A DNA stretch of 59,876 nt from an uncultured Eubacterium sp. Lineage in GTDB: Bacteria > Bacillota > Clostridia > Lachnospirales > Lachnospiraceae. Each line of letters begins with the position of its first letter. Positions within the stretch are counted from its first letter, which is position 1. The notes under the pieces were generated by a model, which did not search any database, was not told the origin of the DNA, and worked only from the letters and a program-made list of their open reading frames with translations. The stretch spans positions 1 to 59,876 of the forward strand of contig URYE01000007.1 of assembly GCA_900551945.1 (NCBI GenBank), read 5' to 3'. A program made the position numbers and the translations under genes. This document shows positions 1 to 59,876 of the stretch, piece by piece.

Positions 1-616
<616 letters not shown>

Positions 617-720
617 TTATTTTTCAAATAAAGCAAATATTTTCAATCCACTTTTTACTTATAGACTTTTGTACCAATCTCTTTTATAAATAAGAGTAAT
701 TGATATAATAAATGTCCTAA

Positions 721-1005
721 TTATTCAATAATAGCTAATATATCTGACTGCTTTACAATGATTAAATCTTCATCTTCAAGCTTTACTTCTGTACCAGAGT
801 ATTTAGAATATATAATCTTGTCGCCTTCTTTGACCTGCATCTTAACTTCCTTGCCGTCAACTATTCCTCCTGGGCCTACTGCAACTACTTCTGCCTGCTG
901 TGGCTTTTCCTTTGCCTGACCTGGTAAAACAATTCCTGACTTTGTTGTTTCTTCTGCAACTAACGCCTTAATTACGACTCTGTCTCCTAATGGTACTAAC
1001 TTCAT
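721..1005 (-). CDS. groES: Co-chaperonin GroES (94 aa)
   Basis: Ten-kDa lid of the GroEL chamber. [19 protein letters not shown] at the start, the mobile loop [15 protein letters not shown] and the C-terminal [19 protein letters not shown] are all typical of GroES, and the length is normal. An upstream in-frame ATG (1029) exists, but the start at 1005 follows GGAGGATTAAT and matches the family N-terminus, so it is preferred. First gene of the heat-shock operon with groEL; regulated by HrcA through the adjacent CIRCE. Confidence 0.97.
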
Positions 1006-1070
1006 ATTAATCCTCCATTCTGCTGTCACAATTCATTGTTCTGTATCTGGCAGCCCTCATTCTCTGTTTG

Positions 1071-1097
1071 TTAGCACTCACTAAATCCGAGTGCTAA
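1071..1097 (-). promoter_or_regulatory. CIRCE operator (HrcA binding site)
   Basis: TTAGCACTC, a 9-bp spacer, then GAGTGCTAA: a perfect 9-9-9 CIRCE inverted repeat. It sits between the groES promoter and the groES start codon, the standard position for HrcA repression. Confidence 0.97.
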
Positions 1098-1110
1098 TCT
1101 CAATACAATA

Positions 1111-1139
1111 AAAATATCACTAGCTGTTTTATTTGTCAA
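1111..1139 (-). promoter_or_regulatory. Sigma-A promoter of groES-groEL
   Basis: On the minus strand TTGACA (1134-1139), 17 bp, TATTTT (1111-1116), ending just upstream of the CIRCE element, so that HrcA bound at CIRCE would cover the transcription start. Confidence 0.8.
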
Positions 1140-1184
1140 CAGCTATTTTAAAATATATTACGCATTTTATAAAATAATTATAAT

Positions 1185-2081
1185 TTATTTAGATTTTTTA
1201 ACTCCCATCTTAATAGTTTTTCCATAATAGAATAAATATTGCTGAGCATATCCGCCATATTCGCCAAAACGTTCTTTTGCAAATTCGGCTATCTTTTCCT
1301 TTGGAGTATCCTCTCCATTAAAATATAAATGCTCCATTATTCTTTTTATCCATACATCAACGGGAAATGCTTGTGTTTTTCCAAGTCCAAATAACATTGT
1401 ACAGTTAGCTACCTTTGCACCTACTCCTTTAATCTGTGTAAGAAGTTGCTCACACTCTTGTACATCCGCTTGTCTTAACTGTGCTTCATCTATAGTCTTA
1501 TCTTTAACCTTTTGAACTGCATCAACTATATAAGGCGCACGAAAGCCTGTCTTTAATTCCTTCAAATCTTCAACAGTTACACCACTCATTTGTTCAAGTG
1601 TTGGAAATGCGTATACATTTACACCATTACATTCTCCCAAATAATTGCCATACTTCGTAGAAATATCAGATACTATTTTCTTAATATGTGGTATCTGTTT
1701 ATTTTGTGAAATAATAAATGAAATAAGTGTTTCAAAAAATTCTTGATTAAGTATTCTAACACCACTCATTGTTTCAATTGCTTCTTTAAGTGTATTATCA
1801 TGTGAAAGCAAATCTTGTTTTATACTTTTATAATCTCTTTCCAAATCAAAATAATTCTTCCATATTGTATTATAATCTTCCATAGATGTATTAAATAATA
1901 TTATTTCATCACCATTTTGCGATATATGAAGCATTTTTTGATAAGCTGAAAGTACATAGTCTTTCTTATCAACATCAAGCCTTACAAAATGAAAACACTG
2001 ACCACACTCCAATGTCTGTTCTATATCAAAATCAGTTACATTTTTTAAAACAATATTATTATTTTCTTGTAAAATTTCCAT
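1185..2081 (-). CDS. OGG1-family 8-oxoguanine DNA glycosylase/AP lyase (298 aa)
   Basis: Base-excision repair enzyme removing 8-oxoguanine. The N-terminal part resembles the OGG1 N-domain (DIEQTLECGQCFHF). The HhH-GPD core covers about residues 110-280: LISFIISQNKQIPHIKK, then GVGAKVANC carrying the catalytic Schiff-base lysine, then AFPVDVWIKR with the catalytic aspartate. Length is close to the bacterial OGG1 family. It stands alone between the chaperonin operon and the divergently transcribed lipoprotein at 2234; a plausible RBS precedes the ATG. Function is assigned from the conserved motif pair. Confidence 0.88.
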   Translation of the reverse strand: MEILQENNNIVLKNVTDFDIEQTLECGQCFHFVRLDVDKKDYVLSAYQKMLHISQNGDEIILFNTSMEDYNTIWKNYFDLERDYKSIKQDLLSHDNTLKEAIETMSGVRILNQEFFETLISFIISQNKQIPHIKKIVSDISTKYGNYLGECNGVNVYAFPTLEQMSGVTVEDLKELKTGFRAPYIVDAVQKVKDKTIDEAQLRQADVQECEQLLTQIKGVGAKVANCTMLFGLGKTQAFPVDVWIKRIMEHLYFNGEDTPKEKIAEFAKERFGEYGGYAQQYLFYYGKTIKMGVKKSK

Positions 2082-2233
2082 ATTCTTCTCCTTTAATTCA
2101 AGTAAATATTTGCAATTACTTTATTATTTAACTATAACTCTAATTTAACGTGACTAAATACTTATTATCTGTTATATTTATATTAGTACTAATGTACCGT
2201 TAATAATATCACTTATTATAAGCGAGGTTTTAT

Positions 2234-3376
2234 ATGACAGATAATATCAACAAGCATTTTCATATACAAAACAAAAAATATAATTCTATTACGCATAAAA
2301 AATATTTTAAGCCCTGCACATATATAGCACCTTTTATTTTATGCTTAACACTTTCAGGTTGCAATAACATTTTGCCAGACAATATTAATAATGTATTACC
2401 ACAGGCAAATATTGTTTCCAAAGATAGTTCTGAAAAACAATATATTTCTTCAAAAGACGAACTTATTGAAAAAATTATTGACACTATGGAGCATAACCTT
2501 ACATCGTGTACATTATATACAACCGACAGTAGTATTTTTGACGCCGATGAACTTATTCATACAATTGCCGGATTAACTCAAATACAATGTACTTTAAAAC
2601 AATCTGGTTCAACAAATATTCTTGAAATTTTTCTTGATTACTGGGATAACTATCCGATAAGTTATGCTTTTAAGCACAATGATACATCATTGTTAGACGA
2701 CAAACAACTTGAGCTTTACAATAGTTACATTAATATACTGTCACAAGTAACTTCAAGTAGTAATTCTGATTGGGAAAATGAACTTGCTATACACGATTAT
2801 TTAGTATCTCATATAACATATACGGATGGAATTGCAGGTAATAAATACGCCTACAATGCTATTATAAATGGTACTGCGGTATGTAGTGGATATACTGAAG
2901 CTTTTAAGACATTTATGGACTTTCTTGGCATTGAAAACACGACTGTATCTGGTACGGCTAAAGGTGAAAAGCATATTTGGAACATGGTTTGTCTTGATGG
3001 TGAATGGTATCACACCGATGTAACTTGGGACGACCCTGTAAATGGTAACGACATTTATATAGAACATGGATATTTTAATATAACTGACAATGATATAGGC
3101 ATTGACCACAGTTGGAATTACAAAACAGCAGAAGCAAATGGAACTAAATATTCTTATATAAATATTGCTAATATCCCTAATATTACAAGTGACAACGAAC
3201 TTAGTAAGCTTGTCACATCTGCGGTTAATGAAAATTCTGAATATATAGAATTTACATCAAGAATACCACTTGATATTACATCAGCATTTGACAATGTAAA
3301 CAAAAGTCTTTCATACTACTATAAAAACACATCACGCCACGACTATACACTCTATACAATAATATTTTCGTATTAA
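2234..3376 (+). CDS. Transglutaminase-like lipoprotein (380 aa)
   Basis: An exported protein with a long basic N-terminus, a hydrophobic stretch at about 27-41 and a lipobox LSGC, suggesting a lipid-anchored outer-face protein. The C-terminal half holds a transglutaminase/protease-fold core: GTAVCSGYTEAF (catalytic Cys), KGEKHIWNMV (His) and WYHTDVTWDDP (Asp). In Firmicutes such TGc domains usually act on wall or surface proteins; the substrate here is unknown. RBS AGCGAGG precedes the ATG. It is divergent from the glycosylase gene and followed by the structured repeat at 3405. Confidence 0.8.
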   Translation: MTDNINKHFHIQNKKYNSITHKKYFKPCTYIAPFILCLTLSGCNNILPDNINNVLPQANIVSKDSSEKQYISSKDELIEKIIDTMEHNLTSCTLYTTDSSIFDADELIHTIAGLTQIQCTLKQSGSTNILEIFLDYWDNYPISYAFKHNDTSLLDDKQLELYNSYINILSQVTSSSNSDWENELAIHDYLVSHITYTDGIAGNKYAYNAIINGTAVCSGYTEAFKTFMDFLGIENTTVSGTAKGEKHIWNMVCLDGEWYHTDVTWDDPVNGNDIYIEHGYFNITDNDIGIDHSWNYKTAEANGTKYSYINIANIPNITSDNELSKLVTSAVNENSEYIEFTSRIPLDITSAFDNVNKSLSYYYKNTSRHDYTLYTIIFSY

Positions 3377-3404
3377 AATCAACGAGATATTATAGTTAAT
3401 GTGC

Positions 3405-3600
3405 TATAATAAATATAGGTTTCGACACGAGCCTTATACTATCGTTAATGGATAATCTTTGATGGTGAAAGTCCTATAGAAAATCATTATTCTTATATGC
3501 TTTTGAGTATATTTGAAAGTGGTCGTATATACGAACCCAACGAGCTTTAACCGTTGGAGTGTCAGTACTATACACAATCTAGCTCGTTGTTTGTAAAAAT
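3405..3600 (+). ncRNA. Possible structured RNA / dispersed repeat, copy A
   Basis: Non-coding stretch starting after a TATAAT (3405-3410). It holds several pairing segments: GGT-CGTATATACG-AACC, CCAACG pairing CGTTGG, and CAACGAGC (from 3539) pairing GCTCGTTG (to about 3589). The last two share bases, so the hairpins are mutually exclusive, as in attenuators. A diverged second copy lies at 49865-49975 on the same strand. No coding potential. Either a structured RNA or a non-autonomous repeat; I do not recognise the family. Confidence 0.45.
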
Positions 3601-3787
3601 ATAAGTAAGTCTATAATTCTATTATTTATTTATCATAATAGAATTATAGAGCTTATTTTACAATGTTAAACTATGCCAATTCATTTATATTATTTTCTAA
3701 ACTAAAACTGAATAGTTTATTTACGAAAAGGCTGTTCCGTAGTATTCAATATTTATTTAATATATTTTAAATAAAATTCTTATTTTT

Positions 3788-4519
3788 TTACTCATCTTGC
3801 AATATTGATGAGTCCTTAACCATTGCACGCACTAGCGAGTCCTTTGCATTTTTCCAGGGTTCATCAGCATATTTGTGGTCAAACTTATTAATAAACCATT
3901 CCACATCATCTCTAACTCTTTTCATATTTTCAAGATAAAGTTTATTAGTAGTGCTTATAAATTCATTAAGCACATTACCTGATAATTTATCTTTCGCCAT
4001 ATCAATTAAAAGGCCATAATGTATTGTACAAAAACCTTTGCTATTTTCATATTTAGTTTTAAAATCCATGTCCGATTTATACAAATATAACACTGTATCT
4101 ATATATCGTTGAAAAGTTCCTTCAATCTTTTCACATACGAAACATTTTGAATTGAGATTATTAATATAATCACACACTTGTGGTTGTTCTGCCTTTTTAA
4201 ATAACCCCTTTGACTTTACTGGCTCTTTTGAAATATTTTCTATATCAGATATGACCTTATCAAGATGGGTTTTCATAACAAGTGCAAAACCTAATCTATT
4301 TTCTTTATTATAAACTTGTATCATATGCTTTTCACAAAAACCCATCTCATCAGTTTTAGCTCTTATATCATCTTCCATATAGCTAGGTCCCATTGTAAAC
4401 TCCACCGCCGACTCCTCAAGCTTCTTTCTCATTGAACAAATCGGACATTCGCAATCTGAATTAAATGCGTCATTTACTGGTATTGTATATATCTTCTCTT
4501 TCAAAATAACTTCCTCCAA
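3788..4519 (-). CDS. DUF6062-like cysteine-rich protein (243 aa)
   Basis: Soluble protein with two repeated metal-ligand-like modules: CECPICSMRKK followed by GFCEKHM (about 25-75), and KCFVCEKIEGTFQRY followed by GFCTIHYGLL (about 130-180). The CxxC...CxxH spacing suggests two zinc sites. This pattern matches DUF6062 proteins common in Lachnospiraceae, of unknown function. It begins with a plausible RBS (GGAGGAAGT on the minus strand) and stands alone before the CRISPR leader. Confidence 0.7.
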   Translation of the reverse strand: MEEVILKEKIYTIPVNDAFNSDCECPICSMRKKLEESAVEFTMGPSYMEDDIRAKTDEMGFCEKHMIQVYNKENRLGFALVMKTHLDKVISDIENISKEPVKSKGLFKKAEQPQVCDYINNLNSKCFVCEKIEGTFQRYIDTVLYLYKSDMDFKTKYENSKGFCTIHYGLLIDMAKDKLSGNVLNEFISTTNKLYLENMKRVRDDVEWFINKFDHKYADEPWKNAKDSLVRAMVKDSSILQDE

Positions 4520-4689
4520 ATAATAATATTAAACTTTAAATTCACTTTTATACATTAGTAACTTTGTTGTTATTGCTTAATTATATTTTTAATAATCACT
4601 TGAATTTCATTATAAAATTTTACCAGCTAAAAAGCAACTATAAAACTATATAAAGGCTGTAAATAAGCTACATTACAATAATTTTTAAT

Positions 4690-4792
4690 AACAAAAAAAC
4701 TTTCACAAAAAACGCTGGTAATTTTTCAAGGAATGGTGTAGAATAGGGGCATAGAAAAAAATCCAATTTTAGAAAATGGCTTAAAAACGTTA
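4690..4792 (+). promoter_or_regulatory. CRISPR leader
   Basis: AT-rich non-coding DNA directly upstream of the first perfect repeat. Leader polarity is set on the left because repeats at that side are identical while the last repeat (5968-5997) is degenerate. The rest of 4520-4689 is also AT-rich, with no gene seen. Confidence 0.6.
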
Positions 4793-5997
4793 GTTAAACA
4801 ACAACATAAGATGTATTGAAACCAGGAAGCGGTAGACCTAAACGAAGAGAGAGCCAAACGTTAAACAACAACATAAGATGTATTGAAACATATCAATACC
4901 TCTAAGGACAAAGTAACAAGAGCGTTAAACAACAACATAAGATGTATTGAAACGATTGTAGATAAATTGCCAGTTGATGACAAGTCGAGTTAAACAACAA
5001 CATAAGATGTATTGAAACTTTTGTCCAATTTGGTAGTAACGCTCGATAACGATTGTTAAACAACAACATAAGATGTATTGAAACGTTAGCGGCCGGATGT
5101 TTGGATCTGTGATGTACTTGTTAAACAACAACATAAGATGTATTGAAACCAGCTAACTCGTGCTAAAAAAGCATATATGGAAGAGTTAAACAACAACATA
5201 AGATGTATTGAAACTAAAAATGCAGAATGATTTTTCCAGTTCCAAATTTGTTAAACAACAACATAAGATGTATTGAAACGCAGCACATTGAAACGCTACG
5301 ACAATAAAGGCAACTGTTAAACAACAACATAAGATGTATTGAAACAATGCAGTGCTGACACAGTTTGAGCGCCCGGCAGACGTTAAACAACAACATAAGA
5401 TGTATTGAAACTTTGCCCATTCAATTTGTTTTGTTGAACCTTTTAAGTTAAACAACAACATTAGATGTATTGAAACGCTATATCTAAGTTGCCACTTTTG
5501 CTTACTATTTCGTTAAACAACAACATAAGATGTATTGAAACATAGCTGTGTAATTGCCATTGCCTAACATATCCCAAGGTTAAACAACAACATAAGATGT
5601 ATTGAAACTCGATATCTCCATGTACCAGCTTTGGATAATCTTTGTTAAACAACAACATAAGATGTATTGAAACTCTACTCCACTAACGTGTCTACAAATG
5701 GAATACGTTAAACAACAACATAAGATGTATTGAAACATTAATGGTGTATCTATGCAATTTGGTAGCAGTTGGGTTAAACAACAACATAAGATGTATTGAA
5801 ACTTTTTTATGCTTGTTCTTGTCCATGTCTGTATAAGTTAAACAACAACATAAGATGTATTGAAACAGAGCTTGATTTGAATTTAACCATGTTTCTTTAT
5901 GTTAAACAACAACATAAGATGTATTGAAACCCGTCTAGCTTTTCAAGGAATACTTCAAATCCATTTTGTTAAACAACAACATAAGATGTATTTAAAA
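4793..5997 (+). CRISPR. CRISPR array: 19 repeats of 30 bp, 18 spacers
   Basis: The repeat begins GTTAAACAACAACATAAG and ends ATGTATTGAAAC. Spacers are 33-37 bp. Repeat 11 (5447-5476) has one A-to-T change at 5462; repeat 19 has a degenerate end (TATTTAAAA). The ATTGAAAC end is typical of type I-B and some III-A arrays. No cas gene is present in the window. Spacers 7 (5215-5249), 11 (5477-5511), 17 (5867-5900) and 18 (5931-5967) align to the prophage in this same window (see findings). Translated spacer 10 (LKGSTKQIEWAK) also looks phage-derived. Confidence 0.98.
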
Positions 5998-6022
5998 CTT
6001 TAAGAAACGGAGATGGATTATA

Positions 6023-6265
6023 TTGGTAAATTTCCCACAAACACCTAATGATTTAATAGAACTAATGAAAGATAATGAGCGTAGAAAAAAACTTACAGAA
6101 GACGATTGGCTTGATATTGGCAATTGGATGAAAGAAAATATAAAAAAAGATAAAGTATCTGAAGATGTGTACAGAAAGTTTTGGCCACTTGGTATAGGAG
6201 AAGTAATCGCAACTATATGCGATGGAATACACTATAGACGTAAAACAGGTAGATATGCAAAATAA
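6023..6265 (+). CDS. Small hypothetical protein (80 aa)
   Basis: Starts at TTG with GGAG about 10 bp upstream, only 26 bp after the last CRISPR repeat. Sequence is soluble and charged (EDDWLDIGNWMKENIKKDK), ending HYRRKTGRYAK; no family recognised. A clean terminator follows at 6271. It could be a small regulatory or spore-associated protein; nothing ties it to CRISPR function besides position. Confidence 0.6.
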   Translation: MVNFPQTPNDLIELMKDNERRKKLTEDDWLDIGNWMKENIKKDKVSEDVYRKFWPLGIGEVIATICDGIHYRRKTGRYAK

Positions 6266-6270
6266 GTTTA

Positions 6271-6293
6271 AGCACCCTTAGCGGTGCTTTTTT
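6271..6293 (+). terminator. Rho-independent terminator
   Basis: AGCACC-CTTAGC-GGTGCT followed by TTTTT, directly after the stop codon of the 80-aa gene. Separates it from the cotJ operon. Confidence 0.85.
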
Positions 6294-6312
6294 AACACAT
6301 TCCCACAAAACA

Positions 6313-6320
6313 CATATACT
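6313..6320 (+). promoter_or_regulatory. Possible sporulation (sigma-E-like) -10 box of cotJ
   Basis: CATATACT matches the sigma-E -10 consensus CATACAHT at most positions and lies 33 bp upstream of the cotJA ATG. ACACATT lies upstream but the spacing (about 11 bp) is short, so the assignment is tentative. cotJ is under sigma-E control in Bacillus subtilis. Confidence 0.35.
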
Positions 6321-6353
6321 ATTAGTGATTATGTTGTATAAGGCAGTAAAAAA

Positions 6354-6509
6354 ATGAATAATAAATGCAACTGTTCTGAGCAAGTACTTGTTATGGCTTA
6401 TGTGCCCTGGCAGAAATGGCAGAATATTTATAAACGTCAAGAAGCCTTAAAAAATGGAACATTATTTGAGGAACTCAATAAACCATTTAAAGGGGGAAGA
6501 AAAAGATGA
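6354..6509 (+). CDS. cotJA: Spore coat protein CotJA (51 aa)
   Basis: Short protein containing the CotJA signature MAYVPWQKWQNIYKRQEALK followed by NGTLFEELNKPFKG. This proline/tryptophan block is diagnostic of CotJA, an inner spore-coat component. ATG at 6354; the stop TGA overlaps the cotJB ATG (ATGA at 6506-6509), indicating translational coupling. First gene of cotJABC. Confidence 0.92.
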   Translation: MNNKCNCSEQVLVMAYVPWQKWQNIYKRQEALKNGTLFEELNKPFKGGRKR

Positions 6510-7015
6510 ATGACTCAAGACTTATTAATAAAAATATGGGACGTTCTGGCATGAGAAATATGAACAATTCTTATGCTAATTCTAATCAAGCAAGAAATAA
6601 TTCTCAATGTAATTCATGTCAAAGAAATATGCAAAGACAATCTAATTCTCAAAGAAGAATGTCACAAAATAACCGTTCTAATAGTGATATTTCAAAGACT
6701 GATATGAGAAGTCCTGCTTGCATGGATTGTGACCGTAATAATGAAAATCGTATGCCAGACACTATGCGTATGGACCAAAAAAGATGTATGCAAAATATAT
6801 ATGAACTCGGTTTTGTTATTACAGAAAGTATTCTTTACCTTGACACTCACCCTGACGACACAGAAGCTATTGAATATTATTCTCAAATGCGTGATGAATT
6901 TTTAAAAATGATGGATTATTATGCTGAAAACTTTGGCCCGCTTAACTATTTTAATATTGAAAGTAAAAACTACTGGACTTGGGTTTCAACGCCTATGCCT
7001 TGGGAAGTTCAATAA
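6506..7015 (+). CDS. cotJB: Spore coat protein CotJB with Asn/Gln/Arg-rich N-terminal extension (169 aa)
   Basis: C-terminal about 80 residues are a standard CotJB domain: MQNIYELGFVITESILYLDT, HPDDTEAIEYYSQM, YFNIESKNYWTWVSTPMPWE. The first about 85 residues are an extra low-complexity region rich in N, Q, S, R and M with two CxxC-like pairs (QCNSCQR, ACMDCD), absent from Bacillus CotJB, which is about 87 residues. The extension may serve spore-coat packing or crosslinking. Middle gene of the cotJ operon, coupled to cotJA. Confidence 0.9.
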   Translation: MNDSRLINKNMGRSGMRNMNNSYANSNQARNNSQCNSCQRNMQRQSNSQRRMSQNNRSNSDISKTDMRSPACMDCDRNNENRMPDTMRMDQKRCMQNIYELGFVITESILYLDTHPDDTEAIEYYSQMRDEFLKMMDYYAENFGPLNYFNIESKNYWTWVSTPMPWEVQ

Positions 7016-7051
7016 TTTATTTTTTATTATTTAGATATATGGAGGATATAT

Positions 7052-7246
7052 ATGTGGAATTATGAAAAAAGGCTTGAATATCCTATAAACATAAAAAATC
7101 CTAATCCCACCCTAGCGGCTATGATTATAAGTCAATATGGTGGACCTGATGGAGAGAGTGGTGCAGCAATGCGTTATCTTTCACAAAGATATTCAATGCC
7201 ATATAGGCAAGTGGCTTCATTACTTACAGATATTGGGACAGAAGAA
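7052..7246 (+). pseudogene. cotJC: cotJC 5' segment (codons 1-65), interrupted by prophage
   Basis: Spore-coat protein of the manganese-catalase family. MWNYEKRLEYPINIKNPNP, QYGGPDGESGAAMRYLSQRY and LLTDIGTEE match the CotJC N-terminus, including the metal ligands E35 and E65. Reading continues into phage DNA (LNPRLYR) and stops at 7270. The remaining codons resume in frame at 41658. RBS GGAGG precedes the ATG at 7052. This is a gene split by site-specific integration, not decay: precise joining restores 202 codons. Confidence 0.95.
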
Positions 7247-7270
7247 TTAAACCCACGTTTATATCGGTAA
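7235..7270 (+). other. attL (cotJC / prophage junction)
   Basis: Bacterial half GGGACAGAA, core GA (7244-7245), then the phage arm AAACCCACGTTTATATCGG at 7249-7270. That arm is the exact reverse complement of 41631-41652 in attR. Shared GAA around the core is the only homology between attL and attR in the same orientation, as expected for a serine integrase with a 2-bp crossover. Confidence 0.9.
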
Positions 7271-7295
7271 TATTATCCTCCATATAATGGAAAAA

Positions 7296-7478
7296 CTATA
7301 TAAACAAAGGAACACCATTTTCTTTATAATAAACATCTTCGTGGTCTACATACTTATATGTTGTAGCTTTATCGTTTTCAGTAACTTCCAATAAGCCTTT
7401 TGTTTCTATCCCCTTTTCTTTTAAGTGCTTGTCATCAACCTGTGTTAATTTTCCATTTTTATAATAATTAAACTTCAT
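7296..7478 (-). CDS. Small phage protein (60 aa)
   Basis: MKFNYYKNGKLTQVDDKHLK onward; acidic, soluble, ending VYYKENGVPLFI. The start at 7478 follows GGAGATATAAAA, better than the upstream in-frame ATG at 7529. Last gene of the late operon next to attL. No family recognised. Being adjacent to the attachment site, a recombination-directionality role cannot be excluded, but nothing in the sequence shows it. Confidence 0.6.
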   Translation of the reverse strand: MKFNYYKNGKLTQVDDKHLKEKGIETKGLLEVTENDKATTYKYVDHEDVYYKENGVPLFI

Positions 7479-7559
7479 TTTTATATCTCCTTTTTTTATA
7501 TACGATATTAATATACTTATATTATACAATACTTAAATAAAAAGTTAAGCTTTTTTGTA

Positions 7560-8525
7560 TTATTTATTTTGTAAATTTCTATATTCTTCAGACTCTAATA
7601 TATCCGCCATTATATCTCTAAGTCTTGGATATGTCATTTTTGCCTGTATTACTTCCTCGTTTTCAGGATTGCGACCTAAGTATATATTATAGGCTTTTAT
7701 TATAAAGTTTCTCTTGTACTCATCTGAAGCCTGCAAGGCTCTGTCAACATCTGATAAATCATCACTCTCGCTTTTATCAATTATTGTGTTAGAGTATGCC
7801 TCTAATGCTTCTTTATCTGCCGGTCTTCCTAAATATTCTATAAAACACGTTTGAACATATAATTTTGCTTGTGCTTCTGTCATTTTTCCACTCCTATTTT
7901 CTTTATCATCATAAAACATAGATACATCAATGTGTTCTGGCGCACCCACAATTTTACTATTAGTAGATGTATATTGCCACCCATATATATTCCACCCATC
8001 AAGCGTATATTGCTCCTGTATATTAGGATTATCTGGATACATCGCAATCCATAATGGATACTTTGTTAATCTATTATCAAAGTAATTCTCAACAAAGTTC
8101 TGATTTGAATAAAGCATTGTATTGTATCCATACTTTTGCATTGTGTCACAAAAGGCTACGGCTATATTGCTAATAAGTTCTCTTGTTGGAGTTATTCCGT
8201 TGTCTTTCATATATCGCACTGTATCTCCTTCTATATCATACACTACCGGATAGTCAATATCTTTTTCTTTTAATATCTCGTAAAATGTTTTTGCTTCCTG
8301 TATGGCTTCGTTTTCATTTCTGGCATAACAAAACCAATATGCACCAACTTTATGTCCTGCCTGTTTTGCTTTAGAAATAAAATAGTCAAAGTTAGTGTCT
8401 TTTTGTGCGATTGTATTTCCATATCCTGCCCTTGCTATTACACCATGAACGTCACTATTTTTAATCATATCAAAGTCAATAGAGTCTACTTTTTGATACG
8501 ATGAAACATCAATTACCTTATACAT
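7560..8525 (-). CDS. Phage endolysin: GH25 muramidase with DUF4214-like C-terminus (321 aa)
   Basis: Residues 1-205 are a GH25 lysozyme: KVIDVSSYQ with the first catalytic Asp, VHGVIARAGYG, and PVVYDIEGD with the second acidic pair. It cuts the MurNAc-GlcNAc bond of peptidoglycan. The C-terminal about 100 residues carry two LGR-type repeats (FIEYLGRPADKEALEAY and AYNIYLGRNPENEEVI) like DUF4214, probably for wall binding. No signal peptide, so release depends on the adjacent holin at 8536. Confidence 0.9.
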   Translation of the reverse strand: MYKVIDVSSYQKVDSIDFDMIKNSDVHGVIARAGYGNTIAQKDTNFDYFISKAKQAGHKVGAYWFCYARNENEAIQEAKTFYEILKEKDIDYPVVYDIEGDTVRYMKDNGITPTRELISNIAVAFCDTMQKYGYNTMLYSNQNFVENYFDNRLTKYPLWIAMYPDNPNIQEQYTLDGWNIYGWQYTSTNSKIVGAPEHIDVSMFYDDKENRSGKMTEAQAKLYVQTCFIEYLGRPADKEALEAYSNTIIDKSESDDLSDVDRALQASDEYKRNFIIKAYNIYLGRNPENEEVIQAKMTYPRLRDIMADILESEEYRNLQNK

Positions 8526-8535
8526 ATATACACCT

Positions 8536-8964
8536 CTATTTTTTTATTTCTTCTGTTTCTGTTTTCTTTTGTAATATATCCACAGCTTTAGTTATTACCG
8601 CTGGGAGTGGTACTCCCATAAGCCCTGCATTTTCTACTAAACTTATAGTTTCATTCGCAACAAAGGCTATAATCAGGCAGTCCCTTATATAGCTTGTTCC
8701 AATTGTTATGTCTAATCTATAAGCCACCAACACAAAAGCTAACATTATCCCTTTTCTGCACAAGCCTTTCCAGCCTGTACTACTTTCCAACGCTCCAGTT
8801 GTTGTTTTAGGACTATTTTTAAACACACCAGCCACAATAAGACCAGTTATATAGTCTAAAAACATAAATATTAATAAAGTAGTTAATCCTGTATCCCAAC
8901 CACCAAATAAACTTGCAACTACCGAACCTATTACTCCTGTTGTTGTACATATCATTTCTTTCAT
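8536..8964 (-). CDS. Phage holin, phi-29/TcdE-like holin_4 family (142 aa)
   Basis: Inner-membrane pore former for host lysis. Several hydrophobic segments: TGVIGSVVASLFGG, LLIFMFLDYITGLIVAGVF, IMLAFVLVAYRLD, and the family block CLIIAFVANETISLVENAGL with MGVPLP. Short polar C-terminus (KKTETEEIKK). It is immediately upstream of the endolysin in the late operon, the classic lysis cassette. Confidence 0.88.
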   Translation of the reverse strand: MKEMICTTTGVIGSVVASLFGGWDTGLTTLLIFMFLDYITGLIVAGVFKNSPKTTTGALESSTGWKGLCRKGIMLAFVLVAYRLDITIGTSYIRDCLIIAFVANETISLVENAGLMGVPLPAVITKAVDILQKKTETEEIKK

Positions 8965-9011
8965 TCTTTTTCCTTCTTTCTTTCTTTTTATTTTTTATGT
9001 ATAAAAAAGGC

Positions 9012-12000
9012 TTATGCCCCATATACATTAGCTATTTGTATCCCATTTAAGAAAAAAATTAAATTTTTATTAGCCTGGTCGTAGGCCAGTTTTATGGATT
9101 GCCCCGGTGCTGTTAAAGCAACGGCACATTGTCCGTAACGACTTGTAGTTACATAAAATTCTCCATTGGCATTAGTTACGCCATTAAAATTAGCGCTTCC
9201 GTTAAAATATGCACTTCCGTTAGAATAAACGTTTCCTTCGTGACCAACACAAAACGCATATCTATCGGTATTTTTAATTAATGCTCCAGCGTGTAAAGCC
9301 CAACCGCCTGTAGAGTTAATGCCTACTGTTCCACTGGTGGCGTTTATGCCAGTAGATGTTATATTAAACCCGCCGATTTTTCCCGTTGTACAAGTTAAGT
9401 TGCCTTCTTTTGTCATGCTTGTACCTGTGCTGGTCCAAGACAGGCGGTTAGCTGTTAATTTTATTTCGTCCGCAGAAGCATTAAGCATACTAACAATTTT
9501 GTTATTATCTGTTTTATCTATTTTTAACTCCAAGCTGGCTTTAGTTGCCATGTCCTCTTGTGCCGGAGTCCAGTCGGTTGCTTTTGTTCCCTTTTCCAAC
9601 TTAAATTTAATGTTAGTAGTGTCTATTATTGCTGCATCACTCTCTAATGCAACTACCGCATTAAAATATTTTGCATTAGTTGGTGTTGTAAATGTTTTCG
9701 GAAATGTCTTATACCAGTCGGGACTGCTTATATATTTATAATTTGAATCATAAAAAAATAAAATTATTTTCCCAGTTCCATATTTAGATAATATATATTT
9801 AGCTCCCCCCTGAATTGCCCTTGCACTCTTTGTTCTCAACCTTGTAGTCGAATCTGTTCTCGTACCGGCGGATATAGTTCCACGCTCCCAGTAAGACATA
9901 TCCATTGGAATGTAGTTTCTGCCGCCTATCTGCATGTCATTAAAATCTGCTTTAGTGGTATATGTAGCAGCAACCGACTGCGTAATGCTGCCTGCTTTCT
10001 GATCAATTGCCGAGTTCATGGATTGGGTTGTCGCATACTTATTTAATGTGCTTTTTGTTGCGTATGTATTACTTACAGTCGTCTTATAGCCGTTAAGGTC
10101 TGCCTGTAGGTTTGTAACTGTGTCCTTAATTTTCGTGACTGTACTGCCGTCCGCTTTCTGACTTATACTGGTCGTATTGCTGTTTACAGTTGCCGTAAGT
10201 TTTGATAATGTCTGATTAAGGCTTGTATAATTAGTACTTAATGTCTTAGTGCTGCTTTCAAGTGATGATATTGAACTGTCCACATCTTCCGGTGCGGGTG
10301 TCCAGTCGGTGGCTTTGTTTCCTTTTTCAAGCTTTGGAAAAGCTATATATACTGATACTCTCGTATCTTTCCAGCTTGTACCTCCGCCAAAATAAAAACG
10401 GTTATTAGTATCTGCATCTTTTACATTTAATGTATAAGTATAATATTTCCATGAGGTTGTTAATGCTGCCGTTCCGAATGGTTTATTCCCACCCTCATGT
10501 ACTTTTAAATTAAATGCTTTGTCTGCTTTAGCCCAGAAAGAGACAGTATAATATCCATTTTCTTTTAATACGTTGTAGATTACCCTGTAACTGTCCGTTG
10601 CAGATGTTCCTTTTAATTTTACCGCTTTTTTGCCGCCGAGAGGGTCGGCTTCTCCGGTTGTTATGGTCGTAGTTCCCTGCCAGCCTGCTCCCGTTAGTAT
10701 TGTAGAACCAGGTAACAGATTTCTCCCGCCAATCTCCAGCCCTGTTACTGCTGTTGTTATATCCTGCTGCCATATCTTAGAGCTTATATTGCCCTGAATG
10801 GCTGTTAATTGTGTACCTTGAGCTGTTACCTTTTCTGTTACTGTCTTAAGATTAGTTTCTAAAGTATTGGCTTTACTTAACGCAGTACTTACATTTGTCG
10901 TAAGATTTTTAAAACTTACATCTAACGTCTGCTTATCTGTATCAACATAGATTTTAGAGGCGTTTAATGTACTGCTTCCATCTGAATTGATGGTGGTTAT
11001 CAGAGAGGCTATATCTATCTTCTTACCGCTTATGTTGGCGGTGTCGCTTATCATGTCATTACGGATTACTGCTTTCTTAATTCCGTCCGCCTGCACACCA
11101 TACAGAGGGTCAAACATCAGCTTACCGCTCTTATCCCATATGTAGATGTTATAATCACCGGCGGCATCCCTGCCAATCTGAACCCTTGCAGTCTTATTAT
11201 TATCCCTTATCTGTATTGTGTTATCCGATATGTCCAGATTACCGCTCTTACTTACTATATCCACGAGATTTGTATACAGCTTACCTGACATTATCTTGTC
11301 AGCACTTATATCCTTAATCATGGCTGATTTAATCTGTGCATCTCCGATAAGCCCTACCACCGTGTTAGAAAACTCTGTTGTAAGACTTTTACCTGTGGCA
11401 GTTCCGAACATCAGTGTATTAATGTCTGCAACGCTGGATTTAAGGCTTAATATGTCGGCACTGCCGGCTGTCAGAGCGTTAGCTTTCAGTGTATTTATTT
11501 CTGCCGTTGCCGCTTTAAGGTCCGCTATTTTAGCATATTTAATATCTGCTGTCGCTGCTGTAAGTGCTGTTGTTTCAAGACTGCCTATTCTTGCATTGGC
11601 AGCGTTTAATGTCTCTGTTACATTAAGGATCCTTGCATTTACTTTATCAAAACTTGCACTATTAGCAATAACTTCATCCAACTGTAAAATCTTACTGGCT
11701 GGAATACTGTCTATTGCATCACCGTCTATTGTTCCATTATCGGTGGTAATATTATCCACTGTATCCGATGTATCATCATACTTCTGTGTAAGCTCCTCAA
11801 AGCTTAACTTAGTATTAGATATTTCACATGTGTTATTTTCAGGACTGTCAGGATATTCTACAAGTCTGACAATACGCTGCTTAATCCTTAAGCCTGTATA
11901 ATCATCTATTACAGTCACAACATCCCCAAGATGATACTCTAATAAGTTATATTCCTTACTTACCTTTGCAAGGTCTGTTACATCCACAGTATAAGATACT

Positions 12001-12749
12001 CTGGGCGTTGCCATGTCTTCCAGTTTGGCGGCCGCATCCTCTTTTAAATTATCAGCAACAGTGTAACGCTCATCTTTCCAATAATATGTTTTCTTTTTGC
12101 TGCTGTATGTGTAATTTTCCAGATACTTCTTACCACCATTTACAGCCTCTATGGTTAATCCATCTTTACCAATGGGAATTATCCTGGTGTAAAAGTCTGT
12201 TGTCTGTGCCTGCTTGCCAACAGACTTTAGATTTAACTGTGAACTAAAGTATACGCCCCTGTCTTCTCCACGTTTTTCTACAAATGTAATATTCTTATTA
12301 AGACTGTCTATAATCATCTCAACCCTGTATGTCTTTACAATCTGCTTAATAATGCCCCATGTATACACATTTGTTTTCTTAATGGTTCTCTTTTTAGATA
12401 AAACACACGTACTGGTCCATCCTGTTCCTGCAAGTGCAAGGTCTGCCGCCTGCTTTGCGGTCTGCTCTGTAGTGTAAAACGTCTCCCAGTGTGTACCCTC
12501 CAGCTCATCAATGTTTAATTGTGCTGTTATATCGTAACAGCTGCCATTAATGCTTATCTGTTTAATTACATACTCATCAGACTGTGTCTGTATGTAATTT
12601 TCCAGCATCATATCTTTAGGCATTGCTTTTATTGGTATAGAAAAAGAGAGGGTCCTGTCATCGAAATCCAGAACTCTCTCTATTTTTAAATCTTTATATG
12701 TGGTTACAGGCGGCATTACCTGCCGCTGTTGATTTAATAGTCTTAGCAT
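9012..12749 (-). CDS. Tail tip / prophage tail endopeptidase-like minor structural protein (1245 aa)
   Basis: N-terminal about 330 residues resemble the phage minor structural (Tal/Prophage_tail) domain: VTTYKDLKIERVLDFDDRTL, SYTVDVTDLAKVSKEYN, HLGDVVTVIDDYTGLRIKQR. Next comes a long Ala/Ser/Thr-rich coiled region, then two carbohydrate-binding-like modules, each opening IGGRN and closing KGxKATDWTPAxED (about 680-820 and 985-1085). A C-terminal Gly-rich beta region follows. It likely forms the tail-tip adhesin that binds the host surface. Two CRISPR spacers match relatives of this gene (9751-9785 and 11227-11261). Confidence 0.85.
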   Translation of the reverse strand: MLRLLNQQRQVMPPVTTYKDLKIERVLDFDDRTLSFSIPIKAMPKDMMLENYIQTQSDEYVIKQISINGSCYDITAQLNIDELEGTHWETFYTTEQTAKQAADLALAGTGWTSTCVLSKKRTIKKTNVYTWGIIKQIVKTYRVEMIIDSLNKNITFVEKRGEDRGVYFSSQLNLKSVGKQAQTTDFYTRIIPIGKDGLTIEAVNGGKKYLENYTYSSKKKTYYWKDERYTVADNLKEDAAAKLEDMATPRVSYTVDVTDLAKVSKEYNLLEYHLGDVVTVIDDYTGLRIKQRIVRLVEYPDSPENNTCEISNTKLSFEELTQKYDDTSDTVDNITTDNGTIDGDAIDSIPASKILQLDEVIANSASFDKVNARILNVTETLNAANARIGSLETTALTAATADIKYAKIADLKAATAEINTLKANALTAGSADILSLKSSVADINTLMFGTATGKSLTTEFSNTVVGLIGDAQIKSAMIKDISADKIMSGKLYTNLVDIVSKSGNLDISDNTIQIRDNNKTARVQIGRDAAGDYNIYIWDKSGKLMFDPLYGVQADGIKKAVIRNDMISDTANISGKKIDIASLITTINSDGSSTLNASKIYVDTDKQTLDVSFKNLTTNVSTALSKANTLETNLKTVTEKVTAQGTQLTAIQGNISSKIWQQDITTAVTGLEIGGRNLLPGSTILTGAGWQGTTTITTGEADPLGGKKAVKLKGTSATDSYRVIYNVLKENGYYTVSFWAKADKAFNLKVHEGGNKPFGTAALTTSWKYYTYTLNVKDADTNNRFYFGGGTSWKDTRVSVYIAFPKLEKGNKATDWTPAPEDVDSSISSLESSTKTLSTNYTSLNQTLSKLTATVNSNTTSISQKADGSTVTKIKDTVTNLQADLNGYKTTVSNTYATKSTLNKYATTQSMNSAIDQKAGSITQSVAATYTTKADFNDMQIGGRNYIPMDMSYWERGTISAGTRTDSTTRLRTKSARAIQGGAKYILSKYGTGKIILFFYDSNYKYISSPDWYKTFPKTFTTPTNAKYFNAVVALESDAAIIDTTNIKFKLEKGTKATDWTPAQEDMATKASLELKIDKTDNNKIVSMLNASADEIKLTANRLSWTSTGTSMTKEGNLTCTTGKIGGFNITSTGINATSGTVGINSTGGWALHAGALIKNTDRYAFCVGHEGNVYSNGSAYFNGSANFNGVTNANGEFYVTTSRYGQCAVALTAPGQSIKLAYDQANKNLIFFLNGIQIANVYGA

Positions 12750-12778
12750 TATACCGCCTTTCTATTGCAATATTATAT

Positions 12779-13189
12779 TTATTCTTCCAGCATAAATAGC
12801 AGTGCATTAACATCATCTACTGTAAGACTGTCGTACTGGTCAAACTCACATTTCTCTATTATATCCATCTTCACAGCACTTATATTAATCTCTGTGTCTG
12901 TGTTTAAAAGCTCCTTATATTTATCCCCAAATTCACTCTCTGCTTTTTTATCTGCAAATACAACTGTTCCTTTCTCTTCATTAATCACAATATTATTATC
13001 CTTGTCACGTTTAGCTGTTTCATCAATATATTTTAACCTCTGCTCCTCCAGTACCTGTAATTCATCCGCTAATACTTTCCTGTTTCTTGCTATTGCAAAT
13101 TGCAATGATGTCGGCAGATGTTTATCCCCCAATCGTTTCAGCTCTCTATCATATTCCTGTACTTCTCTTAACTTCAATTTAGTTATCAT
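12779..13189 (-). CDS. DUF1617-like phage tail protein (136 aa)
   Basis: Charged, helical protein: REVQEYDRELKRLGDKHLPT, SLQFAIARNRKVLADELQVL. LP-x-SLQFAIARN resembles the DUF1617 pattern of small proteins encoded near phage tail tips. Role unknown, possibly assembly. In the late operon between the tail-tip gene and the 87-aa gene. Confidence 0.6.
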   Translation of the reverse strand: MITKLKLREVQEYDRELKRLGDKHLPTSLQFAIARNRKVLADELQVLEEQRLKYIDETAKRDKDNNIVINEEKGTVVFADKKAESEFGDKYKELLNTDTEINISAVKMDIIEKCEFDQYDSLTVDDVNALLFMLEE

Positions 13190-13273
13190 AATTATTCCCT
13201 TCCGTTTCTGGTATTATTATTTTTTACCCTGTTATTTCCTGAATAAATCGCATTTTAAATTAACATTATATAA

Positions 13274-13537
13274 TCAGTCTTCCTTAAGACAAGCATCTAC
13301 ATAATCATTAAATTCTTTCATGTCTGCCCTGCACTCGTCCATATGTTCTATATACATAGTTGGATTAATAATACTCTGCTGCACAAATGGCAGATTTCTT
13401 ATAACTCCGTTTTCTTTTTCAATGTTTGCACTGAATGTTATGACCGTGCTGTTATTGCCTGATGTATCCGCAATAACTGATGAACCATTAAGCTGTTTAA
13501 TAACTACTGTACTCGTTGTTGTATTCTTTTCTAACAT
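13274..13537 (-). CDS. Hypothetical tail-region protein (87 aa)
   Basis: Begins MLEKNTTTSTVVIKQLNGSS with Thr/Ser-rich beta-like sequence, then an acidic end (ECRADMKEFNDYVDACLKED). Good RBS (GGAGTGATTA) before the ATG. Lies just downstream of the distal-tail gene. No family recognised. Confidence 0.65.
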   Translation of the reverse strand: MLEKNTTTSTVVIKQLNGSSVIADTSGNNSTVITFSANIEKENGVIRNLPFVQQSIINPTMYIEHMDECRADMKEFNDYVDACLKED

Positions 13538-13552
13538 AATTAATCACTCCTT

Positions 13553-14239
13553 CTATAAATATCTTGGTTTATATGTAAGTGTGCATGTACATGCACTGCT
13601 TAACCTGATTGTATTAGTTCCCGGTCTTATTACCGGGAACTCCCAGATGTCAGTTCTGCCAAATATATTATTACCATTTTCTTCAATGGTGCATTTTTCC
13701 CCATCTATAACTACAGGAGTATTTATGGCTATATTCTGCACTGTTATAGGCTTTTGTGTTAAGCCTGTTATTGTTAAGCTGTTAAGTCCTATGTTACTTG
13801 TAATTTTTAATATTGCTGGAGATATTGCTGTAGCTACGTTATTAATTGTAATAGTGTCACTAAATTGATATTGCTTTGCTTCAGCATATTCATAACCATA
13901 TAGTGTAGTACTCAGCACTTTAAATTTTTTACAACTTGTTTTTACTGTTGGTGTGTCTGCAATGCAACAATAATAATGTTCGTATCCATCAAATTTATAC
14001 GTTGCTTGTTTGCTCATTAATTTTATAATGTTGCTTACATTATTATTAATTGTATCTTTATCACTTCCCTTTACCGCAAACTCTAACACTATTTTTTTAA
14101 GTGTGGCATTTTTATTAAATACTATTGGTGTTATAAAATTACTTTCCCATAGGCTCTCTGTGTTAAAAGTAGATGGCTGTATATTTATGCTGCATTGCTT
14201 GCCATTATATTGTGTTATATCTATGTTATTTATCTTCAC
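13553..14239 (-). CDS. Distal tail (Dit)-like protein (228 aa)
   Basis: N-terminal about 115 residues look like the Dit/phage tail domain: MKINNIDITQYNGKQ, LEFAVKGSDKDTINNNVSNI, YYCCIADTPTVK. The C-terminal beta half ends in WEFPVIRPGTNTIRLSS-type sequence, as in Dit galectin-like domains. Starts 4 bp inside the tape-measure stop (ATGA), so translation is coupled. Position between tape measure and tail tip is canonical for Dit, the hub joining tube and tip. Confidence 0.8.
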   Translation of the reverse strand: MKINNIDITQYNGKQCSINIQPSTFNTESLWESNFITPIVFNKNATLKKIVLEFAVKGSDKDTINNNVSNIIKLMSKQATYKFDGYEHYYCCIADTPTVKTSCKKFKVLSTTLYGYEYAEAKQYQFSDTITINNVATAISPAILKITSNIGLNSLTITGLTQKPITVQNIAINTPVVIDGEKCTIEENGNNIFGRTDIWEFPVIRPGTNTIRLSSACTCTLTYKPRYL

Positions 14240-17200
14240 CTATATAACCCCCTATTAAAAGCCATATTATTGCTTACAGTTTGCGTTATACTTCTACCGT
14301 CTAACTGTATATTACCGAACTGTGGAAAATACTGCTCCGCTAATTCACACAACCTATCTAGCTTATCACTGTTAAAAACCATTGTTGTAGTTCCAACAGT
14401 GTTAGGACTTATATCAACTTGCATTTCATTAGCTAACCCTCTTATTTGGTCTGTTACTTTATATTTATTATTTTTTATCCCCTTTGCAAGTCCGTCCATA
14501 AAGTCTGGCATCCAACTTTCATATGTTGTAAGTGGTCCTTCATCAGGGACAGAGAAATGTAAAATTGCGTGTATTATATCAGCTATACCACTAGACTCTT
14601 GCCTAATAAGCTCTCTTTTAGAACGTATTCCACTAGCAAGACCATCTCCAAAATCTGCGCCCCATACGTGCGCTCGTGCTGGAAGACCATCTATATATGC
14701 GTTAGCACCTTCCATAGCATTTTGAGCCGCCTGTGTCACATCTCCTTCTTTAGAAGATATTCCATTTGCCGTTTCCTGCGCTATCCCACGACCACTTGCG
14801 GCAAAATCTATGGCTTCCATTGTAGTTTTAGAGTTCATAACCATATCAAAAGTTGCATTTGTCATCATTGGCGTTGTATTTATTATTCCCATTGTTGCAG
14901 CATTACCAGCATTTGTTGTTGCTTGCTCTGCGTGTGGAGCAAGTTTATCTAATTCTGCTTTTGCAAGTTCTACCATTTCCTGTTGGTTATTAACCATATC
15001 TTGTGTTATACCAGGGGCATTATTATCTATAGCTTCTTGCATGGCATTAAGAGTATTTTCCATATTAGTAACCTGGTTCTCAAGGCTTTCTTTCGTACCA
15101 TTTTCAGCCGTTATAAAATGGTTAGTCATACGATTTATGGCATCTTGCACCTTTTCAGCATTTCCACTCGTAGAAGCAGAAATCAATTCATTATAATTGC
15201 TTATCTCTGATGCGTAACCACTGTAAACATCTTGAGCTTCATTAAGTTTTTCATTCTGCTGTTTAAGATTGCTTTCCAATCTTTCAATCTCATCTCTAGC
15301 ATCTGCAATCGCTTCTTGATACTCTTGCATACCACCAGTACCATCTGCCATTGCCTTATTATAGCCTGCCAAAGCTTCATCTTCTTTTTTATGCTGTTCT
15401 GCCAATTGTTGTTCCGTTTCCTTTACATCTTTTTGTATGTTAGCAAGATTTGTAAAGGCTTCTGTTCTATTTTCAATGGCAGTTGTATAGGCTTGTTCAT
15501 TTGCATTTAGCAATGCTTCAGCTTGTTTAGACAGAATTACATCATCAATAGTTTTCTTCAAATCTTCGTAATTTTTAATTACACCATCTGTCATATCAAT
15601 TTCAATACCTAATGCTCTGCTCAATAGACCTGTTATTACCTCTGCTCTATCTTCGTAGCCTTCTTTTACTTGCCCGTTTTCATCAACAATACCGTCAAGC
15701 TCTTTGGAAAGCATTTTTAAGTTTGTATATTCTGCATTTATTCCTTTTACACTCTCATCTCTTTGCTGAATAGTCTTGTCATAGGCTTCTTTGCTTTTAT
15801 TTATGGCATCTATATGTTGTTGTTCTTCATCGGTGAGTTGCTTAACTGTTTCTGAGTTAGATTTTGTTGCTTTAGATAATGCAACTAATCCCGTTGTTAA
15901 TGCTGCCACTCCTGCAACTGCTATTACGACACCACCAAAAACTGGATTTGTAGCCATTAGGGTTGTAAGACCAGATACAACCGTTCCTATGCCCTTTATT
16001 GTCTTTATAACAGCAGATATACCTGTTGCCATTTTTCCTAATGCTATTACTGCTGGTCCTATAGCTATCACAATACCGCCAATAGTTACGATTGTACTTT
16101 TTTGCTCATCGTCTAAACTGTTAAATTTAGTAGTGGCTTTGTCTGCCACTTCCGCCATTTTGTTTATCTTAGGTGTTATGGCTGTTAAGATTGCTTGTCC
16201 TAGATTTATACCAGAATTTTTTACTTTGTTTAATGTATCATTAATGTTCTTGCTTGTAGTTCCAAGTTTGCCAAATGCTAAGTCTGTCGCACCTGTACAA
16301 CTCTGCATTTTTTCAAGCACTCCATTAAAACTTTCTGTGCTATCTCCTAACAATACAACACCAGCTTTCGCCGCCTCAGATGACGAAAACATATCAGATA
16401 GACTTTTATTATTCTCTTTCGCTGAGTCGTTTACTATCTCTAAAATCTCAGCTAACGTCTTGCCTTCGGCTGATAAATCTTTAAATGACTTTCCTGTTTT
16501 ATTTCTCAATATTCCATCTACAATAGAGCCACTCTTTCCCATTTCATTCAACATCGAATTAAGGTATGTAGTTGACTCTGCTGTTGCTATACCTTTAGCC
16601 GTTAAGATTGCATACGACGTAGCCAACTGGTCCATTTGTACATTATCGGCTTTAGCTGTTGGTATAACTTTACCCATTGCAGATGCTAACTCATTAACGG
16701 TGGTCTTTCCCAAATTCTGTGTATTAATTAAAAGGTCGGATATATTTGTTACTTTATCTGCTTCTAATCCATACGCATTAAGGGCAGTTGTAAGAATATC
16801 TGTAGCTGCTGCCGAGTCTGTAAAACCAGCTTTAGCCAACTTAGTAGCATTGCTTACAAAATTAACGGCATCTCCTGTCTTCTGTCCTGCTGATATAGCA
16901 TTGTATACGTTATCTGCTATATCCGTTGCCGCTATACCTGTTTTATTAGATAATTCTAATATAGAATTTTGCAAGTCATTTATAGGGACTTCTGTAGTAT
17001 CAGCAATAGTAGATACTTTTGCGATTGCATCTTCAAAGCTCATCGCCTGTTTAGTAGCTACTGTACCTGTAGCCACAACAGCAGAAGATACGACAGATAA
17101 TTTGTTGCCTAAGTTCTGTGTCTTTTCACCAATGTTATCAAATGTTTCAGCAACTCTATCAAGGTTAGGTGTAGCTTGTTTTACAGCCTTTAGCTGTTCT

Positions 17201-17865
17201 TCAAAACCCATTAACTCAACCTTTGCCTCATTCAAAGATGTCTTTAATTGCAAAGTTTTTTCGCTATTACTTCCATATTCCTTTGTAGACTCCTCTAATG
17301 CCCTTGTAAGTAATCCTACTTTATTCTGCTGTATTTCTATTTGTTTATTTAAAATAGTCTGTTTCTCGTTTAAAGCCTTTGCACTATTGGCGTTATCACC
17401 ATAGCGGCTTTGTAGCAATTTCATTTCCGAGCTTGCAGACTTCATCTGCGTTTCGTATTTTTTCTCACTTTCTGCAAGTCTATCTAGTGTTGGTGTATGT
17501 CGTTCCACCTGCGAATTAACATTCTTAAGCTCTTGCTCCATTTTTGTAAGCTGTGACTGTGCCTGGTATAAAGAATTTTTCCAATTAAGTGTTTTATTGC
17601 TATTTTCTCCATAGGCTTCAGAAGACTTTTGTACAGCCTGTTTAAGCTGTGCAATCTTATCCTTTTGCAATGCAATCTGTTCAGCCAACCCTTTTTGCTT
17701 TGCCTTTAATGCGTCTGTTCCATTACCATTGGCATTTAACTCATAAGTGGTTGCTTTAAGCTCAGATTTCATTACTTTCATTTGGTTGTTTATATCACTT
17801 ATAGCTTTTCTAAATTCCTTTTCACCTTCTGCTGCCAGTGTAATGCCTGTTTTTACTGTTGCCAT
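14236..17865 (-). CDS. Tape measure protein (1209 aa)
   Basis: Sets tail length. Long N-terminal coiled coil (MKVMKSELKATTYELNANGN and similar heptads, about 1-250). A TP901-type core follows: AISAGQKTGDAVNFVSNATK, AAATDILTTALNAYGLEAD, NELASAMGKVIPTAK, GIATAESTTYLNSML. Hydrophobic helices lie at about 590-670 (IVTIGGIVIAIGPAVIALGK, GVVIAVAGVAALTTGLVAL), then a second coiled-coil region. The C-terminal domain (IHAILHFSVPDEGPL) is typical. Largest minus-strand gene after the tail tip; coupled to Dit. Confidence 0.95.
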   Translation of the reverse strand: MATVKTGITLAAEGEKEFRKAISDINNQMKVMKSELKATTYELNANGNGTDALKAKQKGLAEQIALQKDKIAQLKQAVQKSSEAYGENSNKTLNWKNSLYQAQSQLTKMEQELKNVNSQVERHTPTLDRLAESEKKYETQMKSASSEMKLLQSRYGDNANSAKALNEKQTILNKQIEIQQNKVGLLTRALEESTKEYGSNSEKTLQLKTSLNEAKVELMGFEEQLKAVKQATPNLDRVAETFDNIGEKTQNLGNKLSVVSSAVVATGTVATKQAMSFEDAIAKVSTIADTTEVPINDLQNSILELSNKTGIAATDIADNVYNAISAGQKTGDAVNFVSNATKLAKAGFTDSAAATDILTTALNAYGLEADKVTNISDLLINTQNLGKTTVNELASAMGKVIPTAKADNVQMDQLATSYAILTAKGIATAESTTYLNSMLNEMGKSGSIVDGILRNKTGKSFKDLSAEGKTLAEILEIVNDSAKENNKSLSDMFSSSEAAKAGVVLLGDSTESFNGVLEKMQSCTGATDLAFGKLGTTSKNINDTLNKVKNSGINLGQAILTAITPKINKMAEVADKATTKFNSLDDEQKSTIVTIGGIVIAIGPAVIALGKMATGISAVIKTIKGIGTVVSGLTTLMATNPVFGGVVIAVAGVAALTTGLVALSKATKSNSETVKQLTDEEQQHIDAINKSKEAYDKTIQQRDESVKGINAEYTNLKMLSKELDGIVDENGQVKEGYEDRAEVITGLLSRALGIEIDMTDGVIKNYEDLKKTIDDVILSKQAEALLNANEQAYTTAIENRTEAFTNLANIQKDVKETEQQLAEQHKKEDEALAGYNKAMADGTGGMQEYQEAIADARDEIERLESNLKQQNEKLNEAQDVYSGYASEISNYNELISASTSGNAEKVQDAINRMTNHFITAENGTKESLENQVTNMENTLNAMQEAIDNNAPGITQDMVNNQQEMVELAKAELDKLAPHAEQATTNAGNAATMGIINTTPMMTNATFDMVMNSKTTMEAIDFAASGRGIAQETANGISSKEGDVTQAAQNAMEGANAYIDGLPARAHVWGADFGDGLASGIRSKRELIRQESSGIADIIHAILHFSVPDEGPLTTYESWMPDFMDGLAKGIKNNKYKVTDQIRGLANEMQVDISPNTVGTTTMVFNSDKLDRLCELAEQYFPQFGNIQLDGRSITQTVSNNMAFNRGLYR

Positions 17866-17886
17866 TTATCTCCTTTCCCTTACAAA

Positions 17887-18134
17887 CTAAAATGGTATTA
17901 CGTCGTCCATATTCGCTTCTCTGCCACTTGTTTCGTAAGTTATTTTATTTGCTGTTCTTAGCATTTCTACGTCAAACGTCTTTTTATAGGCTTCATATAG
18001 CCTAAAGAACTTCTTTAGGGACATATCACCAATTTGTTCTTCAGTAAAACCCAATCGACTCATACCTATATAAAATAACCATGCCACTAAGTCAAAGTCT
18101 TGTGACTCCTCCGACTCAATGTCATGGTCATTTA
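17887..18134 (-). CDS. Tail assembly chaperone, T part (made by -1 frameshift)
   Basis: Open in the -1 frame from the end of the 142-aa G gene: LNDHDIESEESQDFDL then VAWLFYIGMSRLGFTEEQIG and so on, ending MDDVIPF. The independent start available (GTG at 18087) would lose the acidic linker. The arrangement equals gpT of the gpG-gpGT chaperone pair that coats the tape measure during tail assembly; it lies directly before the tape-measure gene. Expected fusion about 224 residues. Confidence 0.8.
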
Positions 18135-18560
18135 GTTTTTTTGCTCTGGCACTCCATTGTTTATAACCTGTATAGCTAGGTTTGTAGCGTCAAGTGCTGT
18201 TATATTTATTTCTTCATTTTTTATGTATTCATCTTCTTTTAACCCAACCGACTTTCTATGTACATTCTTTTGTCGTATTCCTTCATTTATGCACATAACA
18301 AGGAAATCTACAGATGTTCGCCATATATCTGCTGTATCTTTAGAGTCTAGCTTTTCAAGAAAGACTTCAAAACCATTTTTGTTGTCCTGTGCATATTTAT
18401 TATCAAGTGCATCTATTACGTTAATATTAAATACAAGCAAGTATTTCTTCTTTTCTGTTACAGCCTTAACATCTACTACTTTCCCACTTTTGTTTTTAAT
18501 ATTTATAAATTTAGCTTTACTTAATTCTATCTGTTTAAATGTATCTATCATACTTAACAC
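18132..18560 (-). CDS. Tail assembly chaperone, G protein (142 aa)
   Basis: MLSMIDTFKQIELSKAKFIN onward, ending NNGVPEQKN. Located between the major tail protein and the tape-measure gene, the fixed position of gpG-like chaperones in siphophages. Its last codons contain the A-AAA-AAC slippery heptamer allowing a fraction of ribosomes to continue as G-T. CRISPR spacer 18 matches this gene at 32 of 37 positions (18343-18379). Confidence 0.85.
   Translation of the reverse strand: MLSMIDTFKQIELSKAKFINIKNKSGKVVDVKAVTEKKKYLLVFNINVIDALDNKYAQDNKNGFEVFLEKLDSKDTADIWRTSVDFLVMCINEGIRQKNVHRKSVGLKEDEYIKNEEINITALDATNLAIQVINNGVPEQKN
18135..18141 (-). promoter_or_regulatory. Programmed -1 frameshift site (A-AAA-AAC)
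   Basis: On the minus strand codons read CAA AAA AAC TAA; the X-XXY-YYZ heptamer A-AAA-AAC ends one codon before the G stop. Slipping one base back enters the frame of the T segment, open to 17887. This is a classic -1 frameshift signal and site. Confidence 0.88.
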
Positions 18561-18620
18561 CTTTAAAAAAAGGATTATTGAAATAATTTCAATAACCCTT
18601 TAAGCCCTTTATTTTTTTAT

Positions 18621-19178
18621 TTATGTTGCTATTCCTGCTTTTTTCTTTAACCAGGCTATTGCTTCAGCTTCTGTATCAACAATTGTTTCCATTTTTATAT
18701 CGCCTGTCTTAGCTTTCATTATTTTCCCTTCTAAACTAGGAGTATTGAATGACGTCTTTTCACCCTTTGTTTCTAATGTTTCATCTGGTTCTGAATACAT
18801 CATTTTGCACAACCATATAGCTCTAAATTTTTCTACTCCATTACGCTTTACCTTGCCATAAAAGCCATGTCCAACGTATGGCGCTACATCATTCTCATTA
18901 ACAACTAACTCATTGCTTTCCTTATTGTACTTATGTCCTAAAATTAAAGCCTGTACTTCATACGTTAAATCATTAATTCCTAGTGTTTCTGTACCACCTG
19001 TTATAGATGTATCAGCTTCATCTAGTGCGTCATCAGCATATAACTCTGCATCATTCTTAGTCCATTTTAAATCTACTTTAATGGCTTTAGCCATTACCAT
19101 ACCACTTTTATATGTTGGTGTTCCTGCACTTTCATCATATAGTGCCACCATCGGATATTTTAATCCTATTGCTGCCAT
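18621..19178 (-). CDS. Major tail protein, phi13 family (185 aa)
   Basis: Tail-tube subunit. MAAIGLKYPMVALYDESAGT, then LYADDALDEADTSITGGTET and GINDLTYEVQALILGHKYN are typical of the phi13-type major tail protein; KFRAIWLCKMMYSEPDETLE follows. Normal length. Overlaps the upstream gene stop by one base at 19178. Confidence 0.92.
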   Translation of the reverse strand: MAAIGLKYPMVALYDESAGTPTYKSGMVMAKAIKVDLKWTKNDAELYADDALDEADTSITGGTETLGINDLTYEVQALILGHKYNKESNELVVNENDVAPYVGHGFYGKVKRNGVEKFRAIWLCKMMYSEPDETLETKGEKTSFNTPSLEGKIMKAKTGDIKMETIVDTEAEAIAWLKKKAGIAT

Positions 19179-19519
19179 TACTCTCTCCCTTCCACGAACT
19201 CACATTCGTATACAATATGGTATATTTTTGTTTCTTTTTCATACAGTTCTGTTAAGGCTGGATAACTAAACCCAGCTTTAAAAAGTGCCTCTCGTACACT
19301 GTTTCTTAGTTTTTTGTACTCTGCTGGCTTTTTTGTAAATATATGTACTTGTATACTGCTTTCAATGTCTTCTGGCTCATCATCAGAGAAATTAATACCT
19401 TTATCATCAGCCAAATTAAAAACACAATAAGTATCTGCTTGTCCTGTATATGTTAAATACTTTATCTCATCTTTGTTAATAAACTCTGCTAAAACATTTA
19501 CAATTTTCTCATTAATCAT
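19178..19519 (-). CDS. Tail terminator/completion-like protein (113 aa)
   Basis: Small acidic protein: MINEKIVNVLAEFINKDEIK, SSIQVHIFTKKPAEYKKLRN, IYHIVYECEFVEGRE. Length and place just upstream of the major tail gene fit the tail terminator that caps the tube. Coupled with both neighbours by overlaps of 1-4 bp. Confidence 0.7.
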   Translation of the reverse strand: MINEKIVNVLAEFINKDEIKYLTYTGQADTYCVFNLADDKGINFSDDEPEDIESSIQVHIFTKKPAEYKKLRNSVREALFKAGFSYPALTELYEKETKIYHIVYECEFVEGRE

Positions 19520-19950
19520 TTGACATTCTCCTGCATTATTCTTGTAGTTATATCTTCTAATTCTGCCTGAGATACATTTACAACTTGTTTTTGTATGGGG
19601 TTAGCTGATTGCTGGCTTGTGCCATATTCGTTGTATACAAACTTCTCCATATTTCTTACGGGTGTTTTTCTTTCTTTTGTTTCACCATGTCGGTCTATAT
19701 ATGTTGTACTTTTACCAGTTGGTCTTACCACAACATATTGTCCATATTGGTTCTTCTTAACACTTGTAGCTTTTATAGATTTTTTCATATCTCTAGTTTG
19801 TATATGTTCTATGGCTTTCTTCTCATTCTCTACTAACACCTCACCACCAGCTTTTAACATTTTAGCTGTTATATTTTCAATATCTTCAAGATTTGTTAAA
19901 GTTCTTAAAAAATCTGTATCAAAATTATAATTACAACCCATTCTAATCAC
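19516..19950 (-). CDS. HK97 gp10-like head-tail joining protein (144 aa)
   Basis: Helical N-terminal half (FLRTLTNLEDIENITAKMLK, AGGEVLVENEKKAIEHIQTR), then KKSIKATSVKKNQYGQYVVV and YNEYGTSQQSANPIQ near the C-terminus, the HK97-gp10 pattern. Acts at the neck between head completion and tail. Position among the four small connector genes supports this. Confidence 0.82.
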   Translation of the reverse strand: MIRMGCNYNFDTDFLRTLTNLEDIENITAKMLKAGGEVLVENEKKAIEHIQTRDMKKSIKATSVKKNQYGQYVVVRPTGKSTTYIDRHGETKERKTPVRNMEKFVYNEYGTSQQSANPIQKQVVNVSQAELEDITTRIMQENVK

Positions 19951-20263
19951 TTCCTAACGTCAGCTCTATTGTTCCAGTGTCTTTATAATACGTTCTTATA
20001 ATCTTATATTCTGCACCATCTATTTCTACTGCCTGTGCATATATTGGCTTTTTATTAACTATGTGCTTTGTCTGCTCATAGTCTTCTATTCTAGTTATTA
20101 TAGATATAGACGGCTTTAAGCCTGCCTGCATAGCAGAATAGAACTCTGTTCTTTTTACAGACTTCATATTTGCAAATATCTCATATCGCTGTTCTTCTTC
20201 TGTATCAAAGCCACAACTATCTGCAACTTGATTTTTATAAATAAGTACTGCTTCTATATCCAT
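19943..20263 (-). CDS. Head-tail adaptor / stopper protein (106 aa)
   Basis: Small beta-rich protein: EEEQRYEIFANMKSVKRTEF, YSAMQAGLKPSISIITRIED, YKIIRTYYKDTGTIELTLG. The pattern 'vkr-E-f-y-a...G-lkp...i' matches phage head-tail joining (SPP1 gp16-like stopper) proteins. Overlaps the gp10-like start by 8 bp. Confidence 0.78.
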   Translation of the reverse strand: MDIEAVLIYKNQVADSCGFDTEEEQRYEIFANMKSVKRTEFYSAMQAGLKPSISIITRIEDYEQTKHIVNKKPIYAQAVEIDGAEYKIIRTYYKDTGTIELTLGSD

Positions 20264-20265
20264 AA

Positions 20266-20556
20266 CTACTCCATATTTTTATATTGTAAAGAAGTTGATA
20301 AAGCTATTTTTAAGTTTTCATACGCTTTCTGAAAATCAACTTTATCATCATAGCCAAAATTGCCTTTACAATACAGTTTAATAGCTGTATATATTAATGG
20401 GTCTATCTCACCTGTTTCTGTCTTTATCTCTGTATTAATTCCAGCTAAACTCATATCACTCATAGCTGTTTTAATAAGACTCTCTATTTCTCCATCAAGC
20501 GAGTTCGTTTTTATTCTTAAATCTCGCTTAATATCATTTAAAATATCCATATCCAT
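20266..20556 (-). CDS. Head-tail connector, gp6-like (96 aa)
   Basis: Short helical protein MDMDILNDIKRDLRIKTNSL, DGEIESLIKTAMSDMSLAGI, LYCKGNFGYDDKVDFQKAYE: the canonical gp6/Phage_connect_1 fold sequence of DNA-packaging adaptor proteins. Directly downstream of the capsid gene. Confidence 0.85.
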   Translation of the reverse strand: MDMDILNDIKRDLRIKTNSLDGEIESLIKTAMSDMSLAGINTEIKTETGEIDPLIYTAIKLYCKGNFGYDDKVDFQKAYENLKIALSTSLQYKNME

Positions 20557-20613
20557 AACAAAACCTCACATATACCACTAGCAAAATAATATTGCTAGTG
20601 GCTTTGAATTAAA

Positions 20614-21849
20614 TTACGCAGATTTTTTAATAATCTCCACTAAACTCTCGTTAATCGTTGACTTTCCATCAACAATCATAATAGCCTTTGTTACCTGGTC
20701 ATCTGTTTCATCATCTTCATAGCGTTTTACTGTCATATTTAAGTTAGTATTTATGACATAATCTGCCATATTATAGATACAAGCAACAACTGTGTCTTTT
20801 TCTACCGTATCAGCGTAAGTTGGCATATACTGTGTAAAGTTTACTGGTCTTCCAAGAATGTTGTATACTGGCTTTCCGCTTAAACCTACATTAACCCTTG
20901 CCACAGGCTGTCCGTTAGTATCTGTCATTGAAACAATCTGGTTAAAGAATGTTGCCTTTGTCATATACCATTCCGCTCCGTTTTCATACTCTTCTGGAAG
21001 TACAGCTTCTGCTGCACATAGGTCTTTATATGTTATACTTTTTGTTTTTGCAATGTTGATTTTCCTACTGTCTTCAATTGTTTCTGTTAGAATACCTGTC
21101 ATCTGATTTGTGCCTGTACCTGTAAAAATGCCTTGCTCAATAGCTTTTATCATAGCTGTTGTTACGTTCTCAACAAACTTTGTTTCAAACGCAGACAAAG
21201 CCATTGTCTGTGTTTCAATACTCATAGAAATAGCACATCTTAACTTATAATAATTAAATATAATCTTTCCTGTTGTTTTCTTTTGTAACTCACTTCCTGC
21301 ACCTTCTGCCACCCAAGATGCTACTGGCTTAACGGTAGATGTTGGAATAGCAACACCACCTTTGTAAGACGTCTTTGTTACCTTTGCATAAATATTCCCA
21401 ACAGTTTCTAACTTTTCAATGATTTTATTCATCGTTGTTGTTGGAATAACAGAAGCTACATCTGCTGTCTTTGTATTGTCATTCTTAAATTGTGCTGGTA
21501 TTGGCGTACCGTTAATTACGTTATTCATAAACGCAGTTCTGTATTCAACAGAGTCATATATATCACTTGTTATATTTTTATCTGTCTTATCTACTAATGA
21601 TGTTCCTGCTAAGTTTGTTATATCCGTTTTAGGCTTTATTCCACTACCACTAAGTGCTGTAAGATTAGCTTTTGTTTCAGCATGATTTTTAAAATCTTCA
21701 TCTAATTCTTCTACATCTTTTAATTTTGCATTACTTTCTTCTAACTTTCCATCATTCATAAGCTGTTCAGCTTCATTAAGCATATTGTTTCTATACGATA
21801 AATACTCATTTTTATCCTTAAAATCTTTTACAACATTTAAAAACTTCAT
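20614..21849 (-). CDS. HK97-fold major capsid protein (411 aa)
   Basis: N-terminal coiled-coil scaffold-like delta domain (KNEYLSYRNNMLNEAEQLMN), then the mature capsid domain: IPTTTMNKIIEKLETVGNIY, PVASWVAEGAGSELQKKT, the long E-loop, and FTGTGTNQMTGILTETIED. Cleavage by the adjacent ClpP-like protease between the two is expected. Length normal. Confidence 0.95.
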   Translation of the reverse strand: MKFLNVVKDFKDKNEYLSYRNNMLNEAEQLMNDGKLEESNAKLKDVEELDEDFKNHAETKANLTALSGSGIKPKTDITNLAGTSLVDKTDKNITSDIYDSVEYRTAFMNNVINGTPIPAQFKNDNTKTADVASVIPTTTMNKIIEKLETVGNIYAKVTKTSYKGGVAIPTSTVKPVASWVAEGAGSELQKKTTGKIIFNYYKLRCAISMSIETQTMALSAFETKFVENVTTAMIKAIEQGIFTGTGTNQMTGILTETIEDSRKINIAKTKSITYKDLCAAEAVLPEEYENGAEWYMTKATFFNQIVSMTDTNGQPVARVNVGLSGKPVYNILGRPVNFTQYMPTYADTVEKDTVVACIYNMADYVINTNLNMTVKRYEDDETDDQVTKAIMIVDGKSTINESLVEIIKKSA

Positions 21850-21854
21850 ATTCT

Positions 21855-22553
21855 TTATACTCCCTTCATTTTTAACAACTGTAATTGTGTCTTATTTTTT
21901 TGTATTAAAAAATCGTCTTTAGGTTGCTCCTGAAGACGATTAATACACATATTTCTAATTTTTTCTATTGTGCTTTCTGGTAGTACTGTACCAAAAGCAT
22001 TATTAAGTGTTATACCACTTGTATTACTATCTACACCTATAATTTCATCAACAAACCCCATTTCAAGTGCTTTATCAGAGCTTAGCCAAGTTTCTTTGTT
22101 CATCATTTCTAATAATTCACTTGCACTTTTACCAGTTTTTAATTGGTACGCCTTACTTATTGCTTCTGTTGCTGTTTTCAATACAAGTGAACCATGTGCC
22201 AAATCTCTGTAATCTCCATTACTTCCACCTGATACATTATGTATCATGTATAGGGCTGTCGGCAACATTCTTGCTTTATCTGCGGAACACGATACCAATG
22301 TAGCAGCAGAACAACAATAACCTACAATATCTGCCGTTGTATTACCTTTATACTGCTGTATAATATATGCAATCTCATTTCCAGCACCAACATCACCGCC
22401 ACCAGAGTTTATTACAACAGTTATATCATCATTGTTAGCCTCATCTATGGCTTTTTGTACATCTCTAGGGCATACAGCTTCCATGTCTAAAAAATCATAT
22501 ATCCACTTATAATCGTTCGTGACTATTGCACCCTTTACATTAATTATCTTCAT
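21855..22553 (-). CDS. ClpP-like prohead protease (232 aa)
   Basis: Capsid maturation serine protease. VVINSGGGDVGAGNEIAYII is the ClpP substrate-groove motif; GYCCSAATLVSCSADKARM holds the nucleophile Ser; ALYMIHNVSGGSNG holds the catalytic His; NKETWLSSDKALEMGFVDEI is the family's C-terminal block. ATG at 22551-22553 follows GGAGGTGGAAAAG, so I choose it over the TTG at 22571. Overlaps the portal stop. Spacer 17 matches at 22066-22099. Confidence 0.92.
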   Translation of the reverse strand: MKIINVKGAIVTNDYKWIYDFLDMEAVCPRDVQKAIDEANNDDITVVINSGGGDVGAGNEIAYIIQQYKGNTTADIVGYCCSAATLVSCSADKARMLPTALYMIHNVSGGSNGDYRDLAHGSLVLKTATEAISKAYQLKTGKSASELLEMMNKETWLSSDKALEMGFVDEIIGVDSNTSGITLNNAFGTVLPESTIEKIRNMCINRLQEQPKDDFLIQKNKTQLQLLKMKGV

Positions 22554-23703
22554 CTTTTCCACCTCCTTCAACCACTGCAGTATCTAATCTTCTTATAGCC
22601 TTATCACCATTTTCAATAGGTCCTAAGTTCATAACTGCACGCCATTCATTTGGCGTCATAGCACCTCTGTCAACCATTTGCAATAAGTTCATTTTTGTAC
22701 TCATAGAAGCATATTGCAAACTTACAGCTTCAAAAATAATCTTATTACCACTTCCACGCTCACGCCTGCTAAATAACTTCCTTGTGTACTCTTCGCTAAG
22801 TTGGCGTGCATCTGGTTCTATTCGTGCCTCAAAGTAGCTGTTCCATTCATCTTCGGTGTAATTTGACTGGACTATTTTACTATTAGTGTTAAAAAAAGCA
22901 TATATTCTTTCTGTGACTCTATCTGTTTGTGCTGCATTAGGCACAAAGTCTTTGGGTTCTATCCTTATAGCGTCTGCTTTTGCATCTGTTCCAGCAACAC
23001 CCAAAGTTTCATTTTGTGTAGACAAATAATTGTCCACAAATTCTTTTACATTCGCCTTTAAGTCTTCTGGGCGTTGTGGTGTGTGGTATTTCAAAAGCCA
23101 TCGAACAACGCCACTGTTTTTTATAGCATTTATTGTTCCTCGGTCTATATTCCCTAAAACATTCATCATTTCTGTAAGGGCGTTTGCTGGAGAACTTCCG
23201 AAAATATCATTTTCATTGTAGTCATCACGCAGATGTATTATATCTTCATAAGGTGCTGTACATCGCTTTCCATTGTAAAAATAGAACTTTAGAAACAAGT
23301 TATAATTTTTATCATACATAGCCTCTACACTACTCGCTGGTATTGGATACAACTCACATGGAAGCCCCATATTATCACGCACAATTAGTATAAAAGCATT
23401 ATTATTTAATGCTAATTGTGCTGTTACTTTTTCTTGTAACATTTGCCCTGTCATATATGGATTGGGTTCTTCTAGTAAAAATCTTATATATGGCGTTGGA
23501 TTAACTGCAAAACCTGTTGTAGAGTCCCTTATATGCTTTGCTACAAGTTTACCCATTGCTTTAACTCTAGGGCGTATACAAGCCCTAACAATATCACTTT
23601 CGTACAACTTACCATTCCAAGTATATAAACCATTTCCTGTTTCTGTTATCATCTTATAGCGTTCAATTACTTTAACATTCTTAAATTTACTAAATATTCC
23701 CAC
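22540..23703 (-). CDS. Phage portal protein (387 aa)
   Basis: HK97-type portal, the dodecameric DNA entry vertex. Typical blocks: LYESDIVRACIRPRVKAMGK, PNPYMTGQMLQEKVTAQLAL, LPCELYPIPASSVEA, IHLRDDYNENDIFGSSP, and the C-terminal RGAMTPNEWRAVMNLGPIEN. Placed between terminase and protease as usual. Confidence 0.95.
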   Translation of the reverse strand: MGIFSKFKNVKVIERYKMITETGNGLYTWNGKLYESDIVRACIRPRVKAMGKLVAKHIRDSTTGFAVNPTPYIRFLLEEPNPYMTGQMLQEKVTAQLALNNNAFILIVRDNMGLPCELYPIPASSVEAMYDKNYNLFLKFYFYNGKRCTAPYEDIIHLRDDYNENDIFGSSPANALTEMMNVLGNIDRGTINAIKNSGVVRWLLKYHTPQRPEDLKANVKEFVDNYLSTQNETLGVAGTDAKADAIRIEPKDFVPNAAQTDRVTERIYAFFNTNSKIVQSNYTEDEWNSYFEARIEPDARQLSEEYTRKLFSRRERGSGNKIIFEAVSLQYASMSTKMNLLQMVDRGAMTPNEWRAVMNLGPIENGDKAIRRLDTAVVEGGGKDEDN

Positions 23704-23718
23704 TTTGTTATCACCCCC

Positions 23719-25407
23719 TTAAATCATTGTCTGATACTCATTCATTTTAAGCTGAAGCACAACATAGGCATCTAATAACGCCGCTGTTCCGTCAATTCGC
23801 TTTCTAGGATTGCTTGTCTTAATTGGCTGTATGTTATCATTCTTGTCTACGTCTATGGCTGTATTGCATAAGCACCATTTATCAACAGGATTGTTATTGT
23901 ACACAATAATTTTTTTGTCTAAGTCAGCTCCCATTGTTTTCATTGGGCTACTCAATGTTTGCTTGCCTTGTCGCACAGGTATCATCGCCTCTGCTCCAAA
24001 ATAGCCATTCATCTCTTCCACCCAATACGCAGCACTCCAAGCATCGTAACCAATCCATGGCAAATATATATCTTTTTCATTCTGCACTTCCAAAAACCAC
24101 TCTGTTACATATTTAGGGTGTGTCTTATTTCCTGCACAAGTCCTTACATATCCTTGCTCAATCCATAAGTCATAAGGAATTTTATCTTCTCTTACGTGCT
24201 TTTCGACTGTGTCTTCTGGTATCCAATACATTTGTTCAACGTATACATGGTCATCACCAGGTATCATAAAAATCACTTTGGCAGCAGTTAAATCATTAGT
24301 AGACGATAGGTCAACTCCACCTATTCCATATCTAGGTTTAAGCTCTGCAATATCAAATGTGGCTGTATTATTTGCCTGCTCGAACGTCAGCCAAGCCTCA
24401 TTGCTGGTTTCTGGTATGTTAAATTCCTTACATACTAGATTTTTAACAAGCAATGGGTTTTCCTTAGCTTTCTGCACCTTAGCTTGTAGTGTTGCAAGAT
24501 TTTTAATCGTTCCTAATCCTGGATTAGCTTTAATCCAACAACTAGAAACAGTCCACTCTTTACGACTGTCAAGTTCATAGATAAATGGGAAAAAGTGTGG
24601 GTCTTTATATCCATTATCATCAAATAACCCATTAATAACTCTTGTAGCCTCATCATATTTTTGGTCGTAGATATCTTCTCTTATTGTGCCTGCCGTAGAA
24701 GTTATGTATACAAGTGGCTGGTCTCTTGCTGTTACACCGTCAGCCATAATATCATACAGTGCCTTACCATTCTTCCACTGATGTATCTCGTCCATAAGTA
24801 CACCATGTACGTTAAGACCGTCCATACTATCTTTATCACTGGCTAATGGCTTAAATGAACCCTCATTAAAGGCTTCACTCGTAAGTTCAGCAACCAACGG
24901 CTTAATACGTTTCCTTAAAGCAGGAGATTTATTCACCATTCTCTTAGCTTCATTCCAGACAATTTTTGCCTGTTCTCTTTTAGTTGCAACCGCATACACT
25001 TCTGGGCCAGGCTCTCCATCTCCCACAAGCAAGTAAAGCCCTACAATAGAAGCTAATAAAGATTTACCATTTTTCTTACCAACAATAAGCACTGACTCCC
25101 TACACTGTCTATTGCCATTGATATCTATAAAGCCAAATACTGCTGCCAAGTGTGCTTTCTCCCACAATTCCAGTCTTACATCGTTGGTAGTTCCTTTTTT
25201 ATGCTTAGACAGTTTGCAATAATTTTCTGCAAATTCTAATATGTGGTTAGCACGTTTAGCAGAGTAAAAATATTCATCAGGATTTTCAATGTGCCATACA
25301 AGATACTTATACCATTTTCTTATTTTTTCACTTACAATTATCTCGTTATTCTCAATCTTGTTGTAGTATTCAATAATCGGATTGTATGTTAATGGATATC
25401 TTCTCAT
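23719..25407 (-). CDS. Terminase large subunit (562 aa)
   Basis: Packaging ATPase-nuclease. Walker A-like VGKKNGKSLLASIVGLYLL, Walker B MDEIHQWKNG, and the nuclease domain beginning YGIGGVDLSSTNDLTAAKV. Phage terminase_1 (P27-partner) type. Overlaps the small subunit stop by 4 bp, so translation is coupled. Confidence 0.96.
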   Translation of the reverse strand: MRRYPLTYNPIIEYYNKIENNEIIVSEKIRKWYKYLVWHIENPDEYFYSAKRANHILEFAENYCKLSKHKKGTTNDVRLELWEKAHLAAVFGFIDINGNRQCRESVLIVGKKNGKSLLASIVGLYLLVGDGEPGPEVYAVATKREQAKIVWNEAKRMVNKSPALRKRIKPLVAELTSEAFNEGSFKPLASDKDSMDGLNVHGVLMDEIHQWKNGKALYDIMADGVTARDQPLVYITSTAGTIREDIYDQKYDEATRVINGLFDDNGYKDPHFFPFIYELDSRKEWTVSSCWIKANPGLGTIKNLATLQAKVQKAKENPLLVKNLVCKEFNIPETSNEAWLTFEQANNTATFDIAELKPRYGIGGVDLSSTNDLTAAKVIFMIPGDDHVYVEQMYWIPEDTVEKHVREDKIPYDLWIEQGYVRTCAGNKTHPKYVTEWFLEVQNEKDIYLPWIGYDAWSAAYWVEEMNGYFGAEAMIPVRQGKQTLSSPMKTMGADLDKKIIVYNNNPVDKWCLCNTAIDVDKNDNIQPIKTSNPRKRIDGTAALLDAYVVLQLKMNEYQTMI

Positions 25408-25790
25408 ACGTCTTCTCGACTATCAATAAAATCATCAAAACCATCATTTTCAATTTTGACTTTCGGTTCTTCCTTTGGAAGTAAATCAGTTAGCTGTTTC
25501 ATAACGGCACTATAATTTTTAATCATAGTGTTGTATATCTCTATTTCAGACGACTTTTTAACGCCCTTTTGATTAGCACCATTTTGGTATTCTTCTGTAT
25601 ACCCTTTAGCATTTATAATCTGTCTTAATTCATACAAACTTGCTGACATAAAAGCTGCCTCATTCATTAAAGAATTAATAGATTTCTTTGTTTTTGTATT
25701 AAGTTTTGTATAAATTCCGCTAAGTTTTTTATACTCTTTCTCAATAATCTCATCTTTGGTTAAACCTGTATATTTCTCGTTATTTGCCAC
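25404..25790 (-). CDS. Terminase small subunit, P27 family (128 aa)
   Basis: GLTKDEIIEKEYKKLSGIYT, SLMNEAAFMSASLYELRQII, SSEIEIYNTMIKNYSAVMKQ: the P27 small-subunit pattern, including the 'N-k-y...K-N' C-terminal motif. Recognises the packaging site. The 93 bp upstream (25791-25883) is unusually C/G-rich and could include cos. Confidence 0.88.
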   Translation of the reverse strand: MANNEKYTGLTKDEIIEKEYKKLSGIYTKLNTKTKKSINSLMNEAAFMSASLYELRQIINAKGYTEEYQNGANQKGVKKSSEIEIYNTMIKNYSAVMKQLTDLLPKEEPKVKIENDGFDDFIDSREDV

Positions 25791-25883
25791 TTAATTCACC
25801 TCCTTACCTACACCCCCTTTACGTGCGACCTGCGTATTATATGTATCTGGGGCTATCGGTTACAACAAGATTTTTGAAAATGT

Positions 25884-26204
25884 TTAATAGGGGGGAGTCT
25901 TCAGCTTTGGTACAACCATTCCATTGTCATCAAACTCATATTTTTGCTCGCCCCATTTCCTAAATGTTTTTTTATTATGGCAATTGTGACATAGATATTG
26001 GAAATTATCAAAGCTAAGAGATACATCTGGATTATTAATATTGTAAGGTGTCAACTCAATCTTATGGTCAACGATGTATCCCATTTTCTCTTTACACATT
26101 TCACACAATCCACCGTCAATTGACTGCCTATACTTAATAAATGCTTTGCGTGTCCTACGCCATTGTGAACTATTATAGAACCCTTTGCTAAATTCTTTTG
26201 CCAT
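25884..26204 (-). CDS. HNH endonuclease next to terminase (106 aa)
   Basis: FYNSSQWRRTRKAFIKYRQS, CEMCKEKMGYIVDHKIELTP, and YLCHNCHNKKTFRKWGE give a complete HNH site with two CxxC zinc pairs. HNH-TerS-TerL triples are typical of cos-packaging phages, where HNH stimulates terminase cutting. ATG at 26204 follows GGGAGAAAGAC, better placed than the ATG at 26231. Confidence 0.9.
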   Translation of the reverse strand: MAKEFSKGFYNSSQWRRTRKAFIKYRQSIDGGLCEMCKEKMGYIVDHKIELTPYNINNPDVSLSFDNFQYLCHNCHNKKTFRKWGEQKYEFDDNGMVVPKLKTPPY

Positions 26205-26333
26205 GTCTTTCTCCCATAACAAAAAGGACACTACCGACTGCTGCCGATAATGCCCTTTTCAATCATTAATTTCCTTTATATCCACTACCATAATAACACA
26301 TATATATGTATACTGGTGTATACAGTTTACTTT

Positions 26334-26801
26334 TTATGCTGGTATTTTAAATTCATCTAACGCTTTTATATATGTCTTATACATTCCATCTCTTGTATAC
26401 CCAAAATGTATACTCATTTCTTTCCAACTTTTACGCTCTATAAATTTAGCTGTTAAAATATCTTTATATTTTTCTGTCTGCATTTGATTGATTGAAAGAT
26501 ATATTTTTGTACATTCTTCTGCTGCCTCTTTTTGTGTATTATTTATTGCCTTAATTAAATCTTGTATCTTTCGCTCATAATGGTCCAACTTTATCATATA
26601 TTCAGATAAATCTTTATTATTACAATTTTTAGCTTTTGGTAATCCTGTTATTGGACTACACTTAGCTTCACTTTCGTTTCTTCTTAATTCTTCTATATCA
26701 CTTTTTATAACCTCTATAGTCCTTTTACATCGACTTATAATATTTAATGCCTTTATATATCCTTTTAGATACTCAACCTTTATCTCATTTTCCTGTGTCA
26801 T
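26334..26801 (-). CDS. Late-operon transcription regulator, RinA/DUF1492-like (155 aa)
   Basis: N-terminal helical region, then LTAKFIERKSWKEMSIHFGYTR and GMYKTYIKALDEFK, a sigma-70 region-4-like HTH seen in small phage activators (RinA/ArpU/DUF1492 group). Located just upstream of packaging genes, so it probably switches on the late operon. The 230 bp upstream carries a long hairpin (ATACAAAG... at 26868-26910) that may be its control region. Confidence 0.72.
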   Translation of the reverse strand: MTQENEIKVEYLKGYIKALNIISRCKRTIEVIKSDIEELRRNESEAKCSPITGLPKAKNCNNKDLSEYMIKLDHYERKIQDLIKAINNTQKEAAEECTKIYLSINQMQTEKYKDILTAKFIERKSWKEMSIHFGYTRDGMYKTYIKALDEFKIPA

Positions 26802-27027
26802 TTGCTTCCCCTTCCATTTTCATTCTTGCAAATTTAAGTTCTTCTATCTAAATTATCCACAATACAAAGTCGGATAGATGTTATTATCCACCTATCCTTT
26901 GTATTTTTACTCCAAACCTGTCTACATTTTCACTATGTATAATTTGTTTTTAAGTGATATATAAAATTACCAAAGTTGGTCATATTAAATTCAGTTGGGT
27001 CTCTTATTCTATTTTTATAATACATTT

Positions 27028-27378
27028 CTATTTCCACTTTGAATATATTAAATCTTTTTCATTCCATTCAGGATAATGTTTTTGTAAGTATTTTTTAAAT
27101 AGCTCCAACATTTCCCTACGTCTTCCCTTGTTGCCGTTATCTAACATTTCATGGTGGTATTGACAACCTACTGCTCCATTTTGTGGGATACCTAGACCAT
27201 TAGAAGACCTGGGTATATAGTGCATTATTCCTTTTATCTGTTGACCAAACCATGTAGAGTCTTCCATATGGTATTTCATTCTACAGAAAATACATTCTCC
27301 ATAATCTCGGTTAATAATTTCTTGTCTTGCTTCATCGGAGAACTCTCTTACCCTAGAAATTCTTGTTTTTCTTGTCAT
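27028..27378 (-). CDS. Second HNH-like nuclease (116 aa)
   Basis: REFSDEARQEIINRDYGECI, FCRMKYHMEDSTWFGQQIKG, IMHYIPRSSNGLGIPQNGAV, GCQYHHEMLDNG. The order C..C, H-Y-x-P, N-G, C..H-H resembles the HNH fold of phage-encoded recombination-type endonucleases. Early or middle gene; exact role uncertain. Its first codons overlap the 53-aa gene by 26 bp. Confidence 0.65.
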   Translation of the reverse strand: MTRKTRISRVREFSDEARQEIINRDYGECIFCRMKYHMEDSTWFGQQIKGIMHYIPRSSNGLGIPQNGAVGCQYHHEMLDNGNKGRRREMLELFKKYLQKHYPEWNEKDLIYSKWK

Positions 27379-27514
27379 TATTCACTTCCTTTGTTGTATA
27401 AAATTTACAATTTTCTGCCTGACAAAATAAAGCCTTTAGTGCCATACAATCTTTTCTTTTATGCTCATAGAACATACAATCTGTTTTTACCTCGTATTCT
27501 GTATTTATGCTCAT
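27353..27514 (-). CDS. Small Cys-rich phage protein (53 aa)
   Basis: MSINTEYEVKTDCMFYEHKR, then KDCMALKALFCQAENCKFYT: four conserved cysteines in the pattern C-x-FY...C-x-ALK-x-x-x-C...C-x-FY, seen in small proteins of many Firmicute phages. GGACTGAA precedes the ATG at 27514. Overlaps the start of the HNH-like gene, so co-translated. Likely a zinc-binding accessory factor; function unknown. Confidence 0.7.
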   Translation of the reverse strand: MSINTEYEVKTDCMFYEHKRKDCMALKALFCQAENCKFYTTKEVNNDKKNKNF

Positions 27515-27542
27515 TTCAGTCCTTTCTGTTGCTTCAATGCAA

Positions 27543-27998
27543 CTATTTTTTTAATTCACAGCTTAACCAGTCATAATATTCATGCTTAATGTTGCTGTGT
27601 ATTGTGTATTCATGGGAATTAAGCAATACAGATAGCCTTTGCATAAGCTCTTTGTTTGCTACTTGTTTATGCTGTGCCGTTACCCAGCCGTTACTCTCCC
27701 ATTGTTTAAGCCAACCATTTAGTACAGATACCAAATAACCACAATCTGTGTATATAGCTAATACACATGGTTCTGTAAGGCGTTCTAAGGCTTGTACTAA
27801 CACTTCTACATTTGCCTTATTAGACGTATATTGCTTTATATCCTGCACTTTTGTTAATGTGACAGGTTCTCTATTATTCCCTTTGTATTCTAGTATGTAT
27901 GCTATTTTACCGTCTGCTGCCTTTATGGTGTTTATAGTTGTCATTAAGTAAACATTAACCTTTTTGACATTCATCGTTATGGTATTTTTATCTGGCAC
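27543..27998 (-). CDS. RNase H-like protein (151 aa)
   Basis: Residues about 15-145 follow the RNase HI pattern: a beta-hairpin with AYILEYKGNNREPVT, NKANVEVLVQALERL (helix with the Asn/Glu position), CVLAIYTDCGYLVSVLNGWL (D of the active site in IYTDCGY), and a C-terminal HEYYDWLSCEL. It may remove RNA from R-loops during phage replication. Starts near GGTGAAAAC; part of the early minus-strand block. Confidence 0.7.
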   Translation of the reverse strand: MPDKNTITMNVKKVNVYLMTTINTIKAADGKIAYILEYKGNNREPVTLTKVQDIKQYTSNKANVEVLVQALERLTEPCVLAIYTDCGYLVSVLNGWLKQWESNGWVTAQHKQVANKELMQRLSVLLNSHEYTIHSNIKHEYYDWLSCELKK

Positions 27999-28029
27999 TT
28001 GTTTTCACCTCTTTTCTCTTTTCTGCGTG

Positions 28030-28117
28030 CGATTATATATATATTTATATTTTTGTTTTATATATTTATATATGCCTACGGAATACACTACACAATGTAC
28101 TACGCAATACACTACAC
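28030..28117. other. Candidate replication origin: three 12-bp iterons beside an AT-rich stretch
   Basis: 28082-28117 is three tandem 12-mers of form AATRYACTACRC (AATACACTACAC, AATGTACTACGC, AATACACTACAC). Immediately left, 28030-28076 is almost pure A/T. The iterons overlap the 3' end of the replisome-organizer-like gene. Iterons next to an unwinding region are the usual phage/plasmid origin design; assignment is inference. Confidence 0.45.
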
Positions 28118-28759
28118 TAAACTTGCAAGATTATTTGCTAATAACATACGTTCCAATTCGTTTATATCAATATCCCTTTGTTCAAAATTATTAAATCTAT
28201 TTCTATTGGTACTTTTACTTCTATCTCTTGGATTATATTGCTTATAATTGTTTGTATCCTTTTTAGGCTTGTAATAATAAAAATAATTAGCTTTAGGTCG
28301 CTCATTAATGGCAGCAGTCGAATTGTCATTGCTCACTGCTGGTTGCACATCATTATTCATTTCTGGTTGTTCTGTGTTATTTTGTTCTGTATCAGGCTTT
28401 ATATTGTTGTCTGCAACATCTTCTGCCTCATTCTCACAATTTGGATATGTATTATTCTGCTGTTGTTCAGAAAACATTACTATATAATACTCGCTTGGGT
28501 GTCCTTTAGAGCCTTTCTTAAACTTAATTAACCCCATATCTATTAATTCTTGTCTTGCCTTTATCAATGTGGCTTCTCTTTTTATAAAGGCATAGCCCAT
28601 TAATCTAAGATTATCTATCTTAAACCAATCCTTAAAATATAAATCGTTGTCAACTCCAAATAGGGCGTACCATAATAGTACTGCGTCTTTAGACATATAA
28701 TTTTCGTATGCGTATTTTCTAAAACTGTTCATTTCCTTTATATAGTTTATATTTCTCAT
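28112..28759 (-). CDS. Replisome organizer-like winged-helix protein (215 aa)
   Basis: N-terminal about 115 residues form a winged-helix replication-initiator-type domain: NSFRKYAYENYMSKDAVLLW, YALFGVDNDLYFKDWFKIDN, LIKARQELIDMGLIKFKKGS. The remainder is a low-complexity N/T/Q/E linker and a basic tail (YYKPKKDTNNYKQYNPRDRS). Likely binds the phage origin and loads the replisome. Iteron-like repeats lie at its own 3' end. Confidence 0.7.
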   Translation of the reverse strand: MRNINYIKEMNSFRKYAYENYMSKDAVLLWYALFGVDNDLYFKDWFKIDNLRLMGYAFIKREATLIKARQELIDMGLIKFKKGSKGHPSEYYIVMFSEQQQNNTYPNCENEAEDVADNNIKPDTEQNNTEQPEMNNDVQPAVSNDNSTAAINERPKANYFYYYKPKKDTNNYKQYNPRDRSKSTNRNRFNNFEQRDIDINELERMLLANNLASLV

Positions 28760-28811
28760 ATACTTCTACCTCGCTTATATATTATTTGTATGCTTATATT
28801 TCTTTGCGTGT

Positions 28812-29588
28812 TTATCCACTATTCCTAGTTATTTTTATTTCTGTGTATCGGTAATAGCTCATACCTGTGTATGGGTTAATACCGTAGACAACAGAGTTCT
28901 TGTCTATAAAATAACCTTTTGTTGCTGTTGGACCATTTTCAATTAACTTTCGCACAGTCCAACGGATGTACACCTTTCTTTCCGGAACAGGTCTTATTAA
29001 ATTCCTAGAACACGAATATCTAATAAGTTCTCTTTGTTCTTCTTCTGAAAACAAACTTAATTGCTTCACTTCTTGTTCTTTTGGTTGCTTAACTATGTAA
29101 CTTGCTAATTGCTCATATCCACCAGCTTCATAGAGTCCTGTATAAAAGACTCGTCCATATTTCCATTTTTTCTGTATAAGTACATCGGTGGCTTCTCCTT
29201 GTAGCCTATTAAGGAGAAAATGTATGTGTATTCCACCCTTTTCTCCTATCTCAATCCTATATATCCATTTGAATGGCATATTCTTCTTTTTGTATTCTCG
29301 CCTCATATTATTTATAAAGCGTTTCAAATCTTTAATAACTTCCCAAACACTTTTTCTAGTGCCAAATGGATATTTTAAGGTTGTCCATAAGTCACCAACT
29401 TCAAAGTTGGCTTTGATGAGCCGCCTCATATTTTTTTCTCTATTGTACTGATTTTGTTTTTTTATCTGTGCTGGTGTGGCTTGCTTTTTAATAGCTCTTT
29501 TTTCACCCTTCGCACCATAATTACCTGAGTATTTAAACTCATATTCATTTGAACATTTAAACCTATAAACGTCTTTCCAGTATGCCAT
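28812..29588 (-). CDS. HUH-type Rep protein (258 aa)
   Basis: YRIEIGEKGGIHIHFLLNRL holds a His-hydrophobic-His metal motif, and YEQLASYIVKQPKEQEVK fits the tyrosine-helix of rolling-circle Rep proteins (Y followed by K four-to-seven residues later). The N-terminus is strongly basic. Nicking origin DNA is the expected reaction. A HUH Rep alongside an organizer-like protein is unusual for a dsDNA siphophage. ATG at 29588 follows AAAGAGA. Confidence 0.72.
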   Translation of the reverse strand: MAYWKDVYRFKCSNEYEFKYSGNYGAKGEKRAIKKQATPAQIKKQNQYNREKNMRRLIKANFEVGDLWTTLKYPFGTRKSVWEVIKDLKRFINNMRREYKKKNMPFKWIYRIEIGEKGGIHIHFLLNRLQGEATDVLIQKKWKYGRVFYTGLYEAGGYEQLASYIVKQPKEQEVKQLSLFSEEEQRELIRYSCSRNLIRPVPERKVYIRWTVRKLIENGPTATKGYFIDKNSVVYGINPYTGMSYYRYTEIKITRNSG

Positions 29589-29736
29589 TCTCTTTGTATC
29601 CTTATACGTGAAATTTAAACTAAATTTAATATACTTATAAGGTTACAAAGGGGAAACCAAACGCCTTTTTATTTTTTTGATTTGACATTCAATTTCCCTA
29701 ATGGTATACTAAATTTGCTTATATATTTTTTTGTAT

Positions 29737-29768
29737 GTTGGGTGTTGACTTTTATGTCAGCACCCTTT
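29737..29768. terminator. Bidirectional hairpin terminator
   Basis: GGGTGTTGAC-TTTTAT-GTCAGCACCC followed by TTTTT on the plus strand. It contains the end of the 72-aa gene. The 160 bp between 29589 and 29751 otherwise holds only AT-rich promoter-like DNA. Confidence 0.75.
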
Positions 29769-29970
29769 TTCTTAATCTTTTTTGTTCTTGCATATACTTC
29801 TCAAAATTTAATTGAGATTGTGATATATACCAAAACTCACCCTTTATATCCTTATAATAAATATAAGTATCAAGTTCTGTATGTTTTCTTCCAATTTCCT
29901 CTACCCTTTCTGGTGGTTGCAAACCTACAAAACTCTTGGCTTCTTTAGCTATAAGCTCTAGGTCTATCAT
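29752..29970 (-). CDS. Hypothetical phage early protein (72 aa)
   Basis: MIDLELIAKEAKSFVGLQPP onward, ending EKYMQEQKRLRKRVLT. Soluble, mixed charge, no known domain. Good RBS (AAAGGAAAAACAA). Small early-region gene between the Rep gene and the repeat/tRNA-like region. Confidence 0.6.
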   Translation of the reverse strand: MIDLELIAKEAKSFVGLQPPERVEEIGRKHTELDTYIYYKDIKGEFWYISQSQLNFEKYMQEQKRLRKRVLT

Positions 29971-30041
29971 TTGTTTTTCCTTTCTAAGCTTCCTTTGCTT
30001 GCTTTTTATACCAATAAGATTTATAATTTTAGTTATAATTC

Positions 30042-30233
30042 TTATTTCCCCATTTGGGGGACGGAAATTATTTTCTCGTTAGGGGACGAAAACTTTCTTA
30101 AGTCAGACTGATAAGATATCTGACCTATTCTATCCATAACACCTTGTATTTCTTCTGGTGTTGTATACTTAATACAACTGTCGTCAACTTCAACAATTGC
30201 ATTACCGAACTTATATGTAGCCACCACTGCCAT
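30042..30233 (-). CDS. Hypothetical phage early protein (63 aa)
   Basis: MAVVATYKFGNAIVEVDDSC, then TTPEEIQGVMDRIGQISYQS. Compact beta-alpha pattern; a similar short protein family is common in Firmicute phage early regions. RBS AGGAGGAGTCAAC precedes the ATG. Its last codons run through hairpin repeats a and b. Confidence 0.65.
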   Translation of the reverse strand: MAVVATYKFGNAIVEVDDSCIKYTTPEEIQGVMDRIGQISYQSDLRKFSSPNEKIISVPQMGK

Positions 30234-30537
30234 GTTGACTCCTCCTTTTAATTTTTATTATTTTATATCCCCGTTAGGGGACGAAAACCTTTATTTATTT
30301 TATGCGAGTAACAGCTATTTGTTACTCGCTATCAGAGTGGCAGGAGTCGAACCTGCAATACAGTTAGTTTATTGAGTTTGGTTGGGAATATCCGTATAAG
30401 CAATGTAACACCCCATTTAGGGGACGGAAATGGAAATTAAACTGTATCCATGCCGTTGCACTCTGTTAAATACAATCGAAACTTGCAAATTTCAATTGTA
30501 TTGTGAGCTTTTCTATATCCCCTAAGGGGACGGAAAC
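30046..30537 (+). repeat. Five dispersed hairpin repeats with GGGGACGRAAAC end
   Basis: Copies: a 30046-30068, b 30073-30092, c 30268-30288, d 30410-30431, e 30517-30537. Form: CCCC, 2-4 nt, AGGGG, then ACGGAAAC or ACGAAAAC (two copies end in T). Copy b has a decayed left arm. Only the 3' about 20 bp is conserved, and distances between copies (about 24-196 bp) are irregular, so this is not a CRISPR array. The hairpin plus 8-nt tag closely resembles the 3' part of type III-A CRISPR repeats. Confidence 0.75.
30334..30464 (-). ncRNA. tRNA-like structured RNA (131 nt)
   Basis: On the minus strand: AGAGTG (5') pairs CACTCT (3'); T-arm GCAGG-TTCGACT-CCTGC is canonical with a 7-nt T-loop and abuts the 3' acceptor strand; ATACAGTT (30447-30440) pairs AACTGTAT (30365-30358) just before the T-arm. 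Only about 10 nt link the acceptor to this helix, too short for a D-arm, and 74 nt lie inside it, including repeat d. No anticodon and no encoded CCA. The layout recalls the tRNA-like domain of tmRNA. A 10-bp hairpin (30304-30329) follows. Confidence 0.55.
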
Positions 30538-30704
30538 TATTTAAACAAATGTTCTATTACAAATTTAGTACATTCTTGCATTTCTTCATGTGTTGGGTGA
30601 ATGTTCTTTTTTTCTAATAATGTAACTGCGGTCAATAAACTAATTCTGTTTTTAATCCACCCCACAGCACATATTACTGTTGTAATAAAAAATACTACTG
30701 TCAT
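30537..30704 (-). CDS. Small membrane protein (55 aa)
   Basis: MTVVFFITTVICAVGWIKNR is one membrane span at the N-terminus, followed by a soluble tail (NIHPTHEEMQECTKFVIEHL). Start at 30704 follows AAAGGAGATAAGTCA and overlaps the upstream stop (ATGA). Its TAG stop is the first bases of repeat e. Function unknown. Confidence 0.65.
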   Translation of the reverse strand: MTVVFFITTVICAVGWIKNRISLLTAVTLLEKKNIHPTHEEMQECTKFVIEHLFK

Positions 30705-31105
30705 TGACTTATCTCCTTTTGCTCTGCTCCCAATATGTAAAGAAAATTTTTCCAAATATCAGAATTTTCAAAAACTTCCCAATTCTTCGCAGGCATTTTA
30801 AAACTTATTTCAACTTCTTTTTTTGTATCATCAGCGAATACCGAACAAACTGAATAATTACCTTTCTCATAAAAATCTATAAGAACCTCCCAGTCTGATG
30901 CTTTTAAGTCATCTTGTGTTGGGTTCCAATTTCTACATAAACTTGTTTTCTTTGTATCCCTATCATAGGATACAAGGATACACGTATCATAAGAGTTTGT
31001 TGGCTTAATTGCTGTTATTTTCATACTATTTTTATCAAAAATACTTTTTCTAACTATTAAGCCATTCTGTTCTGCTGCCTTTTTAATTGCTTCGTGTATA
31101 TACAT
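30701..31105 (-). CDS. DUF2829 / Tad2-like protein (134 aa)
   Basis: N-terminal MYIHEAIKKAAEQNGLIVRK matches the 'f-EAl-kal..g..v.R' opening of DUF2829 proteins. RNWNPTQDDLKASDWEVL matches their conserved 'W-x-P-(S/T)-Q-x-D-l-x-A-x-D-W-x-v' block. Members of this family (Tad2) sequester the signalling molecule of Thoeris defence. The C-terminal about 45 residues are extra. Translationally coupled to the small membrane protein. Family call is by motif only. Confidence 0.6.
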   Translation of the reverse strand: MYIHEAIKKAAEQNGLIVRKSIFDKNSMKITAIKPTNSYDTCILVSYDRDTKKTSLCRNWNPTQDDLKASDWEVLIDFYEKGNYSVCSVFADDTKKEVEISFKMPAKNWEVFENSDIWKNFLYILGAEQKEISQ

Positions 31106-31207
31106 ACATTAACTCCATTCTTCTATTGCTTTTTATATTCTCACTACCTATAATCTTCTTACTGGGAGTTCGCTCTCCCTAGTAAAAAGAAAGGAGTAGC
31201 CTTAAAT

Positions 31208-31603
31208 ATGTTAAAAGTTGATTTAACAATAACCATATCTATAATCATTACAATATGTGCAATCATTTCGCCTATAATTACTACACTACTTAATAATCAT
31301 CATTTATATAAAATGAAAAAACTTGAAGTAAAGCTTGACGCTGAAAAATCTGCATATTTTTATAAACGAGGTGTCTATGAGGATTATTTAAAATATACTG
31401 GACAATATATTATAGTTCGTGACACAGACACATCTTTAAAATATGGTTCAATATATCCACTTGCATTGATTTATTTTCCAACAAATTTAGTTAATGAAAT
31501 TATCAATATTAATTATGAAATAAATGAACTTCGTTGGGATACAGCTATGGATTGCTTAAACACCATAGCTCCTATTATTCGTGAAATATTACAATCAATG
31601 TAA
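31208..31603 (+). CDS. Single-span membrane protein in the lysogeny region (131 aa)
   Basis: TISIIITICAIISPIITTLL is an N-terminal transmembrane helix, followed by a basic cytosolic region with YKMKKLEVKLDAEKSAYFYK. First plus-strand gene after the early operon, so probably expressed in the lysogen. A hairpin with a TTCGCT loop (about 31160-31184) lies just before its RBS AAAGGAG. Could serve superinfection exclusion, but that is only suggested by place and topology. Confidence 0.6.
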   Translation: MLKVDLTITISIIITICAIISPIITTLLNNHHLYKMKKLEVKLDAEKSAYFYKRGVYEDYLKYTGQYIIVRDTDTSLKYGSIYPLALIYFPTNLVNEIININYEINELRWDTAMDCLNTIAPIIREILQSM

Positions 31604-31618
31604 GTAACATACATACCA

Positions 31619-31667
31619 ATACAACCCATATTGAATATATAATTGTATTCTCGGGTTGTATTTTTTT
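31619..31667 (+). terminator. Terminator after the membrane protein gene
   Basis: ATACAACCC, a 25-nt loop, GGGTTGTAT then TTTTTT. Confidence 0.75.
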
Positions 31668-31730
31668 CATAATGAAAATACATATTATTCCAATAATATA
31701 TACCATTATCAGTAATGCTATTACTGGCAA

Positions 31731-31913
31731 TTAAACACCTTCTTTCTCAAAATCTAGGCTATCTTTTCCCCTACAACCTGCTCTTGCAGTCACCAACTCT
31801 GCAAGGGCTTTTGTTTCTTTTTCTATCTCATTAGTCAATACCTTTTCATTATTATTTATTAGTTTGAGAACATGTTCTGCAAGGGTTTCAATTAACTCAT
31901 CAACCTTTTTCAA
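31731..31913 (-). CDS. Small helical protein (60 aa)
   Basis: MKKVDELIETLAEHVLKLIN, NEKVLTNEIEKETKALAELV: amphipathic helices, likely a small coiled coil. RBS GGAGCGAGAAAATTG. Isolated between two plus-strand membrane-protein genes. Function unknown. Confidence 0.5.
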   Translation of the reverse strand: MKKVDELIETLAEHVLKLINNNEKVLTNEIEKETKALAELVTARAGCRGKDSLDFEKEGV

Positions 31914-32076
31914 TTTTCTCGCTCCTTTCTAATTTTTATTGTTTTTTAACTTGTGAAAAACAAATATTTATATCATTTTGAAATCTCATTACTCTTTATC
32001 TTGAAAATACTTTATCTTTTCTTTATAATATATCTATCAATATTACAATATTGAAATATAAGATGAGGAGTTTCAT

Positions 32077-32481
32077 ATGTTTAGTATCATAGCTGATGTC
32101 GTAACTATTATTAGTTTTGTTATATCTATACTTACTTTTACTTTAGCTCATACAATACTAAAAAATACTGAATACCAACGAACTGAGTATGAAAATGAGC
32201 GTGGTGATATTCAATCATCATTAATGGCATTACGTGATAATATTTGGAAAGACAATATGGAATTAACACTAAAATTTCGTAGTAAAATAAGAACAGAATT
32301 ATTTTCTTATCGCCAAAAATATCTTGTAATATCATCATTGCCTTGTATCTATCATGTATCACGTGCTATTTGCTTGTGCAACAATGGAATCTTAGATACA
32401 AAACATCGCGAAAAATTATGTGCCAGTTTAGATTTTCTAATAGCACGTTTTGATAAATCGGAGGTGCAAAATCATGAATGA
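32077..32481 (+). CDS. N-terminally anchored membrane protein (134 aa)
   Basis: FSIIADVVTIISFVISILTF makes one membrane helix; the rest is a helical soluble part (LMALRDNIWKDNMELTLKFR). RBS GAGGAGTTTCAT. Overlaps the following gene start (ATGAATGATC inside its end), so the two act as a coupled pair. No family recognised. Confidence 0.6.
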   Translation: MFSIIADVVTIISFVISILTFTLAHTILKNTEYQRTEYENERGDIQSSLMALRDNIWKDNMELTLKFRSKIRTELFSYRQKYLVISSLPCIYHVSRAICLCNNGILDTKHREKLCASLDFLIARFDKSEVQNHE

Positions 32482-32887
32482 TCAAATAACTATATTACTT
32501 AAAAAATTAATTAATTTAACTAAAAACGACTCAATTAAATGGGAGAGATATTCACAATCCCAATTTAAATTAAATCTTAATCTAAATTCTTTTATCTCTA
32601 ATTTAGAAGATAATTTTCCTAATTCCTTTGCTATAAATTCAGACAGTTATATCGCACATTACAAAAATGGTTTTATTGCTCTTATGGCGTACTCTGTTCT
32701 AGGCACAAATGGTTATATAGATTTACTCCTTCAATCTGACGAAAACTCTAAGGCTCAATGTTTGGCTTCAAGTAATGATGATACTTTAGAAAATCGAACA
32801 CTAATGAAACGCCTATATAATCTTGTTGATTGTGTTGTTACCAGTCCAAACCTAAATAATTTTATAAATGACATCATTAATGATTAA
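32474..32887 (+). CDS. Cytosolic partner of the anchored protein (137 aa)
   Basis: MNDQITILLKKLINLTKNDS, GFIALMAYSVLGTNGYIDLL. Start at 32474 follows CGGAGGTGCAAAATC; the upstream in-frame ATG at 32450 has no RBS. Soluble, alpha/beta. Paired with 32077; together they may be a lysogenic-conversion or exclusion module, but no domain supports a specific activity. Confidence 0.6.
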   Translation: MNDQITILLKKLINLTKNDSIKWERYSQSQFKLNLNLNSFISNLEDNFPNSFAINSDSYIAHYKNGFIALMAYSVLGTNGYIDLLLQSDENSKAQCLASSNDDTLENRTLMKRLYNLVDCVVTSPNLNNFINDIIND

Positions 32888-33080
32888 TAATATCATTTAT
32901 ATATCTTTTAAGCTTAATAGCTTCATTCAAATCCTCAAAGAATTTTTGCGGTTCTTTGAGGTTTTCTTGTATCATATAATTTATTTTTTCTTCCATATCC
33001 AACTCTAATTTTCTCTGATTTGCTTCTATTTCATTTATTCTATAAATTAAAGTTTCATATTTTTTTCTTGATATCCACAT
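32877..33080 (-). CDS. Small coiled-coil protein (67 aa)
   Basis: MWISRKKYETLIYRINEIEA, NQRKLELDMEEKINYMIQEN: a continuous coiled coil typical of small phage proteins encoded after cro. ATG at 33080 chosen; a TTG lies two codons upstream nearer the GGAAG. Its end overlaps the convergent gene at 32474-32887. Confidence 0.55.
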   Translation of the reverse strand: MWISRKKYETLIYRINEIEANQRKLELDMEEKINYMIQENLKEPQKFFEDLNEAIKLKRYINDIINH

Positions 33081-33177
33081 TTGCAATTACACTTCCTTTC
33101 AACTAATAGGCTAAGATACTTCTTGCACTCTCATTTCCACTACAAAAGCCTCTATTATATTCAACATTTTTAACTTA

Positions 33178-33423
33178 TTACAAATTTCGTTTTCTAAGTT
33201 CAATATTTTGTACTTTTGGTGTAAAAAAATATGTACAAATATCATTTTCTTGCAAATTTAACAACTCAATAGCTTTTGATATCTCAGATTGTTTCCATTC
33301 AACTTTATTAGATATCTTCTTAGTCATAGTTTGTGTTGACCACCCCATTTTCTTAGCAAATAATGACTGTGTACAATAATTTTCTATAATCTTTCCTTTC
33401 AATTTACTATAATCAAAAGACAA
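33178..33423 (-). CDS. Cro/DUF739-like repressor (81 aa)
   Basis: SKLKGKIIENYCTQSLFAKK, MGWSTQTMTKKISNKVEWKQ: a small HTH protein of the DUF739 kind usually occupying the cro position. It is divergent from the repressor at 33588, with three operators between them. First gene on the lytic side. Confidence 0.78.
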   Translation of the reverse strand: MSFDYSKLKGKIIENYCTQSLFAKKMGWSTQTMTKKISNKVEWKQSEISKAIELLNLQENDICTYFFTPKVQNIELRKRNL

Positions 33424-33440
33424 TTTATACTCCTCCTTTC

Positions 33441-33538
33441 AGTTCAATTACTTGAACTAAATTTATACTAGCATCTTCATATTTTCTTGTCAACACTTTT
33501 AGTTAAAATATTTGAACTTTTGTTCCATGACTTGAATG
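33441..33538. promoter_or_regulatory. Genetic switch: three operators and divergent promoters
   Basis: O1 33441-33458 AGTTCAA-TTAC-TTGAACT (perfect palindrome), O2 33501-33518 AGTTAAA-ATAT-TTGAACT, O3 33521-33538 TGTTCCA-TGAC-TTGAATG. Lytic promoter (minus): TTGACA at 33488-33493, 17 bp, TAGTAT at 33465-33470, between O1 and O2. Lysogenic promoter (plus): TTGAAT at 33532-33537, 17 bp, TATTAT, with its -35 inside O3. The layout is lambda-like. Confidence 0.82.
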
Positions 33539-33587
33539 TTTTCTTTAATTATGATATTATAATTATATATTTTAGGAGGTGCTAAAT

Positions 33588-34217
33588 TTGAAAATATCTA
33601 CTACAGCAGACCGTTTAAAACAATTAATGAAAGAAAATAATTTAAGACAAATTGATATATTACAAAAAGCAAGTTATTATTGCTCAAAATATGATACAAA
33701 AATAACAAAAGCTGATTTAAGTCAATATGTATCTGGAAAAGTTGAACCCGGGCAGGCTAAATTATTTGTTTTATCTAATGCGCTTAATGTTAATGAAGCT
33801 TGGTTAATGGGATATGATGTTCCAAAAACTAGAAATTCTATTATACAAACTAATCATTGCAAAATAAATGATAATATTATTAATGCTGTACAAATTTTAG
33901 CAAGTCAATCAGGATATAAAATAGATTTTACTGCAAATCAATGGAAAATATATTTTAATAATTGCATAATAAATATTTCTCCAACAGAATTAGATGATTT
34001 AATTAATTCTTCTTGTAAGCAAATAGCCTTTATCATACAATCATTTATAAATAATAGATTAAAAGATAATTCTTTTCCTATAAATACAGACTTATTAATC
34101 AATGATACAAAAGAAAATGATAAAGACATAATTCCTTATGATAGTATTCCTGATACTCCTAAAGAACTGGAAAGGTTATATCCACCTGTAGATATTAAAA
34201 AACGAAAAAAAGGATAA
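33588..34217 (+). CDS. XRE-family phage repressor 1 (209 aa)
   Basis: HTH at about residues 5-70 (ADRLKQLMKENNLRQIDILQ, KADLSQYVSGKVEPGQAKLF, ALNVNEAWLMGYDVP). TTG at 33588 is 8 bp after AGGAGG and is preferred; the GTG at 33579 is too close to the RBS. No LexA-type protease motif is seen, so induction may be RecA-independent. C-terminal tail PYDSIPDTPKELERLYPPVD is shared with the next gene. Confidence 0.82.
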   Translation: MKISTTADRLKQLMKENNLRQIDILQKASYYCSKYDTKITKADLSQYVSGKVEPGQAKLFVLSNALNVNEAWLMGYDVPKTRNSIIQTNHCKINDNIINAVQILASQSGYKIDFTANQWKIYFNNCIINISPTELDDLINSSCKQIAFIIQSFINNRLKDNSFPINTDLLINDTKENDKDIIPYDSIPDTPKELERLYPPVDIKKRKKG

Positions 34218-34258
34218 ACTGAAGCAATTCTAAACTACAAAACATAAAAGGAATGTAT

Positions 34259-34987
34259 ATGAAAAACGAACTAACCGCTAAACGACTCCAAATAGCTCTA
34301 TCTAATAAAAATATGAAACCACAAGAATTGGCAAATAAATCTGGTGTTAGTAAGGCTTCTATTAGTCAATATATAAATGGTTCTCACGCTCCATCTAACT
34401 TAAGTAGTGGAAAACTTGCTAAAGTATTGAATGTTAGTCCATTGTGGTTAATGGGATTTGATGTTCCTATGCACGATTTAATAAAAGAAAATAATAATAG
34501 TTGCAATTTAAATAATAATTCACACATCGGAATTAATATAAGAAAACAACGAGAAAAACTAGGACTAACACAAGAAGAATTAGCCAAACGATTAGGATAT
34601 AAATCAAAGTCCACAATTAATAAAATTGAAATGGGAATAAATGATATATCTCAATCAAAAATCAAGGCATTTGCTGAAGCATTAGATACATCTATTGCTT
34701 ATTTAATGGATTGGCATGACGATAATACGAACAGTAATAACTTAAATGATGATGCAAAACAAATAGCCCAATTTGTGTCTGATAATCCTGAATATAAACC
34801 TTTATTTGACGCTTCTTGTAAAGTTAAAAAAGAAGACATACCTTTTGTTAAAGAAATGATAGACAGAGTATCCAATACTAATACCAACCCTTATGATAGT
34901 ATTCCTGATACTCCTGAAGAATTTGAAAGGTTGTATCTAACTGTGGATATTAATGAGTGGAAGAAAAAGAACAAGTCTAATAAATAG
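34259..34987 (+). CDS. Double-HTH XRE repressor 2 (242 aa)
   Basis: Two HTH domains in one chain: residues about 5-70 (LQIALSNKNMKPQELANKSG, VSKASISQYINGSHAPSNLS) and 83-150 (IRKQREKLGLTQEELAKRLG, YKSKSTINKIEMG). The tail NPYDSIPDTPEEFERLYLTV copies that of repressor 1. No peptidase domain seen. ATG at 34259 is 7 bp after AGGA. The pair probably arose by duplication, and both may act at the three-operator region. Confidence 0.8.
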   Translation: MKNELTAKRLQIALSNKNMKPQELANKSGVSKASISQYINGSHAPSNLSSGKLAKVLNVSPLWLMGFDVPMHDLIKENNNSCNLNNNSHIGINIRKQREKLGLTQEELAKRLGYKSKSTINKIEMGINDISQSKIKAFAEALDTSIAYLMDWHDDNTNSNNLNDDAKQIAQFVSDNPEYKPLFDASCKVKKEDIPFVKEMIDRVSNTNTNPYDSIPDTPEEFERLYLTVDINEWKKKNKSNK

Positions 34988-35027
34988 AGTAAAATAATAT
35001 TACAAAATAAACAAGGAGGACCTAACA

Positions 35028-35417
35028 ATGGAGAATGAAATTTCTGGTTCAGTAATTAATATTATTGATGAGTTTCGCATTATAATTAATTTAGGTAAAA
35101 ATGTTGTTAAAAAATGGGATACTATATATATTTATGACAAGGATAATTCTATAAAAGACCTTGATGGTACTATACTTGGAACTTATGATATCTGTAAAGC
35201 AAAACTTAAAGTATCAGAAGTATATGATAAATTTTCCATTTGTAGTGATTTCTCAACTCCTATAGATGAGCAAAGACAAGCACTTAATAACATTAATATT
35301 TCATTATCACCACTTTTAAAATCTAGTAATAAAAATAAAAAACTTAATATCGACCCACAAGCAATTAATTCAATTGATAAAGCAATTCGCATTGGTGATA
35401 TTGTAAAACTTTTTTAA
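35028..35417 (+). CDS. Small beta-barrel-like protein (129 aa)
   Basis: First 75 residues have the beta pattern of FlgT-C/OB-like domains: SVINIIDEFRIIINLGKNVV, KKWDTIYIYDKDNSIKDLDG, LGTYDICKAKLKVSEVYDKF. RBS AAGGAGGACCTAACA. Between the repressors and the ncRNA-AbiF unit. Such domains occur beside phage repressors, but function is unknown. Confidence 0.55.
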   Translation: MENEISGSVINIIDEFRIIINLGKNVVKKWDTIYIYDKDNSIKDLDGTILGTYDICKAKLKVSEVYDKFSICSDFSTPIDEQRQALNNINISLSPLLKSSNKNKKLNIDPQAINSIDKAIRIGDIVKLF

Positions 35418-35428
35418 AAAATTTTTAC

Positions 35429-35538
35429 TTGACAACAGATATTATAAATGGTAAGATACTTTACAACAGAAATGGTCGTTGCTAAAATGACTAGCGAAAA
35501 TCCCTCTTACCATTTATTAATGGAAGGGGGATTTTTTC
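35429..35538 (+). ncRNA. AbiF-associated small RNA with its promoter and terminator
   Basis: Consensus promoter TTGACA (35429-35434), 17 bp, TAAGAT (35452-35457), so RNA starts near 35464. It holds a short hairpin TCGTTG/TAGCGA, then a strong terminator: AATCCCTCTTACCATT (35499-35514) pairing with 35519-35533, then TTTTTT. The downstream AbiF gene's GGAAGGGGG RBS is buried in the terminator stem, and its ATG is 9 bp after it. RNA length about 75 nt. Matches the known placement of abiF RNAs. Confidence 0.75.
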
Positions 35539-35541
35539 TTT

Positions 35542-36555
35542 ATGATTACTCAACAATATGATAAGCCATTTAAAACCTATGATGAAATGATAGAATTAAT
35601 GGAACAACGTAATATAATTGTAGAAGATAAGGAATTTGCTAAAACTGTTCTATCTAATCTATCTTATTATAGCTTAGTTAATGGATATAAAAATACATTT
35701 TTACGTGTTGAAGGAACTGATGACTTTATAGAAGGTACAAAATTTGAAGAACTATATACTATAAATCAGATAGATATTAGTTTGAATAACATTATTTTTA
35801 AATATATATTATATCTTGAACGCTCACTTAAAACTAAAGTGTCTTACGTAGTTTCTAAAGAGTATGGTGTTTATACTGACCCATTAGATTTAACTTGTTC
35901 AAATCCATCAGATTATTTATGTAGAAATTACTACAGCCGTTCTACAGGAAAAAGACAAAATATATTAAAAAACCTAAAACAATGTATAACTAATAATCAC
36001 CACAACAATATAATTGAGCATTATGTAAATAATAAAAATCATATTCCAGCTTGGATACTAACATATAACGTTCCTTTTGGACTAGCAATCGAATGGTACT
36101 CTATTTTAAAAAAAGATGATAAGACATATGTTTGTGATGAATTTATTCAATGTAATGATGTATCTTTAGAAGACCGAAAAGAATTTTTATATAAAGCTCT
36201 TCTTCTAGCAAAAGAATACAGAAATAAAATTGCTCATGGAAATAGAACATTTAACGTTAGTGGCTTACCAATACTTCCTAAAAAACAGTTACTTAAACTA
36301 TCAAATAATATAATTACATCAAAAGAATATAACAAAGGTTTATCACAATGTGATTTATCTTCAATAATGATACTGCTTATACTATTACTAAATGACTATT
36401 TCTTGAGCAGTAACTTATTAAGTGATTTTTCATTACTATTTTTACCATACGAAAACCAACTTTTTAATAATAAAAATATATATGAAATATTTAATTTACC
36501 ACAAGATATCTTATCTAGACTTCTTAATTTGATAAATTATAAATATAATCTTTAA
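35542..36555 (+). CDS. AbiF/AbiD-like (Abi_2) HEPN protein (337 aa)
   Basis: Opening QQYDKPFKTYDEMIELMEQR, then LSNLSYYSLVNGYKNTF, is the Abi_2 signature. KEYRNKIAHGNRTF near residue 230 supplies the HEPN R-x4-H ribonuclease motif. Abi_2 proteins cause abortive infection; the AbiF subgroup works with an upstream ncRNA and is related to the ancestor of Cas13. Here the ncRNA is present. Prophage-borne, so probably lysogen-protecting. Catalytic residues look intact. Confidence 0.85.
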   Translation: MITQQYDKPFKTYDEMIELMEQRNIIVEDKEFAKTVLSNLSYYSLVNGYKNTFLRVEGTDDFIEGTKFEELYTINQIDISLNNIIFKYILYLERSLKTKVSYVVSKEYGVYTDPLDLTCSNPSDYLCRNYYSRSTGKRQNILKNLKQCITNNHHNNIIEHYVNNKNHIPAWILTYNVPFGLAIEWYSILKKDDKTYVCDEFIQCNDVSLEDRKEFLYKALLLAKEYRNKIAHGNRTFNVSGLPILPKKQLLKLSNNIITSKEYNKGLSQCDLSSIMILLILLLNDYFLSSNLLSDFSLLFLPYENQLFNNKNIYEIFNLPQDILSRLLNLINYKYNL

Positions 36556-36639
36556 AATTTATAAAGTTAAAAAGAGAAGGTGAGCGCCATAGGTAAAATT
36601 CAAGAGAAACAATATACTACAAATAAAATATAATATTTT

Positions 36640-36783
36640 TATTGACTGTGAGGGGAATATATTATATGATTTTTAATCATGCCTATAGGGTATTACAATT
36701 TATTAAAGTATTTTGGCAACCCCCCACAGCAATGTGGGGGTTATACGTTTTTCACCCACTATTAATATAGTGGGTATTTTTTA
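36640..36783 (+). ncRNA. Possible small RNA with tandem terminators
   Basis: Intergenic 36556-36830. TTGACT near 36641 and TATATT/TATATG near 36658-36668 suggest a promoter. A terminator (AACCCCCCAC-AGCAAT-GTGGGGGTT, about 36718-36743) is followed directly by a second (ACCCACTAT-TAAT-ATAGTGGGT, about 36753-36775, then TTTTTT). A 34-codon hydrophobic reading frame overlaps the hairpins but lacks an RBS. Could be an RNA antitoxin-type or simply a double terminator. Confidence 0.4.
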
Positions 36784-36830
36784 TTATTGACTAATGAAAA
36801 TACATTAATATACGAAAGGAAGTTTTTATT

Positions 36831-37310
36831 ATGACAAAGAAAAAACTATTTTTTAGCAGTCTTATTATAGCAACCAGCTTGACTTTTATGGCTTGTGGAA
36901 ATACTAATACAGCTAGCCAGACGACTGAAACAAGCTCTACTACACAGCAAGTTACTTCCACTACTGCTGTTACAAAGACTACTTCTGCGACTAAGCAAAC
37001 TACTACTGCTCAAGCTACAACTAAGCAACCAACCACTACAAAAAGTACAGAAACTAAATCTAAGCAAACAACTACAACTGCTCAAAGCAAAACGTCTGCT
37101 ACTGAAAATGTCGCTGTACAGAGTGAAACAGAACCAGTCGCTACTGAACCTGATACAACAAAAAGTGCAGGTGGTAGTGTATGGATTGATGATACTGGAA
37201 AGAAATATCACAAGAAATCTACTTGTAGCAACATGGACGCACCTTACCAAGTTTCTGTTGATGAAGCTACAGCAAGAGGATATACACCTTGTAAAAAGTG
37301 TTACAGATAA
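36831..37310 (+). CDS. Thr-rich lipoprotein with Cys-rich C-terminal motif (159 aa)
   Basis: Signal peptide MTKKKLFFSSLIIATSLTFM with lipobox MACG, so membrane-anchored outside the cell. Residues about 24-115 are a T/S/K/Q-rich linker. The C-terminal YHKKSTCSNMDAPYQVSVDE then GYTPCKKC is a C...C-x2-C motif often found attached to secreted nucleases and surface proteins (Ada-like metal-binding fold suggested). A candidate lysogenic-conversion surface protein. Its plus strand is codon-repetitive, giving long spurious ORFs in other frames. Confidence 0.75.
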   Translation: MTKKKLFFSSLIIATSLTFMACGNTNTASQTTETSSTTQQVTSTTAVTKTTSATKQTTTAQATTKQPTTTKSTETKSKQTTTTAQSKTSATENVAVQSETEPVATEPDTTKSAGGSVWIDDTGKKYHKKSTCSNMDAPYQVSVDEATARGYTPCKKCYR

Positions 37311-37330
37311 TACAAACAAAGGAGATTTAA

Positions 37331-38236
37331 ATGAATATAAAGGAAAAAGATATTATTTTTTCTAACTATGACAAAATACTATTTATAGACGAGTCTGGCG
37401 ATACTGGATTTACATTTAATGATGACAAGAATACTAGTTCATCTGAATTATATGTAACTTCTTGTTTTATTACTACGCCTAACGATATTCCATATAATAT
37501 TGAATTATTAAATATGGCTAAACATGAATTAAATTTAGATAACAAAGAATTAAAGAGTACAACTTTAAAACGCCATCGTTTTGCTGATAAAGCCTATGAA
37601 CATTTTAAAGATTTAAAGGGATATGCCTTTTCTTTTGTTGCATTCAAGCAAAGCCTTTATAATAACAAAAACAAAATTTTAAAATCATTTGCAACAACAG
37701 ACGACAAATTTTTAAGTGGAACTTTACATGGTTTTCCTATTTCAGCATTAATAGAATTACAACTCATTAATCAATCGGATAAAATCCTTATAGTTTTTGA
37801 CCGTTTAACAAAAGATGAGCAAGCCTGCGTTGAAAAAGCTTTAAACTCTAAAAATTGGAATACTCATAATAATGCTACTGCTATTTATAGAGACTCTAAA
37901 TCGCAAAAATACCAATTAATACAAATAGCAGATATGATTGCTGGTACTGTAAGGACATATATAGAAAGCAATATGCAAAATAGTTTTATTAAAACAACCT
38001 GCAAAAGGTGTTATTATTTAAATAATTACTGCAATAAATATCCTACATTTAAAAAACAAATCGCAAAAATTAATATTGAAAATAAATACCGCTATATTTT
38101 CAAATTGCATTCTCAACCAAACAAACCTCAAATAACAGCTGTACATGTATATTCATTACCACCTGATTATATGGATTATTTTTCTTTCCTAACTTGTAAA
38201 ATAATCGGCTTTAATACACGCAAAAAAAGAAGTTGA
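37331..38236 (+). CDS. DUF3800 protein (301 aa)
   Basis: YDKILFIDESGDTGFTFNDD is the hallmark DUF3800 start (FIDESGD), an RNase H-like fold. LYVTSCFITTPNDIPYNI, DKILIVFDRLTKDEQACVEK and IQIADMIAGTVRTYIES (acidic QxADxxAG motif) follow. The acidic residues in place suggest an active nuclease or related enzyme. DUF3800 genes are frequent in prophage and defence-rich loci. RBS AAAGGAG. Located between the lipoprotein and the hairpin-bracketed cassette. Confidence 0.82.
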   Translation: MNIKEKDIIFSNYDKILFIDESGDTGFTFNDDKNTSSSELYVTSCFITTPNDIPYNIELLNMAKHELNLDNKELKSTTLKRHRFADKAYEHFKDLKGYAFSFVAFKQSLYNNKNKILKSFATTDDKFLSGTLHGFPISALIELQLINQSDKILIVFDRLTKDEQACVEKALNSKNWNTHNNATAIYRDSKSQKYQLIQIADMIAGTVRTYIESNMQNSFIKTTCKRCYYLNNYCNKYPTFKKQIAKINIENKYRYIFKLHSQPNKPQITAVHVYSLPPDYMDYFSFLTCKIIGFNTRKKRS

Positions 38237-38380
38237 ACCTTTCCTCCCAAGTGTGTACAAGACATTTTACACTCTGCCACGTATTCGCAACGTTCAACTT
38301 CTTTATTAGTATATTAATTTTGTAATTAAATATTACACAATTATTTTAACTTTGTCAATAATTTATAAAAAATAATAGTA

Positions 38381-38415
38381 AAAGGGTCTTAAAATTATAT
38401 TTCAAGACCCTTTTT
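38381..38415. terminator. Bidirectional terminator
   Basis: AAAGGGTCTT-loop-AAGACCCTTTTT; poly-T on one strand and poly-A before it give terminator function both ways. Serves the minus-strand 43-aa gene and possibly the DUF3800 gene. Confidence 0.8.
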
Positions 38416-38464
38416 GCATATAATAGGACTGGCTAACAAACACCCAGCCTATCAACTAACTAAT

Positions 38465-38596
38465 TTACTTTAAGATAATTAATTTTGCACCAACAATGCA
38501 GTTTAAATTGTAATATATTGTATTATTTTTTCTATAGTATATTGCATAAATGTTTAATTTACTAATTTCTAGTCCTATGTATTTTATATTCATCAT
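38465..38596 (-). CDS. Small protein (43 aa) with strong RBS
   Basis: MMNIKYIGLEISKLNIYAIY then YRKNNTIYYNLNCIVGAKLI and ILK. GGCGGGAG lies before two tandem ATGs (38596, 38593). Strongly beta/Ile-Tyr rich. Downstream are an inverted repeat (ATAGGCTGG type, with partner pieces at 38421-38452 and 38567-38632) and a terminator, so it is a complete compact transcription unit. Could be a type I toxin-like or regulatory peptide; no family recognised. Confidence 0.6.
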   Translation of the reverse strand: MMNIKYIGLEISKLNIYAIYYRKNNTIYYNLNCIVGAKLIILK

Positions 38597-38648
38597 ACTC
38601 CCGCCTTTCTTAATTAGATAGGCTGGATGTATGAAATATTATATAAAA

Positions 38649-38684
38649 ACAGCTCCCACGCTACCAACGTGAGAGCTGTCAAAA
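38649..38684 (-). repeat. Hairpin direct repeat, left copy (terminator)
   Basis: 36 bp identical to 39922-39957. Stem ACAGCTCcCACG / CGTGaGAGCTGT; on the minus strand it is followed by TTTTTATAT, so it terminates the nuclease gene at 38691. Confidence 0.9.
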
Positions 38685-38690
38685 TGGTCA

Positions 38691-39443
38691 TTAATTTATT
38701 CGTTTTTCAATAATTGTTTTTATTTCGTCTATACCATCATGTATATTTTCTTGTAAAAAATTATGATAGCTTGAAGCCATTTGAAGCTCTATTTTCTTAG
38801 CTTTAATTAAATCAAAGAATGTATATCCTTCTAACAGTAAGTGATAATCTTCCTTTGTAAACGTAATAATATATAATTCTCTACCATGTTCATATTTTTC
38901 TATTAACCTAAGAATTTTTGTTAATCCATTTGCATCTTTATACTCCTCTGGTTTACCACTTAACCCTTCTTGAGTAAATATTATACCAAATGTAATATCA
39001 GTTGCTACCAAAAAACTATAAAACTTACCAACATAGGTTACACCTAACCCTTTTTTATAATTTTTACACTCTCCTAAAAACATATCTAATTCTATAGGTA
39101 ATAACTCTTTACTCAATCCAAATGATGTAAATGCTTGTTTTCCTTGTTGAGATAAAACAATTACCTCATCAATTTCATTTGTTTCCGTATGCACATTCTT
39201 ATAAACATCATAAAAATATGATTTTTTTATAATAAATTCTACAACTCTTTCTAATTTATCCCCCTTATCTTTTGTTGTTTCTAATGTTTTGTCAAAAGGC
39301 GTCTCTAATTCATTTAGCAATGATTGAAACTCATTTTTTTCATTTTCACCCCATCTTATCAGATTATTAAACATATCAACTTCATTTTGTACAACATCTT
39401 GCATATATTGTTTTAGATTAAAATTTTCACTTAAATCATTCAT
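38691..39443 (-). CDS. PD-(D/E)xK nuclease-like protein (250 aa)
   Basis: Core at about residues 60-170: DKLERVVEFIIKKSYFYDVY (helix with E), NVHTETNEIDEVIVL (E and D of the site), LDMFLGECKNYKKGLGVTYV (E-x-K), YSFLVATDITFGIIFTQEGL. This ordered pattern is the restriction-endonuclease-like fold seen in Mrr-type and many defence nucleases. N-terminal about 60 residues are helical, C-terminus ends IEKRIN. Starts 4 bp inside the upstream zinc-ribbon gene (ATGA), so the two are a unit. Confidence 0.72.
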   Translation of the reverse strand: MNDLSENFNLKQYMQDVVQNEVDMFNNLIRWGENEKNEFQSLLNELETPFDKTLETTKDKGDKLERVVEFIIKKSYFYDVYKNVHTETNEIDEVIVLSQQGKQAFTSFGLSKELLPIELDMFLGECKNYKKGLGVTYVGKFYSFLVATDITFGIIFTQEGLSGKPEEYKDANGLTKILRLIEKYEHGRELYIITFTKEDYHLLLEGYTFFDLIKAKKIELQMASSYHNFLQENIHDGIDEIKTIIEKRIN

Positions 39444-39808
39444 AAATGAACCACCTTATATAAAACAATTACATTATCTTCTAGTGTTAATTTTTTTTGA
39501 CAAAAATCACAATACATATCTGGGTTAAATGATACTAATGAGTCTAAGAATATACCTTTACTTCTATTACAGTCGAAACAATAAACCTCATATAAATTCG
39601 ATAAAAAGCCTTGCTTTTTCAAACTTTCTAACATATGATATGCAACTTTTATATCTACTGCAATTCTAGATTTTAAGTTACCTGGATAAATAAAATCATT
39701 AACCCTTTGAACACTAAAAAACTCCCTACACTTCTTCTGTTGGTATTCGGACATCTGACATTTGGTTATTAAGCTCTCTACAGCATCGCATAAGGTACTC
39801 TCTAACAT
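39440..39808 (-). CDS. Zinc-ribbon partner protein (122 aa)
   Basis: N-terminal two thirds look like a winged-helix DNA-binding fold (QRVNDFIYPGNLKSRIAVDI, KVAYHMLESLKKQGFLSNLY). The C-terminal part has VYCFDCNRSKGIFLDS and MYCDFCQKKLTLEDN, two CxxC pairs forming a zinc ribbon. RBS GGAGATGATGAGCA. Coupled by ATGA to the nuclease. A recognition subunit plus a nuclease is typical of compact restriction-like defence. Specific function unproven. Confidence 0.7.
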   Translation of the reverse strand: MLESTLCDAVESLITKCQMSEYQQKKCREFFSVQRVNDFIYPGNLKSRIAVDIKVAYHMLESLKKQGFLSNLYEVYCFDCNRSKGIFLDSLVSFNPDMYCDFCQKKLTLEDNVIVLYKVVHL

Positions 39809-39921
39809 TGCTCATCATCTCCTTTTCTCCAACTAATTCATCATATTACAAATTAATTCTTTTTATTTCAATCATAGATTTTGATTTGACATTTAGACAA
39901 TTATATATCAAAATATATAAA

Positions 39922-39957
39922 ACAGCTCCCACGCTACCAACGTGAGAGCTGTCAAAA
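39922..39957 (-). repeat. Hairpin direct repeat, right copy
   Basis: Exact copy of 38649-38684. Minus-strand polarity again gives a T-rich tail (TTTTATATATTTT), yet no minus-strand gene lies to its right, so it is an orphan terminator, as if the two-gene cassette had been inserted with a duplicated terminator. Confidence 0.9.
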
Positions 39958-39978
39958 GGCTATACAAGCTATTGCTTA

Positions 39979-40034
39979 TACAATATGCCCCAACCAAGCA
40001 TATTGTACCATAAAGCACCTAGTTTGTATAGGTG
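39979..40034 (+). promoter_or_regulatory. Two hairpins in the recombinase leader
   Basis: First: TACAATATGC (39979-39988) and GCATATTGTA (39998-40007), a perfect 10-bp inverted repeat, a likely operator or RNA stem. Second: CACCTA-GTTTGTA-TAGGTG (40016-40034) followed by TTATTTTTA, terminator-like. Both are between the upstream hairpin repeat and the recombinase RBS, so attenuation of recombinase expression is plausible. Confidence 0.5.
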
Positions 40035-40082
40035 TTATTTTTATACTCTTTTACACATATTTTTAACAGGAAGGTGATTTTT

Positions 40083-41624
40083 ATGGAATTATATGCACAA
40101 TATTTAAGGAAATCTAGGGCTGATATGGAAGCCGAACAACATGGTGCAGGTGAAACCTTAGCACGCCACAAATATATGCTAGACCAACTAGCAAACAGTA
40201 TGGGAATTGTCATATCTAAAGTTTACAAAGAGATAGTTTCAGGCGAAACTATTTCGGATAGACCAGTTATGCAACAACTACTACAAGACGTAGAAGCAGG
40301 TATGTACAAAGGCGTACTAGTAGTTGAAGTTGAACGTCTTGCCAGAGGGGATACTATCGACCAGGGAATTGTATCACAGACCTTTAAATACTCTAACACA
40401 CAGATTATAACGCCAACTAAAGTTTATAACCCAAATGATGAATTTGACGAAGAATACTTTGAATTTGGGTTATTTATGAGCCGTAGGGAATATAAGACTA
40501 TTAACAGACGTATTCAAGCTGGACGTATAGCCTCTGTAAAAGAAGGCAAATATCCAAGCCACAAAGCCCCTTTTGGATATAGGGTTGTTAAGCTTCAAAA
40601 TGAAAAAGGATATACACTTGAAATCATCGAGCACGAAGCTGATGCAGTGCGTAAAATATTTGATATGTATGTAAATAAGCTTGAAGGGGCTACTACTATT
40701 GCACACACACTTAATGCTTTAGGATATAAACCAAGAATAAGTAATATATTTTCAACACAAGCTATTACAGCTATTTTAGACAATCCAGTATATGCTGGAT
40801 ATGTAACCTGGGAAAGACGTAAAGAAGTTAGAACTATGCAAAATGGTATAGTTAAAAAGAGTCGTCCAAGAAGCCATAATTATATAAAATGTAAAGGCAG
40901 ACACCAAGCTATAATTGATGAAAATTTATGGGAAAAAGCACATGAATTAAGAACTAATAAACGTATTGCTACACCTAGAAAAAGCAAGGAATTGACCAAT
41001 CCTTTATGCGGTCTTATATACTGTACTAAATGTGGACATAAAATGCAACGTCGTCCTGCTGGCAGTAGACAGCCTGCGGACGTTATCATGTGTCCTAACA
41101 ATGAATGTAACAACTATGCTTCTTATATGAGTTTAATTGAAAAAGACATTATAGAAGTGTTATGTGATTGGATTGATAAATATAGTATTTGTTCCAAACA
41201 GGATAATGAACTAACACTTAATATAAATACACTTAATAACAATATAACAGCTCTTAACAAGGAATTATCCACAACAAAAGAACAATTAAACAATGCTTAT
41301 AATTTCCTTGAACGTGGAATTTATACTCCAGAAGTATTTTTTGAGCGTTCTGCTGCCCTTAAAGATAAAATAAATACTATTGAACAAAATATTCACAATA
41401 TACAAAATGAAATTTTAAAAGAACAAAAACAACAACAAGCTAAACTTAACTTTTTACCGAAAGTAAAAACTATAGTTGATTGCTATTGGGAGTTAGATAA
41501 TGCAAAAGCTAAAAATGATATGCTAAAAGAGGTTATAGACCACATAGACTATATAAAAGAGGTTAAAGGTCGTGGTCACGAAGATGACTTTAAACTGACC
41601 ATTTATCCTATTATCTCAAAATAA
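40083..41624 (+). CDS. Large serine recombinase (513 aa), prophage integrase/excisionase
   Basis: Resolvase domain 1-150: MELYAQYLRKSRADMEAEQH with catalytic Ser in RKS, and VEVERLARGDTIDQGIVSQ. Recombinase domain about 170-275: KAPFGYRVVKLQNEKG, ITAILDNPVYAGYVTWERR. Zinc ribbon CGLIYCTKCGHKMQRR...CPNNEC about 315-355. Coiled coil about 385-460. Start at ATG 40083 after AGGAAGGTGA; the longer frame from 40032 lacks an RBS. Stop is 7 bp before the attR arm. Expected to make the GA-core exchange inside cotJC. Confidence 0.95.
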   Translation: MELYAQYLRKSRADMEAEQHGAGETLARHKYMLDQLANSMGIVISKVYKEIVSGETISDRPVMQQLLQDVEAGMYKGVLVVEVERLARGDTIDQGIVSQTFKYSNTQIITPTKVYNPNDEFDEEYFEFGLFMSRREYKTINRRIQAGRIASVKEGKYPSHKAPFGYRVVKLQNEKGYTLEIIEHEADAVRKIFDMYVNKLEGATTIAHTLNALGYKPRISNIFSTQAITAILDNPVYAGYVTWERRKEVRTMQNGIVKKSRPRSHNYIKCKGRHQAIIDENLWEKAHELRTNKRIATPRKSKELTNPLCGLIYCTKCGHKMQRRPAGSRQPADVIMCPNNECNNYASYMSLIEKDIIEVLCDWIDKYSICSKQDNELTLNINTLNNNITALNKELSTTKEQLNNAYNFLERGIYTPEVFFERSAALKDKINTIEQNIHNIQNEILKEQKQQQAKLNFLPKVKTIVDCYWELDNAKAKNDMLKEVIDHIDYIKEVKGRGHEDDFKLTIYPIISK

Positions 41625-41630
41625 GTTTGT

Positions 41631-41670
41631 TTACCGATATAAACGTGGGTTTGATGAACTTAATCACCTA
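41631..41670 (+). other. attR (prophage / cotJC junction)
   Basis: Phage arm TTACCGATATAAACGTGGG (41631-41652, 22 bp in all) then GAT, core GA (41656-41657), then bacterial ACTTAATCACCTAG. The arm is the exact reverse complement of 7249-7270 in attL. Confidence 0.9.
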
Positions 41671-42072
41671 GAAATGGTCAGTGTTATGGTACATCAGCTC
41701 ACAAGAAATCTCACAATGGAACAGATAAAGGGAACACCATTTGAAGCATATTATGTTGACCATACTGCCGGTGTATGGCCACAAGCGGCTGGTGGAATAC
41801 CATTTAACGCCTGTGAATTTCAGTCAAAAGGTGATGCTATAACAGATATTTTTGAAGATATGGCAGCAGAACAAAAAGCCCGTACAACTTACGATAATCT
41901 TATACGACTTGTCGATGACCCAGATGTTCTTGAACCATTAAAGTTCCTTCGTGCAAGAGAAATTGTACATTTTCAAAGGTTTGGTGAAGGTCTTTCAATT
42001 ATTCAAGACAATCTCAACTCAAAGAATTTCTATGCTTTCAACCCAGAATTCGATATGAAATCTACAAAATAA
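41658..42072 (+). pseudogene. cotJC: cotJC 3' segment (codons 66-202)
   Basis: In frame with the 5' segment across the GA core: GTEE + LNHLEMVSVMVHQLTRNL. Carries the metal ligand H68, GGIPFNACEFQSKGD, IFEDMAAEQKARTTYDNLIR (Glu ligand) and REIVHFQRFGE (His ligand), the standard CotJC/Mn-catalase C-terminus. No start codon of its own with an RBS; an internal ATG at 41674 would give a fragment lacking metal ligands. Expressed usefully only after prophage excision. Confidence 0.93.
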
Positions 42073-42167
42073 GGATAAGAAGCTCTCTCTGTAAGTTTTT
42101 TAAGTTTTCGTTGCAATCATGTATGCGTAAGCACAAACTTTGTATCATTATTTGCATAAATTTTAAA

Positions 42168-42197
42168 GGGCAGTTGCACTAAATTGTACAACAGCCC
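42168..42197. repeat. Inverted repeat GGGCAGTTGCACTAA / TTGTACAACAGCCC
   Basis: Imperfect 14-bp arms with almost no loop. The outer sequence GGGC(A/T)GTTGCACTAA equals the ends of the 95-bp element at 50002-50097. It may be a shrunken MITE or the cotJC terminator. The rest of 42073-42358 is AT-rich, with nothing else seen. Confidence 0.5.
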
Positions 42198-42358
42198 TTA
42201 ATTATGTCAATTAATAACTATTTAACAAACTTACTAAGCTTTACAACAAGTTATAAGATTTCCCCCACTTATTGTAAGTTCAACTAGTCCTATTATTCAA
42301 CTAAAAATTTGACTCATTATTCTTATAAATAAAAAATTATATTATATTAACCTATTCT

Positions 42359-44887
42359 TTATACTTCAACATGACCATTAACTACATTCCATGTTCCATA
42401 CTGATTATCAGCTTGTCCATTAAAGCCAAAGTCTACTGTTCCGTTTGTTATCTTCCACCAGCCACTTTCATTTTCAGCAAGTCCATCGTATAAGAAATCA
42501 ATTGCTCCATTGTTAAAATAGAACCATGCGTTCTTTTCTGCGTCAAATATTAAACCATTAGCTGTGAAATCTACTGTACCATTAGTTATCTTCCACCAAC
42601 CATACTGATTTTCGGCAACACCATTATAGTTAATGTCTACTGTTCCGTTAGTTACATACCACCAACCATATTGATTTTCAGCAAGTCCATTATAACTAAA
42701 ATCTACTGTACCATCTGTTATCTTCCACCAGCCGTAATCATTTTCGGCAAGTCCTGTGTAACTGCGGTCAATTGCTCCATTGTTGAAATAAAACCACTTA
42801 TCCGCTCCTTCATCAAACTGTAAGCCATTTGCGCTAAAGTCTACTGTTCCATTTGTTATTTTCCACCAGCCATACTCATTTTCTGCTATTCCATTATAAC
42901 TTAAATCTACAGCACCGTTAGTTACTTTCCACCAACCATACTCATTAAGTCCTAAGCCATTATATGTAAAGTCCACCTTTCCGTCAGTTATCTTCCACCA
43001 ACCGTACTCATTTTCAGCAAGTCCTGTATAACTAAAGTCAATTGCTCCGCCATTAAAATACCACCATGTATCTGTTCCTATATCAAACTGTAAACCATTT
43101 GCGCTAAAGTCTACTGTTCCATTTGTTACATACCACCAGCCGTACTGGTTGTCAGCAATTCCGTTATAAGCAAAGTCAACTGTACCATTAGTTATTTTCC
43201 ACCAGCCGTAATCATTTTGTGCAATTCCACCATAGCTTGTGTCAATATTGCCATTTACATAGTAATACCAGTTGCCATCTTCGGCTTGTAATAAACCAGA
43301 CTTGTTATTGATAATATCATTGTTGTCTTTATTAACATCGTCTTTATTTGTATCATCTTTTGTTGTGTTGTCATTATTTATATCATCTTTACCTGTATTG
43401 TTGTTATTATTATCTTTGTTAGTGTCATCTTTGCCTGTATTGTTGTCATTATTATCTTTGTTAGTGTCATCTTTGCTTGTATTGTTATTATCTTTGTTAG
43501 TATCGTCTTTACTTGTATTATTATTGTCTTCATCTTCGTCTTTATCGTATACACTACCAGTAACTACATAGTTGTGGCTTTCAATAAGTGTATCTGGTTT
43601 GCCACTGTATACTTGATTATCTGTTCTATCTTTCCACGATACATTTTCTGACATTCCTGATTTGATATTATTAATAATAGTATCTTTGTATTTAGTTCCC
43701 AAACTCTTAGGCATAACTAACTTTTTAAGATTTGTACAATTTAAAATAAAATTATCTGAATATTCTACATTTCCCAAATCAAAACTACTTAAATCTAATA
43801 TTTCTAAATTATTGCAACCCTCAAATACAGATGTCATACTTGTTAAATTAGTTGTGTTAAAGTTATCCATAGACACTTCTTTCAAACTTGGACAATTTAA
43901 AAACATCTTATACATACTTTTTAAATTACTTGTATCAAATTTACTTAAATCTAAACTTTCCAAACTACTACAACCTGAAAACATAAATTCCATACCAGTC
44001 ACTTGAATTGTATTAAAACTACTTAAATCTAATGTTTTTAAATTCTTACAACCTCCAAACATTTCCATCATCTTTTTAACTTGACTTGTATCAAAACTAC
44101 TTACATCTAATTTTTTTAAACTCTCACAGCCACAAAACATTTCTCTCATATTTGTAACTTTACTTGTATTAAAATTACTTACATCTAATGTTTTTAAATT
44201 ATAACAATCTTCAAACATACAACTCATATCTGTTACATTTGATGTATCCCATTTACTTAAATCTAAGCTTTTTAATGCTTCACAATTTAAAAACATATAA
44301 CCCATATTCGTTACATTTGATGTATCCCAGCTACTTAAATCTAAGTTTTCTAATGCTTCACAATTAAAAAACATATACCTCATATCTGTTACATTTGATG
44401 TATCTAATTTATCTAAACCATTAATCTCTTTAAGACTGTCTCCTGTAAAAGAATGATCTTCAAAAAGGCAAGATAATAAAGTACCTTCTTCAAAAGTTAT
44501 TTCCCCTTCTATATTTATCTTAGTTATTTTATCTTGAAATTTACCCCATGGAACATTACTTGTGACATATTCACCATCACTTATTGCTGTGCTTGTACCA
44601 ACACCGCCACTAATAGTCAATACTCCATCTTCAAAGTTCCAATCGCAAGTTCCCCATTTACCTGATGTTGCAATCTCTTCTGTTCCCGGTATTTCAACAT
44701 CTGCTTGTGGTGCTACTGCTTCTAATTCATCATATATAGTAGTCTGTGGCGTTGCAATTTCATTGTAAGTTGCTATTGCTGGGTACTTATTTTCTGTTGC
44801 TAATACTCCTGTCGCTGTAAATGGCATTGTACCTATTAACATTGCTGTTGCTGTGATTGTTACTGTCCTTGTAAAATTTTTCTTCAT
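42359..44887 (-). CDS. BspA-like (DUF285) secreted surface protein with wall-binding repeats (842 aa)
   Basis: Signal peptide at 1-30 (TVTITATAMLIGTMPFTATG). Residues about 140-410 are DUF285 leucine-rich repeats: MFxGCxSLxxLDLSxFDTSNVTxM, about ten copies. About 455-530 is a D/N/K/T linker of tandem NKDNNNTSKDDT units. About 535-842 is about 13 aromatic repeats such as YGWWKITNGTVDFSYNGLAE, similar to choline/GW wall-binding modules. Likely a cell-surface adhesin; RBS AAAGGAG. No sortase motif, so retained by the repeats. Confidence 0.88.
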   Translation of the reverse strand: MKKNFTRTVTITATAMLIGTMPFTATGVLATENKYPAIATYNEIATPQTTIYDELEAVAPQADVEIPGTEEIATSGKWGTCDWNFEDGVLTISGGVGTSTAISDGEYVTSNVPWGKFQDKITKINIEGEITFEEGTLLSCLFEDHSFTGDSLKEINGLDKLDTSNVTDMRYMFFNCEALENLDLSSWDTSNVTNMGYMFLNCEALKSLDLSKWDTSNVTDMSCMFEDCYNLKTLDVSNFNTSKVTNMREMFCGCESLKKLDVSSFDTSQVKKMMEMFGGCKNLKTLDLSSFNTIQVTGMEFMFSGCSSLESLDLSKFDTSNLKSMYKMFLNCPSLKEVSMDNFNTTNLTSMTSVFEGCNNLEILDLSSFDLGNVEYSDNFILNCTNLKKLVMPKSLGTKYKDTIINNIKSGMSENVSWKDRTDNQVYSGKPDTLIESHNYVVTGSVYDKDEDEDNNNTSKDDTNKDNNNTSKDDTNKDNNDNNTGKDDTNKDNNNNNTGKDDINNDNTTKDDTNKDDVNKDNNDIINNKSGLLQAEDGNWYYYVNGNIDTSYGGIAQNDYGWWKITNGTVDFAYNGIADNQYGWWYVTNGTVDFSANGLQFDIGTDTWWYFNGGAIDFSYTGLAENEYGWWKITDGKVDFTYNGLGLNEYGWWKVTNGAVDLSYNGIAENEYGWWKITNGTVDFSANGLQFDEGADKWFYFNNGAIDRSYTGLAENDYGWWKITDGTVDFSYNGLAENQYGWWYVTNGTVDINYNGVAENQYGWWKITNGTVDFTANGLIFDAEKNAWFYFNNGAIDFLYDGLAENESGWWKITNGTVDFGFNGQADNQYGTWNVVNGHVEV

Positions 44888-45157
44888 ATTGTTTCTCCTT
44901 TCAATAACTTAAGCTTCACTAATATAAACAAGTCCCCACTTTTATTTTTATTAAATTAAATAATAAGTGAAAACATAACTTGTTGCTTTTACAGCTTATA
45001 AGCAACTAATGATTTATTAATTCTTATTATAATTAAATTATTTAAAATTTGTTAATTCTTTCCAAATAGGCAATGCCATTTCGGAAATTTTAGTATCATA
45101 ATCAAAGGTAACTATTGTATAATAAATTTAGCAAAAAATATACTTAGGAGGTATACT
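44888..45157. other. Divergent intergenic region with hairpin
   Basis: Promoters for the surface protein (minus) and the XRE gene (plus) must lie here. The only distinct structure is GTTGCTT (44982-44988) with AAGCAAC (45000-45006). Confidence 0.4.
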
Positions 45158-46891
45158 ATGACATTTAAAGATAAACTCTCTGAATACATAGAAATATTAG
45201 ACTGTACGGCTAAAGATTTATCAGATAATTCTGGACTTTCTCCTGCCACTATAAGCCGTTATAGGTCAGGTGAACGTATTCCAGAAGCGGATTCAGATAA
45301 TTTTTCTAATCTAGTTAAAGGAATTGTTGCTATTGCTGAAAGTAAAAATATAAGCGACATTACAATACAAGCTGTAACTGATGATTTTTCTGGGCTTGTC
45401 AAAAATAACTCAGTCGATGTAACAAAATTACAAGCTAACTTTAATACATTACTTAATGTTTTACCTGTTAGTATCTCGGAACTTTCTAGGTTTCTAAACT
45501 TTGACGCTTCTTATATTTCAAGAATACGAAAAGGTCAAAGACAGCCTGCTAATCCGCAAGAATTTGCTTTTGGAGTAGCTAGTTTTATTGCAAGACGATA
45601 CTTAAGTAATTCTGAAAAAATAGTAATTTCCGACTTAATAGGTTGTGATATAAATGAGTTATCAAATTATAATTCTTATCAAAAGTTACTCTCTGAATGG
45701 CTTATTAACTGTTCTAACAATTCTAAAGATTATATGAAAAGTTTCCTTGAGAAATTAGACGAATTTAATCTTTATGAGTACATACGAGCTATACATTTTG
45801 ATGAATTGAAAGTTCCGTCTGTTCCTTTTCAGTTGCCAACTTCAAGAAGTTACTTTGGGTTAAAAGAAATGATGGACAGTGAAATATCATTTCTTAAGGC
45901 AACTGTGCTTTCAAAGTCAAAAGAACCAGTTATTATGTATAGTGATATGCCAATGAATGAAATGGCTAAAGACCCAGAATTTCCAAAAAAATGGATGTTT
46001 GGTATGGCAATGATGTTAAAGAAAGGACTTCACCTTAATCAAATACATTATATAGACCGTTCCTTTGAAGAAATGATGTTGGGCTTAGAAAGTTGGATAC
46101 CTATGTATATGACGGGGCAAATATCACCTTATTATCTAAACGGTTCACAAGGTAATGTATTTTCTCATTTCCTTAAAGTTTCTGGAAATGTTGCATTGAC
46201 TGGTGAAGCTATTAATGGGTATCACAGTGAAGGAAAGTATTATCTTACGAAAAACAAAGAAGAAGTAACTTATTATAAACGACTTGCAAAGCGACTTTTA
46301 TCAAAGGCTTCTCCACTTATGGAGATTTATCGTGGAGAACGTATGCAAGAATTTAACAATCTTTTACAAAGTGATGCTCAAATAGAAGGAAATAGATATT
46401 TTATTTTGTCATCATTATCTTTATATACAGCCAATGAAGCTTTACTAAATAAAATTTTAAAACATAATAATATTTCAGAAAATGAGCAAAAACAAATTAT
46501 GAAATACTTTTACTCACAATGTAAATTAGCAAATGATATTTTAAAACACAGTCATATTACAGAAGAAATGCCAATTCTAACAAAAGAAGAATTTGAACAA
46601 TTTCCTATTGTACTGCCACTTTCTGGTATGTTTTACGAAAAGGATATTATTTACAGTTGGAATGACTATCAAGAACATTTACACTTAATACAAGAATATG
46701 AAAAGCAACATTCTAATTATAGTATTGTAAACAATTCTTCTTCCGCTTTTCGCAATATACAGATTTATATACATGAAGGAAAATATGTAATAGTTTCAAA
46801 AAATAAAACGCCCGCAATTCATTTTCTAATTAAACACCCTAAAATGCGAAACGCCTTTGAAAACATGGTAATTCCAATCGTTGAAGAATAA
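45158..46891 (+). CDS. Tandem-HTH XRE-type regulator with large C-terminal domain (577 aa)
   Basis: Two HTH regions: residues 1-60 (CTAKDLSDNSGLSPATISRY) and about 95-150 (PVSISELSRFLNFDASYISR). The remaining about 400 residues are helical (SRSYFGLKEMMDSEISFLKA, LWEIYRGERM-type segments) with no catalytic motif seen. Similar large two-HTH regulators are common in Lachnospiraceae, ligand unknown. RBS TTAGGAGGTATACT. Divergent from the surface-protein gene, so it may regulate that gene. Confidence 0.7.
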   Translation: MTFKDKLSEYIEILDCTAKDLSDNSGLSPATISRYRSGERIPEADSDNFSNLVKGIVAIAESKNISDITIQAVTDDFSGLVKNNSVDVTKLQANFNTLLNVLPVSISELSRFLNFDASYISRIRKGQRQPANPQEFAFGVASFIARRYLSNSEKIVISDLIGCDINELSNYNSYQKLLSEWLINCSNNSKDYMKSFLEKLDEFNLYEYIRAIHFDELKVPSVPFQLPTSRSYFGLKEMMDSEISFLKATVLSKSKEPVIMYSDMPMNEMAKDPEFPKKWMFGMAMMLKKGLHLNQIHYIDRSFEEMMLGLESWIPMYMTGQISPYYLNGSQGNVFSHFLKVSGNVALTGEAINGYHSEGKYYLTKNKEEVTYYKRLAKRLLSKASPLMEIYRGERMQEFNNLLQSDAQIEGNRYFILSSLSLYTANEALLNKILKHNNISENEQKQIMKYFYSQCKLANDILKHSHITEEMPILTKEEFEQFPIVLPLSGMFYEKDIIYSWNDYQEHLHLIQEYEKQHSNYSIVNNSSSAFRNIQIYIHEGKYVIVSKNKTPAIHFLIKHPKMRNAFENMVIPIVEE

Positions 46892-46906
46892 ATTTATTTA
46901 TTAAAA

Positions 46907-46958
46907 AACTGTCACAACAAGAAAAGCTTAATAAAAGTTTCTTACTGTGACAGTTTTT
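46907..46958 (+). terminator. Rho-independent terminator
   Basis: AACTGTCACA, a 29-nt loop, TGTGACAGTT, then TTT. Follows the XRE gene. Confidence 0.82.
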
Positions 46959-47065
46959 AATTTTGCTATATTTTTATAGCAAAACAAATATTTAATTATA
47001 CAATTCAAATAAGCAACTAACCTTATATATCAAAGCTATTGGAATTAGCCACTCATTTATAAAAA

Positions 47066-47950
47066 TTACCAAGACATAACTTCGTAGCCATCTTCTGTTA
47101 CATGAACCATTATTTCCCACTGTGCTGATGGTTCATCATCATCTGTATATATTGTCCAACCATTTTCTTCGTCAACATATACTTCTGCTGTACCCATGTT
47201 AATCATAGGCTCAATTGTAAATACCATGCCAGGTGCCATAACCATACCAGTACCTTTTTTAATAACATAGCTTACAAATGGTGTTTCGTGGAACTCAAGT
47301 CCGATACCATGACCACCTACATCTCTTACTACTGAATATCCATTTGCCATCGCATGGTCATTAATTGCCTGTGCAACATCACCTAAATGTCCCCATGGTT
47401 TAACCTGCTTAAGACCTAACTCTACGCACTCCTTAGCTACATCTACAAGCTTTTTATTCTTTTCAGATACATTTCCTATACAAAACATTCTTGATGAATC
47501 TGAAAAATATCCATTAAGGATTGTTGAACAGTCAACATTAACAATATCACCATCTGCAAGGATAATGTTATTAGATGGAATACCATGACACACTTCATTG
47601 TTAATTGAAGTACACACACTCTTAGGATAGCCTTCATAATTAAGTGGTGCTGGAATACCACCCATTGCTGTTGTTTTTTCATATACCATTCTGTCAATTT
47701 CTTCTGTTGTCATTCCTGCCTTAATATGCTCTGCCACATAATCAAGTACAGCAACATTAATCTTACTACTTTCTCTCATTCCCTGAAGCTGTTGTTCATT
47801 CTTAATTATACTTCTTGGTGGTACTTTATGAAACTTCTTTTTGAATACTTCTATTTTCTTATCGAAAGCTGCATGGCACTCGCCATAAGCTTTTCCACTA
47901 TTACACCAGCAAGGGTCGTCTTTTCTTAACTTCTTCAAAATATACTCCAT
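47066..47950 (-). CDS. map: Type I methionine aminopeptidase with SEC-C N-terminus
   Basis: Removes N-terminal Met from new proteins. N-terminal SEC-C zinc motif DDPCWCNSGKAYGECH, linker, then the pita-bread domain: NNEVCHGIPSN, GDIVNVDCSTILNGYFSDSS (two Asp ligands), RDVGGHGIGLEFHETPFVSY (His), TIEPMIN (Glu), WTIYTDDDEPSAQWE (last Glu). All five metal ligands are present. I start at ATG 47950 (MEYILKKLRKDDPCW); a TTG at 47974 adds eight residues. RBS is weak for both. Downstream of ppaC in the same direction. Confidence 0.92.
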   Translation of the reverse strand: MEYILKKLRKDDPCWCNSGKAYGECHAAFDKKIEVFKKKFHKVPPRSIIKNEQQLQGMRESSKINVAVLDYVAEHIKAGMTTEEIDRMVYEKTTAMGGIPAPLNYEGYPKSVCTSINNEVCHGIPSNNIILADGDIVNVDCSTILNGYFSDSSRMFCIGNVSEKNKKLVDVAKECVELGLKQVKPWGHLGDVAQAINDHAMANGYSVVRDVGGHGIGLEFHETPFVSYVIKKGTGMVMAPGMVFTIEPMINMGTAEVYVDEENGWTIYTDDDEPSAQWEIMVHVTEDGYEVMSW

Positions 47951-48015
47951 TCCTGAATGTTTTATTACACTCAATATAAATTAGTATTTTACAAAACACC
48001 TTTATTATAACATAA

Positions 48016-49668
48016 TTATTGCTGTAATGTTTCCATAATTGCTGGGAAAAACTGTTTCTTTCTTGATACAATTTTCTCAAGAACGGCACTTTTGCCATTA
48101 ACCTGTACGTTAAATGCGTTAGCAAGCACACTTCCTGCGCTCTTTCCTGCAAATACAACTTCTGATGATTCTGTCATTATATTAGTCATAAGAAGATATA
48201 CCATGTCTACTCCACCGTCAGCAATAACTTTATCAATATAATTTTCAATCTTACCTCTTATATTGTCAATCTCGGCTTGACTCATAGTATTAATCTGTCC
48301 TACACCAATCTTAATATCATTAACAGAGAACTTCTTATAATCCTGCATAATAATTTCTTTAGCTGTCTTGCTTGAAAGATTACTTCCTGCATTAAACATT
48401 TCCATACCATGTTCTTCTATATTAATTCCTGCTATATCTGCAAGTTCACGACACGCCTTAATATCCTCTGCTGTACAAGTTGGTGATTTGAAAATAAGTG
48501 TATCTGAAATAATAGCAGAGCATAAAAGATATGCTATCTTTGGTGTTATTTCGATATTATTTTCATGGTACATCTGACAAATAATTGTAGCTGTACAACC
48601 TAACGGCTGATTTCTAAAGAACACTGGTGTTACTGTTTCAATTGAACCAATTCTATGATGGTCAATAATTTCTAATATCTGGGCTGTTTCAATTCCACTT
48701 ATAGCCTGTCCTTTTTCGTTGTGGTCAACAAGAATAATCTGCTTCTTGCCTGCACCAAGTAAGTTACGTCTTGAAATCATACCTATATAATTATTCTTAT
48801 TATCTTCAATTGGGAAATCTCTATGGCGCTTCTTTGCCATAATTCCTTGAATATCTTCAATAAAATCATCAGTATTAAAACTTATAAGTCCATCTTCTTT
48901 CTTTTTCATAAGAAATTCAATCGGCATACTTTGGTTAATAAGTCTTGCTACTGTATAAGTATCATAACTTGTGCTTATAATTATGCAGTCTCTTTCATTG
49001 GCTACTTTAGTTATAGTTTTTGAAATTCCTGCTCCCTCACAAACTATAAGACACTTAGCTTCCATTTCTATTGCACAAAGTTGTGCCTCGTATCTATTAC
49101 CTAATATTACAATGTCGCCTGCTTCTATGTAATTTTCCATCATCTCTGGATTGGCAGCAGCTATAACGACTTTTCCCTTTTGAAATACTTCATTGATATT
49201 ACCTGTTATTACTGTTCCATTAAGAGTATCTACAATATTTTGAAACTTAGTCTTAGCAGTTGCAAGGATTGTACTGTCATATACTTCAAAATATGACTTT
49301 GCAATATCTCCAATTGTAATAAGTCCTATTAAACGTTTTTTTTGTGTTATAGGAAGTGTTACAACATTTAAGTCTTTCATCTTAGTCCATGCGTCTTTTA
49401 CAGATATATCTTTTGATACACCTTCCGTTCTTCTAATTTCAATATCACTTACCTGTGGTCTTACATCTTTAATATACTCTGGAACTTTTATATCATATTT
49501 TTTTAATACATATTGAGTTTCTTCATTAAGATGACCTGCTCTTTTGGCAATGTAGGTTTCATTAGTTATTTTACTTTTTAAATCAGCGTAACAGATAGCT
49601 GAACATATTGAGTCTGTATCAGGGTTCTTATGTCCTATTACTATGATTGGTTTATTATTACTACACAT
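48016..49668 (-). CDS. ppaC: Manganese-dependent inorganic pyrophosphatase with CBS-DRTGG insert (550 aa)
   Basis: Family II PPase. DHH domain begins VIGHKNPDTDSICSAICYAD with Mn ligands. A regulatory insert follows: CBS1 (about 68-125), DRTGG (about 130-240), CBS2 (about 245-300). Then VDHNEKGQAISGIETAQILE and DHHRIGSIETV, and a DHHA2 domain. CBS-PPases are inhibited by AMP/ADP and activated by ATP or diadenosine polyphosphates. RBS AAGGAAGTAGAT. Full length for the clostridial type. Confidence 0.95.
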   Translation of the reverse strand: MCSNNKPIIVIGHKNPDTDSICSAICYADLKSKITNETYIAKRAGHLNEETQYVLKKYDIKVPEYIKDVRPQVSDIEIRRTEGVSKDISVKDAWTKMKDLNVVTLPITQKKRLIGLITIGDIAKSYFEVYDSTILATAKTKFQNIVDTLNGTVITGNINEVFQKGKVVIAAANPEMMENYIEAGDIVILGNRYEAQLCAIEMEAKCLIVCEGAGISKTITKVANERDCIIISTSYDTYTVARLINQSMPIEFLMKKKEDGLISFNTDDFIEDIQGIMAKKRHRDFPIEDNKNNYIGMISRRNLLGAGKKQIILVDHNEKGQAISGIETAQILEIIDHHRIGSIETVTPVFFRNQPLGCTATIICQMYHENNIEITPKIAYLLCSAIISDTLIFKSPTCTAEDIKACRELADIAGINIEEHGMEMFNAGSNLSSKTAKEIIMQDYKKFSVNDIKIGVGQINTMSQAEIDNIRGKIENYIDKVIADGGVDMVYLLMTNIMTESSEVVFAGKSAGSVLANAFNVQVNGKSAVLEKIVSRKKQFFPAIMETLQQ

Positions 49669-49864
49669 ATCTACTTCCTTATATTTTTTGTACTTTTCGT
49701 TGTTTTACAACTTCTCCTAATCCTAATACCTTAATATCCTATTATCACAATATACCTGTTTTAAAGTTTTGTCAACTTTTTAACAACATTTGAAATTTTG
49801 TATCATGTATTTTTTTTAGCACTATAAGCAAAGTTAAACACTTTTATTACTTTAAAATAGTGTA

Positions 49865-49975
49865 ATTCTTTGTAGAAAATCATTAGTTTTATATGCTTTT
49901 AAATATAATTGAAAGTAATTGTATATAAAAACACAACTAGTTTTAGCCGTTAGAGTATGAGTACAATATAAGTAA
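49865..49975 (+). repeat. Copy B of the structured repeat at 3405-3600
   Basis: About 104 bp aligns with 3467-3570: TAGAAAATCATTA, TTATATGCTTTT, TTGAAAGT, TGTATATA, CCGTTAGAGTATGAGTAC. Pairings found in copy A are mostly broken by substitutions (for example CCAACG is ACAACT), so this looks like a decayed copy. Confidence 0.7.
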
Positions 49976-50001
49976 CATTATTAGCAATAATAATACAATA
50001 T

Positions 50002-50097
50002 GGGCTGTCGCATTAACGAAAATTTGTACAAGATATAGAATTATTTACTAATTAAATATCTATATTTTGTATAAAATCTTCTTAGTGCAACAGCCCC
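50002..50097. mobile_element. MITE-like 95-bp element
   Basis: Terminal inverted repeats of about 37 bp with few mismatches: GGGCTGTCGCATTAACGAAA at the left, and GGGCTGTTGCACTAAGAAGA read inward on the other strand at the right. No coding sequence. Its ends match the hairpin at 42168-42197. Likely a non-autonomous transposon derivative. The remainder of 49669-50126 holds copy B and AT-rich DNA. Confidence 0.6.
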
Positions 50098-50126
50098 TAA
50101 TATAATATAACTAAAATAATTTATTT

Positions 50127-51539
50127 TTAATTTCTAAATATAACTATCTCTGTCTTATCTGTATAACCTAGCTGTCTCATTCTATTTTCCATATTTCTAA
50201 TAGCCTTTTGATATACATAATATGCGTCATAAGTCTTGTCAAAGTAATCATAAGCTCCTTGAATATCATCTTTATCTCTAGCTTCCCACGACAATGTAGC
50301 ATACTTATGTACATCTTCATGCGCCCTCTTTAATTCCTTAAACTCGGCACTCGACTTAATACGCTCGTCTGTCTGTGAAGCCATCCATTTTCCTAACTTA
50401 CAACTTTCTGGATTATTAAGCTGAGTAACTTTAAGTCTTTCATAATCTGCTGCATTATTATATACACGCCACATAAGAATAAAGTGGTCAACTTCAAATA
50501 CTCTCAACCAGTCAAGCTGCGTAATCTCTGAAAAACCTCTAACCATATCACTTCTAGCAGTATCAATATATCTTCCAATCTTATAAACGTGTGTACCCAT
50601 TGCGCTACAATCTTCGGATAGATTTTTATAACTATCAGAAATAGCTTGTGTCTGTTTTGTAAAATCTTTTGTAAGATTAGACTGTACATCTATAGCAATA
50701 AATATATTGTCAATATTATTATTAATTTCAACAAGCTCTAAGTTCATCTTTTCTATTTCTTCAAGAGATACTTCAACTTTACTATTGCCTTCTGAAAGCT
50801 TTTCTGTTGTACTATTCATATCTACAGCAAGAGCATTAATATCATCTCTTAATTCTGAAACGTATCTTACAATATCTCCTGCCGACTCAGATGTATTACT
50901 TGATAATTCTCTTACTTGGTCAGCAACTACTGCAAAGCCCTTACCTGCTTCACCTGCTCTTGCCGCTTCAATAGAAGCATTAAGTGCTAAAAGATTACTT
51001 TGACTTGCTACTTTTTTAACAATATCTACAATTTCGCTAATTTTGTCAATCTTAACATTAAATTCCTGAACCTGACTATTAATATACTTTATTCTATCTG
51101 ATGTTTCATTAACTGCCTTAATACTTTGATTTAAAGTATCTGTACTATTTTTGGCAACACTGATAACTCGATGTGTCTTATCTTTTATTTCTGCCATTGA
51201 TGAAGTTATATCACCAATTGAGCTTTCCATATTACTACTAGCACTTTTCATCTGTGAAATAGCTTCTGTTTGTGACAATACTTGGTCTTGTGTTTTTTTA
51301 ACGTAAGAATTATCACCAATCGACTCCATCGCATTATTAAGACGCATAATAAAGTTATTATTAGCCTTTTTAAAAGTTTCAATTAACTTATTAAGCTTAT
51401 TTCCATACATTTGATTATCATATTCAGATACATCAACTTTATCAAAGTCACCAGCAATTATATTGTCAAGAGCCTGCATCATGCGTTCAATATCTTTGCT
51501 ATTAATATCTGAATTATGGTTTCTACCCTTTCCAAACAT
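50127..51539 (-). CDS. Soluble methyl-accepting chemoreceptor with CZB domain (470 aa)
   Basis: No membrane span, so cytosolic. A short N-terminal part, then the MCP signalling hairpin with the conserved tip [20 protein letters not shown] then [17 protein letters not shown]. Residues about 345-460 form a chemoreceptor zinc-binding domain: [33 protein letters not shown] (3His/1Cys). CZB proteins sense zinc or hypochlorous acid. RBS AAAGGAGGGATTGTATA. No flagellar genes are in the window. Confidence 0.93.
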
Positions 51540-51770
51540 TATACAATCCCTCCTTTAGTATAACATATAACACCTAATATATATTTTAGTATGACACATT
51601 GTTAAAATAACATATTCCCCAAATACAAGCAAGTACCATGTTTATAGTTCCCTAAAAAATACTTTGTTACTATTCACTTAATTCTTTGACAAACGGTATT
51701 TTACAATATAAAGCAAGCTCCTACTCTTACATAAAAAAACAAAATAAATTATAAATACATATTTGATTAT

Positions 51771-52661
51771 TTATTGAACAACTTTTTTCTCTCTAAAATG
51801 ACAATCTATATATTTTCTAATATTCTCCATATCTTCTTTTCGTTCATTATATTTCTTACAGATATCTTGTATATCATTTAAGTATCTATTATGAAGTTCA
51901 ACCATAAGTATTGTAAGCTTATCCTTATTCAACCACGCACCTAATCTATTGTAAATATAATATCCAATAATGCCTGCTTCTTCTATTATAACATTACTTT
52001 TTTTCAGCTTCTTTTCTATAACATTTCCATGCACTTTTGTAGCCTTATTAGACTTTATTGCTGATATTAAATCATCATTATTTCTTATAATATCGCTAAA
52101 TTCTGTAAATGCCATACCAACAACATCTTCTTTATGAGCATCAGAACCACCTGTTTTTAATTTATTAAAACGTTCTGCCAATCTATCAGCTAACATATTC
52201 TCATGTGGCTTTGTACAAGCATTAAATGTTTCTATAAAATCAAACTTCTTGATAAAGTTCATATTATTCTTACAAAACTTTGTATTTGCAAACGCATAAT
52301 ATCCTGTTCCATAAGGATGAGCTGGGCCTAATACTCCGCCTAACCCATGTACAAGCTTTTCAAGCTGTTTTACTTTCATTCCTCGAACTTCTAATATTTT
52401 TTCGTTGATATGCTCTGGCAAGATTGCTATTATATGACCTGCATCTTTTGTATCGTATTCTATTCCTTTTAATACTGTAAATTCTTTAAGGTTCATTCTA
52501 TTAGCTATTTCTTTAAACTTTCTATAACCATTATACGAATTATGGTCTGTTACAAGCATACCATTACAGCCATTGCTAATAAGTTTGTTAATATAATTTT
52601 CTATTTTTACCTTTGCGTCAATAGAGCCTTCTTTTGTGTGACAGTGCATATCTATTTTCAT
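51771..52661 (-). CDS. PHP-domain phosphoesterase (296 aa)
   Basis: MKIDMHCHTKEGSIDAKVKI (first metal site H-x-H), LVTDHNSYNGYRKF, LKGIEYDTKDAGHIIAILPE, LGPAHPYGTGYYAF, KTGGSDAHKEDVVGMAFTEF: complete set of PHP metal ligands. Members hydrolyse phosphoesters such as histidinol phosphate, nucleotides or 3',5'-bisphosphates. The substrate here is unknown. Alone between the chemoreceptor and a divergent lipoprotein gene. Confidence 0.85.
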   Translation of the reverse strand: MKIDMHCHTKEGSIDAKVKIENYINKLISNGCNGMLVTDHNSYNGYRKFKEIANRMNLKEFTVLKGIEYDTKDAGHIIAILPEHINEKILEVRGMKVKQLEKLVHGLGGVLGPAHPYGTGYYAFANTKFCKNNMNFIKKFDFIETFNACTKPHENMLADRLAERFNKLKTGGSDAHKEDVVGMAFTEFSDIIRNNDDLISAIKSNKATKVHGNVIEKKLKKSNVIIEEAGIIGYYIYNRLGAWLNKDKLTILMVELHNRYLNDIQDICKKYNERKEDMENIRKYIDCHFREKKVVQ

Positions 52662-52903
52662 AACTTTTCCTCATTATTACAACTATTATTACCATTAGAC
52701 AACATTTAAGCTTTTAGCCTTTGTATATTCGGTCTTAATAACATCTTTGATTAATTCACAAACAAGCATATATTCTCTATAAAGATAATATATACCTTAA
52801 AATTTTATTAAATACAGTATACCATTAATCCGCTATTTTTTACAGTAACTTTTTTATTTTTTATTCATAAAATACTATAAATTCCTATGCACACGAGGTA
52901 TTT

Positions 52904-53373
52904 ATGGATAATAATGTATGTGTCACTTCAACTTTTAAGAAAACTAGATGTATCGTTTGTCTGTTGCTTATATTTTGTTTATTTTTTATAATGTACGGTT
53001 GTAAAGAAAATGATACATCTTACAAAAAAGTTACATTAAATGAAGTTGCTCACTCAATATTTTATGCACCACAATATGTTGCAATTGAAAATGGATACTT
53101 TAAGGAAGAAGGTATTGACCTTGAACTCGTAACAGGTTTTGGTGCTGACAAAGTTATGACATCTCTCATATCGGGTGACGCAGATATTGGCTTTATGGGT
53201 TCTGAAGCATCCATATATGTATATCAACAAGGTTATGATGACTATATTGTCAACTTTGCCCAACTCACTCAAAGAGCTGGTAACTTTCTCGTTTCTCGAA
53301 ATAAAGAAGATAATTTCACTTGGGAAAATGTAAAAGGAAAATCAATCATCGGTGGTAGAGCAGGTGGCGTACA
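52904..53373 (+). pseudogene. ABC transporter substrate-binding lipoprotein, truncated by element 2
   Basis: NMT1/ThiY-like binding protein for aromatic or sulfonate-type solutes. Signal and lipobox (CLLLIFCLFFIMYGC), then LNEVAHSIFYAPQYVAIENG, YFKEEGIDLELVTGFGADKV, SGDADIGFMGSEASIYVYQQ. Homology stops at GGRAGGV near 53373, then four foreign residues and a stop at 53386. Only about 155 of an expected about 330 residues remain. The partner permease and ATPase genes are not in the window, so the insertion likely cut the operon. Confidence 0.85.
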
Positions 53374-53485
53374 TATATCAATGTAAATTATGAGACGATT
53401 GTGATTTTGTGTAATTGGGTGGATGGATTGAACAGTGCGAGGAAGTCACAGAAAATAGAATAGCTTCAAGTATGCAATTACTTTA

Positions 53486-53508
53486 AATCGGGGCTATACG
53501 CCCCGATT
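53486..53508. terminator. Hairpin terminator at the element's left end
   Basis: ATCGGGG-CTATACG-CCCCGAT followed by TATTCATT; lies downstream of the minus-strand HEPN gene. Confidence 0.65.
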
Positions 53509-53546
53509 ATTCATTATACTTGTTAAAATCCTGTGAGAAAAATGCA

Positions 53547-54407
53547 TTATAAAGGAGGAAGAACCGGAAACATTAAAGTAATTTCACAGTCATAGAATTG
53601 ATACTTATGCCATGGTTTGTGTGACTTTACAATACATCTTATTGTGTGAATTTGAGATACATCTACTTCTTTAAACGTAATAACAAAATTTTTACAATTA
53701 TTAAACTCGTTAATTTGAATATTTTGATTTTTCCATATAATATCATACTCATCTGTTGAAAATGAAGAATCAATATCTATATTCACTGAGTATGTGTCCC
53801 CATAGCGAATCTCTTGTAAAGGTCGAAAAATAGATTCACCAGCATTTTTATCTGTTGGGTTATCATAAACATTCCCCAAAGAGTCTTTAATTTTTAGAAT
53901 TCTTGGTATAGTCCACACTTGCTCCAGCCCCTTTTCTTTATAGTATTCTTTAATACCTTCAATAAAGTCATGCGAATAACAAATAGCTTGCTCCGCTTGT
54001 CGAACAGAAATTGGATTCGAATGAGAAAGAGCATTTCGAATTGGAATTAATCTTTCTAAAAACTCTCGTGCTTCTTCGAGACCTTGCGGATAAGCATATT
54101 TTAATACGGCTTTAAACAAATCACGGTAAAAAGCAGGATTACAGAGAAAATAAATGATATGTTCAAAAAATAGTGTATCCACAGCTCTCGAAAAACGTCC
54201 TGATTCTTTTTTTAGCATACATTGAATATGTTCACGAACTTCTTTTTTAATCAAATAATTCTCGTTAGAAATTTTATAATTAAAGAAATCTGTTCCATAT
54301 TTTTGAGTAAACTGGTCATGTATAATCCGGCGAGCCCACATTTCTAATGATTCAATATTTTGGCGACATAAAGAACGAAGTTCTTCATCTGTATACATAT
54401 AATACAT
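53547..54407 (-). CDS. HEPN-domain protein with C-terminal beta domain (286 aa)
   Basis: Helical N-terminal half with LIPIRNALSHSNPISVRQAE, an R-x4-H HEPN ribonuclease motif at about residue 135, followed by CYSHDFIEGIKEYYKEKGLE, as in Swt1-type HEPN proteins. About 165-286 is beta-rich (YGDTYSVNIDIDSSFSTDEY, DCEITLMFPVLPPL), unknown. ATG at 54407 follows TTGGAGGTAAAA. Probably an RNase toxin or defence effector; the 75-aa gene upstream may be its partner. Confidence 0.7.
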   Translation of the reverse strand: MYYMYTDEELRSLCRQNIESLEMWARRIIHDQFTQKYGTDFFNYKISNENYLIKKEVREHIQCMLKKESGRFSRAVDTLFFEHIIYFLCNPAFYRDLFKAVLKYAYPQGLEEAREFLERLIPIRNALSHSNPISVRQAEQAICYSHDFIEGIKEYYKEKGLEQVWTIPRILKIKDSLGNVYDNPTDKNAGESIFRPLQEIRYGDTYSVNIDIDSSFSTDEYDIIWKNQNIQINEFNNCKNFVITFKEVDVSQIHTIRCIVKSHKPWHKYQFYDCEITLMFPVLPPL

Positions 54408-54540
54408 TTTTACCTCCAACATTTTGAGTTAATATGTACAAAGTATTCGTTAATCTTTCAAAACTTTATATAATCAAATTATTGATGATTTATTTGTAAT
54501 TCAAAATTCAAACGGATTTCATTAATGGAGAATTTCTTAT

Positions 54541-54768
54541 CTATGATGCCTGTTTGTAATCAGTCGCAGCAATTTCTAGCATCAGTTTCTTTTCCATATT
54601 TATAATCACTTCAAATTGTTCCATGACTTCATCAGTATAATATTTTTCTCGACACTGCTCATATTCAAACCATAGAACATTTTTTACAATAATGTAATTA
54701 TTATAATTTACGACGTGCATTGTACTATTTTTGCAATACATACACATATCCATCACCGTTTTCTTCAA
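54541..54768 (-). CDS. YgiT-type zinc-finger-like small protein (75 aa)
   Basis: CMYCKNSTMHVVNYNNYIIV, KNVLWFEYEQCREKYYTDEV. This resembles YgiT/MqsA-type zinc fingers, where a second CxxC is expected before E-x-Y-Y. Here one of its cysteines is absent (EQCREKYY), so zinc binding may be lost or different. Small antitoxin-like length. In the element's defence block. Confidence 0.55.
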   Translation of the reverse strand: MKKTVMDMCMYCKNSTMHVVNYNNYIIVKNVLWFEYEQCREKYYTDEVMEQFEVIINMEKKLMLEIAATDYKQAS

Positions 54769-54923
54769 TTCTTTAAATCATTTTTAAATTTCTTTGTATC
54801 TGGATAATAGGCGGTTATGATATACATTTATATTATCACAACCTGCAGCAATATGCAAAATCATTCTATTTACATTATATCTTCAAATTAAACAATTTGA
54901 ATTGGGAATGCTAATATCTCCAC

Positions 54924-55861
54924 TTATATTTTGCGAAATTTTGTTATCTCTTTCCAGTTACTCGGAAATCCCATATATTCAAAAAGATCATTCAACTTCA
55001 AATTTGAATTCTGCTTTTCATACCGGTCAATAATATGCAATAATTGCTTTTTAAACAGTAAAAAATCGATCTTTGGAAGTAGATAACGAAAAGTAATGAC
55101 TACACTAAACAAGTCATTTTTTCCATATACATATTTTGAACCGTTTTTAGAAATGCCTAATTTTTTATGTAACAACGTATCTGGAATATCAATATATGTG
55201 TGATAGGAAAACAACCTTTCGTTATGAGCACATACATTTCGATACAGAGTTAATACCTTTAAATATTTTATCATCTCATTTTTCTTGACATTTCCAAAAT
55301 CCTGGCAAATTGTTCCTTGCATATTTTGAGGTAAAAATTCAAACATTTTAGATATTTGACCAAACGTAAGGGTATTCATAATCACCCATAACGGAATATT
55401 ATGATATTTGTTACGCTGGTAAACAAGATATTCATGATCCTTGTTTTTATTCGCCATCATATCTAGCATTTTGATTAATTTAGTAATTCCATTTTTATTT
55501 TTTGGAATATTGCCGTAATTATTGGATTTAAGATATTCTTCTTGACGTTCTCCATGTTTTTTACAGAAGTGATAAGAAATGGACGAACGCATTTTTCTTT
55601 CTACGCGACATAAATATTTAAAGAATATTCCACGTAACTCTTCATCAAATTCATAAAGAGCAACTATATCTTCAAAACATGCTTCATTAATGTATTTGCG
55701 GGTATGAATATCAATAAAAGGATGTTTGTATCCGCCAATTAATGCATAGTAACTGATATTCTGCAGGGATTCTACCGCAAAATCATCATCTGTAATAACT
55801 AGATTTTTTCATTTTTCAGTTTTTCAACTTGTGCGGTATATGTAATAAACGGTTTGCTCAT
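54924..55861 (-). pseudogene. AbiF/AbiD-like (Abi_2) gene with one-base frameshift
   Basis: Frame 1, 55861 down to 55799: MSKPFITYTAQVEKLKNEKI then stop. Frame 2 resumes NLVITDDDFAVESLQNISYY, ALIGGYKHPF, and continues through LTLYRNVCAHNERLFSYHTY (HEPN R-x4-H) to 54924. The A-run on the minus strand (55804-55809) has 6 A; 7 would restore one frame of about 312 codons, NEKNLVI. Only the first 20 residues are out of frame. Either an inactivating deletion, a slippage switch or a sequencing error. Confidence 0.78.
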
Positions 55862-55889
55862 ATGTACCTCGCTGCAAAATGTTCCAGAT

Positions 55890-55996
55890 AAAGAAAAAGG
55901 AGAGGGGCCTCGGCACCCTCCCCCGATCGCAGGCTTCTCAAGTTTCTGCAATCTGATCACTAAAGATAATATAACTGATATAACTAAGAAAGTCAA
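55890..55996 (-). ncRNA. Second Abi-associated small RNA with promoter and terminator
   Basis: On the minus strand: TTGACT (55991-55996), 17 bp, TATATT (55968-55973), RNA start near 55961. Hairpin GATTGCAG/CTGCGATC (55953-55946 with 55932-55925), then terminator GGGGAGGG/CCCTCTCC (55923-55899) and TTTTTCTTT. The Abi start codon is at 55861 after AGCGAGG. Same promoter-RNA-terminator-Abi order as at 35429. RNA about 72 nt. Confidence 0.72.
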
Positions 55997-56052
55997 TCAG
56001 AAATTATCTTTATTTAGATTGTATTCAATCTGATTATTGTTATGTACTATTA

Positions 56053-56802
56053 TTAAGCTTTTCCGGTTTCATATAGATAAGTATATAAATTGCTTTGGCT
56101 TGTCTTTATCATATCATAATAATGCAATACATTATCTTTTTCTTGTGCAATAACAAAGCATTCCTTTGATATAAACGAAAGATAAGTATCTTTACATACT
56201 TTTAAATGTCTATATTCGAGCAAACATTGTAAATCTTCTGAAATACAATCGATTATAAACTTAGCAGCTTCTGCGTTTGTAGAAGTATTTTCAAAACAAT
56301 AATCATATGGTAAAAACAATAACATATTCTTATTTACTGAGACTTTTTTTAATACCTGTATTATTGTTTTTCCTTCTGGAAGCTTAATGAGCCCTTTTTC
56401 TATTTTAATTAAATCGTCTATATTCATAGAACGAAAGCACTTGATTATATCATAAACTTTTCGTTCTCCTTTTAATCGTGAAGGACCTTTTCCTACTACC
56501 CCAGGACAAAATTCATTTATAGTAGGGCTTAACATGCGTCTGGCTTCCATATATTTAGTATCGACCATAATTTTAAAATCTAAATCATAAAAAGAATTAA
56601 AAATGTCTGCTTCTCCATGATTTTGCTCTTCATGTTTTCTTAAAATAAATGCTTGATTGCCCTTGCAAGTGACAAGTTTTGAAGAATTGATAAATGTCGT
56701 TAAAAAATCTTCATAATTAGCTGGATGCCCATCTATAAAATTTTTTATATAAATTGTTGGCGGTAATTGTTTTATTAGTAATTTATTTTTGTCAAGTTCC
56801 AT
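56053..56802 (-). CDS. Predicted nuclease-like defence-island protein (249 aa)
   Basis: EEQNHGEADIFNSFYDLDFK, IMVDTKYMEARRMLSPTINE: a run of E...D...D-x-K...E residues near 58-85 that could be a PD-(D/E)xK-like metal site (D-T-K-Y at the E-x-K place). The rest is alpha/beta (FLPYDYCFENTSTNAEAAKF). No family recognised. Lies upstream of the Abi unit. Function is inferred only from this motif and context. Confidence 0.5.
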   Translation of the reverse strand: MELDKNKLLIKQLPPTIYIKNFIDGHPANYEDFLTTFINSSKLVTCKGNQAFILRKHEEQNHGEADIFNSFYDLDFKIMVDTKYMEARRMLSPTINEFCPGVVGKGPSRLKGERKVYDIIKCFRSMNIDDLIKIEKGLIKLPEGKTIIQVLKKVSVNKNMLLFLPYDYCFENTSTNAEAAKFIIDCISEDLQCLLEYRHLKVCKDTYLSFISKECFVIAQEKDNVLHYYDMIKTSQSNLYTYLYETGKA

Positions 56803-57130
56803 ATATTCTCCAAGCTTGTATTTTTTATTATAATGAGAAACCGTTGATATTCATATTAGTTACTCTGGGTCATCCAATAGGGGCGAGTAGCATCCCTGTT
56901 GGCACACGATTTTCCGTCAGGAAAGTCTAGTGTGTTATACCTTTATGAAATTGTGGCTGCCGGGAAGAAATTCTATATCCTTGCGATTATCCAAAATTCC
57001 CGGCATTCTGTGCTGCAAGGTACTCCGTAAAGGAGTTGCCTGAAAGAACAGAACTGAGTCTGCATATTAGCATGACAATGCTGTTATTCAGACGATGCCA
57101 CATTTAAAGAAAGGTATATCCATACTTCCG
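56803..57130. other. Intergenic region with a 9-bp inverted repeat
   Basis: TGCCGGGAA (56958-56966) and TTCCCGGCA (56997-57005) are perfect arms 30 bp apart. No gene. Possibly a terminator/attenuator or a recognition site of the mobile element (for example for nicking or copy control). Base composition is higher than to the left. Confidence 0.4.
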
Positions 57131-57970
57131 TTAGCCATCCTCTGAATTTTTCTCAGATACACTATTGTCACAGATATATTTTGCCAAATTCTGTACCATT
57201 GCAAGACCTTCATCAGTCAGGTTTGTTGTCTGTCCCATATAAAACGCTACTGCATTTGCTACGTCAGTACTTGTAATATCAGAAGCCGGCTTATCAGGCA
57301 ATGCGTCCCGAATCATCTGTACCGCTTCGGCTGTAGCAACCGTTTTTGTTGGTTCTTTTTTCTGCATACCAGATTTAATATCACGTAATATTGCCATAAA
57401 CTGAATCTTGATTTTTTCAATGTCTGCTTCATTCGCTCCTAATTTCTGTGAACTTAAAAACTGCTTATCTTTTATAATTTCTTTTCTTTTTGATGGCTCT
57501 GCAGTCATCAGATCAGTCAGCTGATTAACAGCAAAATCGATCACCTTATTTCGTGCCATGATGCCTTCAGCAATGGTATCATCAAAATAATTCCGAATCA
57601 TAATACATAATTTTGGAAAGTTTTCATGCTCCAATAATCGGTTTAAAATATCTACATCTATTCTTCTGGTAATCAGTCTCGTTACCGCTTCTTCCGACAG
57701 TCCAAGTTCCGATATATCATAACTTTTTGGCGAAGTAATCTGAGTGATTCCAAGCAGATAATCTGTAGAAACATGAAAAAACCTGGCGGCATCTATTACA
57801 ATACTTATATTAGGATTTTTGGTTTCACCACTTTCAATACGACTGATTTGCGAATGAGTCACATGAAGCTGATCGGCCAGTTGCTTTTGACTTAAATCGT
57901 GATCTTTCCGCAAATTACTTAACCTGTATGCGAAACTTGTTTCATCTTCTATTAAATCAGATTCCTCCAT
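57131..57970 (-). CDS. XRE-family repressor of element 2 (279 aa)
   Basis: HTH about 10-70: LSNLRKDHDLSQKQLADQLH, VTHSQISRIESGETKNPNIS, FFHVSTDYLLG. The C-terminal 200 residues are helical (LITRRIDVDILNRLLEHENF, GMQKKEPTKTVATAEAVQMI) with no known fold. ATG at 57970 follows AGGAGGTGACCAAACA. Divergent from the primase genes; likely represses the element's replication operon. Confidence 0.82.
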   Translation of the reverse strand: MEESDLIEDETSFAYRLSNLRKDHDLSQKQLADQLHVTHSQISRIESGETKNPNISIVIDAARFFHVSTDYLLGITQITSPKSYDISELGLSEEAVTRLITRRIDVDILNRLLEHENFPKLCIMIRNYFDDTIAEGIMARNKVIDFAVNQLTDLMTAEPSKRKEIIKDKQFLSSQKLGANEADIEKIKIQFMAILRDIKSGMQKKEPTKTVATAEAVQMIRDALPDKPASDITSTDVANAVAFYMGQTTNLTDEGLAMVQNLAKYICDNSVSEKNSEDG

Positions 57971-58294
57971 TGTTTGGTCACCTCCTAAACTACTTCCATT
58001 ATATCTGTGCCTGTGCAAATTTGCAATTTTTTATCGAATCGTATTCTTGATTTTCATTGTGCGTGAATAAATCAGGGGTGCGATTTTTTCATGCTAAACT
58101 GTCACCATGATCGATCAGACAGAACCTTGAAAACTAAATGACCGTTCCGGAACTCTATAAACCGCCACGATTTTCTGATTAGAAAAGAGCGCTCAAAAGA
58201 GACGACACAGCGCCGAGAAGGGTTGCCTGTCAGGAAAGGAACTGGATAAAACGGCACAGCTTTAAATTCAAACTTAAATCAGGAGGAAAATAGA

Positions 58295-58915
58295 ATGAGA
58301 TTATTTGAAACAATAAAAGAAACTGTAACAGTCGGACAGGCTGCTGAATATTATGGCATGAAAATTGGAAGAAACAACATGATCTGTTGTCCATTTCATA
58401 ATGACCATCACCCAAGTATGAAACTGAATGCAACTTATTACTACTGCTTTGGCTGTGGTGCTACCGGAGATGTAATCCAGTTTGTTGCAAATTTGTTTGG
58501 GCTGAGTAACTATGAAGCCGCCAAGAAAATTGCTGTAGATTTTGGTATTACACCAGACAAGCCACCGGTAATAGCAGCGCTGAAAAAGCCAGAGTACATG
58601 GAAAACAAAAACAGACAGAAAGATTTACGGGAATGCCAGAAAATGGTATGCGAATATCTTCATCGTCTGGAAAAATGGAAAGCACTGTATGCCCCGGAAC
58701 GTCCGGATTTACCTATGGACGAACGATTTGAAGAAGCATGTGAAAATCTGAGTTATATCGAATATCTGGCAGATTATCTGACCTTTGCAGATGAAGAAGA
58801 TGGCTTTGAAGTTGTAAAATCCATGAAAGAAACAGGCTATCTGGAAGATTTGAAATATCTTTCAGGGTCTCGTGACGAGGAGGATATATATGCAGAAGAA
58901 GCAAAAGCAGCTTAG
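58295..58915 (+). CDS. CHC2 zinc-finger primase-like protein (206 aa)
   Basis: Residues 1-85 are the DnaG CHC2 zinc domain: GRNNMICCPFHNDHHPSMKL, YYYCFGCGATGDVIQFVANL. The Zn ligands C-x2-H and C-x2-C are complete. No TOPRIM catalytic part; the rest is acidic helices (VKSMKETGYLEDLKYLSGSR). Functions with the following helicase. RBS CAGGAGG. The 58019-58294 leader has no gene. Confidence 0.88.
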   Translation: MRLFETIKETVTVGQAAEYYGMKIGRNNMICCPFHNDHHPSMKLNATYYYCFGCGATGDVIQFVANLFGLSNYEAAKKIAVDFGITPDKPPVIAALKKPEYMENKNRQKDLRECQKMVCEYLHRLEKWKALYAPERPDLPMDERFEEACENLSYIEYLADYLTFADEEDGFEVVKSMKETGYLEDLKYLSGSRDEEDIYAEEAKAA

Positions 58916-59876
58916 TAATTATCCAGTTTGGTTTGACGGAACCAATATCAATGAAGCAGCCTTTTGTGAAGAATTTCTCCATACGCATAAAATACTCTTT
59001 GCCAACAATGAATTTTTTACTCCGGAGGGGCGGATTACTGATGATCTGCCTCTTCGTGGGGAAATATTTGAAAGTCTGAAACATTATGCCATCAACAACG
59101 TTCCACGCAAAGTAACAAATATTTTGGAAGTTATGAAACTGGCAGCTTATATAGATGATTTTCCACCAGAAGCCAATAAAATCCATCTTGCAAATGGAAC
59201 GCTATATATAGATGGCACATTTATCTCTAAAAAACCAGATATTGTACGAATGCGTCTTCCGATCAACTATAATCCAGATGCGCCCGAAGCTGTCACATGG
59301 CTGTCATTTTTAGAACAACTGCTCTACCAGGAAGATATTCCAACTTTACAGGAATTCATAGGGTATTGCCTGATTCCAAGCAACAAGGGCCAACGGATGA
59401 TGATTATAAAAGGAAATGGCGGAGAGGGTAAATCACAGATTGGTGCTGTTCTGAACAGCTTGTTAGGCTCAAATATGAAAGACGGAAGTATCGGTAAAAT
59501 TTCTGAAAACCGCTTTGCCAGAGCTGACCTTGAGCATATTTTATTGTGTGTAGATGATGATATGCGAATGGAAGCCCTGAAACAGACCAGTTATGTGAAA
59601 TCCATTGTTACTGCTCAGGGGAAAATGGACTTGGAACGTAAAGGAAAGCAAAGTTACCAGGGATGGCTTTTTTCCAGATTACTTGCATTCAGCAATGGAG
59701 ATTTACAGGCATTGTATGACCGTAGTGATGGATTTTACCGAAGGCAATTAGTACTGACAGCAAAGGAGAAACCTGCTGATCGTGTAGATGATCCTTATCT
59801 GGCAGAAAAAATGAAGAAGGATATAAAATGTCAAGACCCAATGTACAAAAAATATTATATAAAAATGTACAATTAG
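58890..59876 (+). CDS. P4-type replication helicase (D5_N/DUF5906-like), abnormal end
   Basis: D5-type superfamily-3 helicase: GNGGEGKSQIGAVLNSLLGS is Walker A, LEHILLCVDDDMRMEALKQT is Walker B, WLFSRLLAFSNGDLQALYDR contains the sensor (motif C). Start at ATG 58890 after GAGGAGGATATAT; it overlaps the primase gene by 26 bp. Expected family length is over 400 residues. Here it ends KKDIKCQDPMYKKYYIKMYN at the last base of the window; the final 15 codons are AT-rich and unlike the family, suggesting disruption or an assembly edge. Confidence 0.82.
   Translation: MQKKQKQLSNYPVWFDGTNINEAAFCEEFLHTHKILFANNEFFTPEGRITDDLPLRGEIFESLKHYAINNVPRKVTNILEVMKLAAYIDDFPPEANKIHLANGTLYIDGTFISKKPDIVRMRLPINYNPDAPEAVTWLSFLEQLLYQEDIPTLQEFIGYCLIPSNKGQRMMIIKGNGGEGKSQIGAVLNSLLGSNMKDGSIGKISENRFARADLEHILLCVDDDMRMEALKQTSYVKSIVTAQGKMDLERKGKQSYQGWLFSRLLAFSNGDLQALYDRSDGFYRRQLVLTAKEKPADRVDDPYLAEKMKKDIKCQDPMYKKYYIKMYN

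Follow-up and report, generated by a model that had tools for sequence, protein, structure and literature searches.

A prophage within the coat gene cotJC, a candidate sporulation-gene intervening element, and the repeated splitting of cotJC in related genomes

The split cotJC gene and its prophage

The window, the whole stretch of 59,876 nucleotides analysed here, carries on its forward strand a cotJABC operon in which cotJA (6354..6506; Pfam PF11007, E 1.9e-18) and cotJB (6506..7015; PF12652, E 5.5e-26) are followed by a cotJC gene in two pieces. A sigma-K-type promoter, TTTAACAC-N16-CATATACTATT, is assigned upstream of cotJA (6291..6323, forward strand) as a sequence match only. Both pieces of cotJC match PF05067 (Mn catalase), the 5' match covering 7052-7267 (profile positions 1-67) and the 3' match 41653-42069 (profile positions 66-198), so that the insertion interrupts the reading frame of a gene that, by its operon and promoter match, probably serves sporulation in the mother cell. 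With the junction placed by intact relatives, codons 1-65 occupy 7052..7246 (E 8.5e-19) and codons 66-202 plus the stop occupy 41659..42072 (E 1.1e-23), both on the forward strand; the two halves are open and keep wild-type motifs. Joining the flanks is predicted to give 202 codons and a stop, CotJC reading ...DIGTEELNHLEM... where intact relatives give GTEELAHLEM, in agreement with the joined reading. Precise excision would thus restore the frame; any precise site-specific insertion does so automatically, however, and frame restoration alone is no evidence of sporulation timing.

The break falls between E65 and H68, which we take, from Mn catalases, to be metal ligands; the relation of CotJC to that family is shown. 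The two junctions share a GAA core (left ACAGAA-GAA-TTAAACC, right TTTGAT-GAA-CTTAATC) and delimit an insert of 34.4 kb at about 7247-41658, whose termini match as a perfect inverted repeat of 22 bp (7249-7270 and 41631-41652), chance matches in 2000 shuffles reaching at most 15. The attL site (7229..7270, forward) accordingly consists of a bacterial half site, the core and a phage arm, and attR (41631..41675, forward) of a phage arm, the core and a bacterial half site. An earlier note on this DNA had claimed that a prophage interrupts cotJC, that joining yields one 202-codon frame and that E65 and H68 flank the cut, all of which the PF05067 halves and the joined flanks bear out; the predicted joined sequence, which it had proposed to look for in genomes free of the insert, is present in related species. 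It had also set the junction at 7245/41658 with a GA core; the split holds, and the core proved one base longer (GAA, 7246/41659).

The insert (7247..41658) is recognised as a siphovirus-type prophage from PHROG matches along its length and from both junctions. On the reverse strand lie genes for an endolysin (7560..8525; phrog_291), a holin (8536..8964; phrog_199), a tail tape measure protein (14236..17865; phrog_1533), a major tail protein (18621..19178; phrog_88), a major head protein (20614..21849; phrog_10), a head maturation protease (21855..22571; phrog_94), a portal protein (22540..23703; phrog_12) and the terminase large subunit (23719..25407; phrog_9), the last 66% identical to that of Terrisporobacter phage TPDSL_ph2. 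A repressor-type HTH protein is encoded on the forward strand (34253..34987; domain and PHROG match), and replication and repressor-type proteins are matched as well. By gene matches, head, packaging, tail, lysis, repressor and integrase modules are all found, as in a temperate siphovirus. Megablast of window positions 7300-31000 against a phage collection gave no close DNA relative. The related phage contig MT835739.1 carries an apparent joined attP with the cotJC core. Dorea phage DO134P1, whose recombinase is 42% identical, was considered as a cotJC phage and rejected, the 161 nt examined at the end of that recombinase holding no cotJC core.

The integrase is a large serine recombinase (LSR; 40083..41624, forward), whose frame opens at 40032 and whose ATG with a ribosome site stands at 40083. 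PF00239 and PF07508, the Resolvase and Recombinase domains, score above their cut-offs and PF13408 just below (24.7 versus 25.3 bits); the gene ends 34 nt short of the right junction, and the element thus has its own recombinase beside an att site. The enzyme falls in clade IIa, both in a tree of cotJC LSRs and in a second tree including control LSRs; the clade IIa loci examined have in common with the window only the LSR and a few other genes. A 63-aa protein (30042..30233, reverse) is a candidate recombination directionality factor, its motif recurring in small ORFs of three loci with related LSRs (L129, L142 and L203) and in none of 1451 shuffled ORFs. A sigma-K-like box precedes it, as chance alone would predict (0.93 expected per insert).

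Recurrent insertion into cotJC

Within one bacterial family CotJC was present in 244 of 397 genomes, and in 53 of these the gene was split on one contig, giving 58 intervals; 161 of the 244 were re-searched, the other 83 showing mostly single strong matches, and an overlapping frameshift (G054) and a divergent copy (G281) were dropped from the split counts. The inserts span 1.6-118 kb, and an LSR, matched to its interval by hand, accompanies all 58. Taking the best-scoring join, 54 of the 58 junctions were resolved and join to CotJC (the exceptions being G271, G217, G376 and G152), and all 54 lie within nt 93-99, 173-200, 404-407 or 513-524 of cotJC, four narrow sites that adjoin its metal-ligand motifs. 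Five cotJC genes are cut twice on the same contig. Eighteen inserts are smaller than 5 kb, below phage size, and still keep an LSR or an LSR fragment. Split cotJC was found also in a class-wide genome sample. Cultured isolates with the split gene include Falcatimonas sp. MSJ-15, where a clade-IIa recombinase lies in a 39-kb insert, and Roseburia sp. 1XD42-69. The SpoIVA ATPase domain is uninterrupted in 47 of 47 genomes, 40 of them with split cotJC.

The LSRs cluster by insertion site. On a tree of 73 rows, obtained from 78 LSRs after exclusion of three shorter than 380 aa and two that were unplaced, three changes of site suffice, which is the minimum, against a mean of 33 after shuffling. One near-identical LSR occurs in two hosts whose cotJC divergence is saturated, which shows ordinary mobility of the element.

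The split genes do not look like decaying ones. No in-frame stop occurs in 53 of the 58 intervals; stops were found in three (G138, G182 and G299, the last with four). Constraint is alike in split and intact genes (dN/dS 0.126 and 0.114), as calculated from ungapped fragments trimmed of codons near junctions, with dS below 2 in 28 of 40 genes of the first group and in 47 of 72 of the second and with G271 as an apparently misaligned outlier; these values were measured against relatives at dS of about 1.5 and are therefore compatible with recent insertion. Comparison between genes sharing an insertion gave no usable signal, synonymous sites being saturated in most pairs. No intact cotJC copy was seen in 36 of the 53 split genomes, and an intact second copy was seen in 17. 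The statement of the earlier note that no complete CotJC can be made in the vegetative state is, in view of those 17 genomes, upheld for the window copy only.

Promoters and timing of excision

Of 89 cotJA genes, 51 have a motif AC-N15-17-CATAnnnT no more than 180 nt away, where shuffles predict 4.3, a match again at the level of sequence. With such a sigma-K-type promoter, cotJABC would be expressed, and cotJC needed, only late and in the mother cell. For the recombinases the signal is of another type: sigma-E-like promoters precede 25 of 74 cotJC LSRs, against 8 of 67 among control LSRs (p 0.0018), with two duplicate LSRs left out and with a motif built from spoIVA promoters alone (upstream regions from 30 of the 47 genomes, 26 usable). 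One of the 67 controls, L309, sits inside a cotJC insert away from that insert's recombinase and has no match. By clade, III, IV and IIb together, a pooling chosen after the first promoter test, give 21 of 43, whereas I and IIa give 4 of 31, which is background level. Sigma-K control of the cotJC LSRs found no support, since 4 of 76 matched at 5% false positives and a second scan gave 7 of 76, equal to the reverse strand.

In clade IIa, that of the window, one of 12 LSRs has a sigma-E-like promoter, again background level, and upstream scans of the window LSR found no significant sigma-E or sigma-K promoter; a sigma-E scan over the whole insert gave 17 matches against 12.4 in shuffles. Mother-cell control of the recombinase or of its directionality factor is accordingly not evident in the window from promoter matches. 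Early mother-cell excision is likely, from these sequences, in the three clades with frequent sigma-E-like promoters, and mother-cell timing is thus supported for the relatives, while for the window phage we infer it.

The motif might, however, be read by regulators or sigma factors encoded on the elements, in which case it would be no proof of mother-cell control. Three near-identical control LSRs (L344, L353 and L354) carry it in an element that adjoins tuf and that, on reading of its sequences, has a relaxase-like ORF and a sigma-like ORF upstream; a spore gene behind these three is thereby ruled out. Small regulator ORFs similar to the sigma-like one occur in several site III elements and in one site IV element. 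Against this explanation, which we regard as rather unlikely, the motif derives solely from spoIVA promoters and is carried by the small elements L170 and L138, among whose listed ORFs no regulator-type gene was seen.

Known systems, competing readings and meaning

Several comparable systems have been reported. In the available part of its description, the SPbeta prophage of B. subtilis interrupts spsM and employs the LSR SprA and the directionality factor SprB, excision restoring the frame (PMC4191935). The window shares with it a prophage in a spore-envelope gene, an LSR-type recombinase and a frame restored by excision, here as a prediction; it differs in the target gene, in that excision is known for SPbeta, and in that its directionality factor is a candidate. 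The window phage does not group with SPbeta (Spbetavirus), its LSR being 28% identical and megablast giving no match. Skin elements in sigK (SpoIVCA in B. subtilis; CD1231 and CD1234 in C. difficile) are likewise LSR elements inside a mother-cell gene with a small directionality factor (a candidate here), and the sigma-E-type promoter before the small CD1234, described in the portion of that report at hand (PMC5025042), resembles the arrangement in relatives of the window, where a small protein likewise follows a sigma-E-like promoter. Unlike skin, the window element targets a coat enzyme rather than a regulator and has full phage modules, and cotJC elements comprise several LSR lineages, as many as two elements interrupting a single gene within a contig. 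The LSR or prophage-like elements vfbin (spoVFB), vrin (spoVR), gin (gerE) and yin (yabG) also occupy sporulation genes; in the excerpts available (PMC5595907, PMC10747680, PMC4191935) none lies in cotJC and each is described by itself, rather than as one target hit again and again throughout a family. The active C. difficile phage phi027 has an attR adjoining cotG, a CotJC homologue (PMC12122855, PMC11222575); unlike the window, cotG stands downstream of attR as a 678-bp ORF, and the accessible passages describe no split of cotG. Lastly, 33 LSRs target one site in a prolyl isomerase gene, according to the part of the study consulted (PMC10083194), a convergence of diverse LSRs on one conserved coding site like that at cotJC, which differs in having four sites and several LSR clades and in being a sporulation gene.

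On balance we think it probable that the window element is a sporulation-gene intervening prophage, integrated by its LSR in cotJC and excised in the mother cell; that it is excisable at all is very likely. A temperate siphovirus would have integrated by its own LSR into an attB at conserved metal-ligand codons, attB x attP recombination at the shared GAA generating attL and attR and splitting the gene, as the junction sequences indicate. The LSR and a small directionality factor would reverse this exactly to give a circular phage, with an attP having 22-bp arms, and an intact cotJC, an exact reversal suggested by the site anatomy and by the related contig with a joined attP. Since the mother cell dies, exit there would cost the phage nothing and the forespore would retain the lysogen, by the logic of skin and SPbeta; the phage would be one of many LSR elements using cotJC in this manner at four sites. 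The earlier note's label of intervening element stands in so far as an LSR element occupies a mother-cell coat gene, comparable to SPbeta in spsM and skin in sigK, with a sigma-K-type promoter before cotJA and relatives split likewise; its view that this phage leaves during sporulation is a possibility to which the window LSR, lacking a significant sigma-E or sigma-K promoter, adds nothing.

A possible, though somewhat doubtful, alternative is that cotJC serves as a conserved safe harbour with nearly the same attB across hosts, that the phage leaves by lytic induction only, with no developmental excision, and that the host can do without CotJC or has paralogues to take its place. The background-level promoters of clades I and IIa and of the window LSR fit this, as do the second copies kept in a minority of split genomes, the inserts of up to 118 kb, the mobility of the near-identical LSR and the prolyl isomerase precedent; CotJC-family mutants of C. 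difficile, which in the available part of the literature show no significant coat defect, suggest that CotJC may indeed be dispensable. It accounts poorly for the majority of split genomes in which no intact copy was seen, for stop-free intervals under selection like that of intact genes, for LSR-bearing inserts of sub-phage size and for sigma-E-like promoters in three clades. That the split gene was simply knocked out and its halves are decaying we consider very improbable: the window copy cannot encode full CotJC in the vegetative state and a few relatives do carry stops, but both window halves are open with wild-type motifs and the constraint on the relatives' intervals argues otherwise.

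Beyond the window, we find the evidence evenly poised on a broader proposal, namely that several LSR lineages separately settled on the four metal-ligand motifs of cotJC in spore-forming gut Clostridia, so that the gene consists of two or three exons (pieces on separate contigs suggest four) whose removable parts, be they phages, larger elements or mini-elements of 1.6-5 kb that retain a recombinase and little more, are excised in the mother cell before its death, the rejoined gene being all that supplies CotJC in many species; cotJC would then be the most 'DNA-introned' bacterial gene so far. A handful of genes are known to undergo programmed DNA excision during sporulation, each described on its own in the literature consulted. 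Many such coat genes have probably been recorded as missing or broken by gene callers. Among the cotJC elements are dozens of site-specific recombinases for which att sites are predicted, together with small candidate directionality factors. If cotJC is repeatedly colonised and sometimes doubly split in gut Clostridia, many gut lysogens may be coupled to spore formation, which would offer mobile elements a regular way out, and a rule of integrating into genes used only by the doomed cell would become testable in cultured isolates.

The split cotJC gene and its prophage

The window contains cotJA, cotJB and cotJC, and the family match of its cotJC ends after codon 65 to resume 34.4 kb further on (7246 / 41659), both halves matching PF05067 at adjoining profile positions. 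Joined at the common GAA, they encode a CotJC of 202 codons that contains the motif GTEELNHLEM; together with the phage genes and large serine recombinase (LSR) of the insert, this bears out the proposal of the earlier note that a prophage splits cotJC and would restore the frame on leaving, an outcome that is automatic for any precise insertion and hence alone no evidence of developmental use. The insert encodes endolysin, holin, tape measure, tail, capsid, protease, portal, terminase, replication and repressor-type functions. A perfect inverted repeat of 22 bp marks its two ends, where 2000 shuffles gave chance matches of 15 at most, and joining these ends yields an attP of two 22-bp arms about an 8-base centre. 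The LSR gene (40083-41624, +) ends 34 nt from the attR junction. In the human faecal phage contig MT835739.1 (46 kb, an unverified record), an LSR 46.5% related to that of the window is followed by GAACTGGCTCATTGATG, whose start resembles the cotJC core, and then by a lysis gene; very probably this is a relative's attP in its joined form. In IMG/VR, pieces of cotJC lie on 38 viral contigs, and in 22 of them the alignment begins between codons 61 and 65.

Other features were noted in the window. The prophage carries an Abi_2 gene (Abi-like, PF07751; 35542-36555), possible phage-defence cargo, and two near-identical hairpin-like sequences (CAGCTCCCACGCTACCAACGTGAGAGCTGTCAAAA, about 38645-38685 and 39920-39960) border a pair of genes that precede the recombinase on the reverse strand. 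Directly behind cotJC lies an 842-aa ORF with many similar repeats (42359-44887, -), by eye of the cell-wall-binding type.

Recurrence of the interruption and selection on the split genes

GTDB species genomes were scanned with the C-terminal CotJC half, and among the best 80 of the 588 loci encoding a relative, several had halves 3-9 kb apart and others were without the 5' half; the terminal sequences of the inserts in the listed relatives differ, though the cut codons are nearly equal. In a family sample of 397 genomes (the family of G002, Lachnospiraceae by organism names), an intact CotJC query found a match in 244, of which the 161 with weak or multiple matches were searched again for pieces (63, 50 and 48). 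Pieces on one contig and one strand, in the right order, defined 58 split intervals in 53 genomes, assigned by piece ends to four cut positions (site I 16, II 24, III 9, IV 9). The junction could be resolved in 54 of the 58, always at gene nt 93-99, 173-200, 404-407 or 513-524, the calls taking the best-scoring join and being biased towards wild type. Matching pieces on different contigs, which are weaker evidence, occur in 29 further genomes. Two sites are cut on one contig in five family-sample genomes and in G001, outside the sample, and pieces on separate contigs suggest a possible triple cut in G189. In a class-wide sample, CotJC was found in 159 of 245 genomes, and re-searching the 56 with partial matches or paralogue-only hits gave 24 same-contig intervals in 19 genomes (not sorted by family), at the same sites. 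As a control, the ATPase domain of SpoIVA, another mother-cell gene, gave one unbroken, stop-free match in every one of 47 genomes, including 40 whose cotJC is split on a single contig.

Mn catalases of solved structure are matched by CotJC, and the four cut sites adjoin the codons of E35, E65/H68, E136 and H169 (CotJC numbering), which we take to be the Mn-catalase metal ligands. An intact copy was found in 17 of the 53 split genomes and not in the other 36, in assemblies that may be incomplete and with a 33%-identical paralogue excluded. An uninterrupted, near-full-length Mn-catalase paralogue (31-37% identical) is present as a second gene in several genomes. At locus L031 (G010, contig C110, 6142-11128), a near-full-length cotJC copy that contains one stop is flanked by the 5' and 3' halves of another cotJC, either as the spare copy of an element or through rearrangement of a tandem.

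Selection on the split genes resembles that on intact ones: dN/dS to the nearest intact gene is 0.126 for 28 split genes and 0.114 for 47 intact ones (p = 0.12). As the distances are large, these data speak against old pseudogenes and not against recent insertion. The flanking pieces are free of in-frame stops in 53 of 58 intervals; stops occur in G138 (one), G182 (one) and G299 (four), and the junctions of the other two, G152 and G271, did not resolve. Ligand residues are kept in 26/26 (E35), 22/23 (E65), 23/24 (H68) and 31/32 (E136) split genes.

Recombinases of the cotJC elements

All 58 family-sample intervals, whose inserts measure 1.6-118 kb (18 below 5 kb), contain an LSR, assigned by hand against the interval list, a few being shortened (273-402 aa). 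Including loci outside this sample, 62 of 76 placed LSRs lie within 150 bp of one insert end, mostly pointing outward. In a tree of 73 LSRs, which carries a long-branch warning, insertion site needs three changes, the minimum (shuffled mean 33), and the groups comprise 18 rows (I), 13 (IIa, including the window), 23 (IIb), 9 (III) and 10 (IV). When 67 control LSRs from elsewhere in 38 of the cotJC genomes were added (FastTree), IIa, III and IV remained single groups, I and IIb broke up, and the cotJC groups were interspersed among the controls, with nine control-cotJC changes, of which supported branches force seven or more; cotJC has therefore become a target on several occasions. Nearly identical recombinases occur in two site III elements although synonymous change between the cotJC genes of their hosts has reached saturation, so that this lineage moved recently. 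L142, an element of only 2.5 kb, has a recombinase about 46% related to the window's and among its nearest; this clade IIa enzyme either works in the mini-element or is left over there. The site IV mini-elements L152 and L170 (2.1-2.5 kb) hold an LSR, a small ORF and, by eye, RelE/ParE-like and Phd-like toxin-antitoxin parts, which could act as element stabilisers.

Possible developmental control and excision

A sigma-K-type promoter precedes the cotJ operon in 51 of 89 regions (4.3 expected), in the window at 6291-6323 by sequence match. With a sigma-E motif built on spoIVA promoters (13/26 versus 1.0), a sigma-E-like match (p <= 0.05) was found before 25 of 74 cotJC LSR operons and 8 of 67 control LSRs, three of the latter being near-identical copies (p = 0.0018, related elements not being independent rows); a stricter cut-off gave 12/74 and 4/67 (p = 0.048). 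The reverse strand gave 11 and 2 matches at the 5% and 1% thresholds versus 28 and 17 on the forward strand (n = 76). By clade, the motif precedes 9/9 LSRs in III, 9/24 in IIb, 3/10 in IV, 3/19 in I and 1/12 in IIa; III, IV and IIb, grouped after these counts were known, reach 21/43 (p = 2.5e-5 against controls), and I with IIa (4/31) are no different from controls. Within the promoter, a GxACAA box, reminiscent of a SpoIIID site, occurs in 13 of 25 hits versus 3 of 30 clear non-hits. A conserved ORF of 45-75 aa, mostly just upstream of the recombinase, is present in 9/10 (IV) and 8/9 (III) elements, and IIb has two such families, each with nine rows that reduce to eight loci once duplicates are removed, the arrangement expected of a recombination directionality factor (RDF) like CD1234 of C. 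difficile. It is possible that an element-encoded regulator, and not a sporulation sigma factor, reads these promoters, because an element beside tuf (L369-L371, 95-99% identical among the three genomes compared) also bears the motif before its LSR, with a GTACAAG box.

The window's own LSR shows no significant sigma-E-like promoter (p about 0.2), in line with its clade IIa. SPbeta is comparable: according to PMC4191935, its SprA is vegetative and timing is set by the 58-aa SprB. The best candidate for the RDF of the window's phage is a 63-aa ORF at 30042-30233, which shares a motif with small ORFs of the elements L129, L142 and L203; the motif, absent from 1451 shuffled ORFs, was derived from the window and L142, and only two of the four ORFs are independent. 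A sigma-K-like box upstream of this ORF is no more than chance expectation. We infer that the window's phage would be excised from cotJC, and the timing of this event would be that of the mother cell.

Intervening elements have been published for sigK, spsM, spoVFB, spoVR, gerE and yabG; no report of one in cotJC is apparent in the portion of the open-licence PMC literature covered, where the closest case is phi027, with a CotJC-family gene adjoining attR. The window element belongs to a known kind, with cotJC as a new target gene, and the repeated colonisation of this gene at multiple sites is the novel variant.
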